This document shows, one piece after another, positions 1 through 64,000 of a stretch of DNA of 64,000 nt; the first letter of the stretch is position 1; each line of letters begins with the position of its first letter. The position numbers were made by a program, and so were the translations under genes. The notes beneath the pieces are model-generated. The model was given only the letters and a program-made list of their open reading frames with translations. It was not told the origin of the DNA and searched no databases. The stretch is from Salipiger sp. H15 (GTDB lineage: Bacteria; Pseudomonadota; Alphaproteobacteria; Rhodobacterales; Rhodobacteraceae), in the NCBI RefSeq assembly GCF_040409955.1, contig NZ_CP123384.1:2613501-2677500 (forward strand), read 5' to 3'.

Positions 1-228
1 GCCGAACAGGCGGTTCTCGAACCCTCGGACGTGACCATGGACAGCACGCTCGAGGACCTGGGGATCGACAGCCTTGGTCTTGTCGAAAGCATCTTCGCCA
101 TCGAGGAAGCCTTCGACATCTCGGTTCCGTTCAACGCCAACGAGCCCGAACAGAGCGATTTCGACATCTCCTCGGTGTCGACCATCGTCGCCGGGATCGA
201 GAAGCTGGTGGCCGAGCAGACCGCGTGA
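1..228 (+). CDS. Acyl carrier protein, 5' end outside window (NodF-like context)
   Basis: The reading frame is open from base 1, so the gene begins upstream of the window. The visible C-terminal 75 residues carry the phosphopantetheine attachment motif GIDSLGLVE, with the modified serine encoded at 70-72. The acidic helix that follows (ESIFAIEEAFDISVPF) is typical of acyl carrier proteins. It would carry acyl intermediates in the cytoplasm for the ketosynthase that follows. Its TGA stop overlaps the GTG start of that gene (GTGA), so the two are translationally coupled. The longer acidic segment NEPEQSDFD before the last helix differs from housekeeping AcpP, so this is probably a specialised carrier and not the primary fatty acid ACP. 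The pairing resembles NodF-NodE; the lipid product is unknown. Confidence 0.85.
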   Translation, partial: AEQAVLEPSDVTMDSTLEDLGIDSLGLVESIFAIEEAFDISVPFNANEPEQSDFDISSVSTIVAGIEKLVAEQTA

Positions 229-1433
229 AACGGGTCGTCATTACGGGCGCAGGCACGATCAACGCGCTGGGGCGCGGCGTGCCTGCAACCTTCGAGGCCA
301 TGCGCGAAGGGCGCTGCGGCATCGGGGAACTGGACTTCCGGGACGTCGAGCGCCTGGCCATCCGCATCGGCGGCCAGATCAAGGGCTACGAGCCGGAAGA
401 AACCTTCAACCGCCAGCAATTGTCGCTCTATGACCGCTTCACGCAATTCGCGCTGATCGCGGCGCGCGAGGCGATCGCGCAGTCCGGGCTGGAATTCCAC
501 GGCGACATGGCCGACCGCTCGGGCGTGGTGCTGGGTACCTCCGGCGGCGGGCTGACCACGCAGGACGAGAACTACCGCTCGGTCTACGAGGAGGGCAAGA
601 ACCGCGTCCATCCCTTCGTCGTGCCGAAGCTGATGAACAACGCCGCCGCCAGCCATGTCAGCATGGAGTTCAACCTCCGCGGCCCGACCTTCACCGTCGC
701 CACCGCCTGCGCCAGTTCCAACCACGCCATGGGGCTCGCCTTCCAGATGGTCCGTTCGGGCGCGTGCCCGGCGATGATCACCGGCGGGTCGGAGTCGATG
801 CTCTGCTTCGGCGGGGTGAAGGCCTGGGAAGGGCTGCGGGTCATGTCGAAAGACGCCTGCCGCCCGTTCTCGGCCAACCGCAACGGCATGGTGCAGGGCG
901 AGGGCGCGGGGGTCTACGTCTTCGAGGAGTACGAGCACGCGCGGGCGCGCGGCGCCGAGATCCTCGCCGAGGTGGTGGGCTTTGCCATGACCTCGGACGC
1001 GGCCGACATCGTCATGCCCTCCAAGCAGGGCGCGGCACGGGCGATCTCGGGCGCGCTGCGCGACGGGCGCATCGACCGCGACGAGGTGGGCTACATCAAT
1101 GCGCACGGCACCGGCACCGCCGCCAATGACAAGACCGAATGCGCCGCCGTGGCCGACGCCATGGGGCCGCAGGCGGACCGGCTGATGATCTCCTCGACCA
1201 AGTCCATGCACGGGCACTGCATCGGCGGCACCGGCGCGGTCGAGCTGCTGGCCTGCCTCATGGCGCTGCGCGACGGGGTGATCGCGCCCACGATCAACCA
1301 CGAAGAGTTCGACCCGGAATGCGCGCTCGACGTGGTGCCGAACGAGGCGCGCGAGGCCAAGGTCTCGGTGGTGCTGTCGAACGCCTTCGCCTTCGGCGGA
1401 CTCAACGCCGTGCTGGCGCTGCGCAAGGTCTGA
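225..1433 (+). CDS. Beta-ketoacyl-ACP synthase, NodE/FabF-like
   Basis: A 402-residue condensing enzyme of the KAS II (FabF/NodE) family, which extends acyl chains on an ACP by Claisen condensation with malonyl-ACP. The catalytic triad is visible: Cys162 in TVATACASSNHA, His294 in NAHGTGTAAND and His331 in KSMHGHCIGG. The segment KAWEGLRVMSKDACRPFSA and the end SNAFAFGGLNAVLAL resemble rhizobial NodE more than housekeeping FabF; this comparison is from memory. The start is GTG at 225, chosen because it overlaps the ACP stop and gives the usual N-terminus KRVVITGAGTINALG. With the ACP it forms a dedicated two-gene unit of unknown product. It ends before a hairpin at 1448-1469. Confidence 0.88.
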   Translation: MKRVVITGAGTINALGRGVPATFEAMREGRCGIGELDFRDVERLAIRIGGQIKGYEPEETFNRQQLSLYDRFTQFALIAAREAIAQSGLEFHGDMADRSGVVLGTSGGGLTTQDENYRSVYEEGKNRVHPFVVPKLMNNAAASHVSMEFNLRGPTFTVATACASSNHAMGLAFQMVRSGACPAMITGGSESMLCFGGVKAWEGLRVMSKDACRPFSANRNGMVQGEGAGVYVFEEYEHARARGAEILAEVVGFAMTSDAADIVMPSKQGAARAISGALRDGRIDRDEVGYINAHGTGTAANDKTECAAVADAMGPQADRLMISSTKSMHGHCIGGTGAVELLACLMALRDGVIAPTINHEEFDPECALDVVPNEAREAKVSVVLSNAFAFGGLNAVLALRKV

Positions 1434-1447
1434 GCGCGCAAGCAACG

Positions 1448-1469
1448 GGCAGGGCGCCCGCGCCCTGCC
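1448..1469 (+). terminator. Hairpin after the ACP-ketosynthase pair
   Basis: Nine-base arms GGCAGGGCG (1448-1456) and CGCCCTGCC (1461-1469) enclose a four-base loop, 15 bases after the ketosynthase stop. No T tract follows, so it may only protect the 3' end of the mRNA or assist a Rho-type stop. Confidence 0.4.
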
Positions 1470-1581
1470 GCCGCGCCCCGCGGTTCCGCGCATCCCCGCG
1501 CAGATCCGGTGCGCAAATCGGCCTCCTGCTTCCCTCCCGCCGCCCCATATCCCGGGGCGAAGGCAAGGAAAGGAGACTGTC

Positions 1582-2133
1582 ATGTCCAGGAAAGTTGCCG
1601 TGCTCGTGGGCTCTCTGCGCGAGGGCTCGTACAACCGCAAGCTCGCCCATGTGCTGGCCGATCTCGCCCCCGAGGGGCTGGAGTTCGACTTCGTCGAGAT
1701 CGGCGACCTGCCGCTCTACAACCCCGACCGCGACGAGGGCACGCCGCCCGCCGCATGGACCCGCTTCCGCGCCGAAGTGAAATCCGCCGATGCCGTGCTC
1801 TTCGTGACGCCCGAGTACAACCGCGGCCTGCCCGCGGCAATGAAGAACGCGCTCGACGTCGGCTCGCGCCCCTATGGGTCCAGCGTCTGGGACGGCAAGC
1901 CCGCCGCCGTGGTCACCGGCTCGCCGGGCGGCATCGCGGGCTTCGGCGCCAACCACCAGCTGCGCCAGTCGCTGGTCTTCCTCAACGTCCACCCGATGCA
2001 GCAGCCCGAGGCCTACGTCGGCAACATCATGCAGCTGATCGGCGAGGACGGGCAGGTCACCAGCGAGGACACGAGGAAATTCCTCGGCTCGGTGATGACC
2101 GCCTTTGCCGCCTGGATCGAGAAGATCGCCTGA
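1582..2133 (+). CDS. NADPH-dependent FMN reductase (ChrR/YieF-type flavoprotein)
   Basis: A 183-residue flavodoxin-fold reductase that would reduce FMN, quinones or electrophiles with NAD(P)H in the cytoplasm. The phosphate-binding loop of the FMN site is near the N-terminus (VGSLREGSYNRK, residues 9-20), followed by the family motif VTPEYNRGLPAAMKNALD and the glycine-rich loop TGSPGGIAGFGA. Length and motif order match the NADPH_dep_FMN_red family. ATG 1582 is preceded by AAAGGAGAC, a good ribosome site. It stands alone, with a 148-base gap upstream and a bidirectional terminator shared with gap downstream. The physiological substrate cannot be told from sequence; a role against quinone stress is the usual inference. 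Confidence 0.85.
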   Translation: MSRKVAVLVGSLREGSYNRKLAHVLADLAPEGLEFDFVEIGDLPLYNPDRDEGTPPAAWTRFRAEVKSADAVLFVTPEYNRGLPAAMKNALDVGSRPYGSSVWDGKPAAVVTGSPGGIAGFGANHQLRQSLVFLNVHPMQQPEAYVGNIMQLIGEDGQVTSEDTRKFLGSVMTAFAAWIEKIA

Positions 2134-2156
2134 CATTGGCGGACGGCACAATGGAA

Positions 2157-2181
2157 AAGGGCGGCCCCAGGGGCCGCCCTT
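2157..2181. terminator. Bidirectional terminator between FMN reductase and gap
   Basis: A perfect 12-bp inverted repeat, AAGGGCGGCCCC (2157-2168) and GGGGCCGCCCTT (2170-2181). On the minus strand the stem is followed by TTTTCC, a short U tract suited to ending gap. It lies between two convergent genes and could serve both. Confidence 0.75.
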
Positions 2182-2206
2182 CGCCATTTCGGGAAATCCC
2201 GAAAGA

Positions 2207-3208
2207 TCAGTTGAGCGTGCGGCCCAGCTCGGCGGCAACGTCCGCCATGCGCGCCGAAAAGCCCCACTCGTTGTCGTACCAGGCCAGCACGCGCACGGTG
2301 CGGCCGATGACCTTGGTCTGGTCCGGCGCGAAGATCGAGCTGTGCGTCGTGTGGTTGAAGTCGATCGAGACCTTGGGTTCGGGATCGTAGGCCAGCACCG
2401 AGCCCATGCGGCCGGCGGCGGCCTCGCGGATGATCTCGTTGATGTCGGCGACGGTCACGTCCTTGCCCGCCTGGAAGGTCAGGTCCACGGCCGAGACGTT
2501 CGGCGTCGGCACGCGGATCGACGAGCCGTCGAGCTTGCCCTTGAGGTTCGGCAGCACCTCGCCGAGCGCCTTGGCGGCACCGGTCGAGGTCGGGATCATC
2601 GCCATGGCCGCGGCGCGGGCGCGGTAGAGGTCCTTGTGGCGGCGGTCGAGCGTCGGCTGGTCGCCGGTATAGCTGTGGATCGTGGTCATGATCCCGCTCT
2701 CGATGCCCACCGCCTCGTCGAGCACCTTGGCCAGCGGCGCCAGCGCGTTGGTGGTGCACGACCCGTTCGAGACCATGATGTGGCCCTTCTGCAGCTCGCG
2801 GTGGTTCACGCCGTAGACGATGGTCTTCTGCACGTTCTTCGCCGGGGCCGAGATCAGCACCGATTTCGCGCCCTGGTGGATGTGCTGGACGGCCTTCTCG
2901 CCGTCGTTGAAGTTGCCGGTGCATTCCAGCACGACGTCGCAGCCGGTCCAGTCGAGCTCGGCCATGTTGTAGGTCGACATGACCTCCATCGGGCCGCGGC
3001 CGATGTCCATGCTGGTGCCGTTCACCCGCACCTCGCCGCCGAAGCGGCCATGCACGCTGTCGTAGCGCAGCAGGTGGGCTGCGGTCTCGATCGGCCCGGT
3101 GGCGTTGATCTTCACCACCTGCACGTCGTTGCGCGCGCTCTCTGCAATATGGGCGAGGGTGCAGCGGCCAATGCGGCCGAATCCATTGATGCCGACGGTC
3201 ACGGTCAT
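2207..3208 (-). CDS. gap: Glyceraldehyde-3-phosphate dehydrogenase, probably NADP-accepting
   Basis: A 333-residue type I GAPDH that interconverts glyceraldehyde-3-phosphate and 1,3-bisphosphoglycerate. The Rossmann start GINGFGRIGR, catalytic Cys151 in SNGSCTTN and His178 in TTIHSYTGDQ are intact. The end WYDNEWGFSARM is also typical. Two cofactor positions deviate. The Asp-32 position that selects NAD is Ala36 (KINATGP), and the Leu187-Pro188 pair is Arg189-Arg190 (LDRRHKDL). In known GAPDHs, losing Asp32 and replacing Leu187-Pro188 favours NADP, so a gluconeogenic or NADPH-linked role is inferred. An AGGAGA ribosome site precedes ATG 3208. No pgk or fba lies next to it. Confidence 0.95.
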   Translation of the reverse strand: MTVTVGINGFGRIGRCTLAHIAESARNDVQVVKINATGPIETAAHLLRYDSVHGRFGGEVRVNGTSMDIGRGPMEVMSTYNMAELDWTGCDVVLECTGNFNDGEKAVQHIHQGAKSVLISAPAKNVQKTIVYGVNHRELQKGHIMVSNGSCTTNALAPLAKVLDEAVGIESGIMTTIHSYTGDQPTLDRRHKDLYRARAAAMAMIPTSTGAAKALGEVLPNLKGKLDGSSIRVPTPNVSAVDLTFQAGKDVTVADINEIIREAAAGRMGSVLAYDPEPKVSIDFNHTTHSSIFAPDQTKVIGRTVRVLAWYDNEWGFSARMADVAAELGRTLN

Positions 3209-3258
3209 GGAGCGGTCTCCTGGTCAGGATGGGGTCGTTGGGAGGGAACTTTCCTATC

Positions 3259-3286
3259 CGTATACATAGGTGTGCCGGGGCAGCAA
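3259..3286 (-). promoter_or_regulatory. Predicted gap promoter
   Basis: Read on the minus strand, TTGCTG (3286-3281) and TATACG (3264-3259) are separated by 16 bases, giving 4 of 6 matches in each box of the sigma-70 consensus. The -10 box lies inside the small inverted repeat CCTAT/ATAGG (3253-3257 and 3266-3270). About 50 bases remain to the start codon. Confidence 0.45.
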
Positions 3287-3310
3287 CGCGAAAAGGACAG
3301 GAATTGCAGT

Positions 3311-3345
3311 ATGTTAGCGATAAACCATGCTGCGGGCGCTAACAT
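3311..3345. promoter_or_regulatory. LacI-type operator pair upstream of gap
   Basis: Nine-base arms ATGTTAGCG (3311-3319) and CGCTAACAT (3337-3345) form a perfect inverted repeat with a 17-base spacer. Each arm is also half of an imperfect 14-bp palindrome of the type TGTTAGCGCTAACA (3312-3325 and 3331-3344). A near match lies before eno. LacI-family regulators of central carbon metabolism in alphaproteobacteria (CceR/PckR type) bind sites of this general shape; assigning one here is inference. The sites are 25 bases upstream of the predicted gap -35. Confidence 0.55.
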
Positions 3346-3452
3346 GGGAAGCTGATAGCGTATAAGCTTGGGCAGTGCCGCGACGGCAGGCCCAAGCCTT
3401 GCGCAATGCGCGCACCGGATTACCTTGGGGCCAGAACAGGACGGAGCAGGAC

Positions 3453-4418
3453 ATGAGCGGACTTCTCGCGCTTCTCGACGACGTGGCGGGAATCGCCAAG
3501 CTGGCGGCGGCCTCGGTCGACGACATCTCGGCCAGCGCCGCCAAGGCCGGTTCCAAGGCCGCGGGCGTGGTGATCGACGACGCGGCGGTGACGCCGAAAT
3601 ACGTGGACGGGTTCGAGGCCAAGCGCGAGCTGCCGATCATCTGGCGCATCGCCCGCGGCTCGGTGTTCAACAAGATCGTCATCCTGCTGCCGCTGGCGCT
3701 GCTGCTCTCGAGCTTCGCGCCCTGGATGATCCCGCCGCTGCTGATCGCCGGCGGCTCCTACCTCTGCTTCGAGGGTGCCGAGAAGGTGCTGCACGTGCTG
3801 CGCCCGGGCGCCCACAAGACGGCGGCCAAGGGCACCGAGACCGGCAATGCCGCGCATATCGAGGAGCAGAAGGTCAAGGGCGCGATCAAGACCGACTTCA
3901 TCCTCTCGGCCGAGATCATGACCATCGCGCTCTCGGCGATCGAGGCGCCCGAGCTCTGGGTGCGCGCCGCCGCGCTCGGCATCGTCGCCGTCGCCATCAC
4001 CGCGGGGATCTACGGCACCGTCGCGGTGATCGTGAAGATGGACGACATCGGCCTCTGGATGGCGCGCGTCGGCCGCTTCGGGGTGACCCGCTCGATCGGC
4101 CGCGGCATCGTCAAGGGCATGCCCTGGGTGATGAAGATCCTCGGCACGGTGGGCACCGTCGCGATGCTCTGGGTGGGCGGCTCGATCCTCGTGCATTCGC
4201 TGGCGCAGATGGGCTGGCACCTGCCCGAGGAAACGATCCACCACTGGGCCGAGGCCGCGACGCAGGGGCTCTCCGAGGAGCTGCGCCCCGCCGGGCTTTG
4301 GACGGTCACCGCGGTGATCGACGGCGTGCTCGGCGTGCTCTGGGGGATGATCCTCGTGCCCATCGTCACGAAGCTGATCCTGCCGCTCTTCGGGGTCAGG
4401 AAGCAGGCCGCGCACTGA
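3453..4418 (+). CDS. DUF808 (YedI-type) inner membrane protein
   Basis: A 321-residue integral membrane protein of the DUF808 family (E. coli YedI); no biochemical function is established. The N-terminus LLALLDDVAGIAKLAA, the KRELPIIWRIARGSVFNK block and the FEGAEKVLH motif are family hallmarks. Several hydrophobic segments follow: IVILLPLALLLSSFAPW, LWVRAAALGIVAVAITAG, WVMKILGTVGTVAMLWVGG and, near the end, a segment running from GVLWGMILVPIV. The ATG at 3453 was preferred over an upstream GTG at 3375 because GGAGCAGG precedes it and the family begins here. It lies between gap and tkt but on the opposite strand, so it is not co-transcribed with them. A possible -10 (TATAAG, 3361-3366) lies next to the gap operator region. 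Confidence 0.85.
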   Translation: MSGLLALLDDVAGIAKLAAASVDDISASAAKAGSKAAGVVIDDAAVTPKYVDGFEAKRELPIIWRIARGSVFNKIVILLPLALLLSSFAPWMIPPLLIAGGSYLCFEGAEKVLHVLRPGAHKTAAKGTETGNAAHIEEQKVKGAIKTDFILSAEIMTIALSAIEAPELWVRAAALGIVAVAITAGIYGTVAVIVKMDDIGLWMARVGRFGVTRSIGRGIVKGMPWVMKILGTVGTVAMLWVGGSILVHSLAQMGWHLPEETIHHWAEAATQGLSEELRPAGLWTVTAVIDGVLGVLWGMILVPIVTKLILPLFGVRKQAAH

Positions 4419-4451
4419 GCCCCGCCACCCCGCCCATCCCCCGAAAGCAGG

Positions 4452-4477
4452 AAGGGCGCCCCGCGAGAGGCGCCCTT
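4452..4477 (+). terminator. Terminator after the DUF808 gene
   Basis: Arms AAGGGCGCC (4452-4460) and GGCGCCCTT (4469-4477) with an 8-base loop are followed by the T-rich stretch CGTCATTCTTCTCTTT. It ends the plus-strand DUF808 gene and runs straight into the intergenic repeat at 4484. Confidence 0.65.
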
Positions 4478-4483
4478 CGTCAT

Positions 4484-4553
4484 TCTTCTCTTTCCAAATA
4501 CGCCGGGGGTGAGCCCGAAGGGCGAGGGGGCGGAGCCCCCTCCCGGCGCCCGG
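4484..4553 (-). repeat. Composite intergenic repeat, copy 1 (both modules)
   Basis: The TATTTGGAAAGAGAAGAA module lies on the minus strand (4484-4501). It is joined to a double-hairpin module read on the plus strand. Stem 1 is GCCC-GAA-GGGC (4513-4523). Stem 2 is GAGGGGGC-GGA-GCCCCCTC (4524-4542). It fills the gap between the DUF808 terminator and the tkt stop codon. The related copy at 53104 has the same module order. Confidence 0.75.
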
Positions 4554-4554
4554 A

Positions 4555-6573
4555 TCAGAGCAGGCCCTTGACCTTGGTGACCACGTTCTCCGCGGTGATG
4601 CCGAACTTCTCGTAGAGCACTTCCGCCGGGGCCGAGGCGCCGAAGCTGTCCATGCCGACGAAGGCCTGCTTGGCCTCGCGGCCGCGCTCGCCGAGCAGCC
4701 AGCGGTCCCAGCCGCCGAGGCGGGTGGCCGCCTCGACGCCGACGCGCACCGGACCTGCCGGCAGCACGCGCTTGCGATAGGCCTCGTCCTGCTGGGCGAA
4801 GAGCTCCATGCAGGGCATGGAGACGACGCGGGTGCCGATGCCCTCGGCCTGCAGCGCGTCGCGCGCGGCGAGGGCGATCTCGACCTCGGAGCCGGTGGCG
4901 ATGAGGATCGCCTGGCGCTTGCCCTCGGCCTCGGCGAGCACGTAGGCGCCCTTCGAGGTGAGGTTGTTGGTCTTGTGCTCGCGGCGCACGGTCGGCAGGT
5001 TCTGGCGGGTCAGCGACAGGACCGACGGCGTGGTCTTCTGCGTCAGCGCGATTTCCCAGGCTTCGGCGGTCTCGACGGTGTCGGCCGGACGGAACACCAG
5101 CGTGTTCGGCGTCGCGCGGCTGATCGCCAGGTGCTCGACCGGCTGGTGGGTCGGGCCGTCCTCGCCGAGGCCGATGGAATCGTGGGTCATCACGAAGACC
5201 GTCGGGATCTGCATCAGCGCGGCGAGGCGCATCGCGGGACGCGCGTAGTCGGTGAAGGCCATGAAGGTGCCGCCGTAGGGGCGCAGCCCGCCGTGCAGCG
5301 CCATGCCGTTCATTGCCGCCGCCATGCCGTGCTCGCGGATGCCCCAGTAGACGTAGCGGCCCTTGCGCTCGGAGACGTCGAAGACGCCGAGGTCACCGGT
5401 CTTGGTGTTGTTCGAGCCGGTGAGGTCGGCCGAGCCGCCCACGGTCTCGGGCATGATCGGGTTGACCACCTCGAGCACCATTTCCGAGCTCTTGCGGGTG
5501 GCGACCTTCGGGCCCTCGTCCGAGACCTGCTTCTTCAGCGCGCGGATCACCGCCGACAGCTTCTTCGGCGCGTCGCCGTCCTGCTGGCGGGTGAAGTCCT
5601 TCTGGCGGCTTTCCGACAGGGCGGCGAAGCGCTCTTCCCACTCGGCGCGATCGGCGGCGCCGCGGCTGCCGACCTCTTCCCACCAGGACTTGACGTCCGC
5701 GGGCACTTCGAACGGGCCGGTGGTCCAGCCCCAGACCTTCTTGGCCTCGGCGTTCTGCTCGGCGTTGGTCAGCGCGCCGTGACCCTTCGAGGTGTCCTGC
5801 GCGGCGTGGCCGAGGGCGATGTGCGTCTGGCAGGCGATCATCGTCGGCTGCGCGCTCTTCTTCGCCGCCACGATGGCCGCGTCGATCGCCTCGGGGTCAT
5901 GGCCGTCGATCTCGATGACTTCCCAGCCCGCCGAGCGGAAGCGCGTCACCTGGTCGGTGGCGTCCGAGAGCGAGACCTTGCCGTCGATGGTGATGCCGTT
6001 GTTGTCCCAGAAGACGATGAGCTTGCCCAAGCCGTAGCGGCCGGCGAGGGTGATCGCCTCCTGGCTCACGCCCTCCATCAGGCAGCCGTCGCCGGCGATG
6101 ACATAGGTGTGGTGATCCACGACCTTCTTGCCGAAGCGCGCGCGCAGGATCTCTTCACCCATGGCGAAGCCCACGGCGGTGGCGATGCCCTGGCCGAGCG
6201 GGCCGGTGGTGGTCTCGATGGCATCGGCGTGGAAGTTCTCGGGGTGGCCCGCGGTGCGCGCGCCCCACTGGCGGAAGTTCTTCACTTCCTCAAGGGTGAT
6301 CTGTTCGTCGCCGGCAAGGTAGAGCAGCGAGTAGAGCAGCATCGAGCCGTGGCCTGCCGAGAGGATGAACCGGTCGCGGTCCGCCCATTTCGGGTTCTTG
6401 GCGTCGAACTTGAGGTGCTTGGAATAGAGCACGGTCGCCACGTCGGCCATGCCGATGGGCATGCCGGAGTGGCCGGAATTCGCAGCCGCCACCGCGTCCA
6501 GCGTCAGCGCGCGGATGGCGCAGGCGCGGGTCCAGTGGTCGGGGTTCTTGGCTTTGAGTGCAGAAATGTCCAC
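4555..6573 (-). CDS. tkt: Transketolase
   Basis: A 672-residue thiamine-diphosphate enzyme that moves two-carbon units between sugar phosphates in the pentose phosphate and Calvin-type pathways. The N-terminal pyrophosphate domain shows [15 protein letters not shown] and the ThDP motif from GDGCLMEG to DNNG. The middle pyrimidine domain has the conserved [17 protein letters not shown], and the C-terminal domain begins near [20 protein letters not shown]. Length is standard for bacterial Tkt. The start codon is GTG at 6573 ([11 protein letters not shown]), with AGAGGAC upstream. It is a single gene, with no neighbouring cbb or fba genes in the window, so a housekeeping role is more likely than one in a CO2-fixation operon. 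Confidence 0.96.
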
Positions 6574-6921
6574 GGGGCTTTGTCCTCTTGCCGGAAGCCT
6601 GTTGACCGGCTCAATAGCAGCGCTGCCGATAAGTTCAAGCTTCGCGGCCGGATCCCCGCGTAAACTGGATGAAGCAAGGGCCGTAAGGCCTTGGAACTTC
6701 TGGCGAGCATTTTCCCGGCCCGCTTGTTATCCTTGACCGGACCGGAAGGGTGTTGATTCGCCTTTCCGATCTCTTTGGTATAGGTCGGCGGGAACGGTCC
6801 GCAGACCGGCCCGCGGGGCCGGGTGCGGAGGCGGGACAGGCTGGCCGGTGCGCGGGGGATGCCCCCGGACGGACGGCCCGGACCGGTACCCGGGAAGAAG
6901 ACAGGGAACAAGGGACGCAGG
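6574..6921. other. Divergent intergenic region tkt / coiled-coil gene
   Basis: These 348 bases must hold the promoters of tkt (leftward) and of the coiled-coil-zapA pair (rightward). A weak rightward candidate is TTGATT (6753-6758) with TGGTAT (6776-6781), 17 bases apart. A leftward candidate is TTGAAC with TATTGA around a GCAGCGCTGC palindrome near 6620. The region was checked for a 6S RNA, which lies near zapA in some bacteria, but nothing convincing was seen. No tRNA is present. Confidence 0.4.
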
Positions 6922-7437
6922 ATGAGCCAGATCGACGAGTTGCACTCCAGGATCACGCGCGCGCTCGACCGCATCTCGACCGGGGTCGAGATGCTGGGCT
7001 CGGTGCCGCAGGGCGAGGGCACGGGAGATGGCGAAGCGTCGGCGCTGCGCACGGCGCTGGACGAGGAGCGCATGGCCAATGCCCAGCTCGAGGAGCGGGT
7101 CCGGCAACTGCACGCGCAGCTCGAGGGCGGCGACGACGCCTCCGGCGAGGCCGAGGCGCTGGCCGCCCGGCTCGAGGCGCAGCGCGGCGCCATGGCGGCG
7201 CTCGACGGCGAGCTGCAGCGGCTGCGCCAGGCCAATGACATGCTGATGCGCTCGCAGGCCGAGATGCGCGCGGCGCTCGAGCAGGGGCTCGGCGAGCCGC
7301 ATCTCGTCAACCAGGCCATGCTGGCCGAGCTCGAGTCGCTGCGCGCCGCGCGCGGCGCCGAGGAGGCCGAGGCACGGGCGCTGATCGCCGGGCTCGAACC
7401 GGTGCTGGCCGCCGCCACCAAGACGGAGGACATGTGA
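6922..7437 (+). CDS. Coiled-coil protein encoded directly upstream of zapA
   Basis: A 171-residue soluble protein with no family I can name. Residues 30 to 150 are heptad-rich and alanine/glutamate/leucine-rich (for example EERVRQLHAQLEG and LDGELQRLRQAND), predicting a long coiled coil. There is no signal peptide or membrane segment. ATG 6922 (MSQIDELHSRITRAL) was chosen over an in-frame upstream start at 6823 because the extra 33 residues are arginine-, proline- and glycine-rich and unlike the rest. The stop overlaps the zapA start (TGATG), so the two proteins are probably made together. A cytoskeletal or divisome role is inferred only from that coupling. Confidence 0.75.
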   Translation: MSQIDELHSRITRALDRISTGVEMLGSVPQGEGTGDGEASALRTALDEERMANAQLEERVRQLHAQLEGGDDASGEAEALAARLEAQRGAMAALDGELQRLRQANDMLMRSQAEMRAALEQGLGEPHLVNQAMLAELESLRAARGAEEAEARALIAGLEPVLAAATKTEDM

Positions 7438-7859
7438 TGTCGCAGATCGAGGTCGAGATCCTGATCGGGGGCCGCAGCTTCGAGGTGGCCTGCCAGCAGG
7501 GCGAGGAACAGTACCTGCAGGCCGCCGCCCGGATGCTGGACACCGAGGCACAGGTGCTTGTCGGCCAGATCGGCCGCATGCCCGAGGCGCGGATGCTGCT
7601 GATGTCGGGGCTCATGCTGGCGGACAAGACCGCCGGGCTCGAGGACCGGCTGCGCGAGACCGAGGACCGGCTGCGCGAGGCCGAGGAACGCATCGCCGCG
7701 ATGGGATCCGAGCTGCGGGTGCTGCGTGACGCGCCGCCGCCCGAGCCCGAGCGGGTCGAGGTGCCGGTGATCCCGCGCAGCCTGACCGAGGCCATGGCCG
7801 AGCTCGCCGCCCGCGCCGAGGCGCTGGCCGAGGCCGTGGAAGAGAAGGCCACTGGCTGA
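7437..7859 (+). CDS. zapA: Cell division protein ZapA
   Basis: ZapA binds and bundles FtsZ protofilaments at the division site. The N-terminal globular domain is recognisable (VEILIGGRSFEVACQQGEEQYLQAAARMLD), followed by a dimerising coiled coil (LEDRLRETEDRLREAEERIAAM). At 140 residues it is longer than the roughly 100-110 usual for ZapA. The extra C-terminal part holds a proline-rich linker (PPPEPERVEVP) and a second alanine/glutamate helix. ATG 7437 was preferred over GTG 7434 because it overlaps the preceding stop and gives MSQIEVEI. It is the last gene before a repeat and the terminator shared with eno. Confidence 0.85.
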   Translation: MSQIEVEILIGGRSFEVACQQGEEQYLQAAARMLDTEAQVLVGQIGRMPEARMLLMSGLMLADKTAGLEDRLRETEDRLREAEERIAAMGSELRVLRDAPPPEPERVEVPVIPRSLTEAMAELAARAEALAEAVEEKATG

Positions 7860-7880
7860 CGCAACGCGCGTTCTACCAGG

Positions 7881-7986
7881 TCCGAATATCCCGGGGGAAT
7901 CCGCGAAGCGGACGGGGGCAGAGCCCCCTCCGGGCGTTCCGCCTGCGGCGCGGCCGGAACAGGGCGTATTTGGAAAGAGAAGAAGG
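7881..7986 (+). repeat. Composite intergenic repeat, copy 2 (both modules)
   Basis: The double-hairpin module (7881-7936) contains stem 1 TCCGC-GAA-GCGGA (7900-7912) and stem 2 GGGGGC-AGA-GCCCCC (7914-7928). After 29 further bases the module GTATTTGGAAAGAGAAGAAG follows (7966-7985). It lies between zapA and the eno terminator. Compared with copy 1, stem 1 is different on both sides yet still pairs. Confidence 0.75.
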
Positions 7987-8005
7987 GGCGGGCGCGCCCA
8001 TGAAA

Positions 8006-8030
8006 AAGGGCGGGGAATTTCCCCGCCCTT
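8006..8030. terminator. Bidirectional terminator between zapA and eno
   Basis: A perfect 12-bp inverted repeat, AAGGGCGGGGAA (8006-8017) and TTCCCCGCCCTT (8019-8030). On the minus strand it is followed by TTTTT, a clear U tract for ending eno. The plus-strand side ends in CGTCATTTC, as at the gap terminator. Confidence 0.8.
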
Positions 8031-8052
8031 CGTCATTTCAGAAGCGCGCCGC

Positions 8053-9448
<1,396 letters not shown>

Positions 9449-9577
9449 CTTGCAGCATTGTTTTTTGCCCTGCCGCGAAACGCCCCTAGGTTTTTGCTGC
9501 AGGTGCAAAGGCAATCGGCAGCAGGAAAGGCCGCGCGAGGGCCGCCGGGGGAGGACGGCGCCCTGCGGAGATTAGGC

Positions 9578-10765
9578 ATGGAACAGGAACTGAGCGAGAT
9601 CGGCCAGCAGGTCGCCGAGATGTCTGACCTTGACTTGCTCGAGCGGCAGGTCGCGGATTTCTCCGAGACGGTCGAGGCGATCCTGCCGGTGCTGCCAGGT
9701 TGGGTCATGCCGCTGGCGGTGCTGGGGCTGGCCTTCGTGATCGGGGTGCTGGCCTACCGGCTGGTGTTCGGACTTCTGACGCGTTTGGTGGCCGGGCGCG
9801 ACCTCTTCTGGCGCAGCCTCGTGTCGCGCACGCGGCGGCCGCTGCGCATGGGGCTGGTGGTGTTCTTCCTTGCCATCGGCGTCGCCGTCGCGCCGATGGG
9901 GGCGGACTGGCGGGACCTTGCGCAGCACGCGCTGCTCATCGCCTTCATCGTGCTGGTGGCTTGGGTGATCCACACCGCGCTCAACATCTGGACCACGGTG
10001 CACCTGCGCAAGTTCTCGCTCGACGCCGAGGACAACACGCTGGCGCGCAAGCACGTCACGCAGAGCCGCATCCTCGTGCGGCTGGCGGGCTGGCTGATCC
10101 TCATCGTCACGGTCTCGGCCATGCTGATGACCTTTCCGGGCGTGCGGCAATGGGGCGTGTCGCTGCTGGCCTCGGCGGGGGCGGCGGGGATCGTCGTGGG
10201 CTTTGCCTTCCAGCCGGTGCTGAAGAACCTCATCGCCGGGATCCAGCTGGCGATCACCCAGCCGATCCGCATCGACGACGCGGTGATCGTCGAGGGCGAG
10301 TGGGGCTGGATCGAGGAGATCACCGGCACCTACGTGGTGATCAAGATCTGGGACTGGCGGCGGCTGATCGTGCCGCTGAGCTACTTCATCGAACAGCCGT
10401 TCCAGAACTGGACGCGCGACGGGGCCTCGCTGATCGGCGGCGTGCTGCTCTATCTCGACCATTGCGCCGACATCCAGCGCATCCGCGACCGCATGGGCGA
10501 GATCTGCCGCGAGAGCGAGCTCTGGGACGGCAACGTGTGCCACCTGCAGGTCAACGACTTCCGCGAGCGGGTGATGGAGATCCGCATCCTCGCCTCGGCC
10601 CGCAATGCGCCGCGCACCTACGACCTGCGCTGCGAGATCCGCGAGAAGCTGATCACCTTCATCCAGCGCGAGATGCCCGAGGCACTGCCCCGCACGCGCG
10701 AGACGGTCTCGGTGGATGCGGCGCACCGGGCGAGCTCGCCGGGGATCGAGGTGGTGGGCGGCTGA
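9578..10765 (+). CDS. MscS-family mechanosensitive ion channel
   Basis: A 395-residue inner-membrane channel expected to open under membrane tension and release osmolytes. About four N-terminal hydrophobic segments (around residues 40-65, 90-110, 115-140 and 170-190) precede the pore helix. The glycine/alanine-rich pore helix and beta domain are clear: LLASAGAAGIVVGFAFQP, then LIAGIQLAITQPIRIDDAV, then the EGEWGWIEEITGTYV strand. The N-terminus before the membrane has an acidic helix (EQELSEIGQQVAEMSDLDLL). ATG 9578 was chosen because GCGGAG precedes it; an in-frame ATG at 9458 would add a basic stretch. It converges with the EamA gene, with only 9 bases between the stops. Confidence 0.88.
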   Translation: MEQELSEIGQQVAEMSDLDLLERQVADFSETVEAILPVLPGWVMPLAVLGLAFVIGVLAYRLVFGLLTRLVAGRDLFWRSLVSRTRRPLRMGLVVFFLAIGVAVAPMGADWRDLAQHALLIAFIVLVAWVIHTALNIWTTVHLRKFSLDAEDNTLARKHVTQSRILVRLAGWLILIVTVSAMLMTFPGVRQWGVSLLASAGAAGIVVGFAFQPVLKNLIAGIQLAITQPIRIDDAVIVEGEWGWIEEITGTYVVIKIWDWRRLIVPLSYFIEQPFQNWTRDGASLIGGVLLYLDHCADIQRIRDRMGEICRESELWDGNVCHLQVNDFRERVMEIRILASARNAPRTYDLRCEIREKLITFIQREMPEALPRTRETVSVDAAHRASSPGIEVVGG

Positions 10766-10774
10766 GCCGCCGCC

Positions 10775-11665
10775 TCAGAGCCCCCGGTCCACGTCCCGCT
10801 GCTGCGCGCGCAGCAGCCGGTGCTCGCGCACGAAGGTGTAGAGCCCCGCGGTGAGGATCAGCGCCGCCCCGGCATAAGTCCAGCCGTCGGGACGGTCGCC
10901 GAAGAACAGGATGCCGAGGCTCGCGGTGAAGATCAGCCGCGTGTAGCGGAAGGGCGAGACCGCGGCGACCTCGGCAAGGCGCATCGCCGTGGTGACGGCA
11001 AGATAGCCGCCCGCGGTCACCGCCACCGCCGCCGCGATGGGCAGCATGGCGGGCGGGGTGAAGACCGGCGCCGAGCCGGAGAGCAGCATCAGCACCAGCC
11101 CGACCGGCGCGATCGAGACCATGCCCCAGGCCGAGACCACGACCGAGGGGATCTCGGCGGGCAGGGTGCGGGTGACGAGATCGCGCGCCGCAAGCCCGAT
11201 CACCCCGACCACGGCGAAGACCGTCCAGCCCGAGAACTCGGCGCCGAAGGGGCGGATCACCATCAGCATGCCGACGAGGCCGACACCGATCGCCGACCAG
11301 CGCCGCCAGCCGACGCTCTCGCCGAGGAACAGCGCCGCGCCGAGCGTCACCGCCAGCGGCGCGGTCTGCATGATCGCCGCCATGACCGAGAGCGGGATGT
11401 GCGACAGGCCGATGATCATGCCGAGGCCGCCGACCATCTCGAAGACGTTGCGCAGCAGCACCCGCGGGTGGAAGGCGTCGGCGCGGCGCAGCGGCAGCTT
11501 CCTGAGCCGCGCGAGGATCAGGAAGACGCAGCAGCCGCCGAGGCCGATGGCCATCATCACCTGCCCCGAAGAGGCCGCGCGGGTCGAGAGCTTGATGAAG
11601 GCATCGCTGAGGGCCAGCAATGCCATGCCAAGCACCATCAGCGAGATGGCGCGTAGGGTATCCAT
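10775..11665 (-). CDS. EamA/DMT-family transporter
   Basis: A 296-residue ten-helix drug/metabolite transporter with two EamA repeats. The first repeat covers residues 1-140 and includes RNVFEMVGGLGMIIGLSHIP and the conserved TAPLAVTLGAALFLGE. The second ends with FRYTRLIFTASLGILFFGD. Such proteins move metabolites or amino acids across the inner membrane; the substrate cannot be read from sequence. It starts 15 bases after the pgm stop on the same strand and so is probably the last gene of the glycogen transcript. A role in exporting a sugar or metabolite from that pathway would be speculation. Confidence 0.85.
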   Translation of the reverse strand: MDTLRAISLMVLGMALLALSDAFIKLSTRAASSGQVMMAIGLGGCCVFLILARLRKLPLRRADAFHPRVLLRNVFEMVGGLGMIIGLSHIPLSVMAAIMQTAPLAVTLGAALFLGESVGWRRWSAIGVGLVGMLMVIRPFGAEFSGWTVFAVVGVIGLAARDLVTRTLPAEIPSVVVSAWGMVSIAPVGLVLMLLSGSAPVFTPPAMLPIAAAVAVTAGGYLAVTTAMRLAEVAAVSPFRYTRLIFTASLGILFFGDRPDGWTYAGAALILTAGLYTFVREHRLLRAQQRDVDRGL

Positions 11666-11680
11666 GGTCTTGTCTTTCGT

Positions 11681-15176
<3,496 letters not shown>

Positions 15177-15180
<4 letters not shown>

Positions 15181-17237
15181 GCGGGCTCCTCCGCCAGCAG
15201 CAGGACGGAGTTCGCCGCCAGCGTGACCGTGCCGCCGCGGATCGCGAGCGGCGCGGCGGTGGGATCGGACGTGTCGATGTGGCGTACCCAGCCGAAGCCC
15301 TCGCCGGGCTCGGGCAGGGTCAGCTCGACCGCCTCGCCGGCGTTGAGCGCGAGGTAGATCGCCTCCTCGCGCTGCTTGTAGAGCGGCGTGCCCGAGGCCA
15401 TGCGCAGCTCGGCGGACAGCACCTTGAGATGGCCGTTGGTCCAGTCGGCGCGGGTCATCTCCTGCCCGTCGGGCCGCCACCAGAAGAGGTCGGGCACGCC
15501 GTCGACCCGTCGCGGCCGCGAATGCAGGTAGCGGCGCTGGCGCAGGATCGGGTGGGCCTTGCGGAAGGCGATGAGCTTGCGGGTGAAGGCAAGAAACGCC
15601 TCGTCGGGCTCGGTCCAGTCGATCCAGCCGGTCTCGTTGTCCTGTGCGTAGGCGTTGTTGTTGCCGCCCTGCGAATTGCCGATCTCGTCCCCGGCAAGGA
15701 TCATCGGCGTGCCCTGACTCAGCAGCAGCGTCGCCATGAGGTTGCGGCGGCGCAGGGCGCGGGCCTCGAGAATCTCTGGATCATCCGTCGGGCCCTCGAT
15801 GCCCATGTTGTCCGAGTAGTTCTCGCCGTGCCCGTCGCGGTTGTTCTCGCCGTTCGCCTCGTTGTGGCGCGCGTTGTACGAGACGAGATCGGTCAGCGTG
15901 AACCCGTCATGCGCGGTGAGCAGGTTGACCGAGGCGGTGGCGTTGCGCCCGGAATGGTCGAAGAGCCCGGCCGAGCCGGTGATCCGGTCGGCCATCACCG
16001 GCACGTGCCCCAGATCGCCGCGCCAGAACCGCCGCACCCCGTCGCGGTACTGGTCGTTCCATTCGCTGAAGGGCGGCGGGTAGCCGCCGAGCTGGTAGCC
16101 GCCGGGGCCGATGTCCCAGGGCTCGGCGATGAGCTTGCGCGCGGCCAGCACCGGGTCCTGCCGCAGCGCCTTGAAGAAGGCGGAGTTGCGGTCGAACCCC
16201 TGCGGCGTGCGCCCGAGCGTCGAGCAGAGGTCGAAGCGGAAGCCGTCGACGCCCATGGTGGTCGCCCAGTAGCGCAAGGAGTCCATCACCATGCGCAGCA
16301 CCATCGGGTGGTCGAGGTTCAGCGTGTTGCCGGTGCCGGTGTCGTTGATGTAGAGGCGCCGGTCCTCGGGCAGGCGGTAGTAGCTGAGGTTGTCGAGCCC
16401 GCGGAAGCAGAGCGTCGGGCCATGCTCGTCGCCCTCGCAGCTGTGGTTGTAGACCACGTCGAGGATCACCTCGATCCCCGCGGCGTGCAGCCGGGCGACC
16501 ATGTGCTGGAACTCCCAGAGCGCGCCCTGCGTGAGATAGCGCGGATCGGGCGCGAAGAAGCCCAGCGTCTGGTAGCCCCAGTAGTTGCGCAGCCCCTTGT
16601 CGAAGAGGAACTTGTCGTTGATGAAGGCCTGCACCGGGAGGAGCTCGACCGCGGTGATGCCGAGCTTGGTGAGGTACTCGAGCACCGGGTCCGAGGCGAT
16701 GCCGAGAAAGCTGCCCGGGTGCTCGGCGCCGGGAAAGCGCTGGGTGAGCCCCTTCACATGCGCCTCGTAGATCACGCTTTTCGCAAGCCGCGTCTCGGGC
16801 GGCTTGATGCCGCCCCAGTCAAAGCTCGTGTCCTCGACGATCCCCTTGCACATGAAGGGCGCGCTGTCGGTGGTGCTGCGGGTCTCGCCGCCGCCGAAGA
16901 GCGCCTCGTTCCACACCGGGTGGCCGGTAATGCGCCGGGCGTAGGGGTCGAGCAGCAGCTTGTTGGGGTTGAAGCGGTGGCCCTGCTTGGGCTGGAAGGG
17001 GCCGTCGACGCGGTAGCCGTACTGCTGGCCCGGCGTCAGCCCCGGCACCCGCCCGTGCCAGACATCGCCGTCGCGCTCGGGCAGGGCGAGCCGGTGGGTT
17101 TCCGTGCCATCCTCGTCGAAAAGGCAGAGCGTGACGGCCTCGGCATGGGCGGAAAACACCGCGAAATTCACGCCATCACCGTCGAATGTCGCACCGAGCG
17201 GGCTGGCGGACCCCGCGAGGATGACCGGCTCGCTCAT
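15177..17237 (-). CDS. glgX: Glycogen debranching enzyme GlgX
   Basis: A 686-residue GH13 isoamylase-type enzyme that cleaves alpha-1,6 branches of phosphorylase-limit glycogen. The N-terminal CBM48-like domain begins SPLGATFDGDGVNFAVFSAHA. Catalytic regions are VILDVVYNHSCEGDEHGP, DGFRFDLCSTLG (Asp nucleophile), KLIAEPWDIGPGGYQLG (Glu) and NLLTAHDGFTLTDLVSYN (Asp). The loop NGENNRDGHGENYSDN is characteristic of GlgX. It begins 7 bases after glgA ends, and its stop overlaps the malQ start. Confidence 0.95.
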
Positions 17238-17244
17238 TCGTGCC

Positions 17245-18678
17245 TCATGGAGTCTTGGCCTTGACCATGTCTTGGTAGAGCGCCGCGTATTTCGCCGCCG
17301 AATGGGTCCAGCTGACCGGGGTGGCCATGGCGTTGGTCATCATCCGCGTCCAGGTTTCCTTGTCCTGGTACAGGTTTACCAGCTTCATCAGCGCCTGTGC
17401 CAGAGCCTGGGCCGTAACCGGGTGGAATTGGATGCCGGTCGCGCAGCCCGCTGCCAATCCGGCAGGCGATGCGTTGATCACCGTGTCGGCAAGGCCGCCG
17501 GTGAGCGCCACCAGCGGCAGCGTGCCGTAGCGCAGCCCGTACATCTGGGTCAGCCCGCAGGGCTCGAAGCGCGAGGGCACCAGAATCGCGTCGCCCCCGG
17601 CCATCAGCCGGTGCGCGAAATCCTCGTCGTAGCCGATGCGCACCGCGACGCCCGGGTGCTTCTGCGCCTTGCGCTGGAAGGCCTCCTCGAGCCCCGGGTT
17701 GCCGGCCCCCAGCAGCGCCAGTTGGCCGCCGCGGTCGAGCAGCGCGGGCAGGGCCTGCATCAGGATGTCGAGCCCCTTCTGCTCGGTCAGGCGCGAGATC
17801 ACCACGCAGAGCGGGCCGGGCCAGTCGGTCGGCAGGTCGAGCTCCTTGCGCAGCGCCGCCTTGTGCTTGGCCTTCTCCGCGATGGTCTTGTAGGGCGGCG
17901 TCCAGATCGCCTCGTCGATGCCGTTGAGAATGCCGACCATGTCCTCCTGCCGCTCGCGCAGCACACCGTCGAGCCCCATGCCGAATTCCTTGGTCATCAG
18001 CTCGGAGGCATAGGTGGGCGAGACGGTCGAAAGCCTGTCGGCGTAGACCAGCCCCGCCTTCAGCGCCGAGACGCTGTCCCAGAACTCGTAGCCGCGCTGG
18101 TGGAAGCCGGTGCGCGGCAGGCCGAGCGTGCCGATGCGCGCCGCCGAGGCCATGCCCTGGAAGGCGATGTTGTGGATGGTCATCAGCGTCGCGACCCGGC
18201 CCGCGGCGCCCAGCTCGCGCAGGTAGAGCGGGGTGAAGCCGGCCTGCCAGTCGTGGCAGTGCAGGATCTGCGGGAACCAGCCCTCGATCCCGTCGGCGCC
18301 GATCATTGCCGCGACCGAGCTCAGCGCGGCGAAACGCTCGGGGTTGTCGCGCCAGTCGTTGCCCGACTTGTCCATGTAGGGCCCTCCGTCGCGGTCGAAG
18401 AGATGCGGCGCCTCGAGCACGTAGAGCACCTGCTCCCCGGAGCCGTTCGCCAGCGGCGCCCTGAGCACCCGCGCCGGCCCGCCGAAGAGATCGCCGTATT
18501 CCGCCACCACCGTCTGCGTCGGCAGGTTGGCGATGACCTGCCGGTAGCCCGGCAGCAGCACCCGCATGTCGACCCCGTGCACCGCCAGCGCGCCGGGCAG
18601 GGCGCCGACCACGTCGGCCAGCCCTCCGGTCTTGATCAGCGGGACACATTCCGAGGCGACAGACAGGACACGAGTCAT
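17245..18678 (-). CDS. glgA: Glycogen synthase (ADP-glucose)
   Basis: A 477-residue GT5 glycosyltransferase that adds glucose from ADP-glucose to alpha-1,4-glucan. The ADP-glucose site [16 protein letters not shown] lies near residue 15, HDWQAGF and [14 protein letters not shown] motifs follow, and the C-terminal domain holds [17 protein letters not shown] and LTGGLADTV. The start at 18678 overlaps the glgC stop (ATGA) and gives the expected [19 protein letters not shown]; the long upstream open frame is a shadow of glgC. Coupling of glgC and glgA keeps precursor supply and polymerisation together. Confidence 0.96.
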
Positions 18679-19937
18679 TTGGCGGCTTCCCTCCGGTCGA
18701 GCATACCTTGCGTGATCAGCGTCACGCCCCCGGCGGTGACACGGAACCACTTTGCGTCTTCCTCCGGATCCTCGCCGACCACAAGCCCTTCGGGAATATG
18801 CACGCCGCGATTGACCACCGTGTTTGTCAGCCGCGCGTACCTCGAGACGTAGACATTGGGCAGAAGTACCACACGTTCGAGCGAAGCATATGAATTCGTG
18901 TGCACCTTGGTGAACAGAAGCGACTCGCGGATCTCGGTGCCGGAGACGATGCAGCCGCCCGCGATGAGCGAGCTGACGGCCGATCCGCGGCGGTCCTCCT
19001 CGTCGTGGATGAACTTGGCGGGGGGCACGACCTCGGCATAGGTCCAGATCGGCCAGTCGGTGTCCCAGAGGTCGAGCTCGGGGTCGAAGTTGGTCAGGTC
19101 GATGTTGGCGCGCCAGAAGGCATCGACCGTGCCGACGTCGCGCCAGTAGGCGGGCTTGCCGGGCTCGCGCACGCAGCTGTCCTCGAAGCGGTGCGCCTGC
19201 GCGCCGCCCGCGGCGACGATCTCGGGGATCATGTCGTTGCCGAAGTCGTGGCTCGAGCTTTCCGAGCCCAGATCCTCCATCAGCTTGCCGCGCAGGTACT
19301 TCCAGTCGAAGACGTAGATGCCCATGCTGACCAGCGTCTTGTCGGGATCGTCGGGCAGGCCGGGCGGGTCCTTGGGCTTCTCGAGGAACGAGGTGATCCG
19401 GTCGCTGTCGTTCACCGCCATGCAGCCGAAGGCGCTGGCCTCGGAGCGGTCGACCGTCAGGCAGCCCACGGTCACCTGCGCGCCGCTGTCGACGTGCTGC
19501 TCGAGCATCTCCTCGTAGTCCATCTTGTAGATGTGGTCGCCCGCGAGGATGACGATGTAGTCGATGTCGTAGCTGTCGATGATGTCGATGTTCTGCGCCA
19601 CCGCGTCGACCGTGCCGCGATACCACGTCTGTTCGTTGTAGCGCTGCGAGGCGGGCAGGATGTCGAGGAACTCGTTCCGCTCGGCGCGGAAGAAGTTCCA
19701 GCCGCGCTGGCAGTGGCGGATCAGGCTGTGCGCCTTGTACTGCGTCGCGAGCGCGATCTTGCGGATCCCCGAGTTCAGCGCGTTGGACAGGGCGAAGTCG
19801 ATGATCCGGGCCTTGCCGCCAAAATACACGGCAGGCTTGACGCGAAAATTCGTCAACTCGTGCAGGCGCGAGCCGCGTCCGCCCGCCAGCACGAAGGCCA
19901 TGCTCCGGCTCGCGAGCCTGTGGGAACGTCGGGGCAT
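18675..19937 (-). CDS. glgC: Glucose-1-phosphate adenylyltransferase
   Basis: A 420-residue ADP-glucose pyrophosphorylase, the committed step of glycogen synthesis. The nucleotidyltransferase start [14 protein letters not shown], substrate loop [19 protein letters not shown], the [12 protein letters not shown] block, [17 protein letters not shown] and the C-terminal left-handed helix repeats (around [15 protein letters not shown]) are all visible. A strong AAGGAGGAG ribosome site lies directly before ATG 19937. Enzymes of this group are allosterically controlled by glycolytic intermediates; which effectors apply here cannot be read directly. A 62-base gap separates it from glgB. Confidence 0.97.
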
Positions 19938-19999
19938 TCGTCTCCTCCTTTAACTAAATGCAACATGTCGGGCACGGCCATGACACGGGTATGAATGGA

Positions 20000-22198
20000 T
20001 CAGCTTTCCTCGCGGACGAGGAAGATCGCCGAAAGCGGCGGAAGGAAGAGCTCGGCCGAGGCGGGGTAGCCGTGGCTGGGCTCGTCGTCGGCGATGACGC
20101 GGCCGAAATTCCCGCGATTGCCACCGCCGTAGATGCCTGCATCGGTGTTCAGCGCCTCGCGCCAGACGCCGGTGTCGGGAAGGCCGATGCGATAGCTCGG
20201 CTGCTCGGCAGGCGTGAAATTGCAGATCACCGCGACCTCGGGCTCGTCGGCGCGGCCGCGCCGGATCCACGAGAAGACCGAGTTGCCGGTGTCGCCGCCG
20301 GCGATCCAGCCGAAACCCTCGGGCTCGCAATCCTTGGCGTGCAGCGCCGGCGTGTCGCGGTAGAGCACGTTGAGATCGCGGATCAGCCGCTGGATGCCGG
20401 CGTGCTGCGGATCGGAGAGGCAGGGCCAGTCGATCTCGGCGTCGTGGTTCCACTCGCTGGCCTGCGCGAACTCCTGCCCCATGAACAGCAGCTTCTTGCC
20501 CGGATGGCCCCACATGAAGCCGTAATAGGCGCGCAGGTTGGCGAATTTCTCCCAGCCGTTGCCGGGCATCTTGCCCAGCATCGAGCCCTTGCCGTGCACC
20601 ACCTCGTCATGGCTGATCGGCAGGATGAAATTCTCAGAGAAGGCGTAGACCAGCCCGAAGGTCATCTGGTGGTGGTGGTAGCTGCGGTAGATCGGATCCT
20701 TGCGGATGTACTCGAGCGTGTCGTTCATCCAGCCCATGTTCCACTTGAAGCCGAAGCCGAGCCCGCCCTGATCCACCGGGGCGGAGACTCCGGGATAGGC
20801 GGTGCTTTCCTCGGCCACGGTCATGATGCCGGGGTGCTGGCCGTAGCACTCGGTGTTCATCCGGCGCAGCATCGAGATCGCCTCGTAATTCTCGCGCCCG
20901 CCGTCCTTGTTCGGCACCCATTCGCCGTCGGGGCGGGAGTAGTCGCGGTAGAGCATCGAGGCGACCGCGTCCACGCGCAGCCCGTCGGCGTGATATTCCT
21001 CGAGCCAGTAGAGCGCGTTGGCGGTGAGGTAGTTGGCCACCTCGGCGCGGCCGTAGTTGTAGATCAGCGTGTTCCAGTCGTGGTGGAAGCCTTCCTTGGG
21101 ATCGGCATGTTCATAGAGCGCGGTGCCGTCGAAGCGGCCGAGCCCGTGCGCGTCGGTGGGGAAGTGGCCGGGCACCCAGTCGAGGATCACCCCGATCCCG
21201 GCAAGGTGCGCGGCGTTGACGAGGTCGCGGAACTCGTGCGGCAGCCCGTGGCGGATGGTCGGGGCGAACATGCCGATCGGCTGGTAGCCCCACGAGCCGT
21301 CGAACGGGTACTCGCTGACCGGCAGCAGTTCGATATGGGTGAAGCCCATGGCGGCCACGTAGTCGACCAGTTCCTCCGCCGCCTCGACGTAGGAGATCGG
21401 CCGCCCCCAGTCCTTGCGCCGCCACGAGGGCAGGTGGACCTCGTAGATCGAGATCGGGGCGCTGCGGCTCTGCGCCTGCGCGCGGGTCTCGAACCAGTCC
21501 TCGTCGGACCAGCCGTAGCCCGAGATGTCGCGCACGATCGAGGCATTGGCGGGCGGGTGTTCCGAGCCGAAGCCGATCGGGTCGGCCTTGCGCGGCATGA
21601 CGCTGCCATCGGGGCCGACGATCTCGTAGCGGTAGAAGGCGCCGTCGCCGACGCCGGGCAGGAAGATCTCCCACACGCCGGTGGCACCGCGCCGTCGCAT
21701 CGGGTGGCGCAACCCGTCCCACCAGTTGAAATCGCCCACCACCGAGACCCGCCGGGCATTGGGCGCCCAGACGGCGAAATGCGTGCCCTGCACGCCCTCG
21801 TGGGTCATTACGTGGGCGCCCAGCACCTCCCAGAGCCGCCGGTGGCTGCCCTCGCCAAGCAGGTACTCGTCGATCTCGCCCAGCACCGGGCCGAAGCGGT
21901 AGGGGTCTTCCTTCTCGAAGAGCTGCGGCTCGCCGTCCTCGCCATGGTCCTCGCCGAGCAGCGTGTAGGCCATGTCGCCGGGCACGGGGCCCGAGAAGAA
22001 GCCGGGCACGTTCGCCGGCTCCAGCGGATGCCGCACGCCCTTGACGAGGGCCCACATCCGGTCGGCCCCCGGATCATAGGCCGTGACGTGGCGCTCGCCG
22101 TCGATCTCGTGCGGGCCAAGCACCGCGAAGGGATCGTCGTGATGGCCCCGCAGCAGTCGCAGCAGGGCAGACTCGGGGGATGTGGACGCGTGGCTCAT
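20000..22198 (-). CDS. glgB: 1,4-alpha-glucan branching enzyme
   Basis: A 732-residue GH13_8 enzyme that makes alpha-1,6 branches in glycogen. The N-terminal part holds [17 protein letters not shown], the CBM48 region follows, and the catalytic barrel shows the [34 protein letters not shown] and [16 protein letters not shown] motifs. The start was set at the ATG at 22198 ([16 protein letters not shown]). A GTG at 22243 is possible in frame, but neither has a clear Shine-Dalgarno. It lies 52 bases after glgP and 62 bases before glgC in the same direction. Confidence 0.94.
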
Positions 22199-22250
22199 GC
22201 AATGACTGTAGTCGCTTCCACGCCTCTGGCAATGATCTGACACATTCAGA

Positions 22251-24626
<2,376 letters not shown>

Positions 24627-24705
24627 GGATAGGCACTCGCTTTGGACAAGACGAAGGGTTGCGCCGGTCGACCTAGGGCGTTTGCACAATTGATGAACAG
24701 CTTTT

Positions 24706-24734
24706 GTTACGCAAAGGCAACCTCCTTGCGTAAC
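24706..24734. promoter_or_regulatory. Inverted repeat between glk and glgP
   Basis: GTTACGCAA (24706-24714) and TTGCGTAAC (24726-24734) flank an 11-base loop. Neither strand has a T tract following the stem in its direction of transcription, so it is not a typical Rho-independent terminator for glk. It may be an operator or mRNA hairpin upstream of the glycogen genes. Confidence 0.45.
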
Positions 24735-24744
24735 GCGCCAAGTT

Positions 24745-25704
24745 TCAGGGCAATTCGCTCAAGTGGCAGGCACAACCCGTGAGCGCCGCATAATCGTCGG
24801 TCACAAGGCTCACCGGGAACTGCTTCATGAACTCGGCAAAGCGGCCGCGGTCGCAGAAGGTCTCCTCGAAGGCGCCCGTCGTCAGGTACGGGCCGAAATG
24901 CCGCGCCACGCCGCCGATCAGGTAGATGCCGCCGAAGGGCAGGGTGGTGAGCGCGAGGTTGCTGCACACCCGGCCCATCATCCGCACGAAGACCTCGATG
25001 GCGCGCAGCGCGCGCGGGTCGGTACCGGCCTGCACCGCCTCCATGATCTGCTGCGCCTCGAGCGGCGCGCCCGCGCCGTCCTCGTCGCAGAGCCAGGCAT
25101 AGACCCGCTCGAAGCCGCGCCCCGAGAGGATGTGCTCGACGCTCGGCCCCTCGTGCTTGCGCTCGATGTAGCGCAGCAGGCGCATCTCGTCGTCGGTCTG
25201 CACCGGGATCGCCACGTGGCCCGCTTCCGAGGGCGGCACCAGCGTGCGCTCGCCCAGCCGGTAGACCGGGGCGGCGTTCATGCCGGTGCCGATGCCGACC
25301 ACCAGCCGCGCCGACTGCGGGCTCGACGGCAGGCCGGGCAGGATCGGGGTGAGGAACTCGTCCGAGATGTGGCCGAGCGCGTGGCCCTGCGCCTGCAGGT
25401 CGTTGAGCACCGAGATGGTCGCGGCGCCGGTGGCCTCGGCCAAGGTCGGGCGGTCGATCTCCCAGTCGATGTTGGTCAGCCGCCCCGCGCCGTCGCGCAC
25501 CGGGCCGGCCACGGCGACGCAGGCCGCCTCGACCGTCGCGCCGGCCTCGGCGAGGTAGTGCTTCAGCACGGCACCGATGCCGTCGTTCTCGGCGTTGCGG
25601 TAGCGCTTCACCGATCCCTCGATCAGCTTGCCGCCTTTGCTGAGCGCCACCCGGGTGTTGGTGCCGCCGATATCCGCCAGGACTGCCGTGCCGCCGATGC
25701 TCAT
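24745..25704 (-). CDS. glk: Glucokinase (proteobacterial Glk family)
   Basis: A 319-residue ATP-dependent glucokinase making glucose-6-phosphate from free cytoplasmic glucose. The phosphate loop VLADIGGTNTRVAL is at residues 8-21, the catalytic aspartate region is SVLNDLQAQGHAL, and VGIGTGMNAAPVYRL and FGGIYLIGGVARHFG complete the fold. It matches the Glk family and not ROK kinases, since no CxCGxxGC zinc motif is present. It begins 6 bases after the beta-glucosidase stop, so the two are co-transcribed. Glucose from AglA and the beta-glucosidase is its obvious substrate. Confidence 0.93.
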   Translation of the reverse strand: MSIGGTAVLADIGGTNTRVALSKGGKLIEGSVKRYRNAENDGIGAVLKHYLAEAGATVEAACVAVAGPVRDGAGRLTNIDWEIDRPTLAEATGAATISVLNDLQAQGHALGHISDEFLTPILPGLPSSPQSARLVVGIGTGMNAAPVYRLGERTLVPPSEAGHVAIPVQTDDEMRLLRYIERKHEGPSVEHILSGRGFERVYAWLCDEDGAGAPLEAQQIMEAVQAGTDPRALRAIEVFVRMMGRVCSNLALTTLPFGGIYLIGGVARHFGPYLTTGAFEETFCDRGRFAEFMKQFPVSLVTDDYAALTGCACHLSELP

Positions 25705-25710
25705 GATGCC

Positions 25711-27033
25711 TTACTCCGTTAGCGCTCTCGCCAGCGCGTGGTATGAGGCTTTGGGCGTGCGTTCAAGGGTGTCGAAGTCCACATGCACCAGCCCGAAGCG
25801 TTTTTCGTAGCCGAGGCTCCATTCGTAGTTGTCGAGCAGCGACCAGGCGAAATAGCCCTTCACCGGAGCACCGCCCGCGATGGCGCGGCGGACCTCGGCG
25901 AGGTGATCATCGAGATAGGCGATGCGGTCCTGGTCGTCCACGCCGCCGTTCACCAGCGGGTCGGGCGCGGCCATGCCGTTCTCGGTCACGTAGAGCGGGA
26001 TGTCGCCGGTGTACTCGGTGGCGAGGCGGGTGAGGAACTGCGACAGGCCCTGCGGGTAGATCTCCCAGTCCATGAAGGTCTTGGGCAGCGGGCCCTCGAC
26101 CTCGCCGAGCGCGGGCCAGGCGCCGGACGTGGGCTCGATCACCTTGCGCGTGTAGTAGTTGAGCCCGCACCAGTCGAGCTTCTGCGTGATGGTGGGGAAA
26201 TCGTCCTGCCAGCCCTTCGGCAGGTGCGGCTCCAGCCCGTCGAGCACGACCTGCGGGTATTCGCCCCTGAACACGCCGCCGGTGAACCAGCGGTTGTAGA
26301 TGCCGTCATAGAGCGCCGCCGCGTGGCGCGCGTCGTCGGTGTCATTGGCGGGGGTCGACCATTCCATGTTGAAGACGCCGCCGAGGTTCTTCATCCCGAG
26401 CCCGCGCATCACCTCGATGGCGCGGCCATGGGCCAGCAGCACGTGGTGCATGGCGCGGGCGGTGGCGCGGATGTCGCGCAGGCCGGGGGCGTGGAAGCCC
26501 ATGAAATGCGAGAGCCACGCCACGCACCACGGCTCGTTGATCGGCGCGACCGAGTACATCCGGTCGCCGATCCGCTTCATCAGCACCTCGGTGAAATCGC
26601 CGAACCAGCTGGCCACGTCGCGGTTGCGCCAGCCGCCCATGTCGGCGAGCGGCGAGGGCAGCTCCCAGTGGTAGAGCGTGGCGCAGGGCTTGATGCCGCG
26701 CTCGAGCATGGCGTCGGTCAGCCGGTCGTAGAAGTCGAGCCCGGCCTCGTTGACCTGTCCGCGCCCCTCGGGCAGCACGCGCGCCCAGCTGGTCGAGAAG
26801 CGGTAGGCGTCGAGCCCCGCGCCCTTCACGAGGTCGAGGTCCTCCTCGTAGCGGTGGTAGTGGTCACAGGCGCGGTCGCCGTTCTCGGCGCGCACGACGT
26901 TACCGGGGGTGGCGGCGAAGTCATCCCAGTGGGTGCGTCCCGCGCCGCCGAAGGCATGGCCCTCGATCTGGTAGCTGGAGGTGGCGACGCCGAAGAGGAA
27001 GTCCTCGGGAAAATCCCTGCGGGTGAACTGCAT
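25711..27033 (-). CDS. Beta-glucosidase, GH1 family
   Basis: A 440-residue cytoplasmic GH1 hydrolase that would split beta-glucosides such as cellobiose. The N-terminal signature FLFGVATSSYQIEGHAF is clear. The acid/base glutamate lies in APINEPWC and the nucleophile in LYVTENGMA. The substrate-binding tryptophan block is GYFAWSLLDNYEWSLGY. There is no signal peptide, so substrates must be imported. It lies between aglR and glk, 42 bases after aglR. A beta-glucosidase inside an alpha-glucoside locus is notable; it may broaden the range of disaccharides used. Confidence 0.93.
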   Translation of the reverse strand: MQFTRRDFPEDFLFGVATSSYQIEGHAFGGAGRTHWDDFAATPGNVVRAENGDRACDHYHRYEEDLDLVKGAGLDAYRFSTSWARVLPEGRGQVNEAGLDFYDRLTDAMLERGIKPCATLYHWELPSPLADMGGWRNRDVASWFGDFTEVLMKRIGDRMYSVAPINEPWCVAWLSHFMGFHAPGLRDIRATARAMHHVLLAHGRAIEVMRGLGMKNLGGVFNMEWSTPANDTDDARHAAALYDGIYNRWFTGGVFRGEYPQVVLDGLEPHLPKGWQDDFPTITQKLDWCGLNYYTRKVIEPTSGAWPALGEVEGPLPKTFMDWEIYPQGLSQFLTRLATEYTGDIPLYVTENGMAAPDPLVNGGVDDQDRIAYLDDHLAEVRRAIAGGAPVKGYFAWSLLDNYEWSLGYEKRFGLVHVDFDTLERTPKASYHALARALTE

Positions 27034-27075
27034 GGCCTGTCCTTGTCGAAGAGTGACGGGGGCGTGGTATGGTGG

Positions 27076-28107
27076 TTATGCCGCGGCGGGAACGGGTCCG
27101 GTGGAGCCGCCGATGATCAGCTGCGCCTCGAGCAGCCGCTGCTGGGCCGGAAGCTCCGGGTCGGCGATCTGTGCGAGCAGCATCGAGGCGGCGATCCGCC
27201 CGGCCTCGTAGACCGAGGAGCGGGTGGCGGTGAAGATCGGCACGTCCGGCCCGTTGCGCAGGAAGCTGAGGTCGTCGTCATGGGTGATCACCGACACGTC
27301 GCGCCCCATCTCGAGCCCGGCGCCATGAATGGCGCGGCGGATGCCGATGGCGGCGATGACCGACGAGGTGATCATCGCGGTCGGCCGGTCGGGCAGGGCG
27401 AGCATCCGCGCCGCCGCCTCGAAGCCGTAGGTCTCGGTCATCTCGCCCGAGGCCATGTAGCGCGGGTCGGGCGCGACGCCGCGCCCGGCGAGGGCCTGCT
27501 CGAACCCGTGCCGCCGGCGATGGGCGAAGTCCATGAACTCGAGCCCGTTGATCAGCGCGATGCGGCGGTGCCCGAGGTCGAGCAGGAAGTCGGTGGCGCG
27601 CTGGAAGGCATGGGTGTTGTTCATGTCGACCCAGCTGTAGGGCACCTCGAGATCGGTGGCGCGGCCGTGCACGACGAAGGGCAGGCCGAGCTGGCGCAGG
27701 AAGGGGATGCGCCCGTCCTGCATCGAGGGGCCGTGCACGATGATGCCGTCGACATTGCCCTTGGCCTTGAGCCGGCGGTAGTTCTCCTCCTCGTCGCGGT
27801 CGCCGGTCATCGACAGGGTCATGTCGTATCCGGCCTTGACGTATTCGTCCGATGCGCCAGCTATGAAGTCACCGAAGACCGGGTTCATCATCTGGTGCTG
27901 CGTCGAGATCGGAATCACGTGGCCGATCGCCATGGCGCGTCCCGTCGCCAGCCCCTTGGCCCGCGCATTCGGGGCATAGTTGAGCGCCTGCGCCGCCTCC
28001 ATGACGCGCTTGCGGGTCTGCTCGTTGACCTCCGGGTAGCCGTTGAGGGCGCGACTCACGGTGGTCTGCGACAGATTGAGATGCGCGGCCAGTTGCTTGA
28101 GGTTCAT
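27076..28107 (-). CDS. aglR: LacI-family regulator of alpha-glucoside utilisation (AglR-like)
   Basis: A 343-residue LacI/GalR repressor. The N-terminal helix-turn-helix is MNLKQLAAHLNLSQTTVSRA, with the hinge helix YAPNARAKGLATG after it. The periplasmic-binding-like effector domain follows (IGHVIPISTQ, GHRRIALINGLEF, DVSVITHDDD). ATG 28107 gives the standard LacI start; the very long open frame reaching 29496 is antisense to aglE. Immediately upstream at 28120-28131 is CAAAGCGCTTCG, one mismatch from the perfect operator before aglE. Autoregulation together with control of aglE is therefore likely. The inducer is presumably an alpha-glucoside. Confidence 0.9.
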   Translation of the reverse strand: MNLKQLAAHLNLSQTTVSRALNGYPEVNEQTRKRVMEAAQALNYAPNARAKGLATGRAMAIGHVIPISTQHQMMNPVFGDFIAGASDEYVKAGYDMTLSMTGDRDEEENYRRLKAKGNVDGIIVHGPSMQDGRIPFLRQLGLPFVVHGRATDLEVPYSWVDMNNTHAFQRATDFLLDLGHRRIALINGLEFMDFAHRRRHGFEQALAGRGVAPDPRYMASGEMTETYGFEAAARMLALPDRPTAMITSSVIAAIGIRRAIHGAGLEMGRDVSVITHDDDLSFLRNGPDVPIFTATRSSVYEAGRIAASMLLAQIADPELPAQQRLLEAQLIIGGSTGPVPAAA

Positions 28108-28119
28108 CGGAGAGGCTTC

Positions 28120-28131
28120 CAAAGCGCTTCG
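28120..28131. promoter_or_regulatory. AglR operator, aglR side
   Basis: CAAAGCGCTTCG differs at one position from the palindrome CAAAGCGCTTTG before aglE. It lies 13-24 bases upstream of the aglR start codon, where a bound repressor would block transcription of the aglR-bgl-glk series. Confidence 0.7.
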
Positions 28132-28241
28132 GTATCTAGCGACAGTAACGGCAAAAAGGGGCATTCGGGAAGACCCTTTGAGATCCACCGGGATAGCTGC
28201 GCTGCAGCATTTATTTTGCAGCTGCACAACGCATTGCGTGA

Positions 28242-28293
28242 TTGACAAGTCGGGGTCAAACGCGTGAGGCTGCAAGGGTCTCAAAGCGCTTTG
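28242..28293 (+). promoter_or_regulatory. aglE promoter and perfect AglR operator
   Basis: A consensus -35 box TTGACA lies at 28242-28247. The -10 at the matching distance (28265-28270, TGAGGC) is poor. The perfect 12-bp palindrome CAAAGCGCTTTG at 28282-28293 lies just downstream of the expected transcription start, a position suited to repression. The sequence fits the known palindromic operators of AglR-type LacI proteins. Confidence 0.7.
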
Positions 28294-28377
28294 GGGTGAG
28301 GAGTGCCCCGAGCGCCGGAAATGCTCACATTTCTTGCGGCCGTCAGAGCCGCGACACACCGGGAGGAACTTGACGAC

Positions 28378-29751
28378 ATGACCAAGCGAAACACAGCTGT
28401 CCGCGGTGCTCGCGCCATTCTCGGATCGGTGGCGGCGCTGGCGCTCTGCGCGGGCGCGGCCCAGGCCGAGATGAAGTTCACCCCCGGCGAGGGCGGTTTC
28501 AACTGGGACAGCCTCGACGCCTTCGGCGCGGCGCATGACCTCAAGGGCCAGACCCTGTCGATCTTCGGGCCGTGGCGCGGCGACGACCAGCAGCTGGTCG
28601 AGACGGTGCTCGCCTATTTCGAGGAGGCCACCGGCGCGACGGTGAGCTACGCCTCCTCCGAGACCTACGAGCAGCAGATCGTCATCGACACCGAGGCGGG
28701 CAGCCCGCCCAACATCGCCATCCTGCCGCAGCCGGGCCTGATCGCCGACCTCGTCAAGAAGGGCTACGTCACGCCGCTCGGCGACGAGACCGCCGACTGG
28801 CTGCGCGAGAACTATGCCGCCGGCGAGAGCTGGGTGAGCCTCGGCTCCTTCGAGGGCAAGGACGGCACGCAGCTCTACGCCTTCCCCTACAAGATCGACG
28901 TGAAATCGCTGGTCTTCTACGTGCCCGAGAACTTCGAGGACGCGGGCTACGAGGTTCCGACCACCATGGAGGAGCTGAAGGCGCTGACCGAGCAGATCGC
29001 CTCCGAGGGCCAGACGCCGTGGTGCATCGGCCTCGGTTCTGGCGGCGCGACAGGCTGGCCGGCGACCGACTGGGTCGAGGACATGATGCTGCGCGTGCAG
29101 CCGCCCGAGGTCTATGACCAGTGGGTCAGCAACGAGATCCCGTTCAACGATCCCAAGGTGATCGAGGCGATCGACGAGTTCGGCTGGTTCGCCAAGAACG
29201 ACGCCTTCGTCAACGGCGGCACCGGCGCGGTGGCGACCACCGACTTCCGCGAGAGCCCGGCGGGTCTCTTCGCCTCGCCGCCGCAGTGCTACATGCACCA
29301 CCAGGCCAGCTTCATCCCGACCTTCTTCCCCGAGGGCACGCAGATGGGCGTCGACGCCGACTTCTTCTACATGCCCGCCTACGAGAGCAAGGACCTCGGC
29401 CAGCCGGTGCTGGGCGCGGGCACGCTCGCCTTCATCACCAAGGACAGCGACGCGGCCCGGGCCTTCATCGAGTTCCTGAAGACCCCGATCGCGCATGAGA
29501 TCTGGATGGCGCAGTCGGGCTTCCTGACCCCCTACAAGGAAGCCAATGCCGAGCTCTACGGCTCCGCGCCGCTGAAGAAGATGGGCGAGATCCTGCTCGA
29601 TGCCACGACCTTCCGCTTCGACGCCTCGGACCTCATGCCCGGCGCGGTCGGCGCGGGCAGCTTCTGGACCGGCATGGTCGATTACGTCGGCGGCAAGTCG
29701 GCCGAGGATGTCGCGACCGCGATCCAGAAAAGCTGGGACGCCAACAAGTAA
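28378..29751 (+). CDS. aglE: Alpha-glucoside ABC transporter, substrate-binding protein
   Basis: A 457-residue periplasmic solute-binding protein of the carbohydrate-uptake-1 type. A signal peptide is evident: basic start MTKRNTAVRGAR, hydrophobic ILGSVAALALCAG, then AAQA before EMKF, around residue 30. The mature protein shows FGPWRGDDQQLVETVLAYF and PNIAILPQPGLIADLVKKGY, characteristic of AglE. ATG 28378 has a strong GGGAGGAA site 10 bases upstream. It is the first gene of aglEFGAK. A 115-base gap with a structured palindromic element separates it from aglF, which would allow higher binding-protein levels. Confidence 0.93.
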   Translation: MTKRNTAVRGARAILGSVAALALCAGAAQAEMKFTPGEGGFNWDSLDAFGAAHDLKGQTLSIFGPWRGDDQQLVETVLAYFEEATGATVSYASSETYEQQIVIDTEAGSPPNIAILPQPGLIADLVKKGYVTPLGDETADWLRENYAAGESWVSLGSFEGKDGTQLYAFPYKIDVKSLVFYVPENFEDAGYEVPTTMEELKALTEQIASEGQTPWCIGLGSGGATGWPATDWVEDMMLRVQPPEVYDQWVSNEIPFNDPKVIEAIDEFGWFAKNDAFVNGGTGAVATTDFRESPAGLFASPPQCYMHHQASFIPTFFPEGTQMGVDADFFYMPAYESKDLGQPVLGAGTLAFITKDSDAARAFIEFLKTPIAHEIWMAQSGFLTPYKEANAELYGSAPLKKMGEILLDATTFRFDASDLMPGAVGAGSFWTGMVDYVGGKSAEDVATAIQKSWDANK

Positions 29752-29768
29752 GACGGTTTAGACTGACC

Positions 29769-29839
29769 CCGGGGCGCCGCGACGCAACTTCCTTCGAAGG
29801 AAGTTGCAAATCTCTTCGAAGAGATTTGCGGCGCCCCGG
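29769..29839 (+). repeat. Twin TTCGAA palindromes inside a 12-bp outer stem (aglE-aglF junction)
   Basis: The outer arms CCGGGGCGCCGC (29769-29780) and GCGGCGCCCCGG (29828-29839) pair perfectly. They enclose two 24-bp palindromes sharing two bases: GCAACTTCC-TTCGAA-GGAAGTTGC (29784-29807) and GCAAATCTC-TTCGAA-GAGATTTGC (29806-29829). As RNA this would form a three-way junction. Its position after a binding-protein gene is typical of elements that stabilise the upstream mRNA; that role is inferred. Confidence 0.8.
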
Positions 29840-29866
29840 ATGACTGCACGGGACGGGGAGGACGTC

Positions 29867-30865
29867 ATGCATCCGGCACTTCAGGCCGTGTTGACCATCG
29901 TGATCGGGCTCGGCGGCTGCATCGGCTATTTCTGGCTGTCCAACCTGCTGCTCGACAAGGTGCTCTTCCCGGCGCGCGGCCCCAACATCGGCCGCAACAT
30001 CCGCCGCGCCGAGATGATCCGGCCCTGGCTCTTCCTGTTTCCCGCGATCTTCGCGCTGGGGGTCTACCTTGCCTACCCGGTGGTCGCGACCTTCTGGCTT
30101 TCGCTCACCGACCGCAACCAGGGCGGCTCCTTCGTCGGGCTGGCGAACTACCAGCAGATGCTGCGCGAGGCGAAGTTCTGGGAGGCGATCCGCAACAACA
30201 TGCTGTGGCTGATCGTGGTGCCCGCCGCCTCGACCGGTTTCGGCCTCTTGGCGGCGCAGCTGACCGACCGCATCCGCTGGGGCAATATCGCGAAATCGCT
30301 GATCTTCATGCCGATGGCGATCTCCTTCGTCGGCGCCTCGGTGATCTGGAAGCTGGTCTACGACTTCCGCCCCGTCGGGCAGGAGCAGATCGGCATCCTC
30401 AACGCCATCTGGGTCTGGCTCGGCGGCGCGCCGCAGACCTGGCTGACGATCACCCCCTGGAACAACTTCCTGCTGATGGTGGTGCTGATCTGGATCCAGA
30501 CCGGCTTTGCCATGGTGATCCTCGGTGCAGCGCTGCGCGGCATCCCGGAGGAGACGGTCGAGGCCGCCATCGTCGACGGCGCGAACCCGTTCCAGATCTT
30601 CTTCAAGATCAAGGTGCCGCAGATCCGCTCGACCATCGTGGTGGTCTGGACGACGATCACGCTGGTGGTGCTGAAGGTCTTCGACATCGTGCTCGCCATG
30701 ACCAACGGCCAGTGGCAGACGCAGGTGCTGGCCAACTACATGTACGACAAGCTCTTCCGCGCCTTCGACTGGGGCGTCGGCTCGGCCGCGGCCATGGTCA
30801 TCATGCTGCTGGTCTCGCCGATCCTGGTGTGGAACGTGATCAACGCGCGCCGCGAGATGCGCTGA
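29867..30865 (+). CDS. aglF: Alpha-glucoside ABC transporter permease AglF
   Basis: A 332-residue inner-membrane permease. An N-terminal helix (residues 5-28) is followed by a loop and five or six more segments. The EAA motif that docks on the ATPase is ALRGIPEETVEAAIVDGANP (residues 223-242). ATG 29867 was chosen because GGGGAGG lies 7 bases before it. Alternative in-frame starts at 29804 and 29840 fall in or just after the palindromic element. It pairs with AglG to form the channel and follows AglE in the operon. Confidence 0.92.
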   Translation: MHPALQAVLTIVIGLGGCIGYFWLSNLLLDKVLFPARGPNIGRNIRRAEMIRPWLFLFPAIFALGVYLAYPVVATFWLSLTDRNQGGSFVGLANYQQMLREAKFWEAIRNNMLWLIVVPAASTGFGLLAAQLTDRIRWGNIAKSLIFMPMAISFVGASVIWKLVYDFRPVGQEQIGILNAIWVWLGGAPQTWLTITPWNNFLLMVVLIWIQTGFAMVILGAALRGIPEETVEAAIVDGANPFQIFFKIKVPQIRSTIVVVWTTITLVVLKVFDIVLAMTNGQWQTQVLANYMYDKLFRAFDWGVGSAAAMVIMLLVSPILVWNVINARREMR

Positions 30866-30878
30866 GGGAGGGCCGGAC

Positions 30879-32018
30879 ATGGAAGGCATGGCAGGACAGA
30901 AATCCACCCTCACCTGGGCGGTGCACCTCTCGGTGGCGCTGCTCGTGGCGCTCTGGCTCTTCCCGACGGTGGGCCTGCTGGTCTCGTCCTTCCGGACCGC
31001 CGAGCAGATCAGCAACTCGGGCTGGTGGTCGGCCTTCTCGGCGCAGAAGGGCCAGCTGCCGGCGATCCGCATCGAGGGCGACGAGCACGAGGAGGGCGGG
31101 CTCTACGTCATCGACGGCAACCTCTTCGGCGCGGCCGAGACAACGCTCTCGGCCTGGGGCACCTCGTCGCGCGAGCCCGAGGCCTACGAGCCCGGCGCGA
31201 CCGCCGATCTCAAGGACGGCGTGCAGCTCTCGGTCGAGAAGACCGGCGAGTTCCGCCTGAGCGGCCCCGCGAGCTTCGAGGGCGGGCGGCTGCCGCGCGT
31301 CTTCGCCACCGCCACGACGCCGCCCGAGTTCACGCTGGAGAATTACAGCAACGTGCTATTCGGCACGACCGCCGGGGCAGGGGTCGGACAGGCATTCCTG
31401 AATACGCTGACGGTGGCGATCCCGGCGACGGTGATCCCGATCCTCGTCGCCGCCTTCGCCGCCTATGCGCTGGCCTGGATGGAGTTCCCCGGCCGCGCGC
31501 TGCTGATCGCCGGTGTGGTGGCGCTGCTGGTGGTGCCGCTGCAGCTGGCGCTGATCCCGCTCTTGCAACTGCACAACGCGATCGGCATCGGCAAGGGCTA
31601 CCTCGGGGTCTGGCTGGCGCATACCGGCTTCGGCCTGCCGCTCGCCATCTACCTTCTGCGCAACTACATGGTCGGCCTGCCCAAGGACATCATCGAGAAC
31701 GCCCGCGTCGACGGCGCCTCGGATTTCCAGATCTTCACCAAGATCGTGCTGCCGCTCTCCTTCCCGGCGCTGGCGAGCTTTGCCATCTTCCAGTTCCTCT
31801 GGACCTGGAACGACCTGCTGGTGGCGCTGGTCTTCCTCGGCACCGATGATGACCGGCTGGTGCTGACCGCCCGGCTGGTCAACCTGATGGGCTCGCGCGG
31901 AGGGCAATGGGAGATCCTTGCAACCTCGGCCTTCGTGTCGATCGTCGTGCCGCTGGTGGTCTTCTTCGCCATGCAGAAATATCTGGTACGCGGCCTGCTG
32001 GCAGGCTCCGTGAAGTGA
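30879..32018 (+). CDS. aglG: Alpha-glucoside ABC transporter permease AglG
   Basis: A 379-residue permease of the MalG group. After the first membrane helix (residues 13-33) there is a periplasmic insert of roughly 110 residues (about 45-150, including EGDEHEEGGLYVIDGNLFGA). Five further helices and the docking EAA-type motif follow (LPKDIIENARVDGASDFQIF). The long insert is larger than in MalG but is, as far as I recall, a feature of AglG-type permeases. GGAGGG precedes ATG 30879; a second ATG at 30888 is possible. It begins 13 bases after aglF. Confidence 0.92.
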   Translation: MEGMAGQKSTLTWAVHLSVALLVALWLFPTVGLLVSSFRTAEQISNSGWWSAFSAQKGQLPAIRIEGDEHEEGGLYVIDGNLFGAAETTLSAWGTSSREPEAYEPGATADLKDGVQLSVEKTGEFRLSGPASFEGGRLPRVFATATTPPEFTLENYSNVLFGTTAGAGVGQAFLNTLTVAIPATVIPILVAAFAAYALAWMEFPGRALLIAGVVALLVVPLQLALIPLLQLHNAIGIGKGYLGVWLAHTGFGLPLAIYLLRNYMVGLPKDIIENARVDGASDFQIFTKIVLPLSFPALASFAIFQFLWTWNDLLVALVFLGTDDDRLVLTARLVNLMGSRGGQWEILATSAFVSIVVPLVVFFAMQKYLVRGLLAGSVK

Positions 32019-32034
32019 TCGAAAGAACAGTCCC

Positions 32035-33678
<1,644 letters not shown>

Positions 33679-33708
33679 CGAAACGGTAAGAGAGGGGGAG
33701 CGGAGACG

Positions 33709-34800
33709 ATGGCGGACCTGAAACTGACCGATGTCGGAAAGACCTACGGCGGCACCGTCGAGGTGCTGAAGGACATCGACCTCGACATCAAGGCGGGCGA
33801 GCTCATCGTCTTCGTCGGCCCCTCGGGCTGCGGCAAGTCCACGCTCCTGCGGATGATCGCCGGGCTCGAGCGCATCACCGGCGGCACGCTCGAAATCGAG
33901 GGGCAGCTGGTCAACGACGTGCCCCCGGCGCAGCGCGGCATCGCCATGGTGTTCCAGAGCTACGCGCTCTACCCGCACATGACGGTGCGGGACAACATGT
34001 CCTTCGCGCTGCAGATCGCCAAGAAGAGCAAGGCCGAGATCACCGAGGCCGTCGCGCGCGCGGCGAAGATGCTGCAGCTCGAGCCCTACCTCGACCGCCT
34101 GCCCAAGGCGCTCTCGGGAGGGCAGCGCCAGCGCGTCGCCATCGGCCGCGCCATCGTGCGCGACCCCAAGGTCTACCTCTTCGACGAGCCGCTCTCGAAC
34201 CTCGACGCGGCGCTGCGCGTCGCGACCCGGATCGAGATCGCCCAGCTGAAGGAGAAGATGCCCGACCGCACGATGATCTACGTCACCCATGACCAGGTCG
34301 AGGCGATGACGCTGGCGGACCGGATCGTGGTGCTGGCCAACAAGGGCATCGCGCAGGTCGGCTCGCCGCTCGAGCTCTACGAGACCCCGAACAGCGAGTT
34401 CGTCGCGCAGTTCATCGGCTCTCCGGCGATGAACATGATCGCGGGAGAGGTGGTTGCCACCGGGCCGCAGACCACCGTCAGGCTGCAGACCGGCGGCACG
34501 GCGGTCTCGGACGTGCCGACGACCGGGGCCGACATGGGGCTGAAGGTCAACGTCGGCATTCGCCCCGAGGATTTCACCGAGGCCCCGGGCGCGCCCATCT
34601 ACTCCGGCAGGGTCGCGCTGACCGAGGCGCTCGGCGAGGTGACGCTGCTGCATTTCGAGCCTCAGCCCGGCTGCAAGGAGGCGGTGATCGCCAAGCTGCC
34701 CGGCATCCACCAGGGCCTGCGCGGCACCGAGGTGGGGCTGACGGCGGCTCCGGCCAAGGTGCATCTCTTCACCGGGGGCGTCTCGCTGCGCTATCGTTGA
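33709..34800 (+). CDS. aglK: Alpha-glucoside ABC transporter ATP-binding protein
   Basis: A 363-residue MalK/UgpC-type ATPase. Walker A is GPSGCGKST, the Q-loop region FQSYALYPHMTV, the signature LSGGQRQRVAIGRAIV and Walker B VYLFDEPLSNLD; the switch histidine is in IYVTHDQVEAMTLADR. A C-terminal TOBE-type regulatory domain starts near residue 235. It drives AglEFG import. GGGGGAGCGGAG precedes ATG 33709. It is the last gene of the operon and is followed by the second twin-palindrome element. Confidence 0.95.
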   Translation: MADLKLTDVGKTYGGTVEVLKDIDLDIKAGELIVFVGPSGCGKSTLLRMIAGLERITGGTLEIEGQLVNDVPPAQRGIAMVFQSYALYPHMTVRDNMSFALQIAKKSKAEITEAVARAAKMLQLEPYLDRLPKALSGGQRQRVAIGRAIVRDPKVYLFDEPLSNLDAALRVATRIEIAQLKEKMPDRTMIYVTHDQVEAMTLADRIVVLANKGIAQVGSPLELYETPNSEFVAQFIGSPAMNMIAGEVVATGPQTTVRLQTGGTAVSDVPTTGADMGLKVNVGIRPEDFTEAPGAPIYSGRVALTEALGEVTLLHFEPQPGCKEAVIAKLPGIHQGLRGTEVGLTAAPAKVHLFTGGVSLRYR

Positions 34801-34805
34801 GCAGG

Positions 34806-34851
34806 GCAAAAGCCTTCGAAGGCTTTTGCAACTCTCTTCGAAGAGAGTTGC
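34806..34851 (+). repeat. Twin TTCGAA palindromes after aglK
   Basis: Two overlapping 24-bp perfect palindromes: GCAAAAGCC-TTCGAA-GGCTTTTGC (34806-34829) and GCAACTCTC-TTCGAA-GAGAGTTGC (34828-34851). The architecture and the two-base GC overlap are as at the aglE-aglF junction, but the stem sequences differ and there is no outer stem. It starts 6 bases after the aglK stop and probably forms the operon 3' end. Confidence 0.75.
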
Positions 34852-34905
34852 TCCCCGTCCGCGCGCCGATGCGCTAGGATGCAAACGCGCATTCCCGCCC
34901 TGCAT

Positions 34906-34920
34906 GTTCCACTTAAGTTC
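34906..34920 (+). promoter_or_regulatory. LexA (SOS) box of uvrA
   Basis: GTTC (34906-34909), seven bases, GTTC (34917-34920) is an exact match to the direct-repeat SOS box GTTC-N7-GTTC of alphaproteobacteria. It ends 66 bases before the uvrA start. LexA repression with induction by DNA damage is the established meaning of this site before uvrA. Confidence 0.85.
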
Positions 34921-34986
34921 TCATTTACCCATTGCGATCCGGGGCGTTTCCCCTATGTGTAGGGGCGTTCCTTTCCCGAGGGTCTC

Positions 34987-37869
<2,883 letters not shown>

Positions 37870-37920
37870 CGCGCCTGTCGCGTTAATCGGTCAGTGCGCC
37901 CGTTGCGGGGTCGCGACGTG

Positions 37921-37942
37921 CGTATTTGGAAAGAAAAGAAGG
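37921..37942 (+). repeat. Composite intergenic repeat, copy 3 (module A)
   Basis: CGTATTTGGAAAGAAAAGAA lies 51 bases after the uvrA stop and merges into the terminator stem. A related hairpin (AGGGGGGC at 38000-38007, GCCCCCCT at 38011-38018) lies just beyond and may be the remains of the double-hairpin module. Confidence 0.65.
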
Positions 37943-37972
37943 ACCGGCGGCTGGGTCAGCGCGCCGGTCCTT
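37939..37972 (+). terminator. Terminator after uvrA
   Basis: Arms AAGGACCGGCG (37939-37949) and CGCCGGTCCTT (37962-37972) form an 11-bp stem with a 12-base loop, followed by GGCTTTTC. It ends uvrA transcription, facing the convergent gene at 38027. Confidence 0.7.
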
Positions 37973-38026
37973 GGCTTTTCGGTCGGGATGTCCGGGGTCA
38001 GGGGGGCGGCGCCCCCCTGTCGCGCC

Positions 38027-38434
38027 TCACTTCGAGAGCTGCGCGATGCCGCCGATGATGTCGAGCACGGCGCCGGTGTCCGGGTCGACGCGGTAGACGT
38101 AGTCGTCCACGTTGTAATAGGTCCGGCGCGGGTCGAGCCGGTAGCGGCCCGGATCGCGGATCACGATGTAATTGTCGCGGATCCGCTCGCCGCGGTCGTA
38201 GCGGTGCACGTGGATCTCGTCCCGGTCGCGGTCGCGGTGACGGTCGCGGTCATGGTCCCGGTCGTAATCGCGGTCGTGGCGCGCCTGCGGCAGCTTCTTG
38301 TACTGGCCCGGCGGCATGCAGGCCTCGTTCTTCTTGGCGAGGCCCGGCGGGCAGCCCTTGGGGGCGGCGCTGGCGGCCATCGGGGTGGCGAGGGCGGCGG
38401 CCGAAAGCGCCGCGAAGGTGAGGGTACGCAACAT
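38027..38434 (-). CDS. Small exported protein with Asp-Arg/His-Arg repeats (RcnB-like region)
   Basis: A 135-residue protein with a clear signal peptide (MLRTLTFAALSAAALATPMA, cleavage likely after SAA near residue 24). The mature part begins with two cysteines in GCPPGLAKKNEACMPPGQ and then a charged run of D-R and H-R dipeptides (residues 52-72). The C-terminal part (YYNVDDYVYRVDPDTGAVLDIIGGI) resembles RcnB-type periplasmic domains. The run is encoded by a purine/pyrimidine-biased CGGTCGCGGT repeat near 38220-38275. It converges on uvrA. Metal binding is possible from the His/Asp content but unproven. Confidence 0.75.
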   Translation of the reverse strand: MLRTLTFAALSAAALATPMAASAAPKGCPPGLAKKNEACMPPGQYKKLPQARHDRDYDRDHDRDRHRDRDRDEIHVHRYDRGERIRDNYIVIRDPGRYRLDPRRTYYNVDDYVYRVDPDTGAVLDIIGGIAQLSK

Positions 38435-38537
38435 GCTGCTCTCCTGTACGTGGTTCGGAGTTATACGCAGAGAACGCCGCGCCCCGCCGCACCGGTTCCG
38501 AAAAATCCCCGTTCGTCAGCGGGTTTCCGCCAAGCGC

Positions 38538-39323
38538 TCAACCGGCCCAGTCGGGCCGGCGCTTCTCGAGGAAGGCGGAGATGCCCTCTGCCGTGTCGCG
38601 CTCGAGCATGTTCGCCACCATCACCTCACCGGTCAGCGCATAGGCCGCGTCCAGCGGCAGCTCGGCCTGCGCGTAGAAGGCCTCCTTGCCGATGCGCACC
38701 GCCTGCGGCAGCTTCGACGCGACGCTCTCGGCCAGAGCCAGCGCCGCGGCGGGAAGCTCTTCGGCGGGCACCACGCGGTTGACCAGCCCGACCGAGCGCG
38801 CCTCGGCGGCGTCGATGAAGCGGCCGGTGGTCAGCATCTCGAAGGCCATCTTGCGCGGCAGGTTGCGGCTCAGCGCCACCATCGGGGTCGAGCAGAAGAG
38901 GCCGATGTTCACCCCGTTGACGGCGAAGCGCGCATCCTCGGCGGCGATGGCCATGTCGCAGCTTGCCACCAGCTGGCAGCCCGCCGCGGCGGCAATGCCA
39001 TGGACCTGCGCGATCACCGGCTGGGGCAGGCGGGTGAGGCCGGTCATCACCGTCGCGCAGCGGGCGAAGAGACCCGCGAAATAGCCCGCGCCCCCGTCCT
39101 CGGCCTGCCGCCCGGCCTGCATCTCGCGCAGGTCGTGGCCGGCGCAGAACACCTTGCCCGCGCCCGAGATCACCACGGCGCGGATTTCCTGGTCCTGCGC
39201 CAGCGCGTCGATCTGGTCCTGCAGGGCCGCGAGCATCGCGTCCGACAGCGGGTTGAGCCGCTCGGGCGCGTTCAGCCGTAGGTGGGCGACCGGCCCCGTG
39301 TCGTGACGTTCCAGAATTGCCAT
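38538..39323 (-). CDS. Enoyl-CoA hydratase/isomerase family protein
   Basis: A 261-residue crotonase-fold enzyme acting on CoA thioesters. The oxyanion-hole regions are visible (KVFCAGHDLREM near residue 65 and HGIAAAAGCQLVASCD near 115). The later segment VNGVNIGLFCSTPMVALSR differs from the catalytic Glu-Glu pair of classical hydratases, as the second glutamate position is not evident. It could be a hydratase of unusual specificity or an isomerase-like member. ATG 39323 has a GGAGGA site directly upstream; the long open frame beyond it is antisense to the next genes. It is divergent from the thioesterase at 39393. Confidence 0.85.
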   Translation of the reverse strand: MAILERHDTGPVAHLRLNAPERLNPLSDAMLAALQDQIDALAQDQEIRAVVISGAGKVFCAGHDLREMQAGRQAEDGGAGYFAGLFARCATVMTGLTRLPQPVIAQVHGIAAAAGCQLVASCDMAIAAEDARFAVNGVNIGLFCSTPMVALSRNLPRKMAFEMLTTGRFIDAAEARSVGLVNRVVPAEELPAAALALAESVASKLPQAVRIGKEAFYAQAELPLDAAYALTGEVMVANMLERDTAEGISAFLEKRRPDWAG

Positions 39324-39392
39324 CTTGTCCTCCTCCATCCTCGCGGGCAGCCTAGCCAGCGAGGACGAGGGGCGAAAGGGGCGGGAGGTCGC

Positions 39393-39815
39393 ATGGCGCT
39401 GCAGTTCACCATACCGGAGATGAGGGGCTTCCTGTCGGAGGTGTTTCCGCAGGTCGAGGGCATGTTCGCCATCGACCGGATGGACGAGGAGCTGCTGGTG
39501 ATGCGGCTGATCACCGACGACCAGCACCTGCGGCCGGGCGGCACGGTGTCGGGCCCGTCGATGTTCGCGCTCGCCGATGTCGCGGCCTACGTGGCGACGC
39601 TGGCGCGGATCGGGCGCGAGGCGCTGACCGTGACCACCCATTGCTCGATAGACTTCATGCGCAAGCCCGAGGCGGGGCGCGACCTGCTGGCGGAGGCGCG
39701 GGTGCTGAAGATGGGGCGCAGCCTCAGCGTGACCGACGTGCTGCTCTATTCCGAGGGCACGCGCGAGCCGGTCGCCCATGCCTCGCTCACCTACGCGATC
39801 CCGCCGCGGCGCTGA
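39393..39815 (+). CDS. PaaI-family hotdog-fold thioesterase
   Basis: A 140-residue hotdog protein expected to hydrolyse acyl-CoA or aryl-CoA thioesters. The characteristic helix and loop LRPGGTVSGPSMFALADVAAY (catalytic acidic residue in ALAD) and the strand TTHCSIDFMRKPEAGRDL are present. ATG 39393 follows GGGAGG; an in-frame start at 39282 would run back into the neighbouring hydratase gene. It is divergent from that hydratase with 69 bases between starts, and the two may share substrates. Confidence 0.87.
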   Translation: MALQFTIPEMRGFLSEVFPQVEGMFAIDRMDEELLVMRLITDDQHLRPGGTVSGPSMFALADVAAYVATLARIGREALTVTTHCSIDFMRKPEAGRDLLAEARVLKMGRSLSVTDVLLYSEGTREPVAHASLTYAIPPRR

Positions 39816-39986
39816 GCGGTGCAGGGGCGCGCTTCCGGGGTTGCGAAGTCGCGCGATCGGCGCAATCCTCCGCACGGAAAAGCAATACAGCGCCCGAAGA
39901 TGCAGGCGGCAGGGCTGCGCCTTTGGTCTTATAGGCGCCACGCCCCGTCCTGCTAGTCTGGACGCCAACCATAGAGGACAAGAGCC

Positions 39987-40505
39987 ATGCAGATGAGCGA
40001 TTCCCGCGTGATCAAGGCCCCGCGCGAGGTGGTCTGGGCAGCGATCCTGAACCCCGAGGTGCTCAAGGCCTGCGTGCCCGGCTGCACCGAGCTGACCGGC
40101 ACGCCGGACGAGGGCTTCGAGGCGACCGTGGTGCAGAAGGTCGGCCCGGTGAAGGCGACCTTCACCGGGCTCGTGACCCTCTCGAACATGGCCGAGCTCG
40201 AGCGCGTGACGCTGTCGGGCGAGGGCAAGGGCGGCGCGGCGGGCTTTGCCAAGGGCGGCGCCGACGTGAGCTTCCGCGAGGTCGAGGGCGGCACCGAGCT
40301 GACCTACGAGGTCGATGCCAAGGTCGGCGGCAAGCTGGCGCAGCTCGGCAGCCGGATCATCGACGGTTTCGCCAAGAAGATGGCCGACCAGTTCTTCACC
40401 AACCTGCAGGACGCGGTCGAGGGGCCGAGCGATCCCGAGGCGGCGGGCGAAGCGGCGGAAGAGGGCAAGAAAAAAGGCTGGTTCAAACGGATGGTTTCGG
40501 GCTGA
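39987..40505 (+). CDS. coxG: CoxG-family SRPBCC protein of the CO dehydrogenase cluster
   Basis: A 172-residue START/SRPBCC-fold protein of the CoxG type. The start [31 protein letters not shown] is diagnostic. CoxG is proposed to anchor CO dehydrogenase at the membrane; here the C-terminal [12 protein letters not shown] is basic and hydrophobic enough for weak membrane contact but is no full helix. AGAGGACAAGAG precedes ATG 39987. It opens the coxG-S-L-M series, with 58 bases to coxS. A hairpin (GCGCCT 39917-39922, AGGCGC 39933-39938) lies in its upstream region. Confidence 0.9.
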
Positions 40506-40563
40506 CGCCCGTGCCAGAGTGGAACCGACCGACAACCGAACAGTCATCCCAGGGAGGGTACGT

Positions 40564-41049
<486 letters not shown>

Positions 41050-41095
41050 GGCGCGCGTTGACCCCAGGCGGCGCGTGGGGAGACGCGGTGCCATG

Positions 41096-41135
41096 AGTAT
41101 TTGCGGAAAGATGAAAGGCGCGATGCAGCGCCTTT
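41096..41135 (+). repeat. Composite intergenic repeat, copy 4, with hairpin (coxS-coxL junction)
   Basis: GAGTATTTGCGGAAAGATGA begins at 41096 and runs into AAAGGCGC (41114-41121) paired with GCGCCTTT (41128-41135). The whole unit sits between two genes of one operon, 47 bases after the coxS stop. Confidence 0.65.
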
Positions 41136-41273
41136 GACGGCCGGAGGCGGACGGGAGATCGCCACCGGCGACGCAGGGACCGGCGGGCATGGAGGCCGCC
41201 GGATGTGGAGTTCAAGGCGGTGCAAGGCCGTTGAGACGGACCTTTCCCGCCGGCATATGAGGGAGGAGACCCC

Positions 41274-43634
<2,361 letters not shown>

Positions 43635-43638
43635 GCCT

Positions 43639-43675
43639 TTCCCCGGCGCAGGCGCTTGCATCTTGCGCCGGGGAA
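43639..43675 (+). repeat. Strong hairpin after coxL
   Basis: TTCCCCGGCGCA (43639-43650) and TGCGCCGGGGAA (43664-43675) form a perfect 12-bp stem with a 13-base loop, 4 bases after the coxL stop. No T tract follows. It is directly followed by repeat copy 5, still inside the operon. Confidence 0.65.
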
Positions 43676-43677
43676 GG

Positions 43678-43702
43678 TGAGTATTTGGAGAAAGATGAAA
43701 GG
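43678..43702 (+). repeat. Composite intergenic repeat, copy 5 (coxL-coxM junction)
   Basis: GTGAGTATTTGGAGAAAGAT continues into GAAAGGG. It matches the coxS-coxL copy closely and has the same orientation as the operon, with 48 bases remaining to coxM. Confidence 0.65.
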
Positions 43703-43749
43703 GTTGAGGCGCCGCGACCGGCAGCTCGCCCTTCGCCAGGAGGAAGTAG

Positions 43750-44538
43750 ATGTACAGCTTCGAGATCGTGAGACCCAAGAGCGTGGCCGAGGCCATCACA
43801 GCGCTCGGCGAGGAAGAGGCGCAGGCGCTCGGGGGCGGGCAGACGCTGATCCCCTCGCTGAAGCAGCGGCTGGCGGCGCCGTCGGTGCTGGTGAGCCTCG
43901 CCTCGATCGACGAGATCAAGGGCGTGTCGAGCGCGGGTGGCGTGGTCACCATCGGCGGCGGCACCACCCATGGCACCGTGGCGCGCGAGGCGGCGGCGAG
44001 CTACCCGGCGCTTTCCGCGCTGGCGGGCAACATCGGCGATCCGGCGGTGCGCAACCGCGGCACCGTCGGCGGCAGCCTTGCCAACAACGACCCGGCGGCC
44101 TGCTACCCGGCGGCGGCGCTGGCCTCGGGGGCGACCATCGTCACCGCCAACCGCGAGATCGCGGCGGATGACTTCTTCGAGGGCCTGTTCACCACGGCGC
44201 TCGAGGATGGCGAGATCATCACCGCGGTGAAGTTCCCGGTCCCCGAGAAGGCCGCCTACATCAAGTTCGAGCAGCCCGCCTCGCGCTTCGCGCTGGTCGG
44301 CGTCTTCGTCGCCAAGTTCGCGGACGGGGTGCGCGTGGCGGTCACCGGCGCCTCGGAGGGCGGCGTCTTCCGCTGGACCGAGGCCGAGGAGGCGCTGTCG
44401 GGCGACTTCTCCGCCGCCGCGCTCGACGGGCTGACGGTCGATGCGGACGGGCTGATGACCGACCTGCACGGCTCGGCCGCCTACCGCGCGCACCTGATCG
44501 GCGTGCTGACCAAGCGGGCGGTGGCGCAGGCCGCCTGA
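43750..44538 (+). CDS. coxM: Form II CO dehydrogenase-like, FAD-binding medium subunit
   Basis: A 262-residue flavoprotein subunit that takes electrons from CoxS. The FAD motifs are LGGGQTLIPSLKQRLA (residues 27-42) and TIGGGTTHG, followed by IGDPAVRNRGTVGGSLANND. The end contains the CO_deh_flav_C domain. Compared with its partners it is a little shorter than form I CoxM, as usual in form II. AGGAGGAAG precedes ATG 43750. A Rho-independent terminator follows 22 bases after the stop, closing the operon without any coxD/E/F maturation gene. Confidence 0.93.
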   Translation: MYSFEIVRPKSVAEAITALGEEEAQALGGGQTLIPSLKQRLAAPSVLVSLASIDEIKGVSSAGGVVTIGGGTTHGTVAREAAASYPALSALAGNIGDPAVRNRGTVGGSLANNDPAACYPAAALASGATIVTANREIAADDFFEGLFTTALEDGEIITAVKFPVPEKAAYIKFEQPASRFALVGVFVAKFADGVRVAVTGASEGGVFRWTEAEEALSGDFSAAALDGLTVDADGLMTDLHGSAAYRAHLIGVLTKRAVAQAA

Positions 44539-44559
44539 CCGCCGGCGGCAGGGATGTGG

Positions 44560-44587
44560 CGCCCTCCGGGAGACCGGGGGGCGTTTT
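44560..44587 (+). terminator. Terminator of the cox operon
   Basis: CGCCCTCC (44560-44567) and GGGGGGCG (44576-44583) pair with one G-U, followed by TTTTCCTTT. It ends coxGSLM just before the convergent cobQ gene. Confidence 0.75.
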
Positions 44588-44603
44588 CCTTTGTCAGGGC
44601 GGA

Positions 44604-46049
44604 TCAGCGCGCCAATGCGAGCAGGCCCTCGACGTCGAGATGCGCCTCCATGTGGTCGGCCAGCGCGTCGAGCACCGCCTCCACCTTCGCGCCGTAGCGC
44701 TGCCCGCTGCGCGGCACGCCGAGCCCCTCGAGCCAGGCGGCGCGGAAGGCGTCATCGGCGAAGAGCCCGTGCAGGTAGCTGCCGGTGACGCGGCCATCCG
44801 CCGAAGTCGCGCCCTCGGGCGCAGCATCGAGATGCGCGAAGGGGCGGGCGCAGTCCGGGCCCTCGGTGCGGCCGATGTGGATCTCGTAGCCCTCGATCGG
44901 CAGCCCGCTCGCGGCGTGGGTCGCGCACACGCGGGTGAGGCGCTTGTCGGGGGTCATCACCGAGTCGACCTCGAGCAAGCCGAGGCCCGGATCTCTGCCC
45001 GCGGGCCCCTCGATCCCGCCGGGGTCGGCGATGCTGCGCCCGAGCATCTGGTAGCCGCCGCAGATCCCCAGCACGTGGCCGCCGCGCCGGACATGGGCGG
45101 CAAGGTCGACGTCCCAGCCCTGCGCGCGCAGGAAGGCGAGATCGCCGCGGGTGGACTTGCTGCCGGGAAGGATCACGAGGTCCGCGTCGCCGGGGATCAC
45201 CTCGCCCGGCCCGATCATCGAGAGCGACACGCCCGGCTCCTGCACCAGCGGGTCGAGATCGTCGAAATTGGCGATGCGCGAGAGCGCGAGGCAGACCACC
45301 TTGAGGCCGCGGTCGCGCGACCGGCGGGGCAGGTCGAGCGCGTCCTCCGCGGGCAGCAGGTGCGCGTCGCGGAACCACGGCAGCACGCCGAAGCCGCGCC
45401 AGCCGGTGGTCGCCTCGATCAGCGCGTAGCCGTCGTCGAAAAGTCGAGGATCGCCGCGGAACTTGTTGATCAGGAAGCCTTTCACCAGCACGGCATCCTC
45501 GGGATCGATGACCGCCTGTGTGCCGACGACCTGCGCGATCACCCCGCCACGGTCGATGTCACCGGCGAGCACCACGGGCACGTCCGCCGCCCGGGCAAAG
45601 CCCATGTTGGCGATGTCGCGGGCGCGCAGGTTGACCTCGGCCGGGCTGCCCGCGCCCTCGACCAGCACGAGGTCATGGGACGCCTTCAGCCGTTCGAAAC
45701 TCTCCAGCACGCCCGCCATCAGCCGTTCGCGCAGCCCGCCGTAGTCGCGCGCCTGCGTGGTGGCGATGCGCTGGCCCTGCAGGATCACCTGCGCGCCCAT
45801 GTCGCTCTCGGGTTTCAGCAGCACCGGGTTCATGTCGGTCATCGACTCGAGCCCGCAGGCCCGCGCCTGCAACGCCTGTGCCCGGCCGATCTCGCCGCCG
45901 TCGGCGGTCACGGCGGCATTGTTCGACATGTTCTGCGGCTTGAACGGCGCCACCCTGATGCCCCGGCGCAGCGCGGCGCGGCAGAGCCCGGCGACCAGCA
46001 TCGACTTGCCGACGTTCGAGCCGGTACCCTGCAGCATCAGCGCGGGCAT
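44604..46049 (-). CDS. cobQ: Cobyric acid synthase
   Basis: A 481-residue amidotransferase that amidates side chains b, d, e and g of adenosylcobyrinic a,c-diamide in cobalamin synthesis. The N-terminal dethiobiotin-synthetase-like ATPase domain starts [19 protein letters not shown] and contains [20 protein letters not shown]. The C-terminal class I glutaminase has Cys in [13 protein letters not shown] and His in [11 protein letters not shown] 46049 follows GGAGGCGCC; the longer in-frame opening to 46760 is antisense-type shadow of yitT. No other cob gene or cobalamin riboswitch is seen nearby. Confidence 0.94.
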
Positions 46050-46063
46050 ACGGCGCCTCCGGC

Positions 46064-46090
46064 GGGAGTACTTGGGGAAAGATGAAGGGC
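46064..46090 (+). repeat. Composite intergenic repeat, copy 6 (variant)
   Basis: GAGTACTTGGGGAAAGATGA, starting at 46066, differs from the commonest form by several substitutions. It lies between cobQ and yitT. GAAGGGC at 46084-46090 can pair with GCCCTTC at 46139-46145. Confidence 0.55.
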
Positions 46091-46183
46091 GCGGCGGGGC
46101 TTGGCTGGCGGCATCGGGACGACCTCGGGCAGGGGTTTGCCCTTCAGTGCCAGCCCTTTGCCGCCGGGACCAGCCCGAAACAC

Positions 46184-46801
46184 TCAGGAGCGCGCGATGT
46201 ATCGGTCGCGGCGGTGGTTGATGGCGATGAGCGCGTTGAGGATGATCGCGCCGACGAGCGACCAGAGCACCTGCACCGGCTGGAAGAACAGGAAGGCCGA
46301 GGCGAAGACCAGCAGGTCGAAGCCGAGCTGGATGTAGCCCGCCTTGATCCCGCGCGTGTCCTGCAGCCAGAGCGCCACGATGCCGACCCCGCCCAGCGTC
46401 GCGCCGTGGCGAAAGAGCGAGAGCAGCCCGAGCCCGGCGCAGACCCCGAAGAGCGCGGCGGCGAGCGGCTGCGAGATCTCGAGGTGCAGCGCCTGCGGCA
46501 TGAGGTCGACCATGCTCGACATCAGCACGACCGAGATGAAGCTCTTGATGGTGAAGCGCCAGCCCAGCTGCTTCACCGCGAGGATGTAGAAGGGCGCGTT
46601 CATCAGGAAGAAAAGCAGGCCGAAGCGCAGGCCGGTGGGCTCTCCCAGCACCAGCGCGAGGCCGGCGACCTGGCCGGTGAACAGCCCGGAGGCGCGCAGG
46701 AACTGGATCCCAAGCGCGACGAGCGTGGTGCCGACGAGGATGCCGTGGACGTCTTCCCACAGCGTGTGTCGATCGGGAGGGGGGCTATCGAGGAGGAGCA
46801 T
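46184..46801 (-). CDS. YitT-family membrane protein
   Basis: A 205-residue integral membrane protein of the YitT family, without the C-terminal DUF2179 domain found in longer members. Five or six hydrophobic segments are visible, for example [30 protein letters not shown] and [17 protein letters not shown]. The family motif [19 protein letters not shown] lies near residue 40. The start at 46801 is uncertain: another in-frame ATG at 46843 exists and neither has a clear ribosome site. No substrate is known for the family. It is upstream of cobQ on the same strand, with 134 bases between. Confidence 0.8.
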
Positions 46802-46909
46802 GGGGCAGGAATGCTGACCTTTATTGCGAAGGTCAAGAGCCATTCGCTGCGGCGCAGCGTCAGCCGGGGCGGCTGCCTGAAAACCCGGCAGGGCGGCGTG
46901 CGGCGCGGC

Positions 46910-47347
46910 TCAGAACCGGCACTGCTCCTGCACCGCGAGGCGGAAGGCACCGGTGCCGCGCGCGTCGGTCCGGGCAAGTTCGGTGCCGCCGTCGGTGAAG
47001 CTGAGCGCGGCCGCCTGCTGCAGGTTGCCGAGCACCATCGAGGAGGTCATAAGCGCGAAATGCGCAGCGCGGTCGGCGGCGATGAGATCCATCGACTGGC
47101 GGTCGTTGCGCCCGTCGGGCAGCTCGATCCAGAGCATGACGGCCGCCGGCGCGGCACCGCGCCACGGCTCGAAACTCACGGTCACGCTGTCCGGGTGGCT
47201 GCGGCTGCAGGAGAAGGTGATCTTCGTCGCGCCGGCGGACTGGCTCATCGCCGCCGCGCCATTGCCCTGCGACAGGGTCCAGGCGGCATGGGCGGGCAGG
47301 GCGAGAAGGGCGAGCAGGCAGGCGGCACAGGCGGTGCGCAGGGGCAT
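46910..47347 (-). CDS. Exported protein of unknown function
   Basis: A 145-residue protein that I cannot assign to a family. The N-terminus is a signal peptide (MPLRTACAACLLALLALPAH, cleavage likely after AHA near residue 21). The mature part is predicted mainly beta and contains two cysteines (FSCSRS and EQCRF) that could form a disulphide. ATG 47347 is preceded on the minus strand by GGAGGCCCC, a good ribosome site. It follows icd in the same direction after 193 bases, with the icd terminator between them. It is probably transcribed alone. Confidence 0.7.
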   Translation of the reverse strand: MPLRTACAACLLALLALPAHAAWTLSQGNGAAAMSQSAGATKITFSCSRSHPDSVTVSFEPWRGAAPAAVMLWIELPDGRNDRQSMDLIAADRAAHFALMTSSMVLGNLQQAAALSFTDGGTELARTDARGTGAFRLAVQEQCRF

Positions 47348-47494
47348 GGGGCCTCCGATCCAGAAATGGCTTGGTCATTGAATGCCCCGAGGGTGCCGCG
47401 CGCGCGGCACGGGGTCAAACACTTCCGCCCTTCGGCGGGTCCGCAGCTTAGAGGCCGCCAGAAAGACGGCGAGCCCGCTCCCGCCAGAAACAAA

Positions 47495-47516
47495 AAGCGG
47501 GCCCGGGGGCCCGCTT
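47495..47516 (-). terminator. Terminator of icd
   Basis: AAGCGGGCCC (47495-47504) and GGGCCCGCTT (47507-47516) form a 10-bp stem. Read on the minus strand it is followed by TTTTTG, a clear U tract, 24 bases after the icd stop. Confidence 0.85.
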
Positions 47517-47540
47517 CGCAACGCGACGCATCTTGGCGGC

Positions 47541-48758
47541 TCAGGCCGTGCCGAGCGCCTTGTTGAGGTTCTGGTCGACTTTCTCGAGGAAGCCCATGGT
47601 GGTCAGCCACTTCTGGTCCGGCCCGACGAGCAGCGCGAGGTCCTTGGTCATCCAGCCCGATTCCACGGTCTGCACCACCACCTTCTCGAGCGTCTCGGCG
47701 AAGTTCATCAGCTGCGCGTTGGCGTCGAGCTTGGCGCGGTGCTTGAGGCCGCCGGTCCAGGCGAAGATCGAGGCGATCGAGTTGGTCGAGGTCGCCTGGC
47801 CCGCCTGGTGCTGGCGGTAGTGGCGGGTGACGGTGCCATGCGCGGCCTCGGCCTCGACGATCTTTCCGTCCGGCGTCATCAGCTGCGAGGTCATCAGGCC
47901 GAGCGAGCCGAAGCCCTGCGCCACGGTGTCGGACTGCACGTCGCCGTCGTAGTTCTTGCAGGCCCAGACGAAACCGCCGTTCCACTTCATGGCGCAGGCC
48001 ACCATGTCGTCGATCAGCCGGTGCTCGTACCAGATCTTCTTCTTCTTGAACTCCTCGGCGAATTCCTCCTCGAAGACCTGCTGGAAGAGGTCCTTGAAGC
48101 GACCGTCATAGGCCTTGAGGATGGTGTTCTTGGTCGACAGGTACACCGGCCAGCCCATCATCAGCCCGTAGTTGAACGAGGCCCGGGCGAAGTCGATGAT
48201 CGAGCTGTCGAGGTTGTACATCGCCTGGTAGACGCCGGCGGAGGGGGCCTTGTAGACCTCCTTCTCGATCACCGTGCCGTCCTCGCCGACGAATTTCATC
48301 GTCAGCGTGCCGGCACCGGGGAAGGTGAAGTCGGTGGCCTTGTACTGGTCGCCGAAGGCATGGCGACCAATGACGATGGGGCGCGTCCAGCCGGGCACGA
48401 GGCGCGGCACGTTGCGGCAGATGATCGGCTGGCGGAAGACGACGCCGCCGAGGATGTTGCGGATCGTGCCGTTGGGCGATTTCCACATCTTCTTGAGGCC
48501 GAATTCCTCGACCCGCGCCTCGTCGGGGGTGATCGTCGCGCATTTGACGGCCACGCCGATCTCGCGCGTCTTCTCGGCCGCGTCGATGGTGATCTGATCC
48601 TCGGTGCGGTCGCGCTCCTCGATCCCGAGATCGTAGTAGAGCAGATCGACGTCCAGGTAGGGCAGGATCAGTTTCTTCTTGATGAAGTCCCAGATGATCC
48701 GGGTCATCTCGTCCCCGTCCATCTCGACGATGGGGTTCTCGACCTTGATCTTCGACAT
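47541..48758 (-). CDS. icd: Isocitrate dehydrogenase (NADP, dimeric type II)
   Basis: A 405-residue NADP-dependent isocitrate dehydrogenase converting isocitrate to 2-oxoglutarate in the TCA cycle. It is the eukaryote-like homodimeric class, not the E. coli class: [20 protein letters not shown] at the start, [15 protein letters not shown], the substrate stretch [39 protein letters not shown] with metal-binding aspartates, and [15 protein letters not shown] for cofactor binding. ATG 48758 follows AAAGGGAC. An inverted repeat (48826-48845) lies in its upstream region. Confidence 0.97.
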
Positions 48759-48825
48759 GGGTGTCCCTTTCGATGGCTGAGTCGGCTGCGGCGCATGTAG
48801 CGCGTTTGCCGCGGGGAGGGAAGAT

Positions 48826-48845
48826 CGGTATGCAACCGTATACCG
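48826..48845. promoter_or_regulatory. Inverted repeat upstream of icd
   Basis: CGGTAT (48826-48831) and ATACCG (48840-48845) flank eight bases, 68-87 bases before the icd start. A smaller repeat of similar layout (CCTAT-N8-ATAGG, also containing CCGTATAC) lies before gap at 3253-3270. Function unknown. Confidence 0.35.
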
Positions 48846-48945
48846 CGACGTCGTTCAATTTCCCGAAATTTCCCGGGGGTGATTAGCGAATTCGAAAACC
48901 TTCGCCGCTTATGCAGGCGTCATGGAACAGAAAGTTGAGGATTTC

Positions 48946-49254
48946 ATGACCGCGCTTCTGCTGGCACTCGTGCTTTGTATCGGCCTCGGCGCCGGGATCG
49001 TCGCGACCCTGGGCGCGGTTCCGCCCGGCGACGGCGCCACCGGCGTGGTCCTCGTGATCGCGCCGCCCTGGGGGCCCGGCGCCCCCGCGCTGGTCCGCGC
49101 CGCCGGCGGCCGGACGGTCGGGCCGGTCTCGGCCCCCTTCGGCACGCTGGCCTCCTTCGACGGGCCCGCGCCATTGGCACGGCTCGGCGCGCTCGGCGCC
49201 TGGGCCACGCGCGACGCCGCGGTGCTGGCCTCGATCTGCGGGGGCCGGTCATGA
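48946..49254 (+). CDS. Small membrane-anchored protein coupled to a chemoreceptor
   Basis: A 102-residue protein I do not recognise. It has one N-terminal hydrophobic helix ([20 protein letters not shown]) and an alanine/glycine/proline-rich remainder (including [17 protein letters not shown]) that would lie in the periplasm or stay as a tail. ATG 48946 was chosen because GAGG lies 7 bases before it; ATG 48922 in the same frame is possible. Its stop overlaps the start of the chemoreceptor gene (ATGA), so it is translated with it and may be a partner or assembly factor. Confidence 0.65.
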
Positions 49255-50828
49255 GGTTCGAACGCCCGCAACCCGCCTCCGGGGGCCTCAAGGAGCGGCT
49301 GCGCGCCATCTCCGAACAGATGCTGCTGGTGCTGCTCGGCGTCATGCTGATGCCGATCATCGTGGTCACCGACCTCTACCTCGGCCACGTGACCATGCCC
49401 GCCACGCTGACCTCCTGCGCGCTCCTTGCCGTCGCCGCGCTCGCGATGCGGTTGCAGGGCCGGCTGACCGACTACGTGCTCGCCGCGGTCGTGCTGGCGC
49501 AGGCCATGGTGCTCACCGCCGCCTACCGGCTGCACCCCTGGCAGCTCGACACGCACATGGTCTATTTCGTGATGCTGGCCGGGATCTCGATCCTCGGGCG
49601 GGTGAGCGTGCTGATCTTCGGCTGCGTGCTCGTCGCGGCGCAGCATCTGGGGCTGGTTCTGCTGCTGCCGGCGCTGGTCTTCCCCTCGACCGACCTCGTC
49701 GAGAACGTGATGCGCGTGGTGCTGCACGGCGGCATCGTGATCATGGAGGGGCTGATCCTCACCCTCGCCATCCTGCAGCGCAACGCCGGGCGCCAGCAGC
49801 TTGCCGAAAGCGCCGAGCAGCTCGCCGACGAGAGCCACCGCGCCGCCGAGGCCAGGGCGCGGGCCGAGGCCACGGCGCAGCTGACGCAGGACCTGGTCGC
49901 GCGCTTCTCGCGGCATTTCCACGCCCTGGCCGAGCGTGACCTCGACTGTGCGCTGAACGATCCGATGGACGGCGTCTTCGAAGCCCTGCGGCAGGACTTC
50001 AACCGCGCGCTCACCCAGCTGCGCGACGCGCTCGGCAGCGCCCGCCGCACCGCCGACGGGGTCGACGAGGAGGCCGGCGCCCTCGAGCAGGTGACCGGAG
50101 ACCTGTCGATGCGCAGCGAGCGGCAGGCGCAGGAGCTCAGCACCGCTGCCAGCGGCATGGCCGACGTCACCGGGGCGCTGCGCGGCACGGCAAGCCGGGC
50201 GGGCGAGCTCTCGGAACAGGCTAGGCTCGCGCGCGACAGCGCCGAGGAGGGCGGCACGGTCACCGACCGCGCCATCGCCGCCATGCGGCTGATCGAACAG
50301 AGCTCGTCCGAGGTCGGCAAGATCATCGACCTGATCGACGACATCTCCTTCCAGACCAACCTCCTCGCGCTCAACGCCGGGGTCGAGGCGGCGCGAGCCG
50401 GCGAGTCGGGCAAGGGCTTTGCCGTCGTCGCCTCCGAGGTCCGGCAGCTGGCGCAGCGCACCTCCGAAGCCGCGGCGGGGGTGAAGAAGCTGATCCTCGA
50501 CAGCGAGGAACAGGTCTCGGAAGGGGCGAAGCTGGTGAACGAGGCGGGCGGGCGGCTCTCGGCCATCGTCACCGCGGTCAGCACGGTCAGCGACATGATC
50601 GCCGAGATAAGGGACGACGCGAAGGGGCAGTCCGAGCGGCTCTCGATCCTCTCGGAAGCCGTCTCGCGGCTCGACAGCCAGACCCAGGAAAGCGCCGCAC
50701 TGAGCGAGGAGATGGCGGCGATGGGCCTGCGCCTGCGCGGCCATGCCCGCGATCTCGCCCGGGACATGGCCGTCTTCCGGCTCAACGCCGCCGAGGGGAT
50801 GACATCAAGGACGGCGCGCCGGGCATGA
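49251..50828 (+). CDS. Methyl-accepting chemotaxis protein with multi-helix membrane domain
   Basis: A 525-residue chemoreceptor. Instead of a large periplasmic sensor it begins with about six membrane helices (residues 20-170, such as [17 protein letters not shown] and [16 protein letters not shown]). A charged coiled coil and a HAMP-like region follow (residues 210-260). The signalling tip is conserved: [20 protein letters not shown] then [20 protein letters not shown]. It should pass signals to CheA/CheW. No CheB/CheR-binding pentapeptide is seen at the C-terminus. The N-terminal membrane domain suggests sensing at or within the membrane, with unknown ligand. Confidence 0.9.
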
Positions 50829-50853
50829 CACGCCGCCCTTGTCTGAATGCGCC

Positions 50854-50890
50854 GCGCCTTCGAAGGAAGGCGCAGCACCGCTCCGCTGCG
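50854..50890 (+). repeat. Twin hairpins with CTTCGAAG core after the chemoreceptor
   Basis: GCGCCTT (50854-50860) pairs with AAGGCGC (50867-50873) around CGAAGG. CGCAGC (50871-50876) pairs with GCTGCG (50885-50890). The two stems overlap by three bases, similar in layout to the twin palindromes in the agl region but less regular. It lies between two convergent genes. Confidence 0.5.
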
Positions 50891-50902
50891 ACGCCCCCGG
50901 TC

Positions 50903-52144
50903 TTAGCCGCGGTCGCGACCCTCGAGCTTTTTCAGGCGAAGCATGAGCAGTGCCGCGAGCGAGACCTCGACAAACACCCCGCAGGCGAGCGGCAGCGGCG
51001 TGCCGTCGAACATGAGCCCCACCGGCACCGCCAGCCCCACGGCAAGAACCGTCGACAGCGCGCCCAGCAGCGACGAGGCGATCCCGGCGATATGCCCGAC
51101 CGGCTCCATGGCGATGGCGTTCACGTTGCCCATCGTCATGCCCATCATGAAGAAGACCGAGACCTGCCAAAGGAGGAAGGCCGCAAACCCCGCATCCCCC
51201 GACAGCACGCTGGCAAAGACCAGCACCGCGATCGCCGACAGGACCACCTGCGACACCAGCACCGCCGTCACGATCCGCCGCATGCCGAGCCGCACCACCA
51301 GCTTGGCGTTCACGAAGCTCGCCGAGGCGGAGAGCAGTGCGACCCCTCCGAACCAGAGCGGGAAATAGGTCGCCTGGTCGTAGGTCACGTCGTAGATCTG
51401 CTGCACCGAGGAGATCATCGAGAACATCGTCGCGGCCACCAGCGCCTGCACGCCGATCGAGACCTGCACGACCGGATGGCCCAGAAGCTCCTTCGTCGCC
51501 GACCAGATCGGCCCGGCCCGGAACGGGCGGCGACGCTCGCGCGGCAGCGTCTCGGGCAGGCGGATAAGCATCCACAGCGCGACGATGCTCGCGAAGACAA
51601 CGAAGGCGAGGAAGACGCCGCGCCACCCGGCGAACTGGATGATCACCGTGCCGATGCTGGGCGCGAGCGCCGGGAAGAGCGTGAAGACCATCATCACGAA
51701 GGACATGATCTGCGCCATCCCGCGCCCGGCATAGACGTCGCGCACGATCGCCAGCGCCACCACCCGCGGCCCGGCGGCGCCGAGCCCCTGCAGCATGCGG
51801 GCCGCCAGCACCATCTCCAGCGTCTCCTCGCGCGCCGCGACGAGCGCGGCCACGATGTAGACGGCAAGCCCGCCAAGGATCACCGGCTTGCGGCCGAACG
51901 CGTCCGACAGCGGACTGGTGAACAGCGTCCCGACACCCATGCCGAAGACGAAGCTCGTCACCACCAGCTGCGCGCGGTTGAGATCGCCCGGCGTCAGCTC
52001 GCGCGCAATGTCGGGCAGGGCGGGCAGCATGGCGTCGATGGAAAAGGCGATGGTCGCGAACATCATCGCCAGCAGCGCGATGAGTTCGAAGCGACCCGGG
52101 GCCTTCGCCTCGACAGGCGCGGCGGCGGAATTCGAGGAGGTCAT
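50903..52144 (-). CDS. MFS multidrug efflux transporter, Bcr/CflA family
   Basis: A 413-residue twelve-helix drug:proton antiporter of the DHA1 Bcr/CflA group. Motif A-type loop SPLSDAFGRKPVILGG and the helix-5 stretch RMLQGLGAAGPRVVALAIVR with MMVFTLFPALAPSIG are typical. Similar proteins export chloramphenicol-like drugs, bicyclomycin or small peptides; the substrate here is unknown. ATG 52144 follows the minus-strand read of the gene's upstream region (CCTCGAATT complement) without a strong ribosome site. It converges with the chemoreceptor gene and stands alone. Confidence 0.9.
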   Translation of the reverse strand: MTSSNSAAAPVEAKAPGRFELIALLAMMFATIAFSIDAMLPALPDIARELTPGDLNRAQLVVTSFVFGMGVGTLFTSPLSDAFGRKPVILGGLAVYIVAALVAAREETLEMVLAARMLQGLGAAGPRVVALAIVRDVYAGRGMAQIMSFVMMVFTLFPALAPSIGTVIIQFAGWRGVFLAFVVFASIVALWMLIRLPETLPRERRRPFRAGPIWSATKELLGHPVVQVSIGVQALVAATMFSMISSVQQIYDVTYDQATYFPLWFGGVALLSASASFVNAKLVVRLGMRRIVTAVLVSQVVLSAIAVLVFASVLSGDAGFAAFLLWQVSVFFMMGMTMGNVNAIAMEPVGHIAGIASSLLGALSTVLAVGLAVPVGLMFDGTPLPLACGVFVEVSLAALLMLRLKKLEGRDRG

Positions 52145-52331
52145 GGGTATCCAGGCCTAGACAGGAGGACCCCGCGGCCGAGGCGGACGCGGCCAGGCGG
52201 GGAGGAGAGGGCTCCCCCGAGTGCTAGCCGGAAAAGCGACGCCGCGGAAGGCGTCGGGCGGTCAATTCACGCACATACCGGCGTTGCGCCACGCACAGGT
52301 CTGCGCCGGGAAGACCTCGGCGCGCCCGGGT

Positions 52332-52964
52332 TCAGGCCTGCGCCCCGAGTTCCTCGATGACCCGCGACCAGAGCTCGGTCGGCTGCGCGCCCGGAACCGC
52401 GTGCTGCCCGGCGACCACGAAGGTGGGCACTGCTTGCACCCCCATGCCCCGCGCCGAGGCATCCATCTCGACAATCTCGCGCCGGTCCGCGTCGGTGGCC
52501 AGCAGCCGCTGCACCACCGAGCCGTCCATCCCGCTGCTGTCCGCGATGTCGGCCAGGACCTCGGCATCACCGATGTCTCGCCCGTCGACGAAATAGGCAC
52601 GGAACAGCGCCGAGACCACCGGCGTCTGCACGCCTTCGAGATCGGCCCAGTGGATCAGCCGGTGCGCGTCGACAGTCGAGGGCGTGACCTTGATCCGGTC
52701 GAGGTGGATCTCCAGCCCGGCCTCGGCGGCCTTCTCCGCGACCGGCATGTAGGCCTGCACCGCGCCGTCCTTGCCGCCGAACTTCGCCTCGAGATAGGCC
52801 CGCCGGTCCATGCCGCCTGCCGGCATCTGCGGATTGAGCATGAAGGGGCGCCAGCGGATGGTGAAGGGCTGGCCCGGCTGCGTGGCAAGCGCGCGGTCGA
52901 GGAAGCCCTTGCCAATGTAGCACCAGGGGCAGATCGGGTCTGAAAAGATATCGAGCGTGGTCAT
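52332..52964 (-). CDS. DsbA-family oxidoreductase (FrnE-like, cytoplasmic)
   Basis: A 210-residue thioredoxin-fold protein with a DsbA-type helical insert. The active site CPWC is at residues 12-15 (SDPICPWCYIGKGFLD), and the cis-proline region is GVQAVPTFVVAGQ. There is no signal peptide, so it acts in the cytoplasm, like FrnE or 2-hydroxychromene isomerase-like DsbA members. ATG 52964 follows AAAGGAC. It lies after the valine-catabolic genes on the same strand but is separated from mmsB by 217 bases and a repeat, so shared transcription is uncertain. Confidence 0.88.
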   Translation of the reverse strand: MTTLDIFSDPICPWCYIGKGFLDRALATQPGQPFTIRWRPFMLNPQMPAGGMDRRAYLEAKFGGKDGAVQAYMPVAEKAAEAGLEIHLDRIKVTPSTVDAHRLIHWADLEGVQTPVVSALFRAYFVDGRDIGDAEVLADIADSSGMDGSVVQRLLATDADRREIVEMDASARGMGVQAVPTFVVAGQHAVPGAQPTELWSRVIEELGAQA

Positions 52965-53103
52965 GTGAGGTCCGTCCTTTGCCGCGTCATAGCAGGCGCG
53001 GCGGGGCTTGGCGACAGGGCCCAGCCCAAAACCCGCGCATTTCGGGATTTCCCGAAATGCCGAAATGCCGCCGCAGCGCTAGAGCAATCCCCGGCCTCTT
53101 TCC

Positions 53104-53169
53104 CTTCTTCTCTTTGAAAATACGCCGGGGGTGAATTCACCGAAGGTGAAGAGGGGGCAGCGCCCCCTC
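53104..53169 (-). repeat. Composite intergenic repeat, copy 7 (both modules)
   Basis: CTTCTTCTCTTTGAAAATAC (53104-53123) is the minus-strand form of the first module. The double-hairpin module follows with stem 1 TTCACC-GAA-GGTGAA (53136-53150) and stem 2 GAGGGGGC-AGC-GCCCCCTC (53151-53169). Layout is as in copy 1, with a completely different stem 1 that still pairs. Confidence 0.75.
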
Positions 53170-53181
53170 CCGCCGCGGGGT

Positions 53182-54054
53182 TCAGCTCCGACCGCGCGCC
53201 TCGAAGCGCGGCAGCATGGCCGAGAAGTCGCGGCCGCGCCCGTCCTCCTCCTCGACGAAGGCGCGGTAGAGCTCGAGCGCCCGCGCGCCCATCGGCGTGT
53301 CGGCGTCGGCCGCCTCGGCCGCCTGCTGCGAGAGCCCGAGGTCCTTCAGCATGAGCTCGGCGGCAAATCCGGGCTTGTAGCCGTTGTCGGCGGGCGATTT
53401 CGGCCCCACGCCCGGCGCCGGGCAATAGGCGTTCATCGACCAGCTGTAGCCCGACGAGGTCGAGACCACGTCGAACATCGCCTCGCGCGAGAGGCCGAGC
53501 TTGTCGGCCAGCGCGAAGGCCTCGCAGGTGGCGATCATCGTCACGCCGAGGATCATGTTGTTGCAGATCTTCGCCGCCTGGCCATTGCCCGACGGGCCGC
53601 AATGCACCGCCTTCTGGCCCATCACGTCGAAGAGCGGCCTTGCCTTGGCAAAGGCCGCGTCCGCGCCGCCCACAATGAAGGTCAGCGTGCCCGCCGCCGC
53701 GCCGCCGATGCCGCCAGAGACCGGCGCGTCGAGCGCGCCGAGCCCGGCCGCCTGCGCCTCTTCCGCCACGGCGCGGGCGCTCTCGACGTCGACGGTCGAG
53801 CAGTCGAGCAGCACCGCGCCCGGCGCCATGGCCGGGATCACCTCGCCCGCGACGGCCCGCAGGATCGCGCCGTTCGGCAGCATGGTGATCACCACCTCCG
53901 CGCCCGAGGCCGCCTCGGCCGCCGTGCCCGCCCGCGCCGCGCCTTCGACCGTGACGCCCGCCACGTCGAACCCCGTCACCTCGTGCCCCGCGGCGACGAG
54001 GTTGGCGGCCATGGGCGCGCCCATGTTGCCCAGCCCGATGAACCCGATCTTCAT
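53182..54054 (-). CDS. mmsB: 3-hydroxyisobutyrate dehydrogenase
   Basis: A 290-residue NAD-dependent beta-hydroxyacid dehydrogenase that oxidises 3-hydroxyisobutyrate to methylmalonate semialdehyde in valine breakdown. The Rossmann start IGFIGLGNMGAPMAANL, the substrate loop DAPVSGGIGGAAAGTLTF and the catalytic lysine in GNGQAAKICNNM are clear. MmsB identity is supported by the preceding hydrolase and acyl-CoA dehydrogenase genes, the earlier steps of the same pathway. It starts 50 bases after the hydrolase gene. The semialdehyde dehydrogenase gene mmsA is not in the window. Confidence 0.94.
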   Translation of the reverse strand: MKIGFIGLGNMGAPMAANLVAAGHEVTGFDVAGVTVEGAARAGTAAEAASGAEVVITMLPNGAILRAVAGEVIPAMAPGAVLLDCSTVDVESARAVAEEAQAAGLGALDAPVSGGIGGAAAGTLTFIVGGADAAFAKARPLFDVMGQKAVHCGPSGNGQAAKICNNMILGVTMIATCEAFALADKLGLSREAMFDVVSTSSGYSWSMNAYCPAPGVGPKSPADNGYKPGFAAELMLKDLGLSQQAAEAADADTPMGARALELYRAFVEEEDGRGRDFSAMLPRFEARGRS

Positions 54055-54104
54055 GTCTCTCTCCTCCCTTCGAACCCGTCGAACCGGCCGCCGGAGCGCC
54101 TTGC

Positions 54105-55136
54105 TCAGAGCGCCAGCTCGTCCTCTCCCAGCGGCGCCAGCAGCGCCGCGACCTTCTCCGCCGGCACGCCGTCCAGCGCCTGGCCCCAGCGCGGCGTGCG
54201 GTCCTTGTCGATGAGCTGCGCGCGCACCCCCTCGAGGAAATCCCCCTCCGACATGATGCGGAAGGCGACGCGGTATTCCTGCGCCAGCGCGGCGGTGATG
54301 TCCTGCGGGCGAGGGCCGAGCCGTGCCAGCATCTCGAGCGAGGTCGCCATCGAGAGCGGCGAGTTGCGCCGGACCTGCTTCAGCGCGGCCTGCGCGAGTT
54401 CGCTCTCGGAACCGGCCAGCGCCGCCTCGATCGCGACCAGCTCGCCGGAGCCGTAGAGCGCGTCGATCTCCGCCCGCGCCGCCGCCATCGGGCTGACCGG
54501 GGCAGGGCGCGCGGCCTCCTCGAGCGCCGAGACCTCGCCGGTCTCGATCAGCCGCTCCTTGAGCAGTCCCCAGCCCGCCTCGGGCACGAAGAGGTCAGCG
54601 AAGCCCGCGTGGATCGCATCCCCCGGGCCCATGCGCGCGGCGGTCAGCGCGAGATGCGCGCCGAGCCTCCCCGGCGCGCGCGCCAGCAGGTAGGAGCCGC
54701 CCACGTCCGGCACGAAGCCGATGCCGCATTCGGGCATGGCGACCTGCGCGCTCTCGCCCACAACCCGATGCGAGCAATGCCCGCCGAGCCCGACGCCGCC
54801 GCCCATGATGAAGCCGTGCAGGAAGCTGACGATCGGCTTGGGGTAGGCGGCGAGCTTGGCGTTCATCCGGTACTCGTCGGCCCAGAAGCGGCGACCGAAG
54901 GCAACGTCGCCCTCGCGCCCGCGCCGGTACATCTCGGCGATGTCGCCGCCGGCGCAGAAGGCCCGCTCACCTTCCCCGTCGAGGATGACCAGCGCCACCT
55001 CGGGATCCTCCGCCCAGGCGTCGAGCGCCGTCTCGGCCGCAAGGCACATCTCCCAGCTGAGCGCGTTCAGCGCCTGCGGGCGGGTGAGCGTGATATGCCC
55101 GGCGCGGCCGGACTTGCGGGTGAGGATGTCGGTCAT
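54105..55136 (-). CDS. 3-hydroxyisobutyryl-CoA hydrolase
   Basis: A 343-residue crotonase-fold protein of the HIBCH group, longer than ordinary enoyl-CoA hydratases because of a C-terminal domain. Oxyanion-hole parts are ERAFCAGGDIAEMY and HGFIMGGGVGLGGH. The catalytic region MPECGIGFVPDVGGSYLLAR and the C-terminal EYRVAFRIMSEGDFLEGVR are HIBCH hallmarks. It frees 3-hydroxyisobutyrate from CoA in valine breakdown. Its ATG overlaps the stop of the acyl-CoA dehydrogenase gene (ATGA). It has been labelled enoyl-CoA hydratase in many genomes, which would miss this role. Confidence 0.9.
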   Translation of the reverse strand: MTDILTRKSGRAGHITLTRPQALNALSWEMCLAAETALDAWAEDPEVALVILDGEGERAFCAGGDIAEMYRRGREGDVAFGRRFWADEYRMNAKLAAYPKPIVSFLHGFIMGGGVGLGGHCSHRVVGESAQVAMPECGIGFVPDVGGSYLLARAPGRLGAHLALTAARMGPGDAIHAGFADLFVPEAGWGLLKERLIETGEVSALEEAARPAPVSPMAAARAEIDALYGSGELVAIEAALAGSESELAQAALKQVRRNSPLSMATSLEMLARLGPRPQDITAALAQEYRVAFRIMSEGDFLEGVRAQLIDKDRTPRWGQALDGVPAEKVAALLAPLGEDELAL

Positions 55137-56275
55137 CGGTTTCCGATCAGGCTGCGCGCGGTGATCATGCGCATGATTTCATTGGTTCCCTCGAGGATCT
55201 GGTGCACCCGCAGGTCGCGCACCAGCTTCTCGATCCCGTAGTCGGCAAGATAGCCGTAGCCGCCGTGCAGCTGCAGGCACTGGTCGGCGACGCGCGAGCC
55301 CGCCTCGGTCACGAATTTCTTCGCCATGGCGCAGAACTTGGTGGCGTCGGGCGCGCCGGTGTCGAGCTTCCAGGCCGCCTGGCGCAGGAAGACGCGGGCC
55401 GCCTGCAGCTCGATCTCCATGTCGGCAAGGCGGAACTGCAGCGCCTGGAACTGGTCGAGGCTCTGGCCGAAGGCCTGCCGCTCGGCCATGTAGCCCAGCG
55501 TCGCGTCGAGCGCCGCCTGCGCCGCGCCGAGCGAGCAGGCCGAGATATTGAGCCGCCCGCCGTCGAGCCCGGCCATGGCGTAGCGAAAACCCTTGCCCTC
55601 CTCGCCGAGCAGGTTGCCGAGCGGCACCTCGCAGCCGTCGAGCTGCACCTGCCGCGTCGGCTGGCTCTTCCAGCCCATCTTGTCCTCGAGCCCGCCGAAG
55701 CTGAGCCCCGGCGTGCCGTCCTCGACGAGGATCGCCGAGATGCCCCTGGGCCCGTCCTCACCGGTGCGGCACATGACGAGATAGGCATCCGAATAGCCGC
55801 CGCCCGAGATGAAGGCCTTGGTGCCGGTCAGCCGGTAGCTGTCGTTGCTCTTCTCGGCGCGGGTGCGCAGCGCCGCCGCGTCAGAGCCCGAGCCGGGCTC
55901 GGTCAGGCAATAGGAGAGCACCGTCTCCATGGTCAGCGCGCCCGGCAGCACCCGCGCCTTCAGCGCCTCGGAGCCGTAGGCGTCGATCATCTTCGCGCAC
56001 ATGTTGTGGATCGACAGGAACGCCGCCACCGAGGGGCAGGCCATGCTCAGCGCCTCGAAGACCAGCGTCGCGTCGAGCCGGGTCAGCCCCGAGCCGCCGC
56101 TTTCCTCCGAGACGTAGAGCCCGCCGAAGCCCAGTTCCGCCAGCTTCGGCCAGAGATCGCGCGGGATCGTGCCCGCCGCCTCCCAGTCGCGGGCGAAGGG
56201 CGCGATGTGCTCCTGCCCGAAGGCCTTCGCCATGTCGAAGATCGCCTGCTGTTCCTCGCTCGGTGCAAACTCCAT
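55133..56275 (-). CDS. Acyl-CoA dehydrogenase, probably isobutyryl-CoA dehydrogenase
   Basis: A 380-residue FAD enzyme that introduces an alpha-beta double bond in acyl-CoA. Typical parts are the flavin and substrate loop YCLTEPGSGSDAAALRT, the strand GTKAFISGGGYSDAY, LDGGRLNISACSLGAAQAAL and the C-terminal HQILEGTNEIMRMI, which contains the catalytic glutamate. Context with 3-hydroxyisobutyryl-CoA hydrolase and mmsB points to isobutyryl-CoA; short branched acyl-CoA would be the alternative. It is the first gene of the module and has a TetR-like palindrome upstream. Confidence 0.92.
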   Translation of the reverse strand: MEFAPSEEQQAIFDMAKAFGQEHIAPFARDWEAAGTIPRDLWPKLAELGFGGLYVSEESGGSGLTRLDATLVFEALSMACPSVAAFLSIHNMCAKMIDAYGSEALKARVLPGALTMETVLSYCLTEPGSGSDAAALRTRAEKSNDSYRLTGTKAFISGGGYSDAYLVMCRTGEDGPRGISAILVEDGTPGLSFGGLEDKMGWKSQPTRQVQLDGCEVPLGNLLGEEGKGFRYAMAGLDGGRLNISACSLGAAQAALDATLGYMAERQAFGQSLDQFQALQFRLADMEIELQAARVFLRQAAWKLDTGAPDATKFCAMAKKFVTEAGSRVADQCLQLHGGYGYLADYGIEKLVRDLRVHQILEGTNEIMRMITARSLIGNR

Positions 56276-56321
56276 GGGGCCTCCCTTTCCCGCCGGCTCC
56301 GGGGCCTCCCAACCCCGGAAA

Positions 56322-56335
56322 TGAACACTCGTTCA
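56322..56335. promoter_or_regulatory. TetR-like palindrome upstream of the valine module
   Basis: TGAACACTCGTTCA has perfect five-base arms (TGAAC and GTTCA) around four bases, 47-60 bases before the acyl-CoA dehydrogenase start. TetR-family repressors of acyl-CoA catabolism often bind sites of this form. The regulator gene is not in the window. Confidence 0.5.
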
Positions 56336-56403
56336 GAACATGGCGGGAATCGCGGGGCGATGCAAGCCGCCGCCCCGCGCGAGACGCCCGCATCTTCCAC
56401 ATG

Positions 56404-56509
56404 GGTAAAATATCCCGGGGGAGAGGCGCGCAGCGCCTCGGGGGCAGAGCCCCCAACGCCGCGCCCGCCGGCACGGGCGGGACATGAGTATTTATGGAAA
56501 GATGAAAGG
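56404..56509 (+). repeat. Composite intergenic repeat, copy 8 (both modules)
   Basis: The double-hairpin module (56404-56454) has stem 1 GAGGCGC-GCA-GCGCCTC (56423-56439) and stem 2 GGGGGC-AGA-GCCCCC (56440-56454). After about 30 bases, GAGTATTTATGGAAAGATGA (from 56486) runs to the stop codon of the glycosyltransferase gene. Layout is as in copy 2. Confidence 0.75.
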
Positions 56510-56510
56510 C

Positions 56511-57683
56511 TCAGGCCGCGCCGGAGCGGAGGGCGATCACGCGGCGGATCTCGTCCTCGACCTTGCCGAGCAGCACCGCGTTGTCGAACTTCTCCTCGGC
56601 CATGGCGCGGGCGGCGCGGGACATGGCGCCGCGGTCGGGCAGGTCGAGCACGCGGGCGATGGCGGAGGCGAAGGCCGGCTCGTCCCACTCGGGCACGAGA
56701 TAGCCGTTGACCCCCTCGATCACCGCCTCGGGGATCCCCGCGTGCAGCGTCGAGACGGTGATGCAGCCCGCCGCCAGCGCCTCCTGGATGGCGGTGGGCA
56801 GGCCCTCGGTGTTGCCGTTCCTGTCGGTGATCGAGTGCTGCAGGAAGGTCTCGGTGGTCAGCAGGTGCTCGCGCACCGCGTCATGCGGCAGCGCGCCGGT
56901 GAAGGTGACCTGCTCCGCGACGCCGAGCTCGGCGGCGAGCGCGCGGCAGGGCTCGAGCAGCGGCCCGTCGCCGATGAAGGTCAGGTGCGCCTCGCGCCCC
57001 TTCGCGGCGGCGGCAAAGGCGCGCAGCGTGACCTGCGGCGCCTTCTTGTCGACCATGCGCCCGACGGCGAGGCAGGAGCCCGGCACCTTCTCGCCGGGCA
57101 CGAAGCGGCGCACGTCGACGCCCGAGGGCACGACGTGGGAATTGGGATGGGTGACGCCGTGTTTCGCGAGGTTGTCGAGCAGGAACTGCGAGACCGAGAA
57201 GATCCCGTCGAGCCGCGGCATCATCTTGCGGTAGCTCTTCACCCGCTGCGGCGAGGTCAGCGCGCGCGACGCATCTGTGCCGCGGAAATAGCTGAAGACC
57301 GGCAGGTTCATCTCGTTCGCGAGCTTCGCGACGACCAGCGCCTGGGTGCCGAACTCGGCGAGGATGACCTCGACCTTCTGGTCGTGCAGCCATTCCATGA
57401 GGCGGGTGCGGTTGGCGCCGAAGGGCAGGCGGCCGGTGCCCTCGGTCAGCGCGTTCCAGCCCATCGCGACGGGGGCGATCACCTTGTCCGAGATCGAGAG
57501 CTTGGAGCGGCGCTCGAAGAGCGGCTTGCCGTAGGGGTTCCTGCCGTTGAACCGGCCGCAGAGCACCACCGTGTCGCCGCCGAAGATGTGCTCGATGTGG
57601 CGGTTGATGAAGGTCTCGCCCGGCACGTGGTAGTCGGAGGTGACGATGCAGGTCTTGAACTGGGGCTTCTCTGGGCGGCTCAT
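56511..57683 (-). CDS. Glycosyltransferase family 4
   Basis: A 390-residue GT-B fold retaining glycosyltransferase. The acceptor half starts KTCIVTSDYHVPGETFINRH. The donor half carries the family signature EGLPTAIQEALAAG with the E-x7-E arrangement, preceded by LTFIGDGPLLEPC and followed by GVNGYLVPEWDEPAF. Such enzymes build surface polysaccharides or glycolipids; sugar and acceptor are unknown. It has no polysaccharide-gene neighbours, being placed between the TRAP transporter and the valine module, with 90 bases to the former. Confidence 0.88.
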   Translation of the reverse strand: MSRPEKPQFKTCIVTSDYHVPGETFINRHIEHIFGGDTVVLCGRFNGRNPYGKPLFERRSKLSISDKVIAPVAMGWNALTEGTGRLPFGANRTRLMEWLHDQKVEVILAEFGTQALVVAKLANEMNLPVFSYFRGTDASRALTSPQRVKSYRKMMPRLDGIFSVSQFLLDNLAKHGVTHPNSHVVPSGVDVRRFVPGEKVPGSCLAVGRMVDKKAPQVTLRAFAAAAKGREAHLTFIGDGPLLEPCRALAAELGVAEQVTFTGALPHDAVREHLLTTETFLQHSITDRNGNTEGLPTAIQEALAAGCITVSTLHAGIPEAVIEGVNGYLVPEWDEPAFASAIARVLDLPDRGAMSRAARAMAEEKFDNAVLLGKVEDEIRRVIALRSGAA

Positions 57684-57773
57684 GCGGGATCTCCCGGGGT
57701 CTTCGTGCCGCGCCTACATGCCCTTGATGACCCCGCCGCGCAAGGGCGGCGGGGCCGGGGTCTTTGCTTCAGC

Positions 57774-59216
57774 TCATTCGCCGTAGGCCATGGCCGGCAA
57801 CCACGTGGTCAGCGCCGGGAACTCGAAGACGATGAGCAGGCCGAGGAGCTGGAGCATCACGAAGGGCACGATCCCCTTGTAGATGTGGCCCAGCGTGACG
57901 CCCGGCGGGCAGACGCCCTTGAGGTAGAAGAGCGCGAAGCCCACCGGCGGTGTCAGGAACGAGGTCTGCAGCGTCACCGCCACGAGGATCGCGAACCACA
58001 CCACCTGCGGGTCGCGCACCTGGTCGAAGCCGGGCACGGCGATGTCGAGCCCCTGGATGATCGGCAGCATCAGCGGCATGATGATGATGGTGATCTCGAT
58101 CCAGTCGAGCAGGAAACCGAGGCAGAAGACGATGAACAGGATGAAGCCGATCGTCAGGTAGGGGTTGTCGAAGGCCGAGAGCACCAGGTGCTGCACGATC
58201 TCGTCCCCGCCGAAGCGGCGCAGCACGAAGGCGAAGAAGTTCGCCGCGAGGAAGATGCCGGTGATGTAGCCCGCCGTGTTGAGCGTCGAGCGTGCCACCT
58301 CGCGGAACACCTTCCAGTCGAGCTTGCGGTTGATCAGCGCCAGCACCGTCGCGCCGAGCGCGCCGAGGCCCGAGGCCTCGGTCGGGGTGGCGATGCCGAC
58401 GAAGATCGAGCCCAGCACGAGCAGGATCAGGAACATCGGCGGCACCACCGCCAGCGCCACCTCCTTGACCTCGTCCATGCCCACCTTGCCGGATTTCTCC
58501 GGTGCGGGCATCGAGGAGGGCGAGATGAAGCCGTAGATCACGATGAAGACGATGTAGAGCGCGCCGAGGATGAGCCCCGGGAAGAGCGCCCCCATGAAGA
58601 GGTCGCCGAGCGAGATCGCCAGCTGGTCCGACATGATCACCAGCATGATCGACGGCGGGATCAGGATCCCGAGCGTGCCGGCGCTCGCGATGGTCCCGGT
58701 CGCGATGGGTTTCGAGTAGTTCTGCGCCATCATCGCGGGCAGGGCCATCACCCCGAGCAGCGTCACCGAGGCGCCGATCACCCCGGTCGAGGCGGCGAGG
58801 ATGATGCCGATCAGCAGCACGGTCAGCGACAGGCCGCCGCGCAGCGAGCCGAAGAGCTTCTGCATCGCGTGCATCATGCGCTGCGCCACGCCCGACTGGT
58901 CGAGCATCAACCCCATGTAGATGAACATCGGCAGCGCCACGAGCACCGGGTTGTTGACGATGTTGCCGAAGAGACGGCCGGACAGCGCCAGCAGGCGGTT
59001 GTACTCGAGCCCGATGCGGTCGAACTCGATCACGTCCTTGAACTCGGCGCGGAACGGGTCGAGCAGGATCTGCGACAGGATGACGAAGATCAGGCTCACC
59101 CCGACCAGCGACATCGCCACGGGGATGCCTCGGAACAGCATGTAGATGAAGGTCAGGAACATCGCCGCGACGGCGATCTCGTTCAGCGTCAGGTATTGGC
59201 CGAGAAAGTGCAGCAT
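57774..59216 (-). CDS. TRAP transporter large permease (DctM family)
   Basis: A 480-residue twelve-helix sodium-coupled permease. Family features are GIILAASTGVIGASVTLLGV, SAGTLGILIPPSIMLVI and GFLLDWIEITIIIMPLMLPI. The start was taken at ATG 59216 (MLHFLGQYLTLNE), with AAGGAG 10 bases upstream inside dctQ; the frame reaches further to 59255 but overlaps dctQ coding sequence. It lies one base after the dctQ stop. Together with the DctQ and DctP proteins it should import an organic acid. Confidence 0.93.
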   Translation of the reverse strand: MLHFLGQYLTLNEIAVAAMFLTFIYMLFRGIPVAMSLVGVSLIFVILSQILLDPFRAEFKDVIEFDRIGLEYNRLLALSGRLFGNIVNNPVLVALPMFIYMGLMLDQSGVAQRMMHAMQKLFGSLRGGLSLTVLLIGIILAASTGVIGASVTLLGVMALPAMMAQNYSKPIATGTIASAGTLGILIPPSIMLVIMSDQLAISLGDLFMGALFPGLILGALYIVFIVIYGFISPSSMPAPEKSGKVGMDEVKEVALAVVPPMFLILLVLGSIFVGIATPTEASGLGALGATVLALINRKLDWKVFREVARSTLNTAGYITGIFLAANFFAFVLRRFGGDEIVQHLVLSAFDNPYLTIGFILFIVFCLGFLLDWIEITIIIMPLMLPIIQGLDIAVPGFDQVRDPQVVWFAILVAVTLQTSFLTPPVGFALFYLKGVCPPGVTLGHIYKGIVPFVMLQLLGLLIVFEFPALTTWLPAMAYGE

Positions 59217-59217
59217 C

Positions 59218-60006
59218 TCAGCGCTCCTTCCGCGCGAGGAGCCGCGCCACGACAATCACGACCACGGTGGCGACGAGGGCCAGCGCGATGGTCTTCTTCA
59301 TTTCCCACGGCCCGACCGCGAAATCGTCGAAGATCGCGGCGCGGGTGGCGGTGCGGATGCTGTCCACCTCGGGGTCGGTCACCATCAGCCAGCCGACGCA
59401 GGCGTACCAGATGACCAGCTGCAGCCCGAACACGGTCGAGGGCAGGGCGAAGAGCAGCTGCTTCCACAGCAGCGGCCGGGTCAGCTGCGACAGGTGCCGC
59501 ACGTAGGCCGCCCAGATCGCGATGCCGATGACGATGAAGCTGACGTTCATCAGCGACTTCAGGATCCACAGGTTGTGCAACCCGTTCGGGCTCGACGAGC
59601 CCTCGTCGGCGATGATGGCGGTGAGCGCGTAGTCCAGCGTCACGTCCCAGCACAGCATGATGAACGGCAGGAACAGCCAGACCAGCGCGATGATGTCGAT
59701 GATCAGCCGCTTCCGCCGCTCGAAATTGTCATAGAAGATGTCGACGCGCACGTGGCTGCCCGTGGTCACCGCGTAGGCGATGCCGATCAGCACGGCGATG
59801 CCGTAGAGCCACCACTGCAGATCGTCGAGCCAGGCCTGGTTGTGGCCGGTGCCGCGCAGGATCACCTGCGCGCAGATGGCGACGATCAGGATGGGAAAGA
59901 GCCACGCGACGAGATTGGACAGGTGCACGATGAACCTGTCGCCCCGGTTCTGGTCCTTGCGTCCGATCTCTCCGGGGTCGGAGATGGCGACCTTGAATTC
60001 CTCCAC
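59218..60006 (-). CDS. TRAP transporter small permease (DctQ family)
   Basis: A 262-residue four-helix membrane subunit, longer than the roughly 170 residues of the DctQ prototype but normal for the TakQ/mannitol-chloroaromatic subgroup. Helices include IVHLSNLVAWLFPILIVAIC and LLFALPSTVFGLQLVIWY. The conserved part TTGSHVRVDIFYDNFERRKR lies near residue 90. GTG 60006 was preferred over a TTG at 60069 because AAGGACAAGG precedes it. It is separated from dctP by 143 bases that contain a strong hairpin. Confidence 0.85.
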   Translation of the reverse strand: MEEFKVAISDPGEIGRKDQNRGDRFIVHLSNLVAWLFPILIVAICAQVILRGTGHNQAWLDDLQWWLYGIAVLIGIAYAVTTGSHVRVDIFYDNFERRKRLIIDIIALVWLFLPFIMLCWDVTLDYALTAIIADEGSSSPNGLHNLWILKSLMNVSFIVIGIAIWAAYVRHLSQLTRPLLWKQLLFALPSTVFGLQLVIWYACVGWLMVTDPEVDSIRTATRAAIFDDFAVGPWEMKKTIALALVATVVVIVVARLLARKER

Positions 60007-60113
60007 GGGCCTTGTCCTTTGTTCTGCCTGCCTTGTGGGATCGGCGTCCGGGCTCCGTGGAGGCCGCAACGCGAAAACGGCGCGCCCCCGAAGGTCCTGG
60101 CGCGCCGGAGGGG

Positions 60114-60133
60114 GCCGGGCCCGGGGGCCCGGC
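60114..60133 (-). repeat. Hairpin between the TRAP binding-protein and permease genes
   Basis: GCCGGGCCC (60114-60122) and GGGCCCGGC (60125-60133) form a nine-base stem 16 bases after the binding-protein stop. No U tract follows on the minus strand, so readthrough is expected; it may protect the dctP part of the mRNA. Confidence 0.5.
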
Positions 60134-60149
60134 GGTCAGCCGTCTTGCC

Positions 60150-61199
60150 TCAATTCCAGGGGCGCGGCAGGTAGATGTTGTTGAACCAGGTCTTGTAGCC
60201 CGCGCGGAACTCGCTCAGGTCGGCCCAGGCCTTGGCGAACATCTCGTCCTCGGCCTTCAGCTCTTCCACGACCTCGAGCCAGGCGGTCTCGAACTGCTTG
60301 AGCTGCTCGGGGGTCCAGTTCTTGATCGTCACGCCATGCTGCTCGACGTTCTCGACCATGGCCGGGAAGTTCTTGGCTTCACCTTCCGCGAAGTTGTCGG
60401 TGAGGTTGGCCATGCAGGCGATCTCGATCTGCTTCTGGCTCTTCTCGTCGAGGTCTTCCCAGCGATCCTTGTTGATCAGCAGTTCGAACATGGTGGCGGG
60501 CTGGTGCCAGCCGGGGAAGTAGTTGTACTTGGCGATGTTGTAGAAGCCGAGGTTGGCGTCCACGATCGGCATCGAGAACTCGGTCGCGTCGATCGCGCCG
60601 CGCTCCAGCGCCGGGAAGATGTCGCCCGCGCCGAGCAGCGAGGTCGACACGCCCAGCTTCTGCATCACCTCGGCGCCGAGGCCGAAGAAGCGCATGTTCA
60701 GGCCCTTGAGATCGTCGAGCGAGTTGATCTCCTTCTTGAACCAGCCCGAGGTCTCGGGGGCGTAGGAGCCGCAGAGCACCACGTGCACGTTGTAGCCGTT
60801 GGTGTCGTACATTTCCTGGAACAGCTTCATGCCGTCGTCGTAGAGCATCCAGGCGAGCATCTCGCCGGGCTCGGGGCCGAAGGGCACGGCGGCAAAGAGG
60901 CCGGCGGCGGGCATCTTGCCCTGCCAGTAGCCCGAGGTCGAATAGGCCGCGTCCACCGAGCCGTTCGACACGGCATCCAGCATCTCGAGCGCGGGGACGA
61001 GTTCACCCGGATCGAAATGTTCGAAGGCCACGCTGTCGGAGATCGAGTTGATCTTGTCGACGAAGTTGACGGCGGCGGTGCCGAGGATCGGCAGGTTCTT
61101 GGAATAGCCCGAGGTCATCTCGAGCGTTTCCTGCGCCGAGGCCGCACCGACAAATGCGAAGGCGGCGGCCGAAACGGCCGTGAAGGTCTTGTTGATCAT
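60150..61199 (-). CDS. TRAP transporter solute-binding protein (DctP family, TakP-like)
   Basis: A 349-residue periplasmic binding protein. The signal peptide is [20 protein letters not shown] with cleavage after ASA near residue 22. The mature protein contains [20 protein letters not shown], the conserved [19 protein letters not shown] and [15 protein letters not shown], close in layout to TakP and related 2-oxo-acid or monocarboxylate binders. The ligand is inferred only at that level. AGGGAGGAT precedes ATG 61199. Two 8-base direct repeats lie about 55 bases upstream. Confidence 0.92.
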
Positions 61200-61507
61200 G
61201 GTATCCTCCCTGTGTCGGCACCCCCTCCCAAGGGCACCGCAGGCAATTCATGCCTAACGAAACGCTAACGAAGCCTCACGGCGCTGTGAATACCCAGTTA
61301 TGCGTAGGTCTTGGCAAGATAATTGCTGACGCTGGGGAAGTTACGGAAGATTCCGCCGCGCCGCTTGTGCCGCCGCGCCGCCTTCGCCTTTCATCTTTCT
61401 GCAAATACTCAAATCCGGCCGCCGCATCCGCCGCGCCCCGGCATGGGCGCTTTTCATCCGCGCGGTCCTGCGCTATTCCCGCGCGAAACGGGGTCTCGGA
61501 GGTTGGC
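61200..61507. other. Divergent intergenic region TRAP operon / purM
   Basis: These 308 bases separate the TRAP binding-protein gene and purM. They hold the direct repeats CTAACGAA at 61254-61261 and 61265-61272 (11 bases apart, one helical turn) and repeat copy 9 at 61387-61411. A GGAGG ribosome site lies just before purM. No convincing sigma-70 promoter could be fixed for either gene, and no RNA gene or riboswitch is seen. Confidence 0.5.
61387..61411 (-). repeat. Composite intergenic repeat, copy 9 (module A)
   Basis: CTTTCATCTTTCTGCAAATA followed by CTC is the minus-strand form of GAGTATTTGCAGAAAGATGA, very close to the coxS-coxL copy. It lies about 100 bases before the purM start. Confidence 0.65.
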
Positions 61508-62550
<1,043 letters not shown>

Positions 62551-62554
<4 letters not shown>

Positions 62555-63141
62555 AACGCGTCGCGATCTTCATCTCGGGCGGCGGCTCCAACATGGTGAC
62601 GCTGGCCGAGAGCATGACCGGGGATCACCCCGCGCGTCCGGTGCTGGTGCTGTCGAACAACGCCGATGCGGGCGGGCTGAGGAAGGCCGAGGCGATGGGC
62701 ATTCCCACCGCCGTCGTCGACCACCGCCCGTTCAAGGGCGACCGTCCCGGCTTCGAGGCGGCGCTGCAGGCCGAGCTCGACAAGGCGCAGCCCGACATCC
62801 TCTGCCTTGCGGGGTTCATGCGCGTGCTGACCGCCGGCTTCGTCGAGCCGTGGAAGGGGCGGATGCTGAACATCCACCCCTCGCTGCTGCCGAAGTACCG
62901 CGGGCTGCACACCCATGCGCGGGCGCTGGAGGCGGGCGATGCCGAGCATGGCTGCACCGTGCACGAGGTCACGCCCGAGCTTGACGACGGCCCGCTGCTG
63001 GGACAGGCGCGGGTGCCGGTGCTGGCAGGCGATACGCCCGACAGCCTCGCCGCGCGCGTCCTCGAGATGGAGCACAGGCTCTACCCGGCGGTGCTGCGCC
63101 GCTTCGCCGCGGGCGACCGCACGCCGGTGCTTCTGCCTTAA
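62551..63141 (+). CDS. purN: Phosphoribosylglycinamide formyltransferase
   Basis: A 196-residue 10-formyltetrahydrofolate-dependent GAR transformylase. The start [15 protein letters not shown] is the phosphate-binding loop, FMRVLTAGF and [20 protein letters not shown] contain the catalytic Asn-His pair, and [20 protein letters not shown] holds the catalytic aspartate region. The start is GTG 62551, overlapping the purM stop (GTGA), so the pair is translationally coupled. Its own stop overlaps by four bases with the convergent small ORF. Confidence 0.95.
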
Positions 63142-63323
63142 TGCGTCACGCGATGGCCGGCGGCGTTGCCGTGCCAGTCGATCGGCGCCGCGCCCGGGTC
63201 GGGCGCGGTGAGCGCGGGCAGGCCGACGAGCGCCAGCAGAGCGATCGCCGCCCAGAGCGAGGCATGGCCGCCGCGCACGGCGGGGCGGTGGGTGTAGCTG
63301 TAGGCAAGGTCGAGCGAGGTCAT
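63138..63323 (-). CDS. Small single-helix protein, hypothetical
   Basis: A 61-residue ORF that I do not recognise. It has one hydrophobic segment (LWAAIALLALVGLPALTAP, residues 23-41), which would anchor it in the membrane, and a histidine-containing tail ([12 protein letters not shown]). A ribosome site AGGGAGAC precedes ATG 63323. It converges with purN, the two stops overlapping by four bases. The start region and length are plausible, but there is no family evidence. Confidence 0.5.
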   Translation of the reverse strand: MTSLDLAYSYTHRPAVRGGHASLWAAIALLALVGLPALTAPDPGAAPIDWHGNAAGHRVTH

Positions 63324-63594
63324 GGGAGGTCTCCCTTTGGATGTGCCGGGGGGATCAGGAGTGCCCTCAAGATAGGCGATCCGCAGCCTTCGCGAAAACG
63401 AATGCTTGTCACGTCACCCATCACGGGTCTTGATGCTTTTATCCGCGACGGGCTCGCTCGGTGACCGGCTTGCAACCTCAGCACTGCGAAAATGCCGCTC
63501 CGGCGCGCTTTCGGCTGCTGCCGCTTTGAACTTCACGCGCCGACGGTGTAGGACGCGCGATAACCAAGACCAACAAGAACGGGCCGGTGCACGA

Positions 63595-64000
63595 ATGAAG
63601 ACATTGACCAAGACCGAAGAGCTTGCAGAGTTCTGCGCCGAGGCCGCCAGCGCGCCCTACGTGACAGTGGACACCGAGTTCCTGCGCGAGCGCACCTATT
63701 ACTCCAAGCTCTGCCTCATCCAGCTGGCGATCCCCGGCAAGGGCGAAGAGAACGCCGTGCTGGTCGATCCGATGGTCGACGGCCTGTCGCTCGAGCCGCT
63801 GATGGAGCTCTTCCGCAACACCGCGGTGGTCAAGGTCTTCCACGCAGCACGGCAGGATCTCGAGATCTTCTTCGTCGACCACGGCGTCATCCCCGAGCCG
63901 CTCTTCGACACGCAGGTCGCGGCGATGGTCTGCGGCTTCGGCGAGCAGGTGGGCTACGAGACGCTGGTCAAGCGCATCGCCAAGCAGCAGCTCGACAAGA
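63595..64000 (+). CDS. rnd: Ribonuclease D, 3' end outside window
   Basis: The first 135 residues of an RNase D, a 3'-5' exoribonuclease that trims tRNA and other stable RNA. The DEDD exonuclease domain is visible: [20 protein letters not shown] is motif I (Asp and Glu metal ligands), and [15 protein letters not shown] is motif II with its aspartate. The gene runs past base 64000, so motif III and the HRDC domain are not seen. ATG 63595 was chosen by the usual family N-terminus; no strong ribosome site is present. About 270 bases without a recognised feature precede it. Confidence 0.9.

Follow-up and report, generated by a model that had tools for sequence, protein, structure and literature searches.

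TnpB omega-RNA and TldR systems are among the closest described systems: a scaffold hairpin is followed by a short guide, a T-rich motif lies 5' of the target on the guide-like strand, and scaffold and motif change together. The elements described here show the same order on the strand that reads from a hairpin, P3, into a guide-like segment, have a fixed TATTT as the motif, and change hairpin and motif together in three genomes. Unlike those systems, they show no TnpB-like gene among the annotated neighbors of the loci, one guide corresponds to tens to ~100 intergenic targets in the genome of Salipiger sp. H15, guide and site differ regularly by a single T-to-C, and Rfam gives no match. REP/BIME repeats with RAYT are likewise numerous hairpin composites at intergenic gene ends, with several classes per genome; here, however, the genome lacks a Y1 transposase, and a variable 11-mer lies beside recurring hairpins and changes dialect in place. 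DNA uptake sequences of Neisseriaceae and Pasteurellaceae also form species dialects and inverted pairs near gene ends, whereas our sites are nearly absent from genes (3/97) and come in several dialects per genome with matching guide loci. IS110-family bridge RNAs are non-coding RNAs whose short guides specify DNA targets, but no such recombinase is annotated at the loci seen here, and there is one guide segment rather than two loops.

At gathering score, Rfam returned nothing in the window or at 16 loci, and its E-value mode gave 11 matches at 7 loci, all below their own gathering scores. ARAGORN detected no tRNA or tmRNA in the window or at four loci. A TnpB-like gene was not found among the annotated P3 neighbors, and a TnpB motif matched none of the 1578 predicted proteins of 1.66 Mb. 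Among the papers listed by a literature search with sequence strings, none appeared related by title.

The window is the whole analyzed stretch of 64,000 nucleotides, in which the first-pass annotation had described one module A in nine intergenic copies. A copy is present at all nine positions, but the string quoted for it, GTATTTGGAAAGATGAAAG, is absent (a single match has 3 mismatches) and merges two dialects of fixed spacing. The C-type dialect is CG-TATTT-NNN-AAGAGAAGAAG (sites at 4502-, 7965+, 37921+ as a variant, and 53124-), and the A-type is AG-TATTT-NNN-GAAAGATGAAA (41096+, 43680+, 46067+ with TACTT, 56487+, and 61409-). A third, D-type dialect, GA-TATTT-NNN-ACATGTGGAAG, accounts for a tenth copy at 56414-, where it reads CCATGTGGAAG. 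Four module Bs had been tied to module A. In our reading of the sequence, those near 4484 and 53104 belong to C-type sites, whereas those near 7966 and 56486 are carried by opposite-facing D-type copies, a degenerate one near 7876-7895 (left out of the D-type copy count) and the one at 56414.

Table 1. Sites and module B hairpins located in the window
Feature	Position	Strand	Basis
C-type site, CG-TATTT-NN-AAAGAGAAGAA	4482..4503	-	pattern match
Module B of C-type site: G/C run, stem 1 GCCC-GAA-GGGC, stem 2 GGGGGC-GGA-GCCCCC	4504..4545	-	sequence reading
Degenerate D-type site GGGATATTCGGACC and module B: stem 1 TCCGC/GCGGA, stem 2 GGGGGC-AGA-GCCCCC	7876..7930	-	sequence reading
C-type site	7964..7985	+	pattern match
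C-type site, variant AAAGAAAAGAAG	37920..37941	+	pattern match
A-type site	41095..41117	+	pattern match
A-type site	43679..43701	+	pattern match
A-type site with TACTT, preceded by GCCTCCGGCGGG mini-hairpin	46066..46087	+	pattern match
C-type site	53104..53125	-	pattern match
Module B: G/C run, stem 1 TTCACC-GAA-GGTGAA, stem 2 GGGGGC-AGC-GCCCCC	53126..53170	-	sequence reading
D-type site GGGATATTTTACCCATGTGGAAG	56394..56416	-	pattern match
Module B of D-type site: stem 1 GAGGCGC/GCGCCTC, stem 2 GGGGGC-AGA-GCCCCC	56417..56456	-	sequence reading
A-type site	56486..56508	+	pattern match
A-type site	61388..61410	-	pattern match

Stem 1 of module B had been reported to vary while always pairing. 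Among the 38 of 51 module B copies with a spacer of at least 10 nt, 35 form stem 1 arms of 5 bp or longer with G-T pairs permitted, compared with 30% of shuffles, and do so through 20 different 5' arms, with a TGC loop in 18 copies and TTC in 5. The G-run length of stem 2 equals that of the later tail C-run in 46 of 51 copies (24 expected; 0/20000 shuffles). The composite is common to several loci and species. Inverted pairs of sites also occur, and their two ends may differ in dialect; the spacer was equal in just 3 of 17 pairs picked from the listed places, so the two sites of a pair are not maintained as halves of a stem.

Pattern matches across the 6.1 Mb genome numbered 109 for the C-type and 62 for the A-type, with none for the reversed-pattern controls. 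In a 1.664 Mb sample (C1 1-1,600,000 plus the window), with genes predicted by a purpose-made finder trained on codon-position GC, we counted 97 copies (C 51, A 27, D 19; control 0), and 94 of them lie outside predicted genes, in agreement with the placement between genes claimed earlier. Over all gaps of at least 60 bp in this sample, copies occupy 30 of 141 convergent, 45 of 470 tandem, and 3 of 224 divergent gaps, an enrichment in convergent gene pairs and a depletion in divergent ones. Together, stem 1 pairing, gene avoidance, and gain or loss between congeners support the composite, structured, repeated intergenic element first proposed.

TATTT stands at a fixed place, three letters before the 11-mer. 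A dialect-blind count of NN-TATTT-N3-11mer recovered three dialects in the H15 genome (46, 22, and D variants of 8, 5, 5, and 4) and three others in genome G088 (ACGAAGAGAAG 16, AACCAAAGAAG 12, and GCCAGAAGAAG 6, plus variants); with TTTAT replacing TATTT, the three entries listed per genome occurred once each. Of 296 family genomes, 199 contain the anchored form, and their dialects differ; one family member (G055) has no such dialect words in 200 kb. Across the class, TATTTN6AGAWGAA occurs 179 times in the H15 genome and at least once in 141 of 289 genomes; outside the family it reaches at most 12 per genome, with similar controls in the richest genomes, and a few genomes there with 3-4 matches had a control of 0.

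Each genome has its own dialects of module A, and these find their match in a guide-like segment that adjoins a conserved hairpin at another place in the genome. This hairpin, P3, has the form CGGTCATCGGC-N3-CC-N-GCCTGTACCG, lies at non-coding loci outside the window, and directly adjoins an 11-nt segment matching a dialect of the same genome. On the strand reading 5'-P3-guide-3', guide polarity is that of sites read 5'-TATTT-NNN-[11 nt]-3'. Of 20 genomes from the genus, H15 included, 17 carry the combined pattern, at 42 loci in total, and so do 29 of 30 chosen genomes of the family, at 68 loci, with 0 in both sets of controls; most genomes checked hold one to four non-coding loci. Because up to 3 mismatches were tolerated in the search, the constancy of P3 is partly by construction. 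Within these 110 loci, pair 12-17 is TA in 63, GC in 41, and AT in 4, and an invariant T-G (110/110) pairs only if the RNA is the opposite strand. Where P3 has diverged, GAGTTTA replaces TATTT in all three genomes read.

The whole-genome scan of H15, which diverged P3 would escape, gave two P3 loci and no guide for its A dialect (62 sites). At C1:1583.4k, the orthologous locus for an A-dialect guide, this genome holds another ORF. No single gene is common to all annotated P3 neighborhoods. On four plasmids the gene nearest to P3 is a replication gene, a possible sign of a different role. One P3 locus sits between carotenoid genes, and PcrZ was for that reason considered as a candidate.

Guide-site agreement was scored for 61 guides of 25 genomes against a selection of the site strings listed; five of the 30 family genomes were left unscored (G086, with sites but no P3 match, and G020, G025, G417, and G452, with no site strings listed). 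Over 10 nt, the best guide-site pair showed only T(site)-to-C(guide) differences in 20 of 25 genomes, compared with 28 of 600 cross-genome pairs, and among the 20 fitting genomes the number of such differences was exactly one in 16, none in 3, and two in 1. The mean score was 9.46, compared with 7.96 (sd 0.15) for shuffled pairings (0/5000). A guide's own genome ranked strictly first in 12 of 25 cases, 180 of 600 cross-genome pairs reached at most one mismatch, and 25 of 61 guides fit a site of their own genome among the anchored sites listed. The misfits are G039, G093, G507, G524, and G541, and for three of these the site strings were truncated or shifted; the guide of G600 is degenerate, and the three G088 dialects are matched by three guides. 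At C1:606.5k, compared in 12 congeners, the guide agrees with the third site with no mismatch beyond T-to-C in 9 of 12 (0/10000 shuffles).

In two orthologous gaps, the site dialect of a species switches along with its guide. In one, between tpiA and dctM, 8 of 10 scored genomes have a guide of their own that fits the site. Most congeners read retain the inner hairpin and flank there, with the dialect following the guide, a pattern that suggests in-place rewriting rather than re-insertion.

We put the probability that these repeats are the target sites of a guide-directed system at gene ends at about one half, judging from sequence comparisons; the guide nucleic acid is probably RNA. A protein would hold the P3 hairpin RNA and read TATTT as an adjacent motif, with the guide pairing to the CTTC strand of the site, so that the usual single T/C difference would become a G-U or G-T wobble. 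The many gene-end copies, which lie on both strands and frequently form inverted pairs flanking a GC hairpin, may serve as boundaries or roadblocks between transcription units. Counting against this reading are the invariant T-G of P3, the lack of a gene common to its annotated neighborhoods, the A dialect of H15 for which no guide was located, the guides and genomes that do not fit, and the replicons in which only copies next to P3 fit the guides. We infer the transcription of P3 and its strand, the existence of the protein, a DNA rather than an RNA target, and the boundary role. Slightly more tentative is the fuller proposal of an undescribed system, amplified in Rhodobacteraceae and compact on plasmids of other Proteobacteria, in which an unlinked protein, together with a guide RNA bearing P3, would address tens to ~100 TATTT-flanked gene-end sites per guide and selection would rewrite sites in place after a guide mutation, leaving genomes with two, three, or more dialects side by side.

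Plasmids of further Alpha- and Gammaproteobacteria carry P3 as well, and the full arrangement of P3, guide, and adjacent site is found in replicons from Azospirillum, Rhizobium, Phaeobacter, and other genera. The guides were fitted solely by copies next to the P3 locus within 200 kb of Paracoccus denitrificans chromosome 2, 50 kb of Azospirillum, and one Rhizobium plasmid (P. denitrificans has one further partial match, without AAATA), and mass dispersal of sites is therefore not general. P3 had no exact match in viral contigs, only two weak partial matches in phages, and none in E. coli. Plasmid matches inside genes, many in Streptomyces and Sphingobium, were taken as chance.

The compact P3-guide-site units on plasmids fit a guide-directed mobile element, with the P3 locus as non-coding master copy and the sites as ends, spreading by guide-dependent transposition like IS200/IS605 or REP-RAYT with a longer guide. 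The shared module B composite agrees with this, as does a convergent pair (window 10765) whose gap is 9 bases in H15 and about 160 in G088. So does the finding that, of 12 orthologous gaps bearing an element, 9 or 10 have the copy in one genome only. Across 40 conserved pairs compared with G597, H15 has a copy in 2 and G597 in 0. A whole-genome search for the REP-associated tyrosine transposase envisaged earlier, however, gave 0 PF01797 matches, compared with 5 of 14 control genomes matched, and the retained hairpin and flank at tpiA/dctM speak against transposition, making this explanation doubtful.

We regard it as rather unlikely that paralogous DNA-binding proteins, one per dialect, read the sites, with the segment beside P3 serving that protein as its operator and P3 itself acting as a structured leader or terminator in a local transcript. 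Fixed spacing around a free spacer does resemble a bipartite protein site, and a TTAA-N7-TTA box, which we take to resemble a CtrA site, lies 24-25 nt after P3 in 16 of 27 loci, mostly orthologues of two loci (5/5400 shuffled windows). Yet the P3-side copy lacks TATTT and usually lies one T-to-C away from the site, and the 110 loci place 76 distinct guides next to 31 distinct P3, in a search that itself favored similar P3.

A trans-acting small RNA pairing with the 3' tails of many mRNAs, the sites being U-rich terminator tails, is improbable. By eye, many C- and A-type copies are a GC hairpin followed by CTTCTTCTC or CTTTCATC; copies lie at gene 3' ends, and wobble suits RNA-RNA pairing. Against this, TATTT would fall past the RNA end, yet it is conserved at a fixed distance, orientation relative to tandem genes is balanced (29 vs 23), the D tail CTTCCACATGT is not U-rich, and ordinary terminators are often close to sites as well (by eye). 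Repeat families do show concerted change within a genome, but an ordinary REP-like repeat homogenized by gene conversion, with the P3-side copy one more degenerate member, is very improbable given an 11-mer that stays uniform while adjoining hairpins and flanks vary and P3-side copies that follow the dialect from genus to genus, differing by a patterned T-to-C.

If the guide reading is true, a major bacterial family would natively mark gene ends by guide at many sites, using a compact guide of ~11 nt pairing plus a TATTT motif, and dozens of genera would constitute a natural experiment in differing matched guide-site pairs. Which protein holds P3 would then be a directly testable question. Even if proteins alone read the sites, an 11-bp word that changes in concert at many positions would be a striking case of co-evolution and would call for explanation.

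Each of the nine positions named in the first-pass annotation holds a copy of the module A site, and a tenth copy in the window, of D-type, had been overlooked (see table). Module A was described there as one repeated sequence with variants; the repetition stands, but not the single sequence, as several dialects share a common frame consisting of two letters, TATTT, three free letters, and an 11-mer. When this frame was counted over 1.664 Mb without using known words, CG-AAGAGAAGAAG occurred 46 times, AG-GAAAGATGAAA 22 times, and GA-ACATGTGGAAG with its near variants 8, 5, 5, and 4 times, entries unrelated to the dialects occurring at most twice each. In the control, with TTTAT replacing TATTT, the three displayed entries had one occurrence each. 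Pattern matching over the whole genome gave 109 C-type and 62 A-type sites, and controls gave 0.

Coordinates and sequences of the features discussed
Feature	Position	Detail
Window	G000:C1:2613501-2677500	Genome size 6.1 Mb
Tenth site copy	56414- (window)	D-type
P3 locus	C1:606440-607240	Between 70-aa small-protein gene and glutathione-S-transferase-like gene (names by our own reading)
Small ORF, own genome	C1:1583376-1583790	Unrelated ORF between flanking genes common to congeners
Rhizobium guide/site		CCTAGCCCTTG/CCTAGCTCTTG
Azospirillum guide/site		GTCAAGGTCGG/GTCAAGGTTGG
Paracoccus guide/site		CTTCTCCGTTC/CTTCTTCGTTC

The anchored pattern GCCTCCGGCGGG-NN-TATTT-N6..14-GAAR was present in 199 of 296 family genomes, with the control at 0 in each, and was absent from all 16 other-family genomes checked. 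Among the matches listed, the site tails of any one genome reduce to a single word or a small number of words, which vary between genomes; the congener G088 has three dialects, none of them the own genome's, and three guides for them. String and topic searches, covering mainly literature outside subscription, did not find these sequences in print.

Site strings of 25 of the 30 family genomes searched for P3 (see below) were recorded before the guides (the 11 nt adjoining the P3 hairpin) were known, and the best guide-site pair per genome was scored over 10 nt, using all 61 guides of the 25 genomes. Only T (site) to C (guide) mismatches were found in 20 of 25 own pairs compared with 28 of 600 cross-genome pairs; exactly one such difference was seen in 16 of the fitting genomes, none in 3, and two in 1. 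The mean score was 9.46 versus 7.96 (S.D. 0.15) for shuffled pairings, none of 5000 being as high. Among the non-fitting genomes, G093 had 4 mismatches, G039 had 1, and G507, G524, and G541, whose site strings are incomplete or shifted, had 2 each. The own pairing ranked strictly first for 12 of the 25 genomes, because dialects recur among genera. Taken singly, 25 of 61 guides fit a site of their own genome among the anchored sites listed; the partial site lists may or may not be the reason for the remainder. We consider the guide-site coupling to be real (probability about 0.95). The guide probably acts as a nucleic acid, rather than the match reflecting protein reading, and DNA is marginally favored as its target.

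The P3 locus beside the glutathione-S-transferase-like gene was matched in 20 of 20 genus-set genomes, own included. In 12 sequences of this locus, two inverted site copies flank a segment holding P3, and a third dialect copy, without TATTT, adjoins P3. Guide and third site showed only T-to-C differences in 9 of 12, equaled by 0 of 10,000 species shuffles; the exceptions were G608 and G088 with one mismatch each and G600 with two. Further P3 loci were obtained by BLAST, and the 16 stretches read contain at least four locus kinds, each with its own dialect. A P3-plus-guide pattern allowing up to 3 mismatches gave 42 loci in 17 of 20 genus genomes; among 30 family genomes selected, 29 had matches, totaling 68 loci (at most 4 per genome). 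Controls gave 0 in both searches. Of the genus genomes without a match, G593 and G601 have a diverged P3 at the first locus, and G609 reads N there. In the three read with diverged P3 (G592, G593, and G601), GAGTTTA stands for TATTT at this locus; the scaffold thus changes along with its adjacent motif, which is what reading of the two by a single protein would predict. Two guides are present in the own genome, for the D and C dialects. Four congeners read carry a third-kind (A-dialect) P3 locus where it has the unrelated small ORF, leaving its 62 A sites without a known guide.

Across 110 P3 sequences, pair 12-17 was TA in 63, GC in 41, and AT in 4, with two exceptions; pair 11-18 was CG in 108 and GC in 2; and pair 4-24 varied in 16 without compensation. 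This constancy may be overstated by the 3-mismatch search, and the existence of diverged P3 demonstrates that it is able to change. A TTAA-N7-TTA box, which we take to resemble a CtrA site, lies 24–25 nt beyond P3 at 16 of 27 loci examined, mostly orthologues of two loci, versus 5 of 5400 shuffled windows. The wobble and this box favor the strand 5'-P3-guide-3'; the invariant T-G pair favors the opposite one.

Gains and losses of sites, and their rewriting, were followed at orthologous gaps. Of 94 conserved adjacent gene pairs compared with G088, 12 had a copy called by pattern expressions (own only, 7; G088 only, 3; both, 2). The tpiA/dctM gap, scored as own only, by eye has a copy in another dialect in G088, and at window position 10765 a gap of 9 bases in the own genome corresponds to one of ~160, with copies, in G088. 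For DctM, Rhodobacteraceae proteins were nearest among the matches listed, first that of Salipiger pentaromativorans (93%), suggesting a Salipiger-like genome. At 80 named loci encoding a relative of DctM, tpiA was found up to 2.5 kb downstream in 36; several of these carry other-dialect copies and many carry none. Among congeners, the dialect in this gap varies while the inner hairpin and a CGCCGGAGGC-like flank persist in most. Twelve sequences were read and 10 scored, leaving out G604, which lacks a copy, and G609, for which a guide is not known; the site fits a guide of its own species with only T-to-C differences in 8 of 10, G605 having one mismatch and G600 five. G600 (L279, L287, and L299) has degenerate guides, 0 anchored sites, and a decayed tpiA/dctM site; guide loss and site loss may go together.

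Module B occurs in 51 copies in the 1.664 Mb searched, 38 of which have space for stem 1. Pairing of at least 5 bp (G-T allowed) was found in 35 of 38, compared with 30% of shuffled spacers, and with 20 different arms, which supports the compensatory change originally proposed for stem 1. The G-run of stem 2 equals the later tail C-run in length in 46 of 51 copies (expected, 24; 0 of 20,000 shuffles). Within own-genome copies, the lengths of G-run, C-run, and tail C-run mostly agree, as if the G-run might pair with either C-run, in a switch or triplex. At many copies the short hairpin GCCTCCGGCGGG replaces module B (37 matches, own genome). Only 3 of 17 inverted copy pairs, chosen from the places listed, have an equal spacer, and the arms are therefore not kept for mutual pairing.

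The claim that all copies lie between genes holds for 94 of 97, judged by a custom gene finder rerun on further sequence, and fails for three, one being within a 207-bp prediction and one close to a gene's end. Among all intergenic gaps of at least 60 bp, copies occupy 30 of 141 convergent, 45 of 470 tandem, and 3 of 224 divergent gaps; they are commoner in convergent than in all other gaps (p = 1.5e-6) and rarer in divergent than in tandem ones (p = 1.7e-5). Orientation relative to tandem genes is even (C, 14/11; A, 10/6; D, 5/6), which does not favor sites acting in an RNA-sense role. A boundary or roadblock role is possible, though less likely than not.

P3-like matches lie outside annotated genes on plasmids or secondary replicons of Azospirillum, Rhizobium, Mesorhizobium, Shinella, Roseibium, Thiothrix, and Legionella, with one in Neorhizobium inside a hypothetical gene, and on those of family members, among them Paracoccus denitrificans, Phaeobacter, Thalassococcus, and Cereibacter. 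The regions of Azospirillum, Paracoccus, and Thalassococcus were read along with nine others of these. Several hold a guide together with a site bearing AAATA (AAGTA in Azospirillum); no clear site near P3 was seen at the loci read in Mesorhizobium, Roseibium, Cereibacter, and Thiothrix. Searches of P. denitrificans (200 kb), Azospirillum (50 kb), and the Rhizobium plasmid revealed no dispersed sites for these guides. On the plasmid of the gammaproteobacterium Legionella longbeachae (L319, 4001-4026), P3 has the guide ATCACGTC, with the site ATCACGTC-GTT-AAATATCCCGGGG close by, and stands before a recombinase-family gene. On Thalassococcus pS3A (L315, ~5027), the P3 locus lies between carotenoid 1,2-hydratase and TspO genes in a photosynthesis cluster. 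On four plasmids (L316, L318, L322, and L323), a replication gene is the nearest gene on one side of P3, and the putative P3 RNA may be connected with the replication or maintenance of plasmids.
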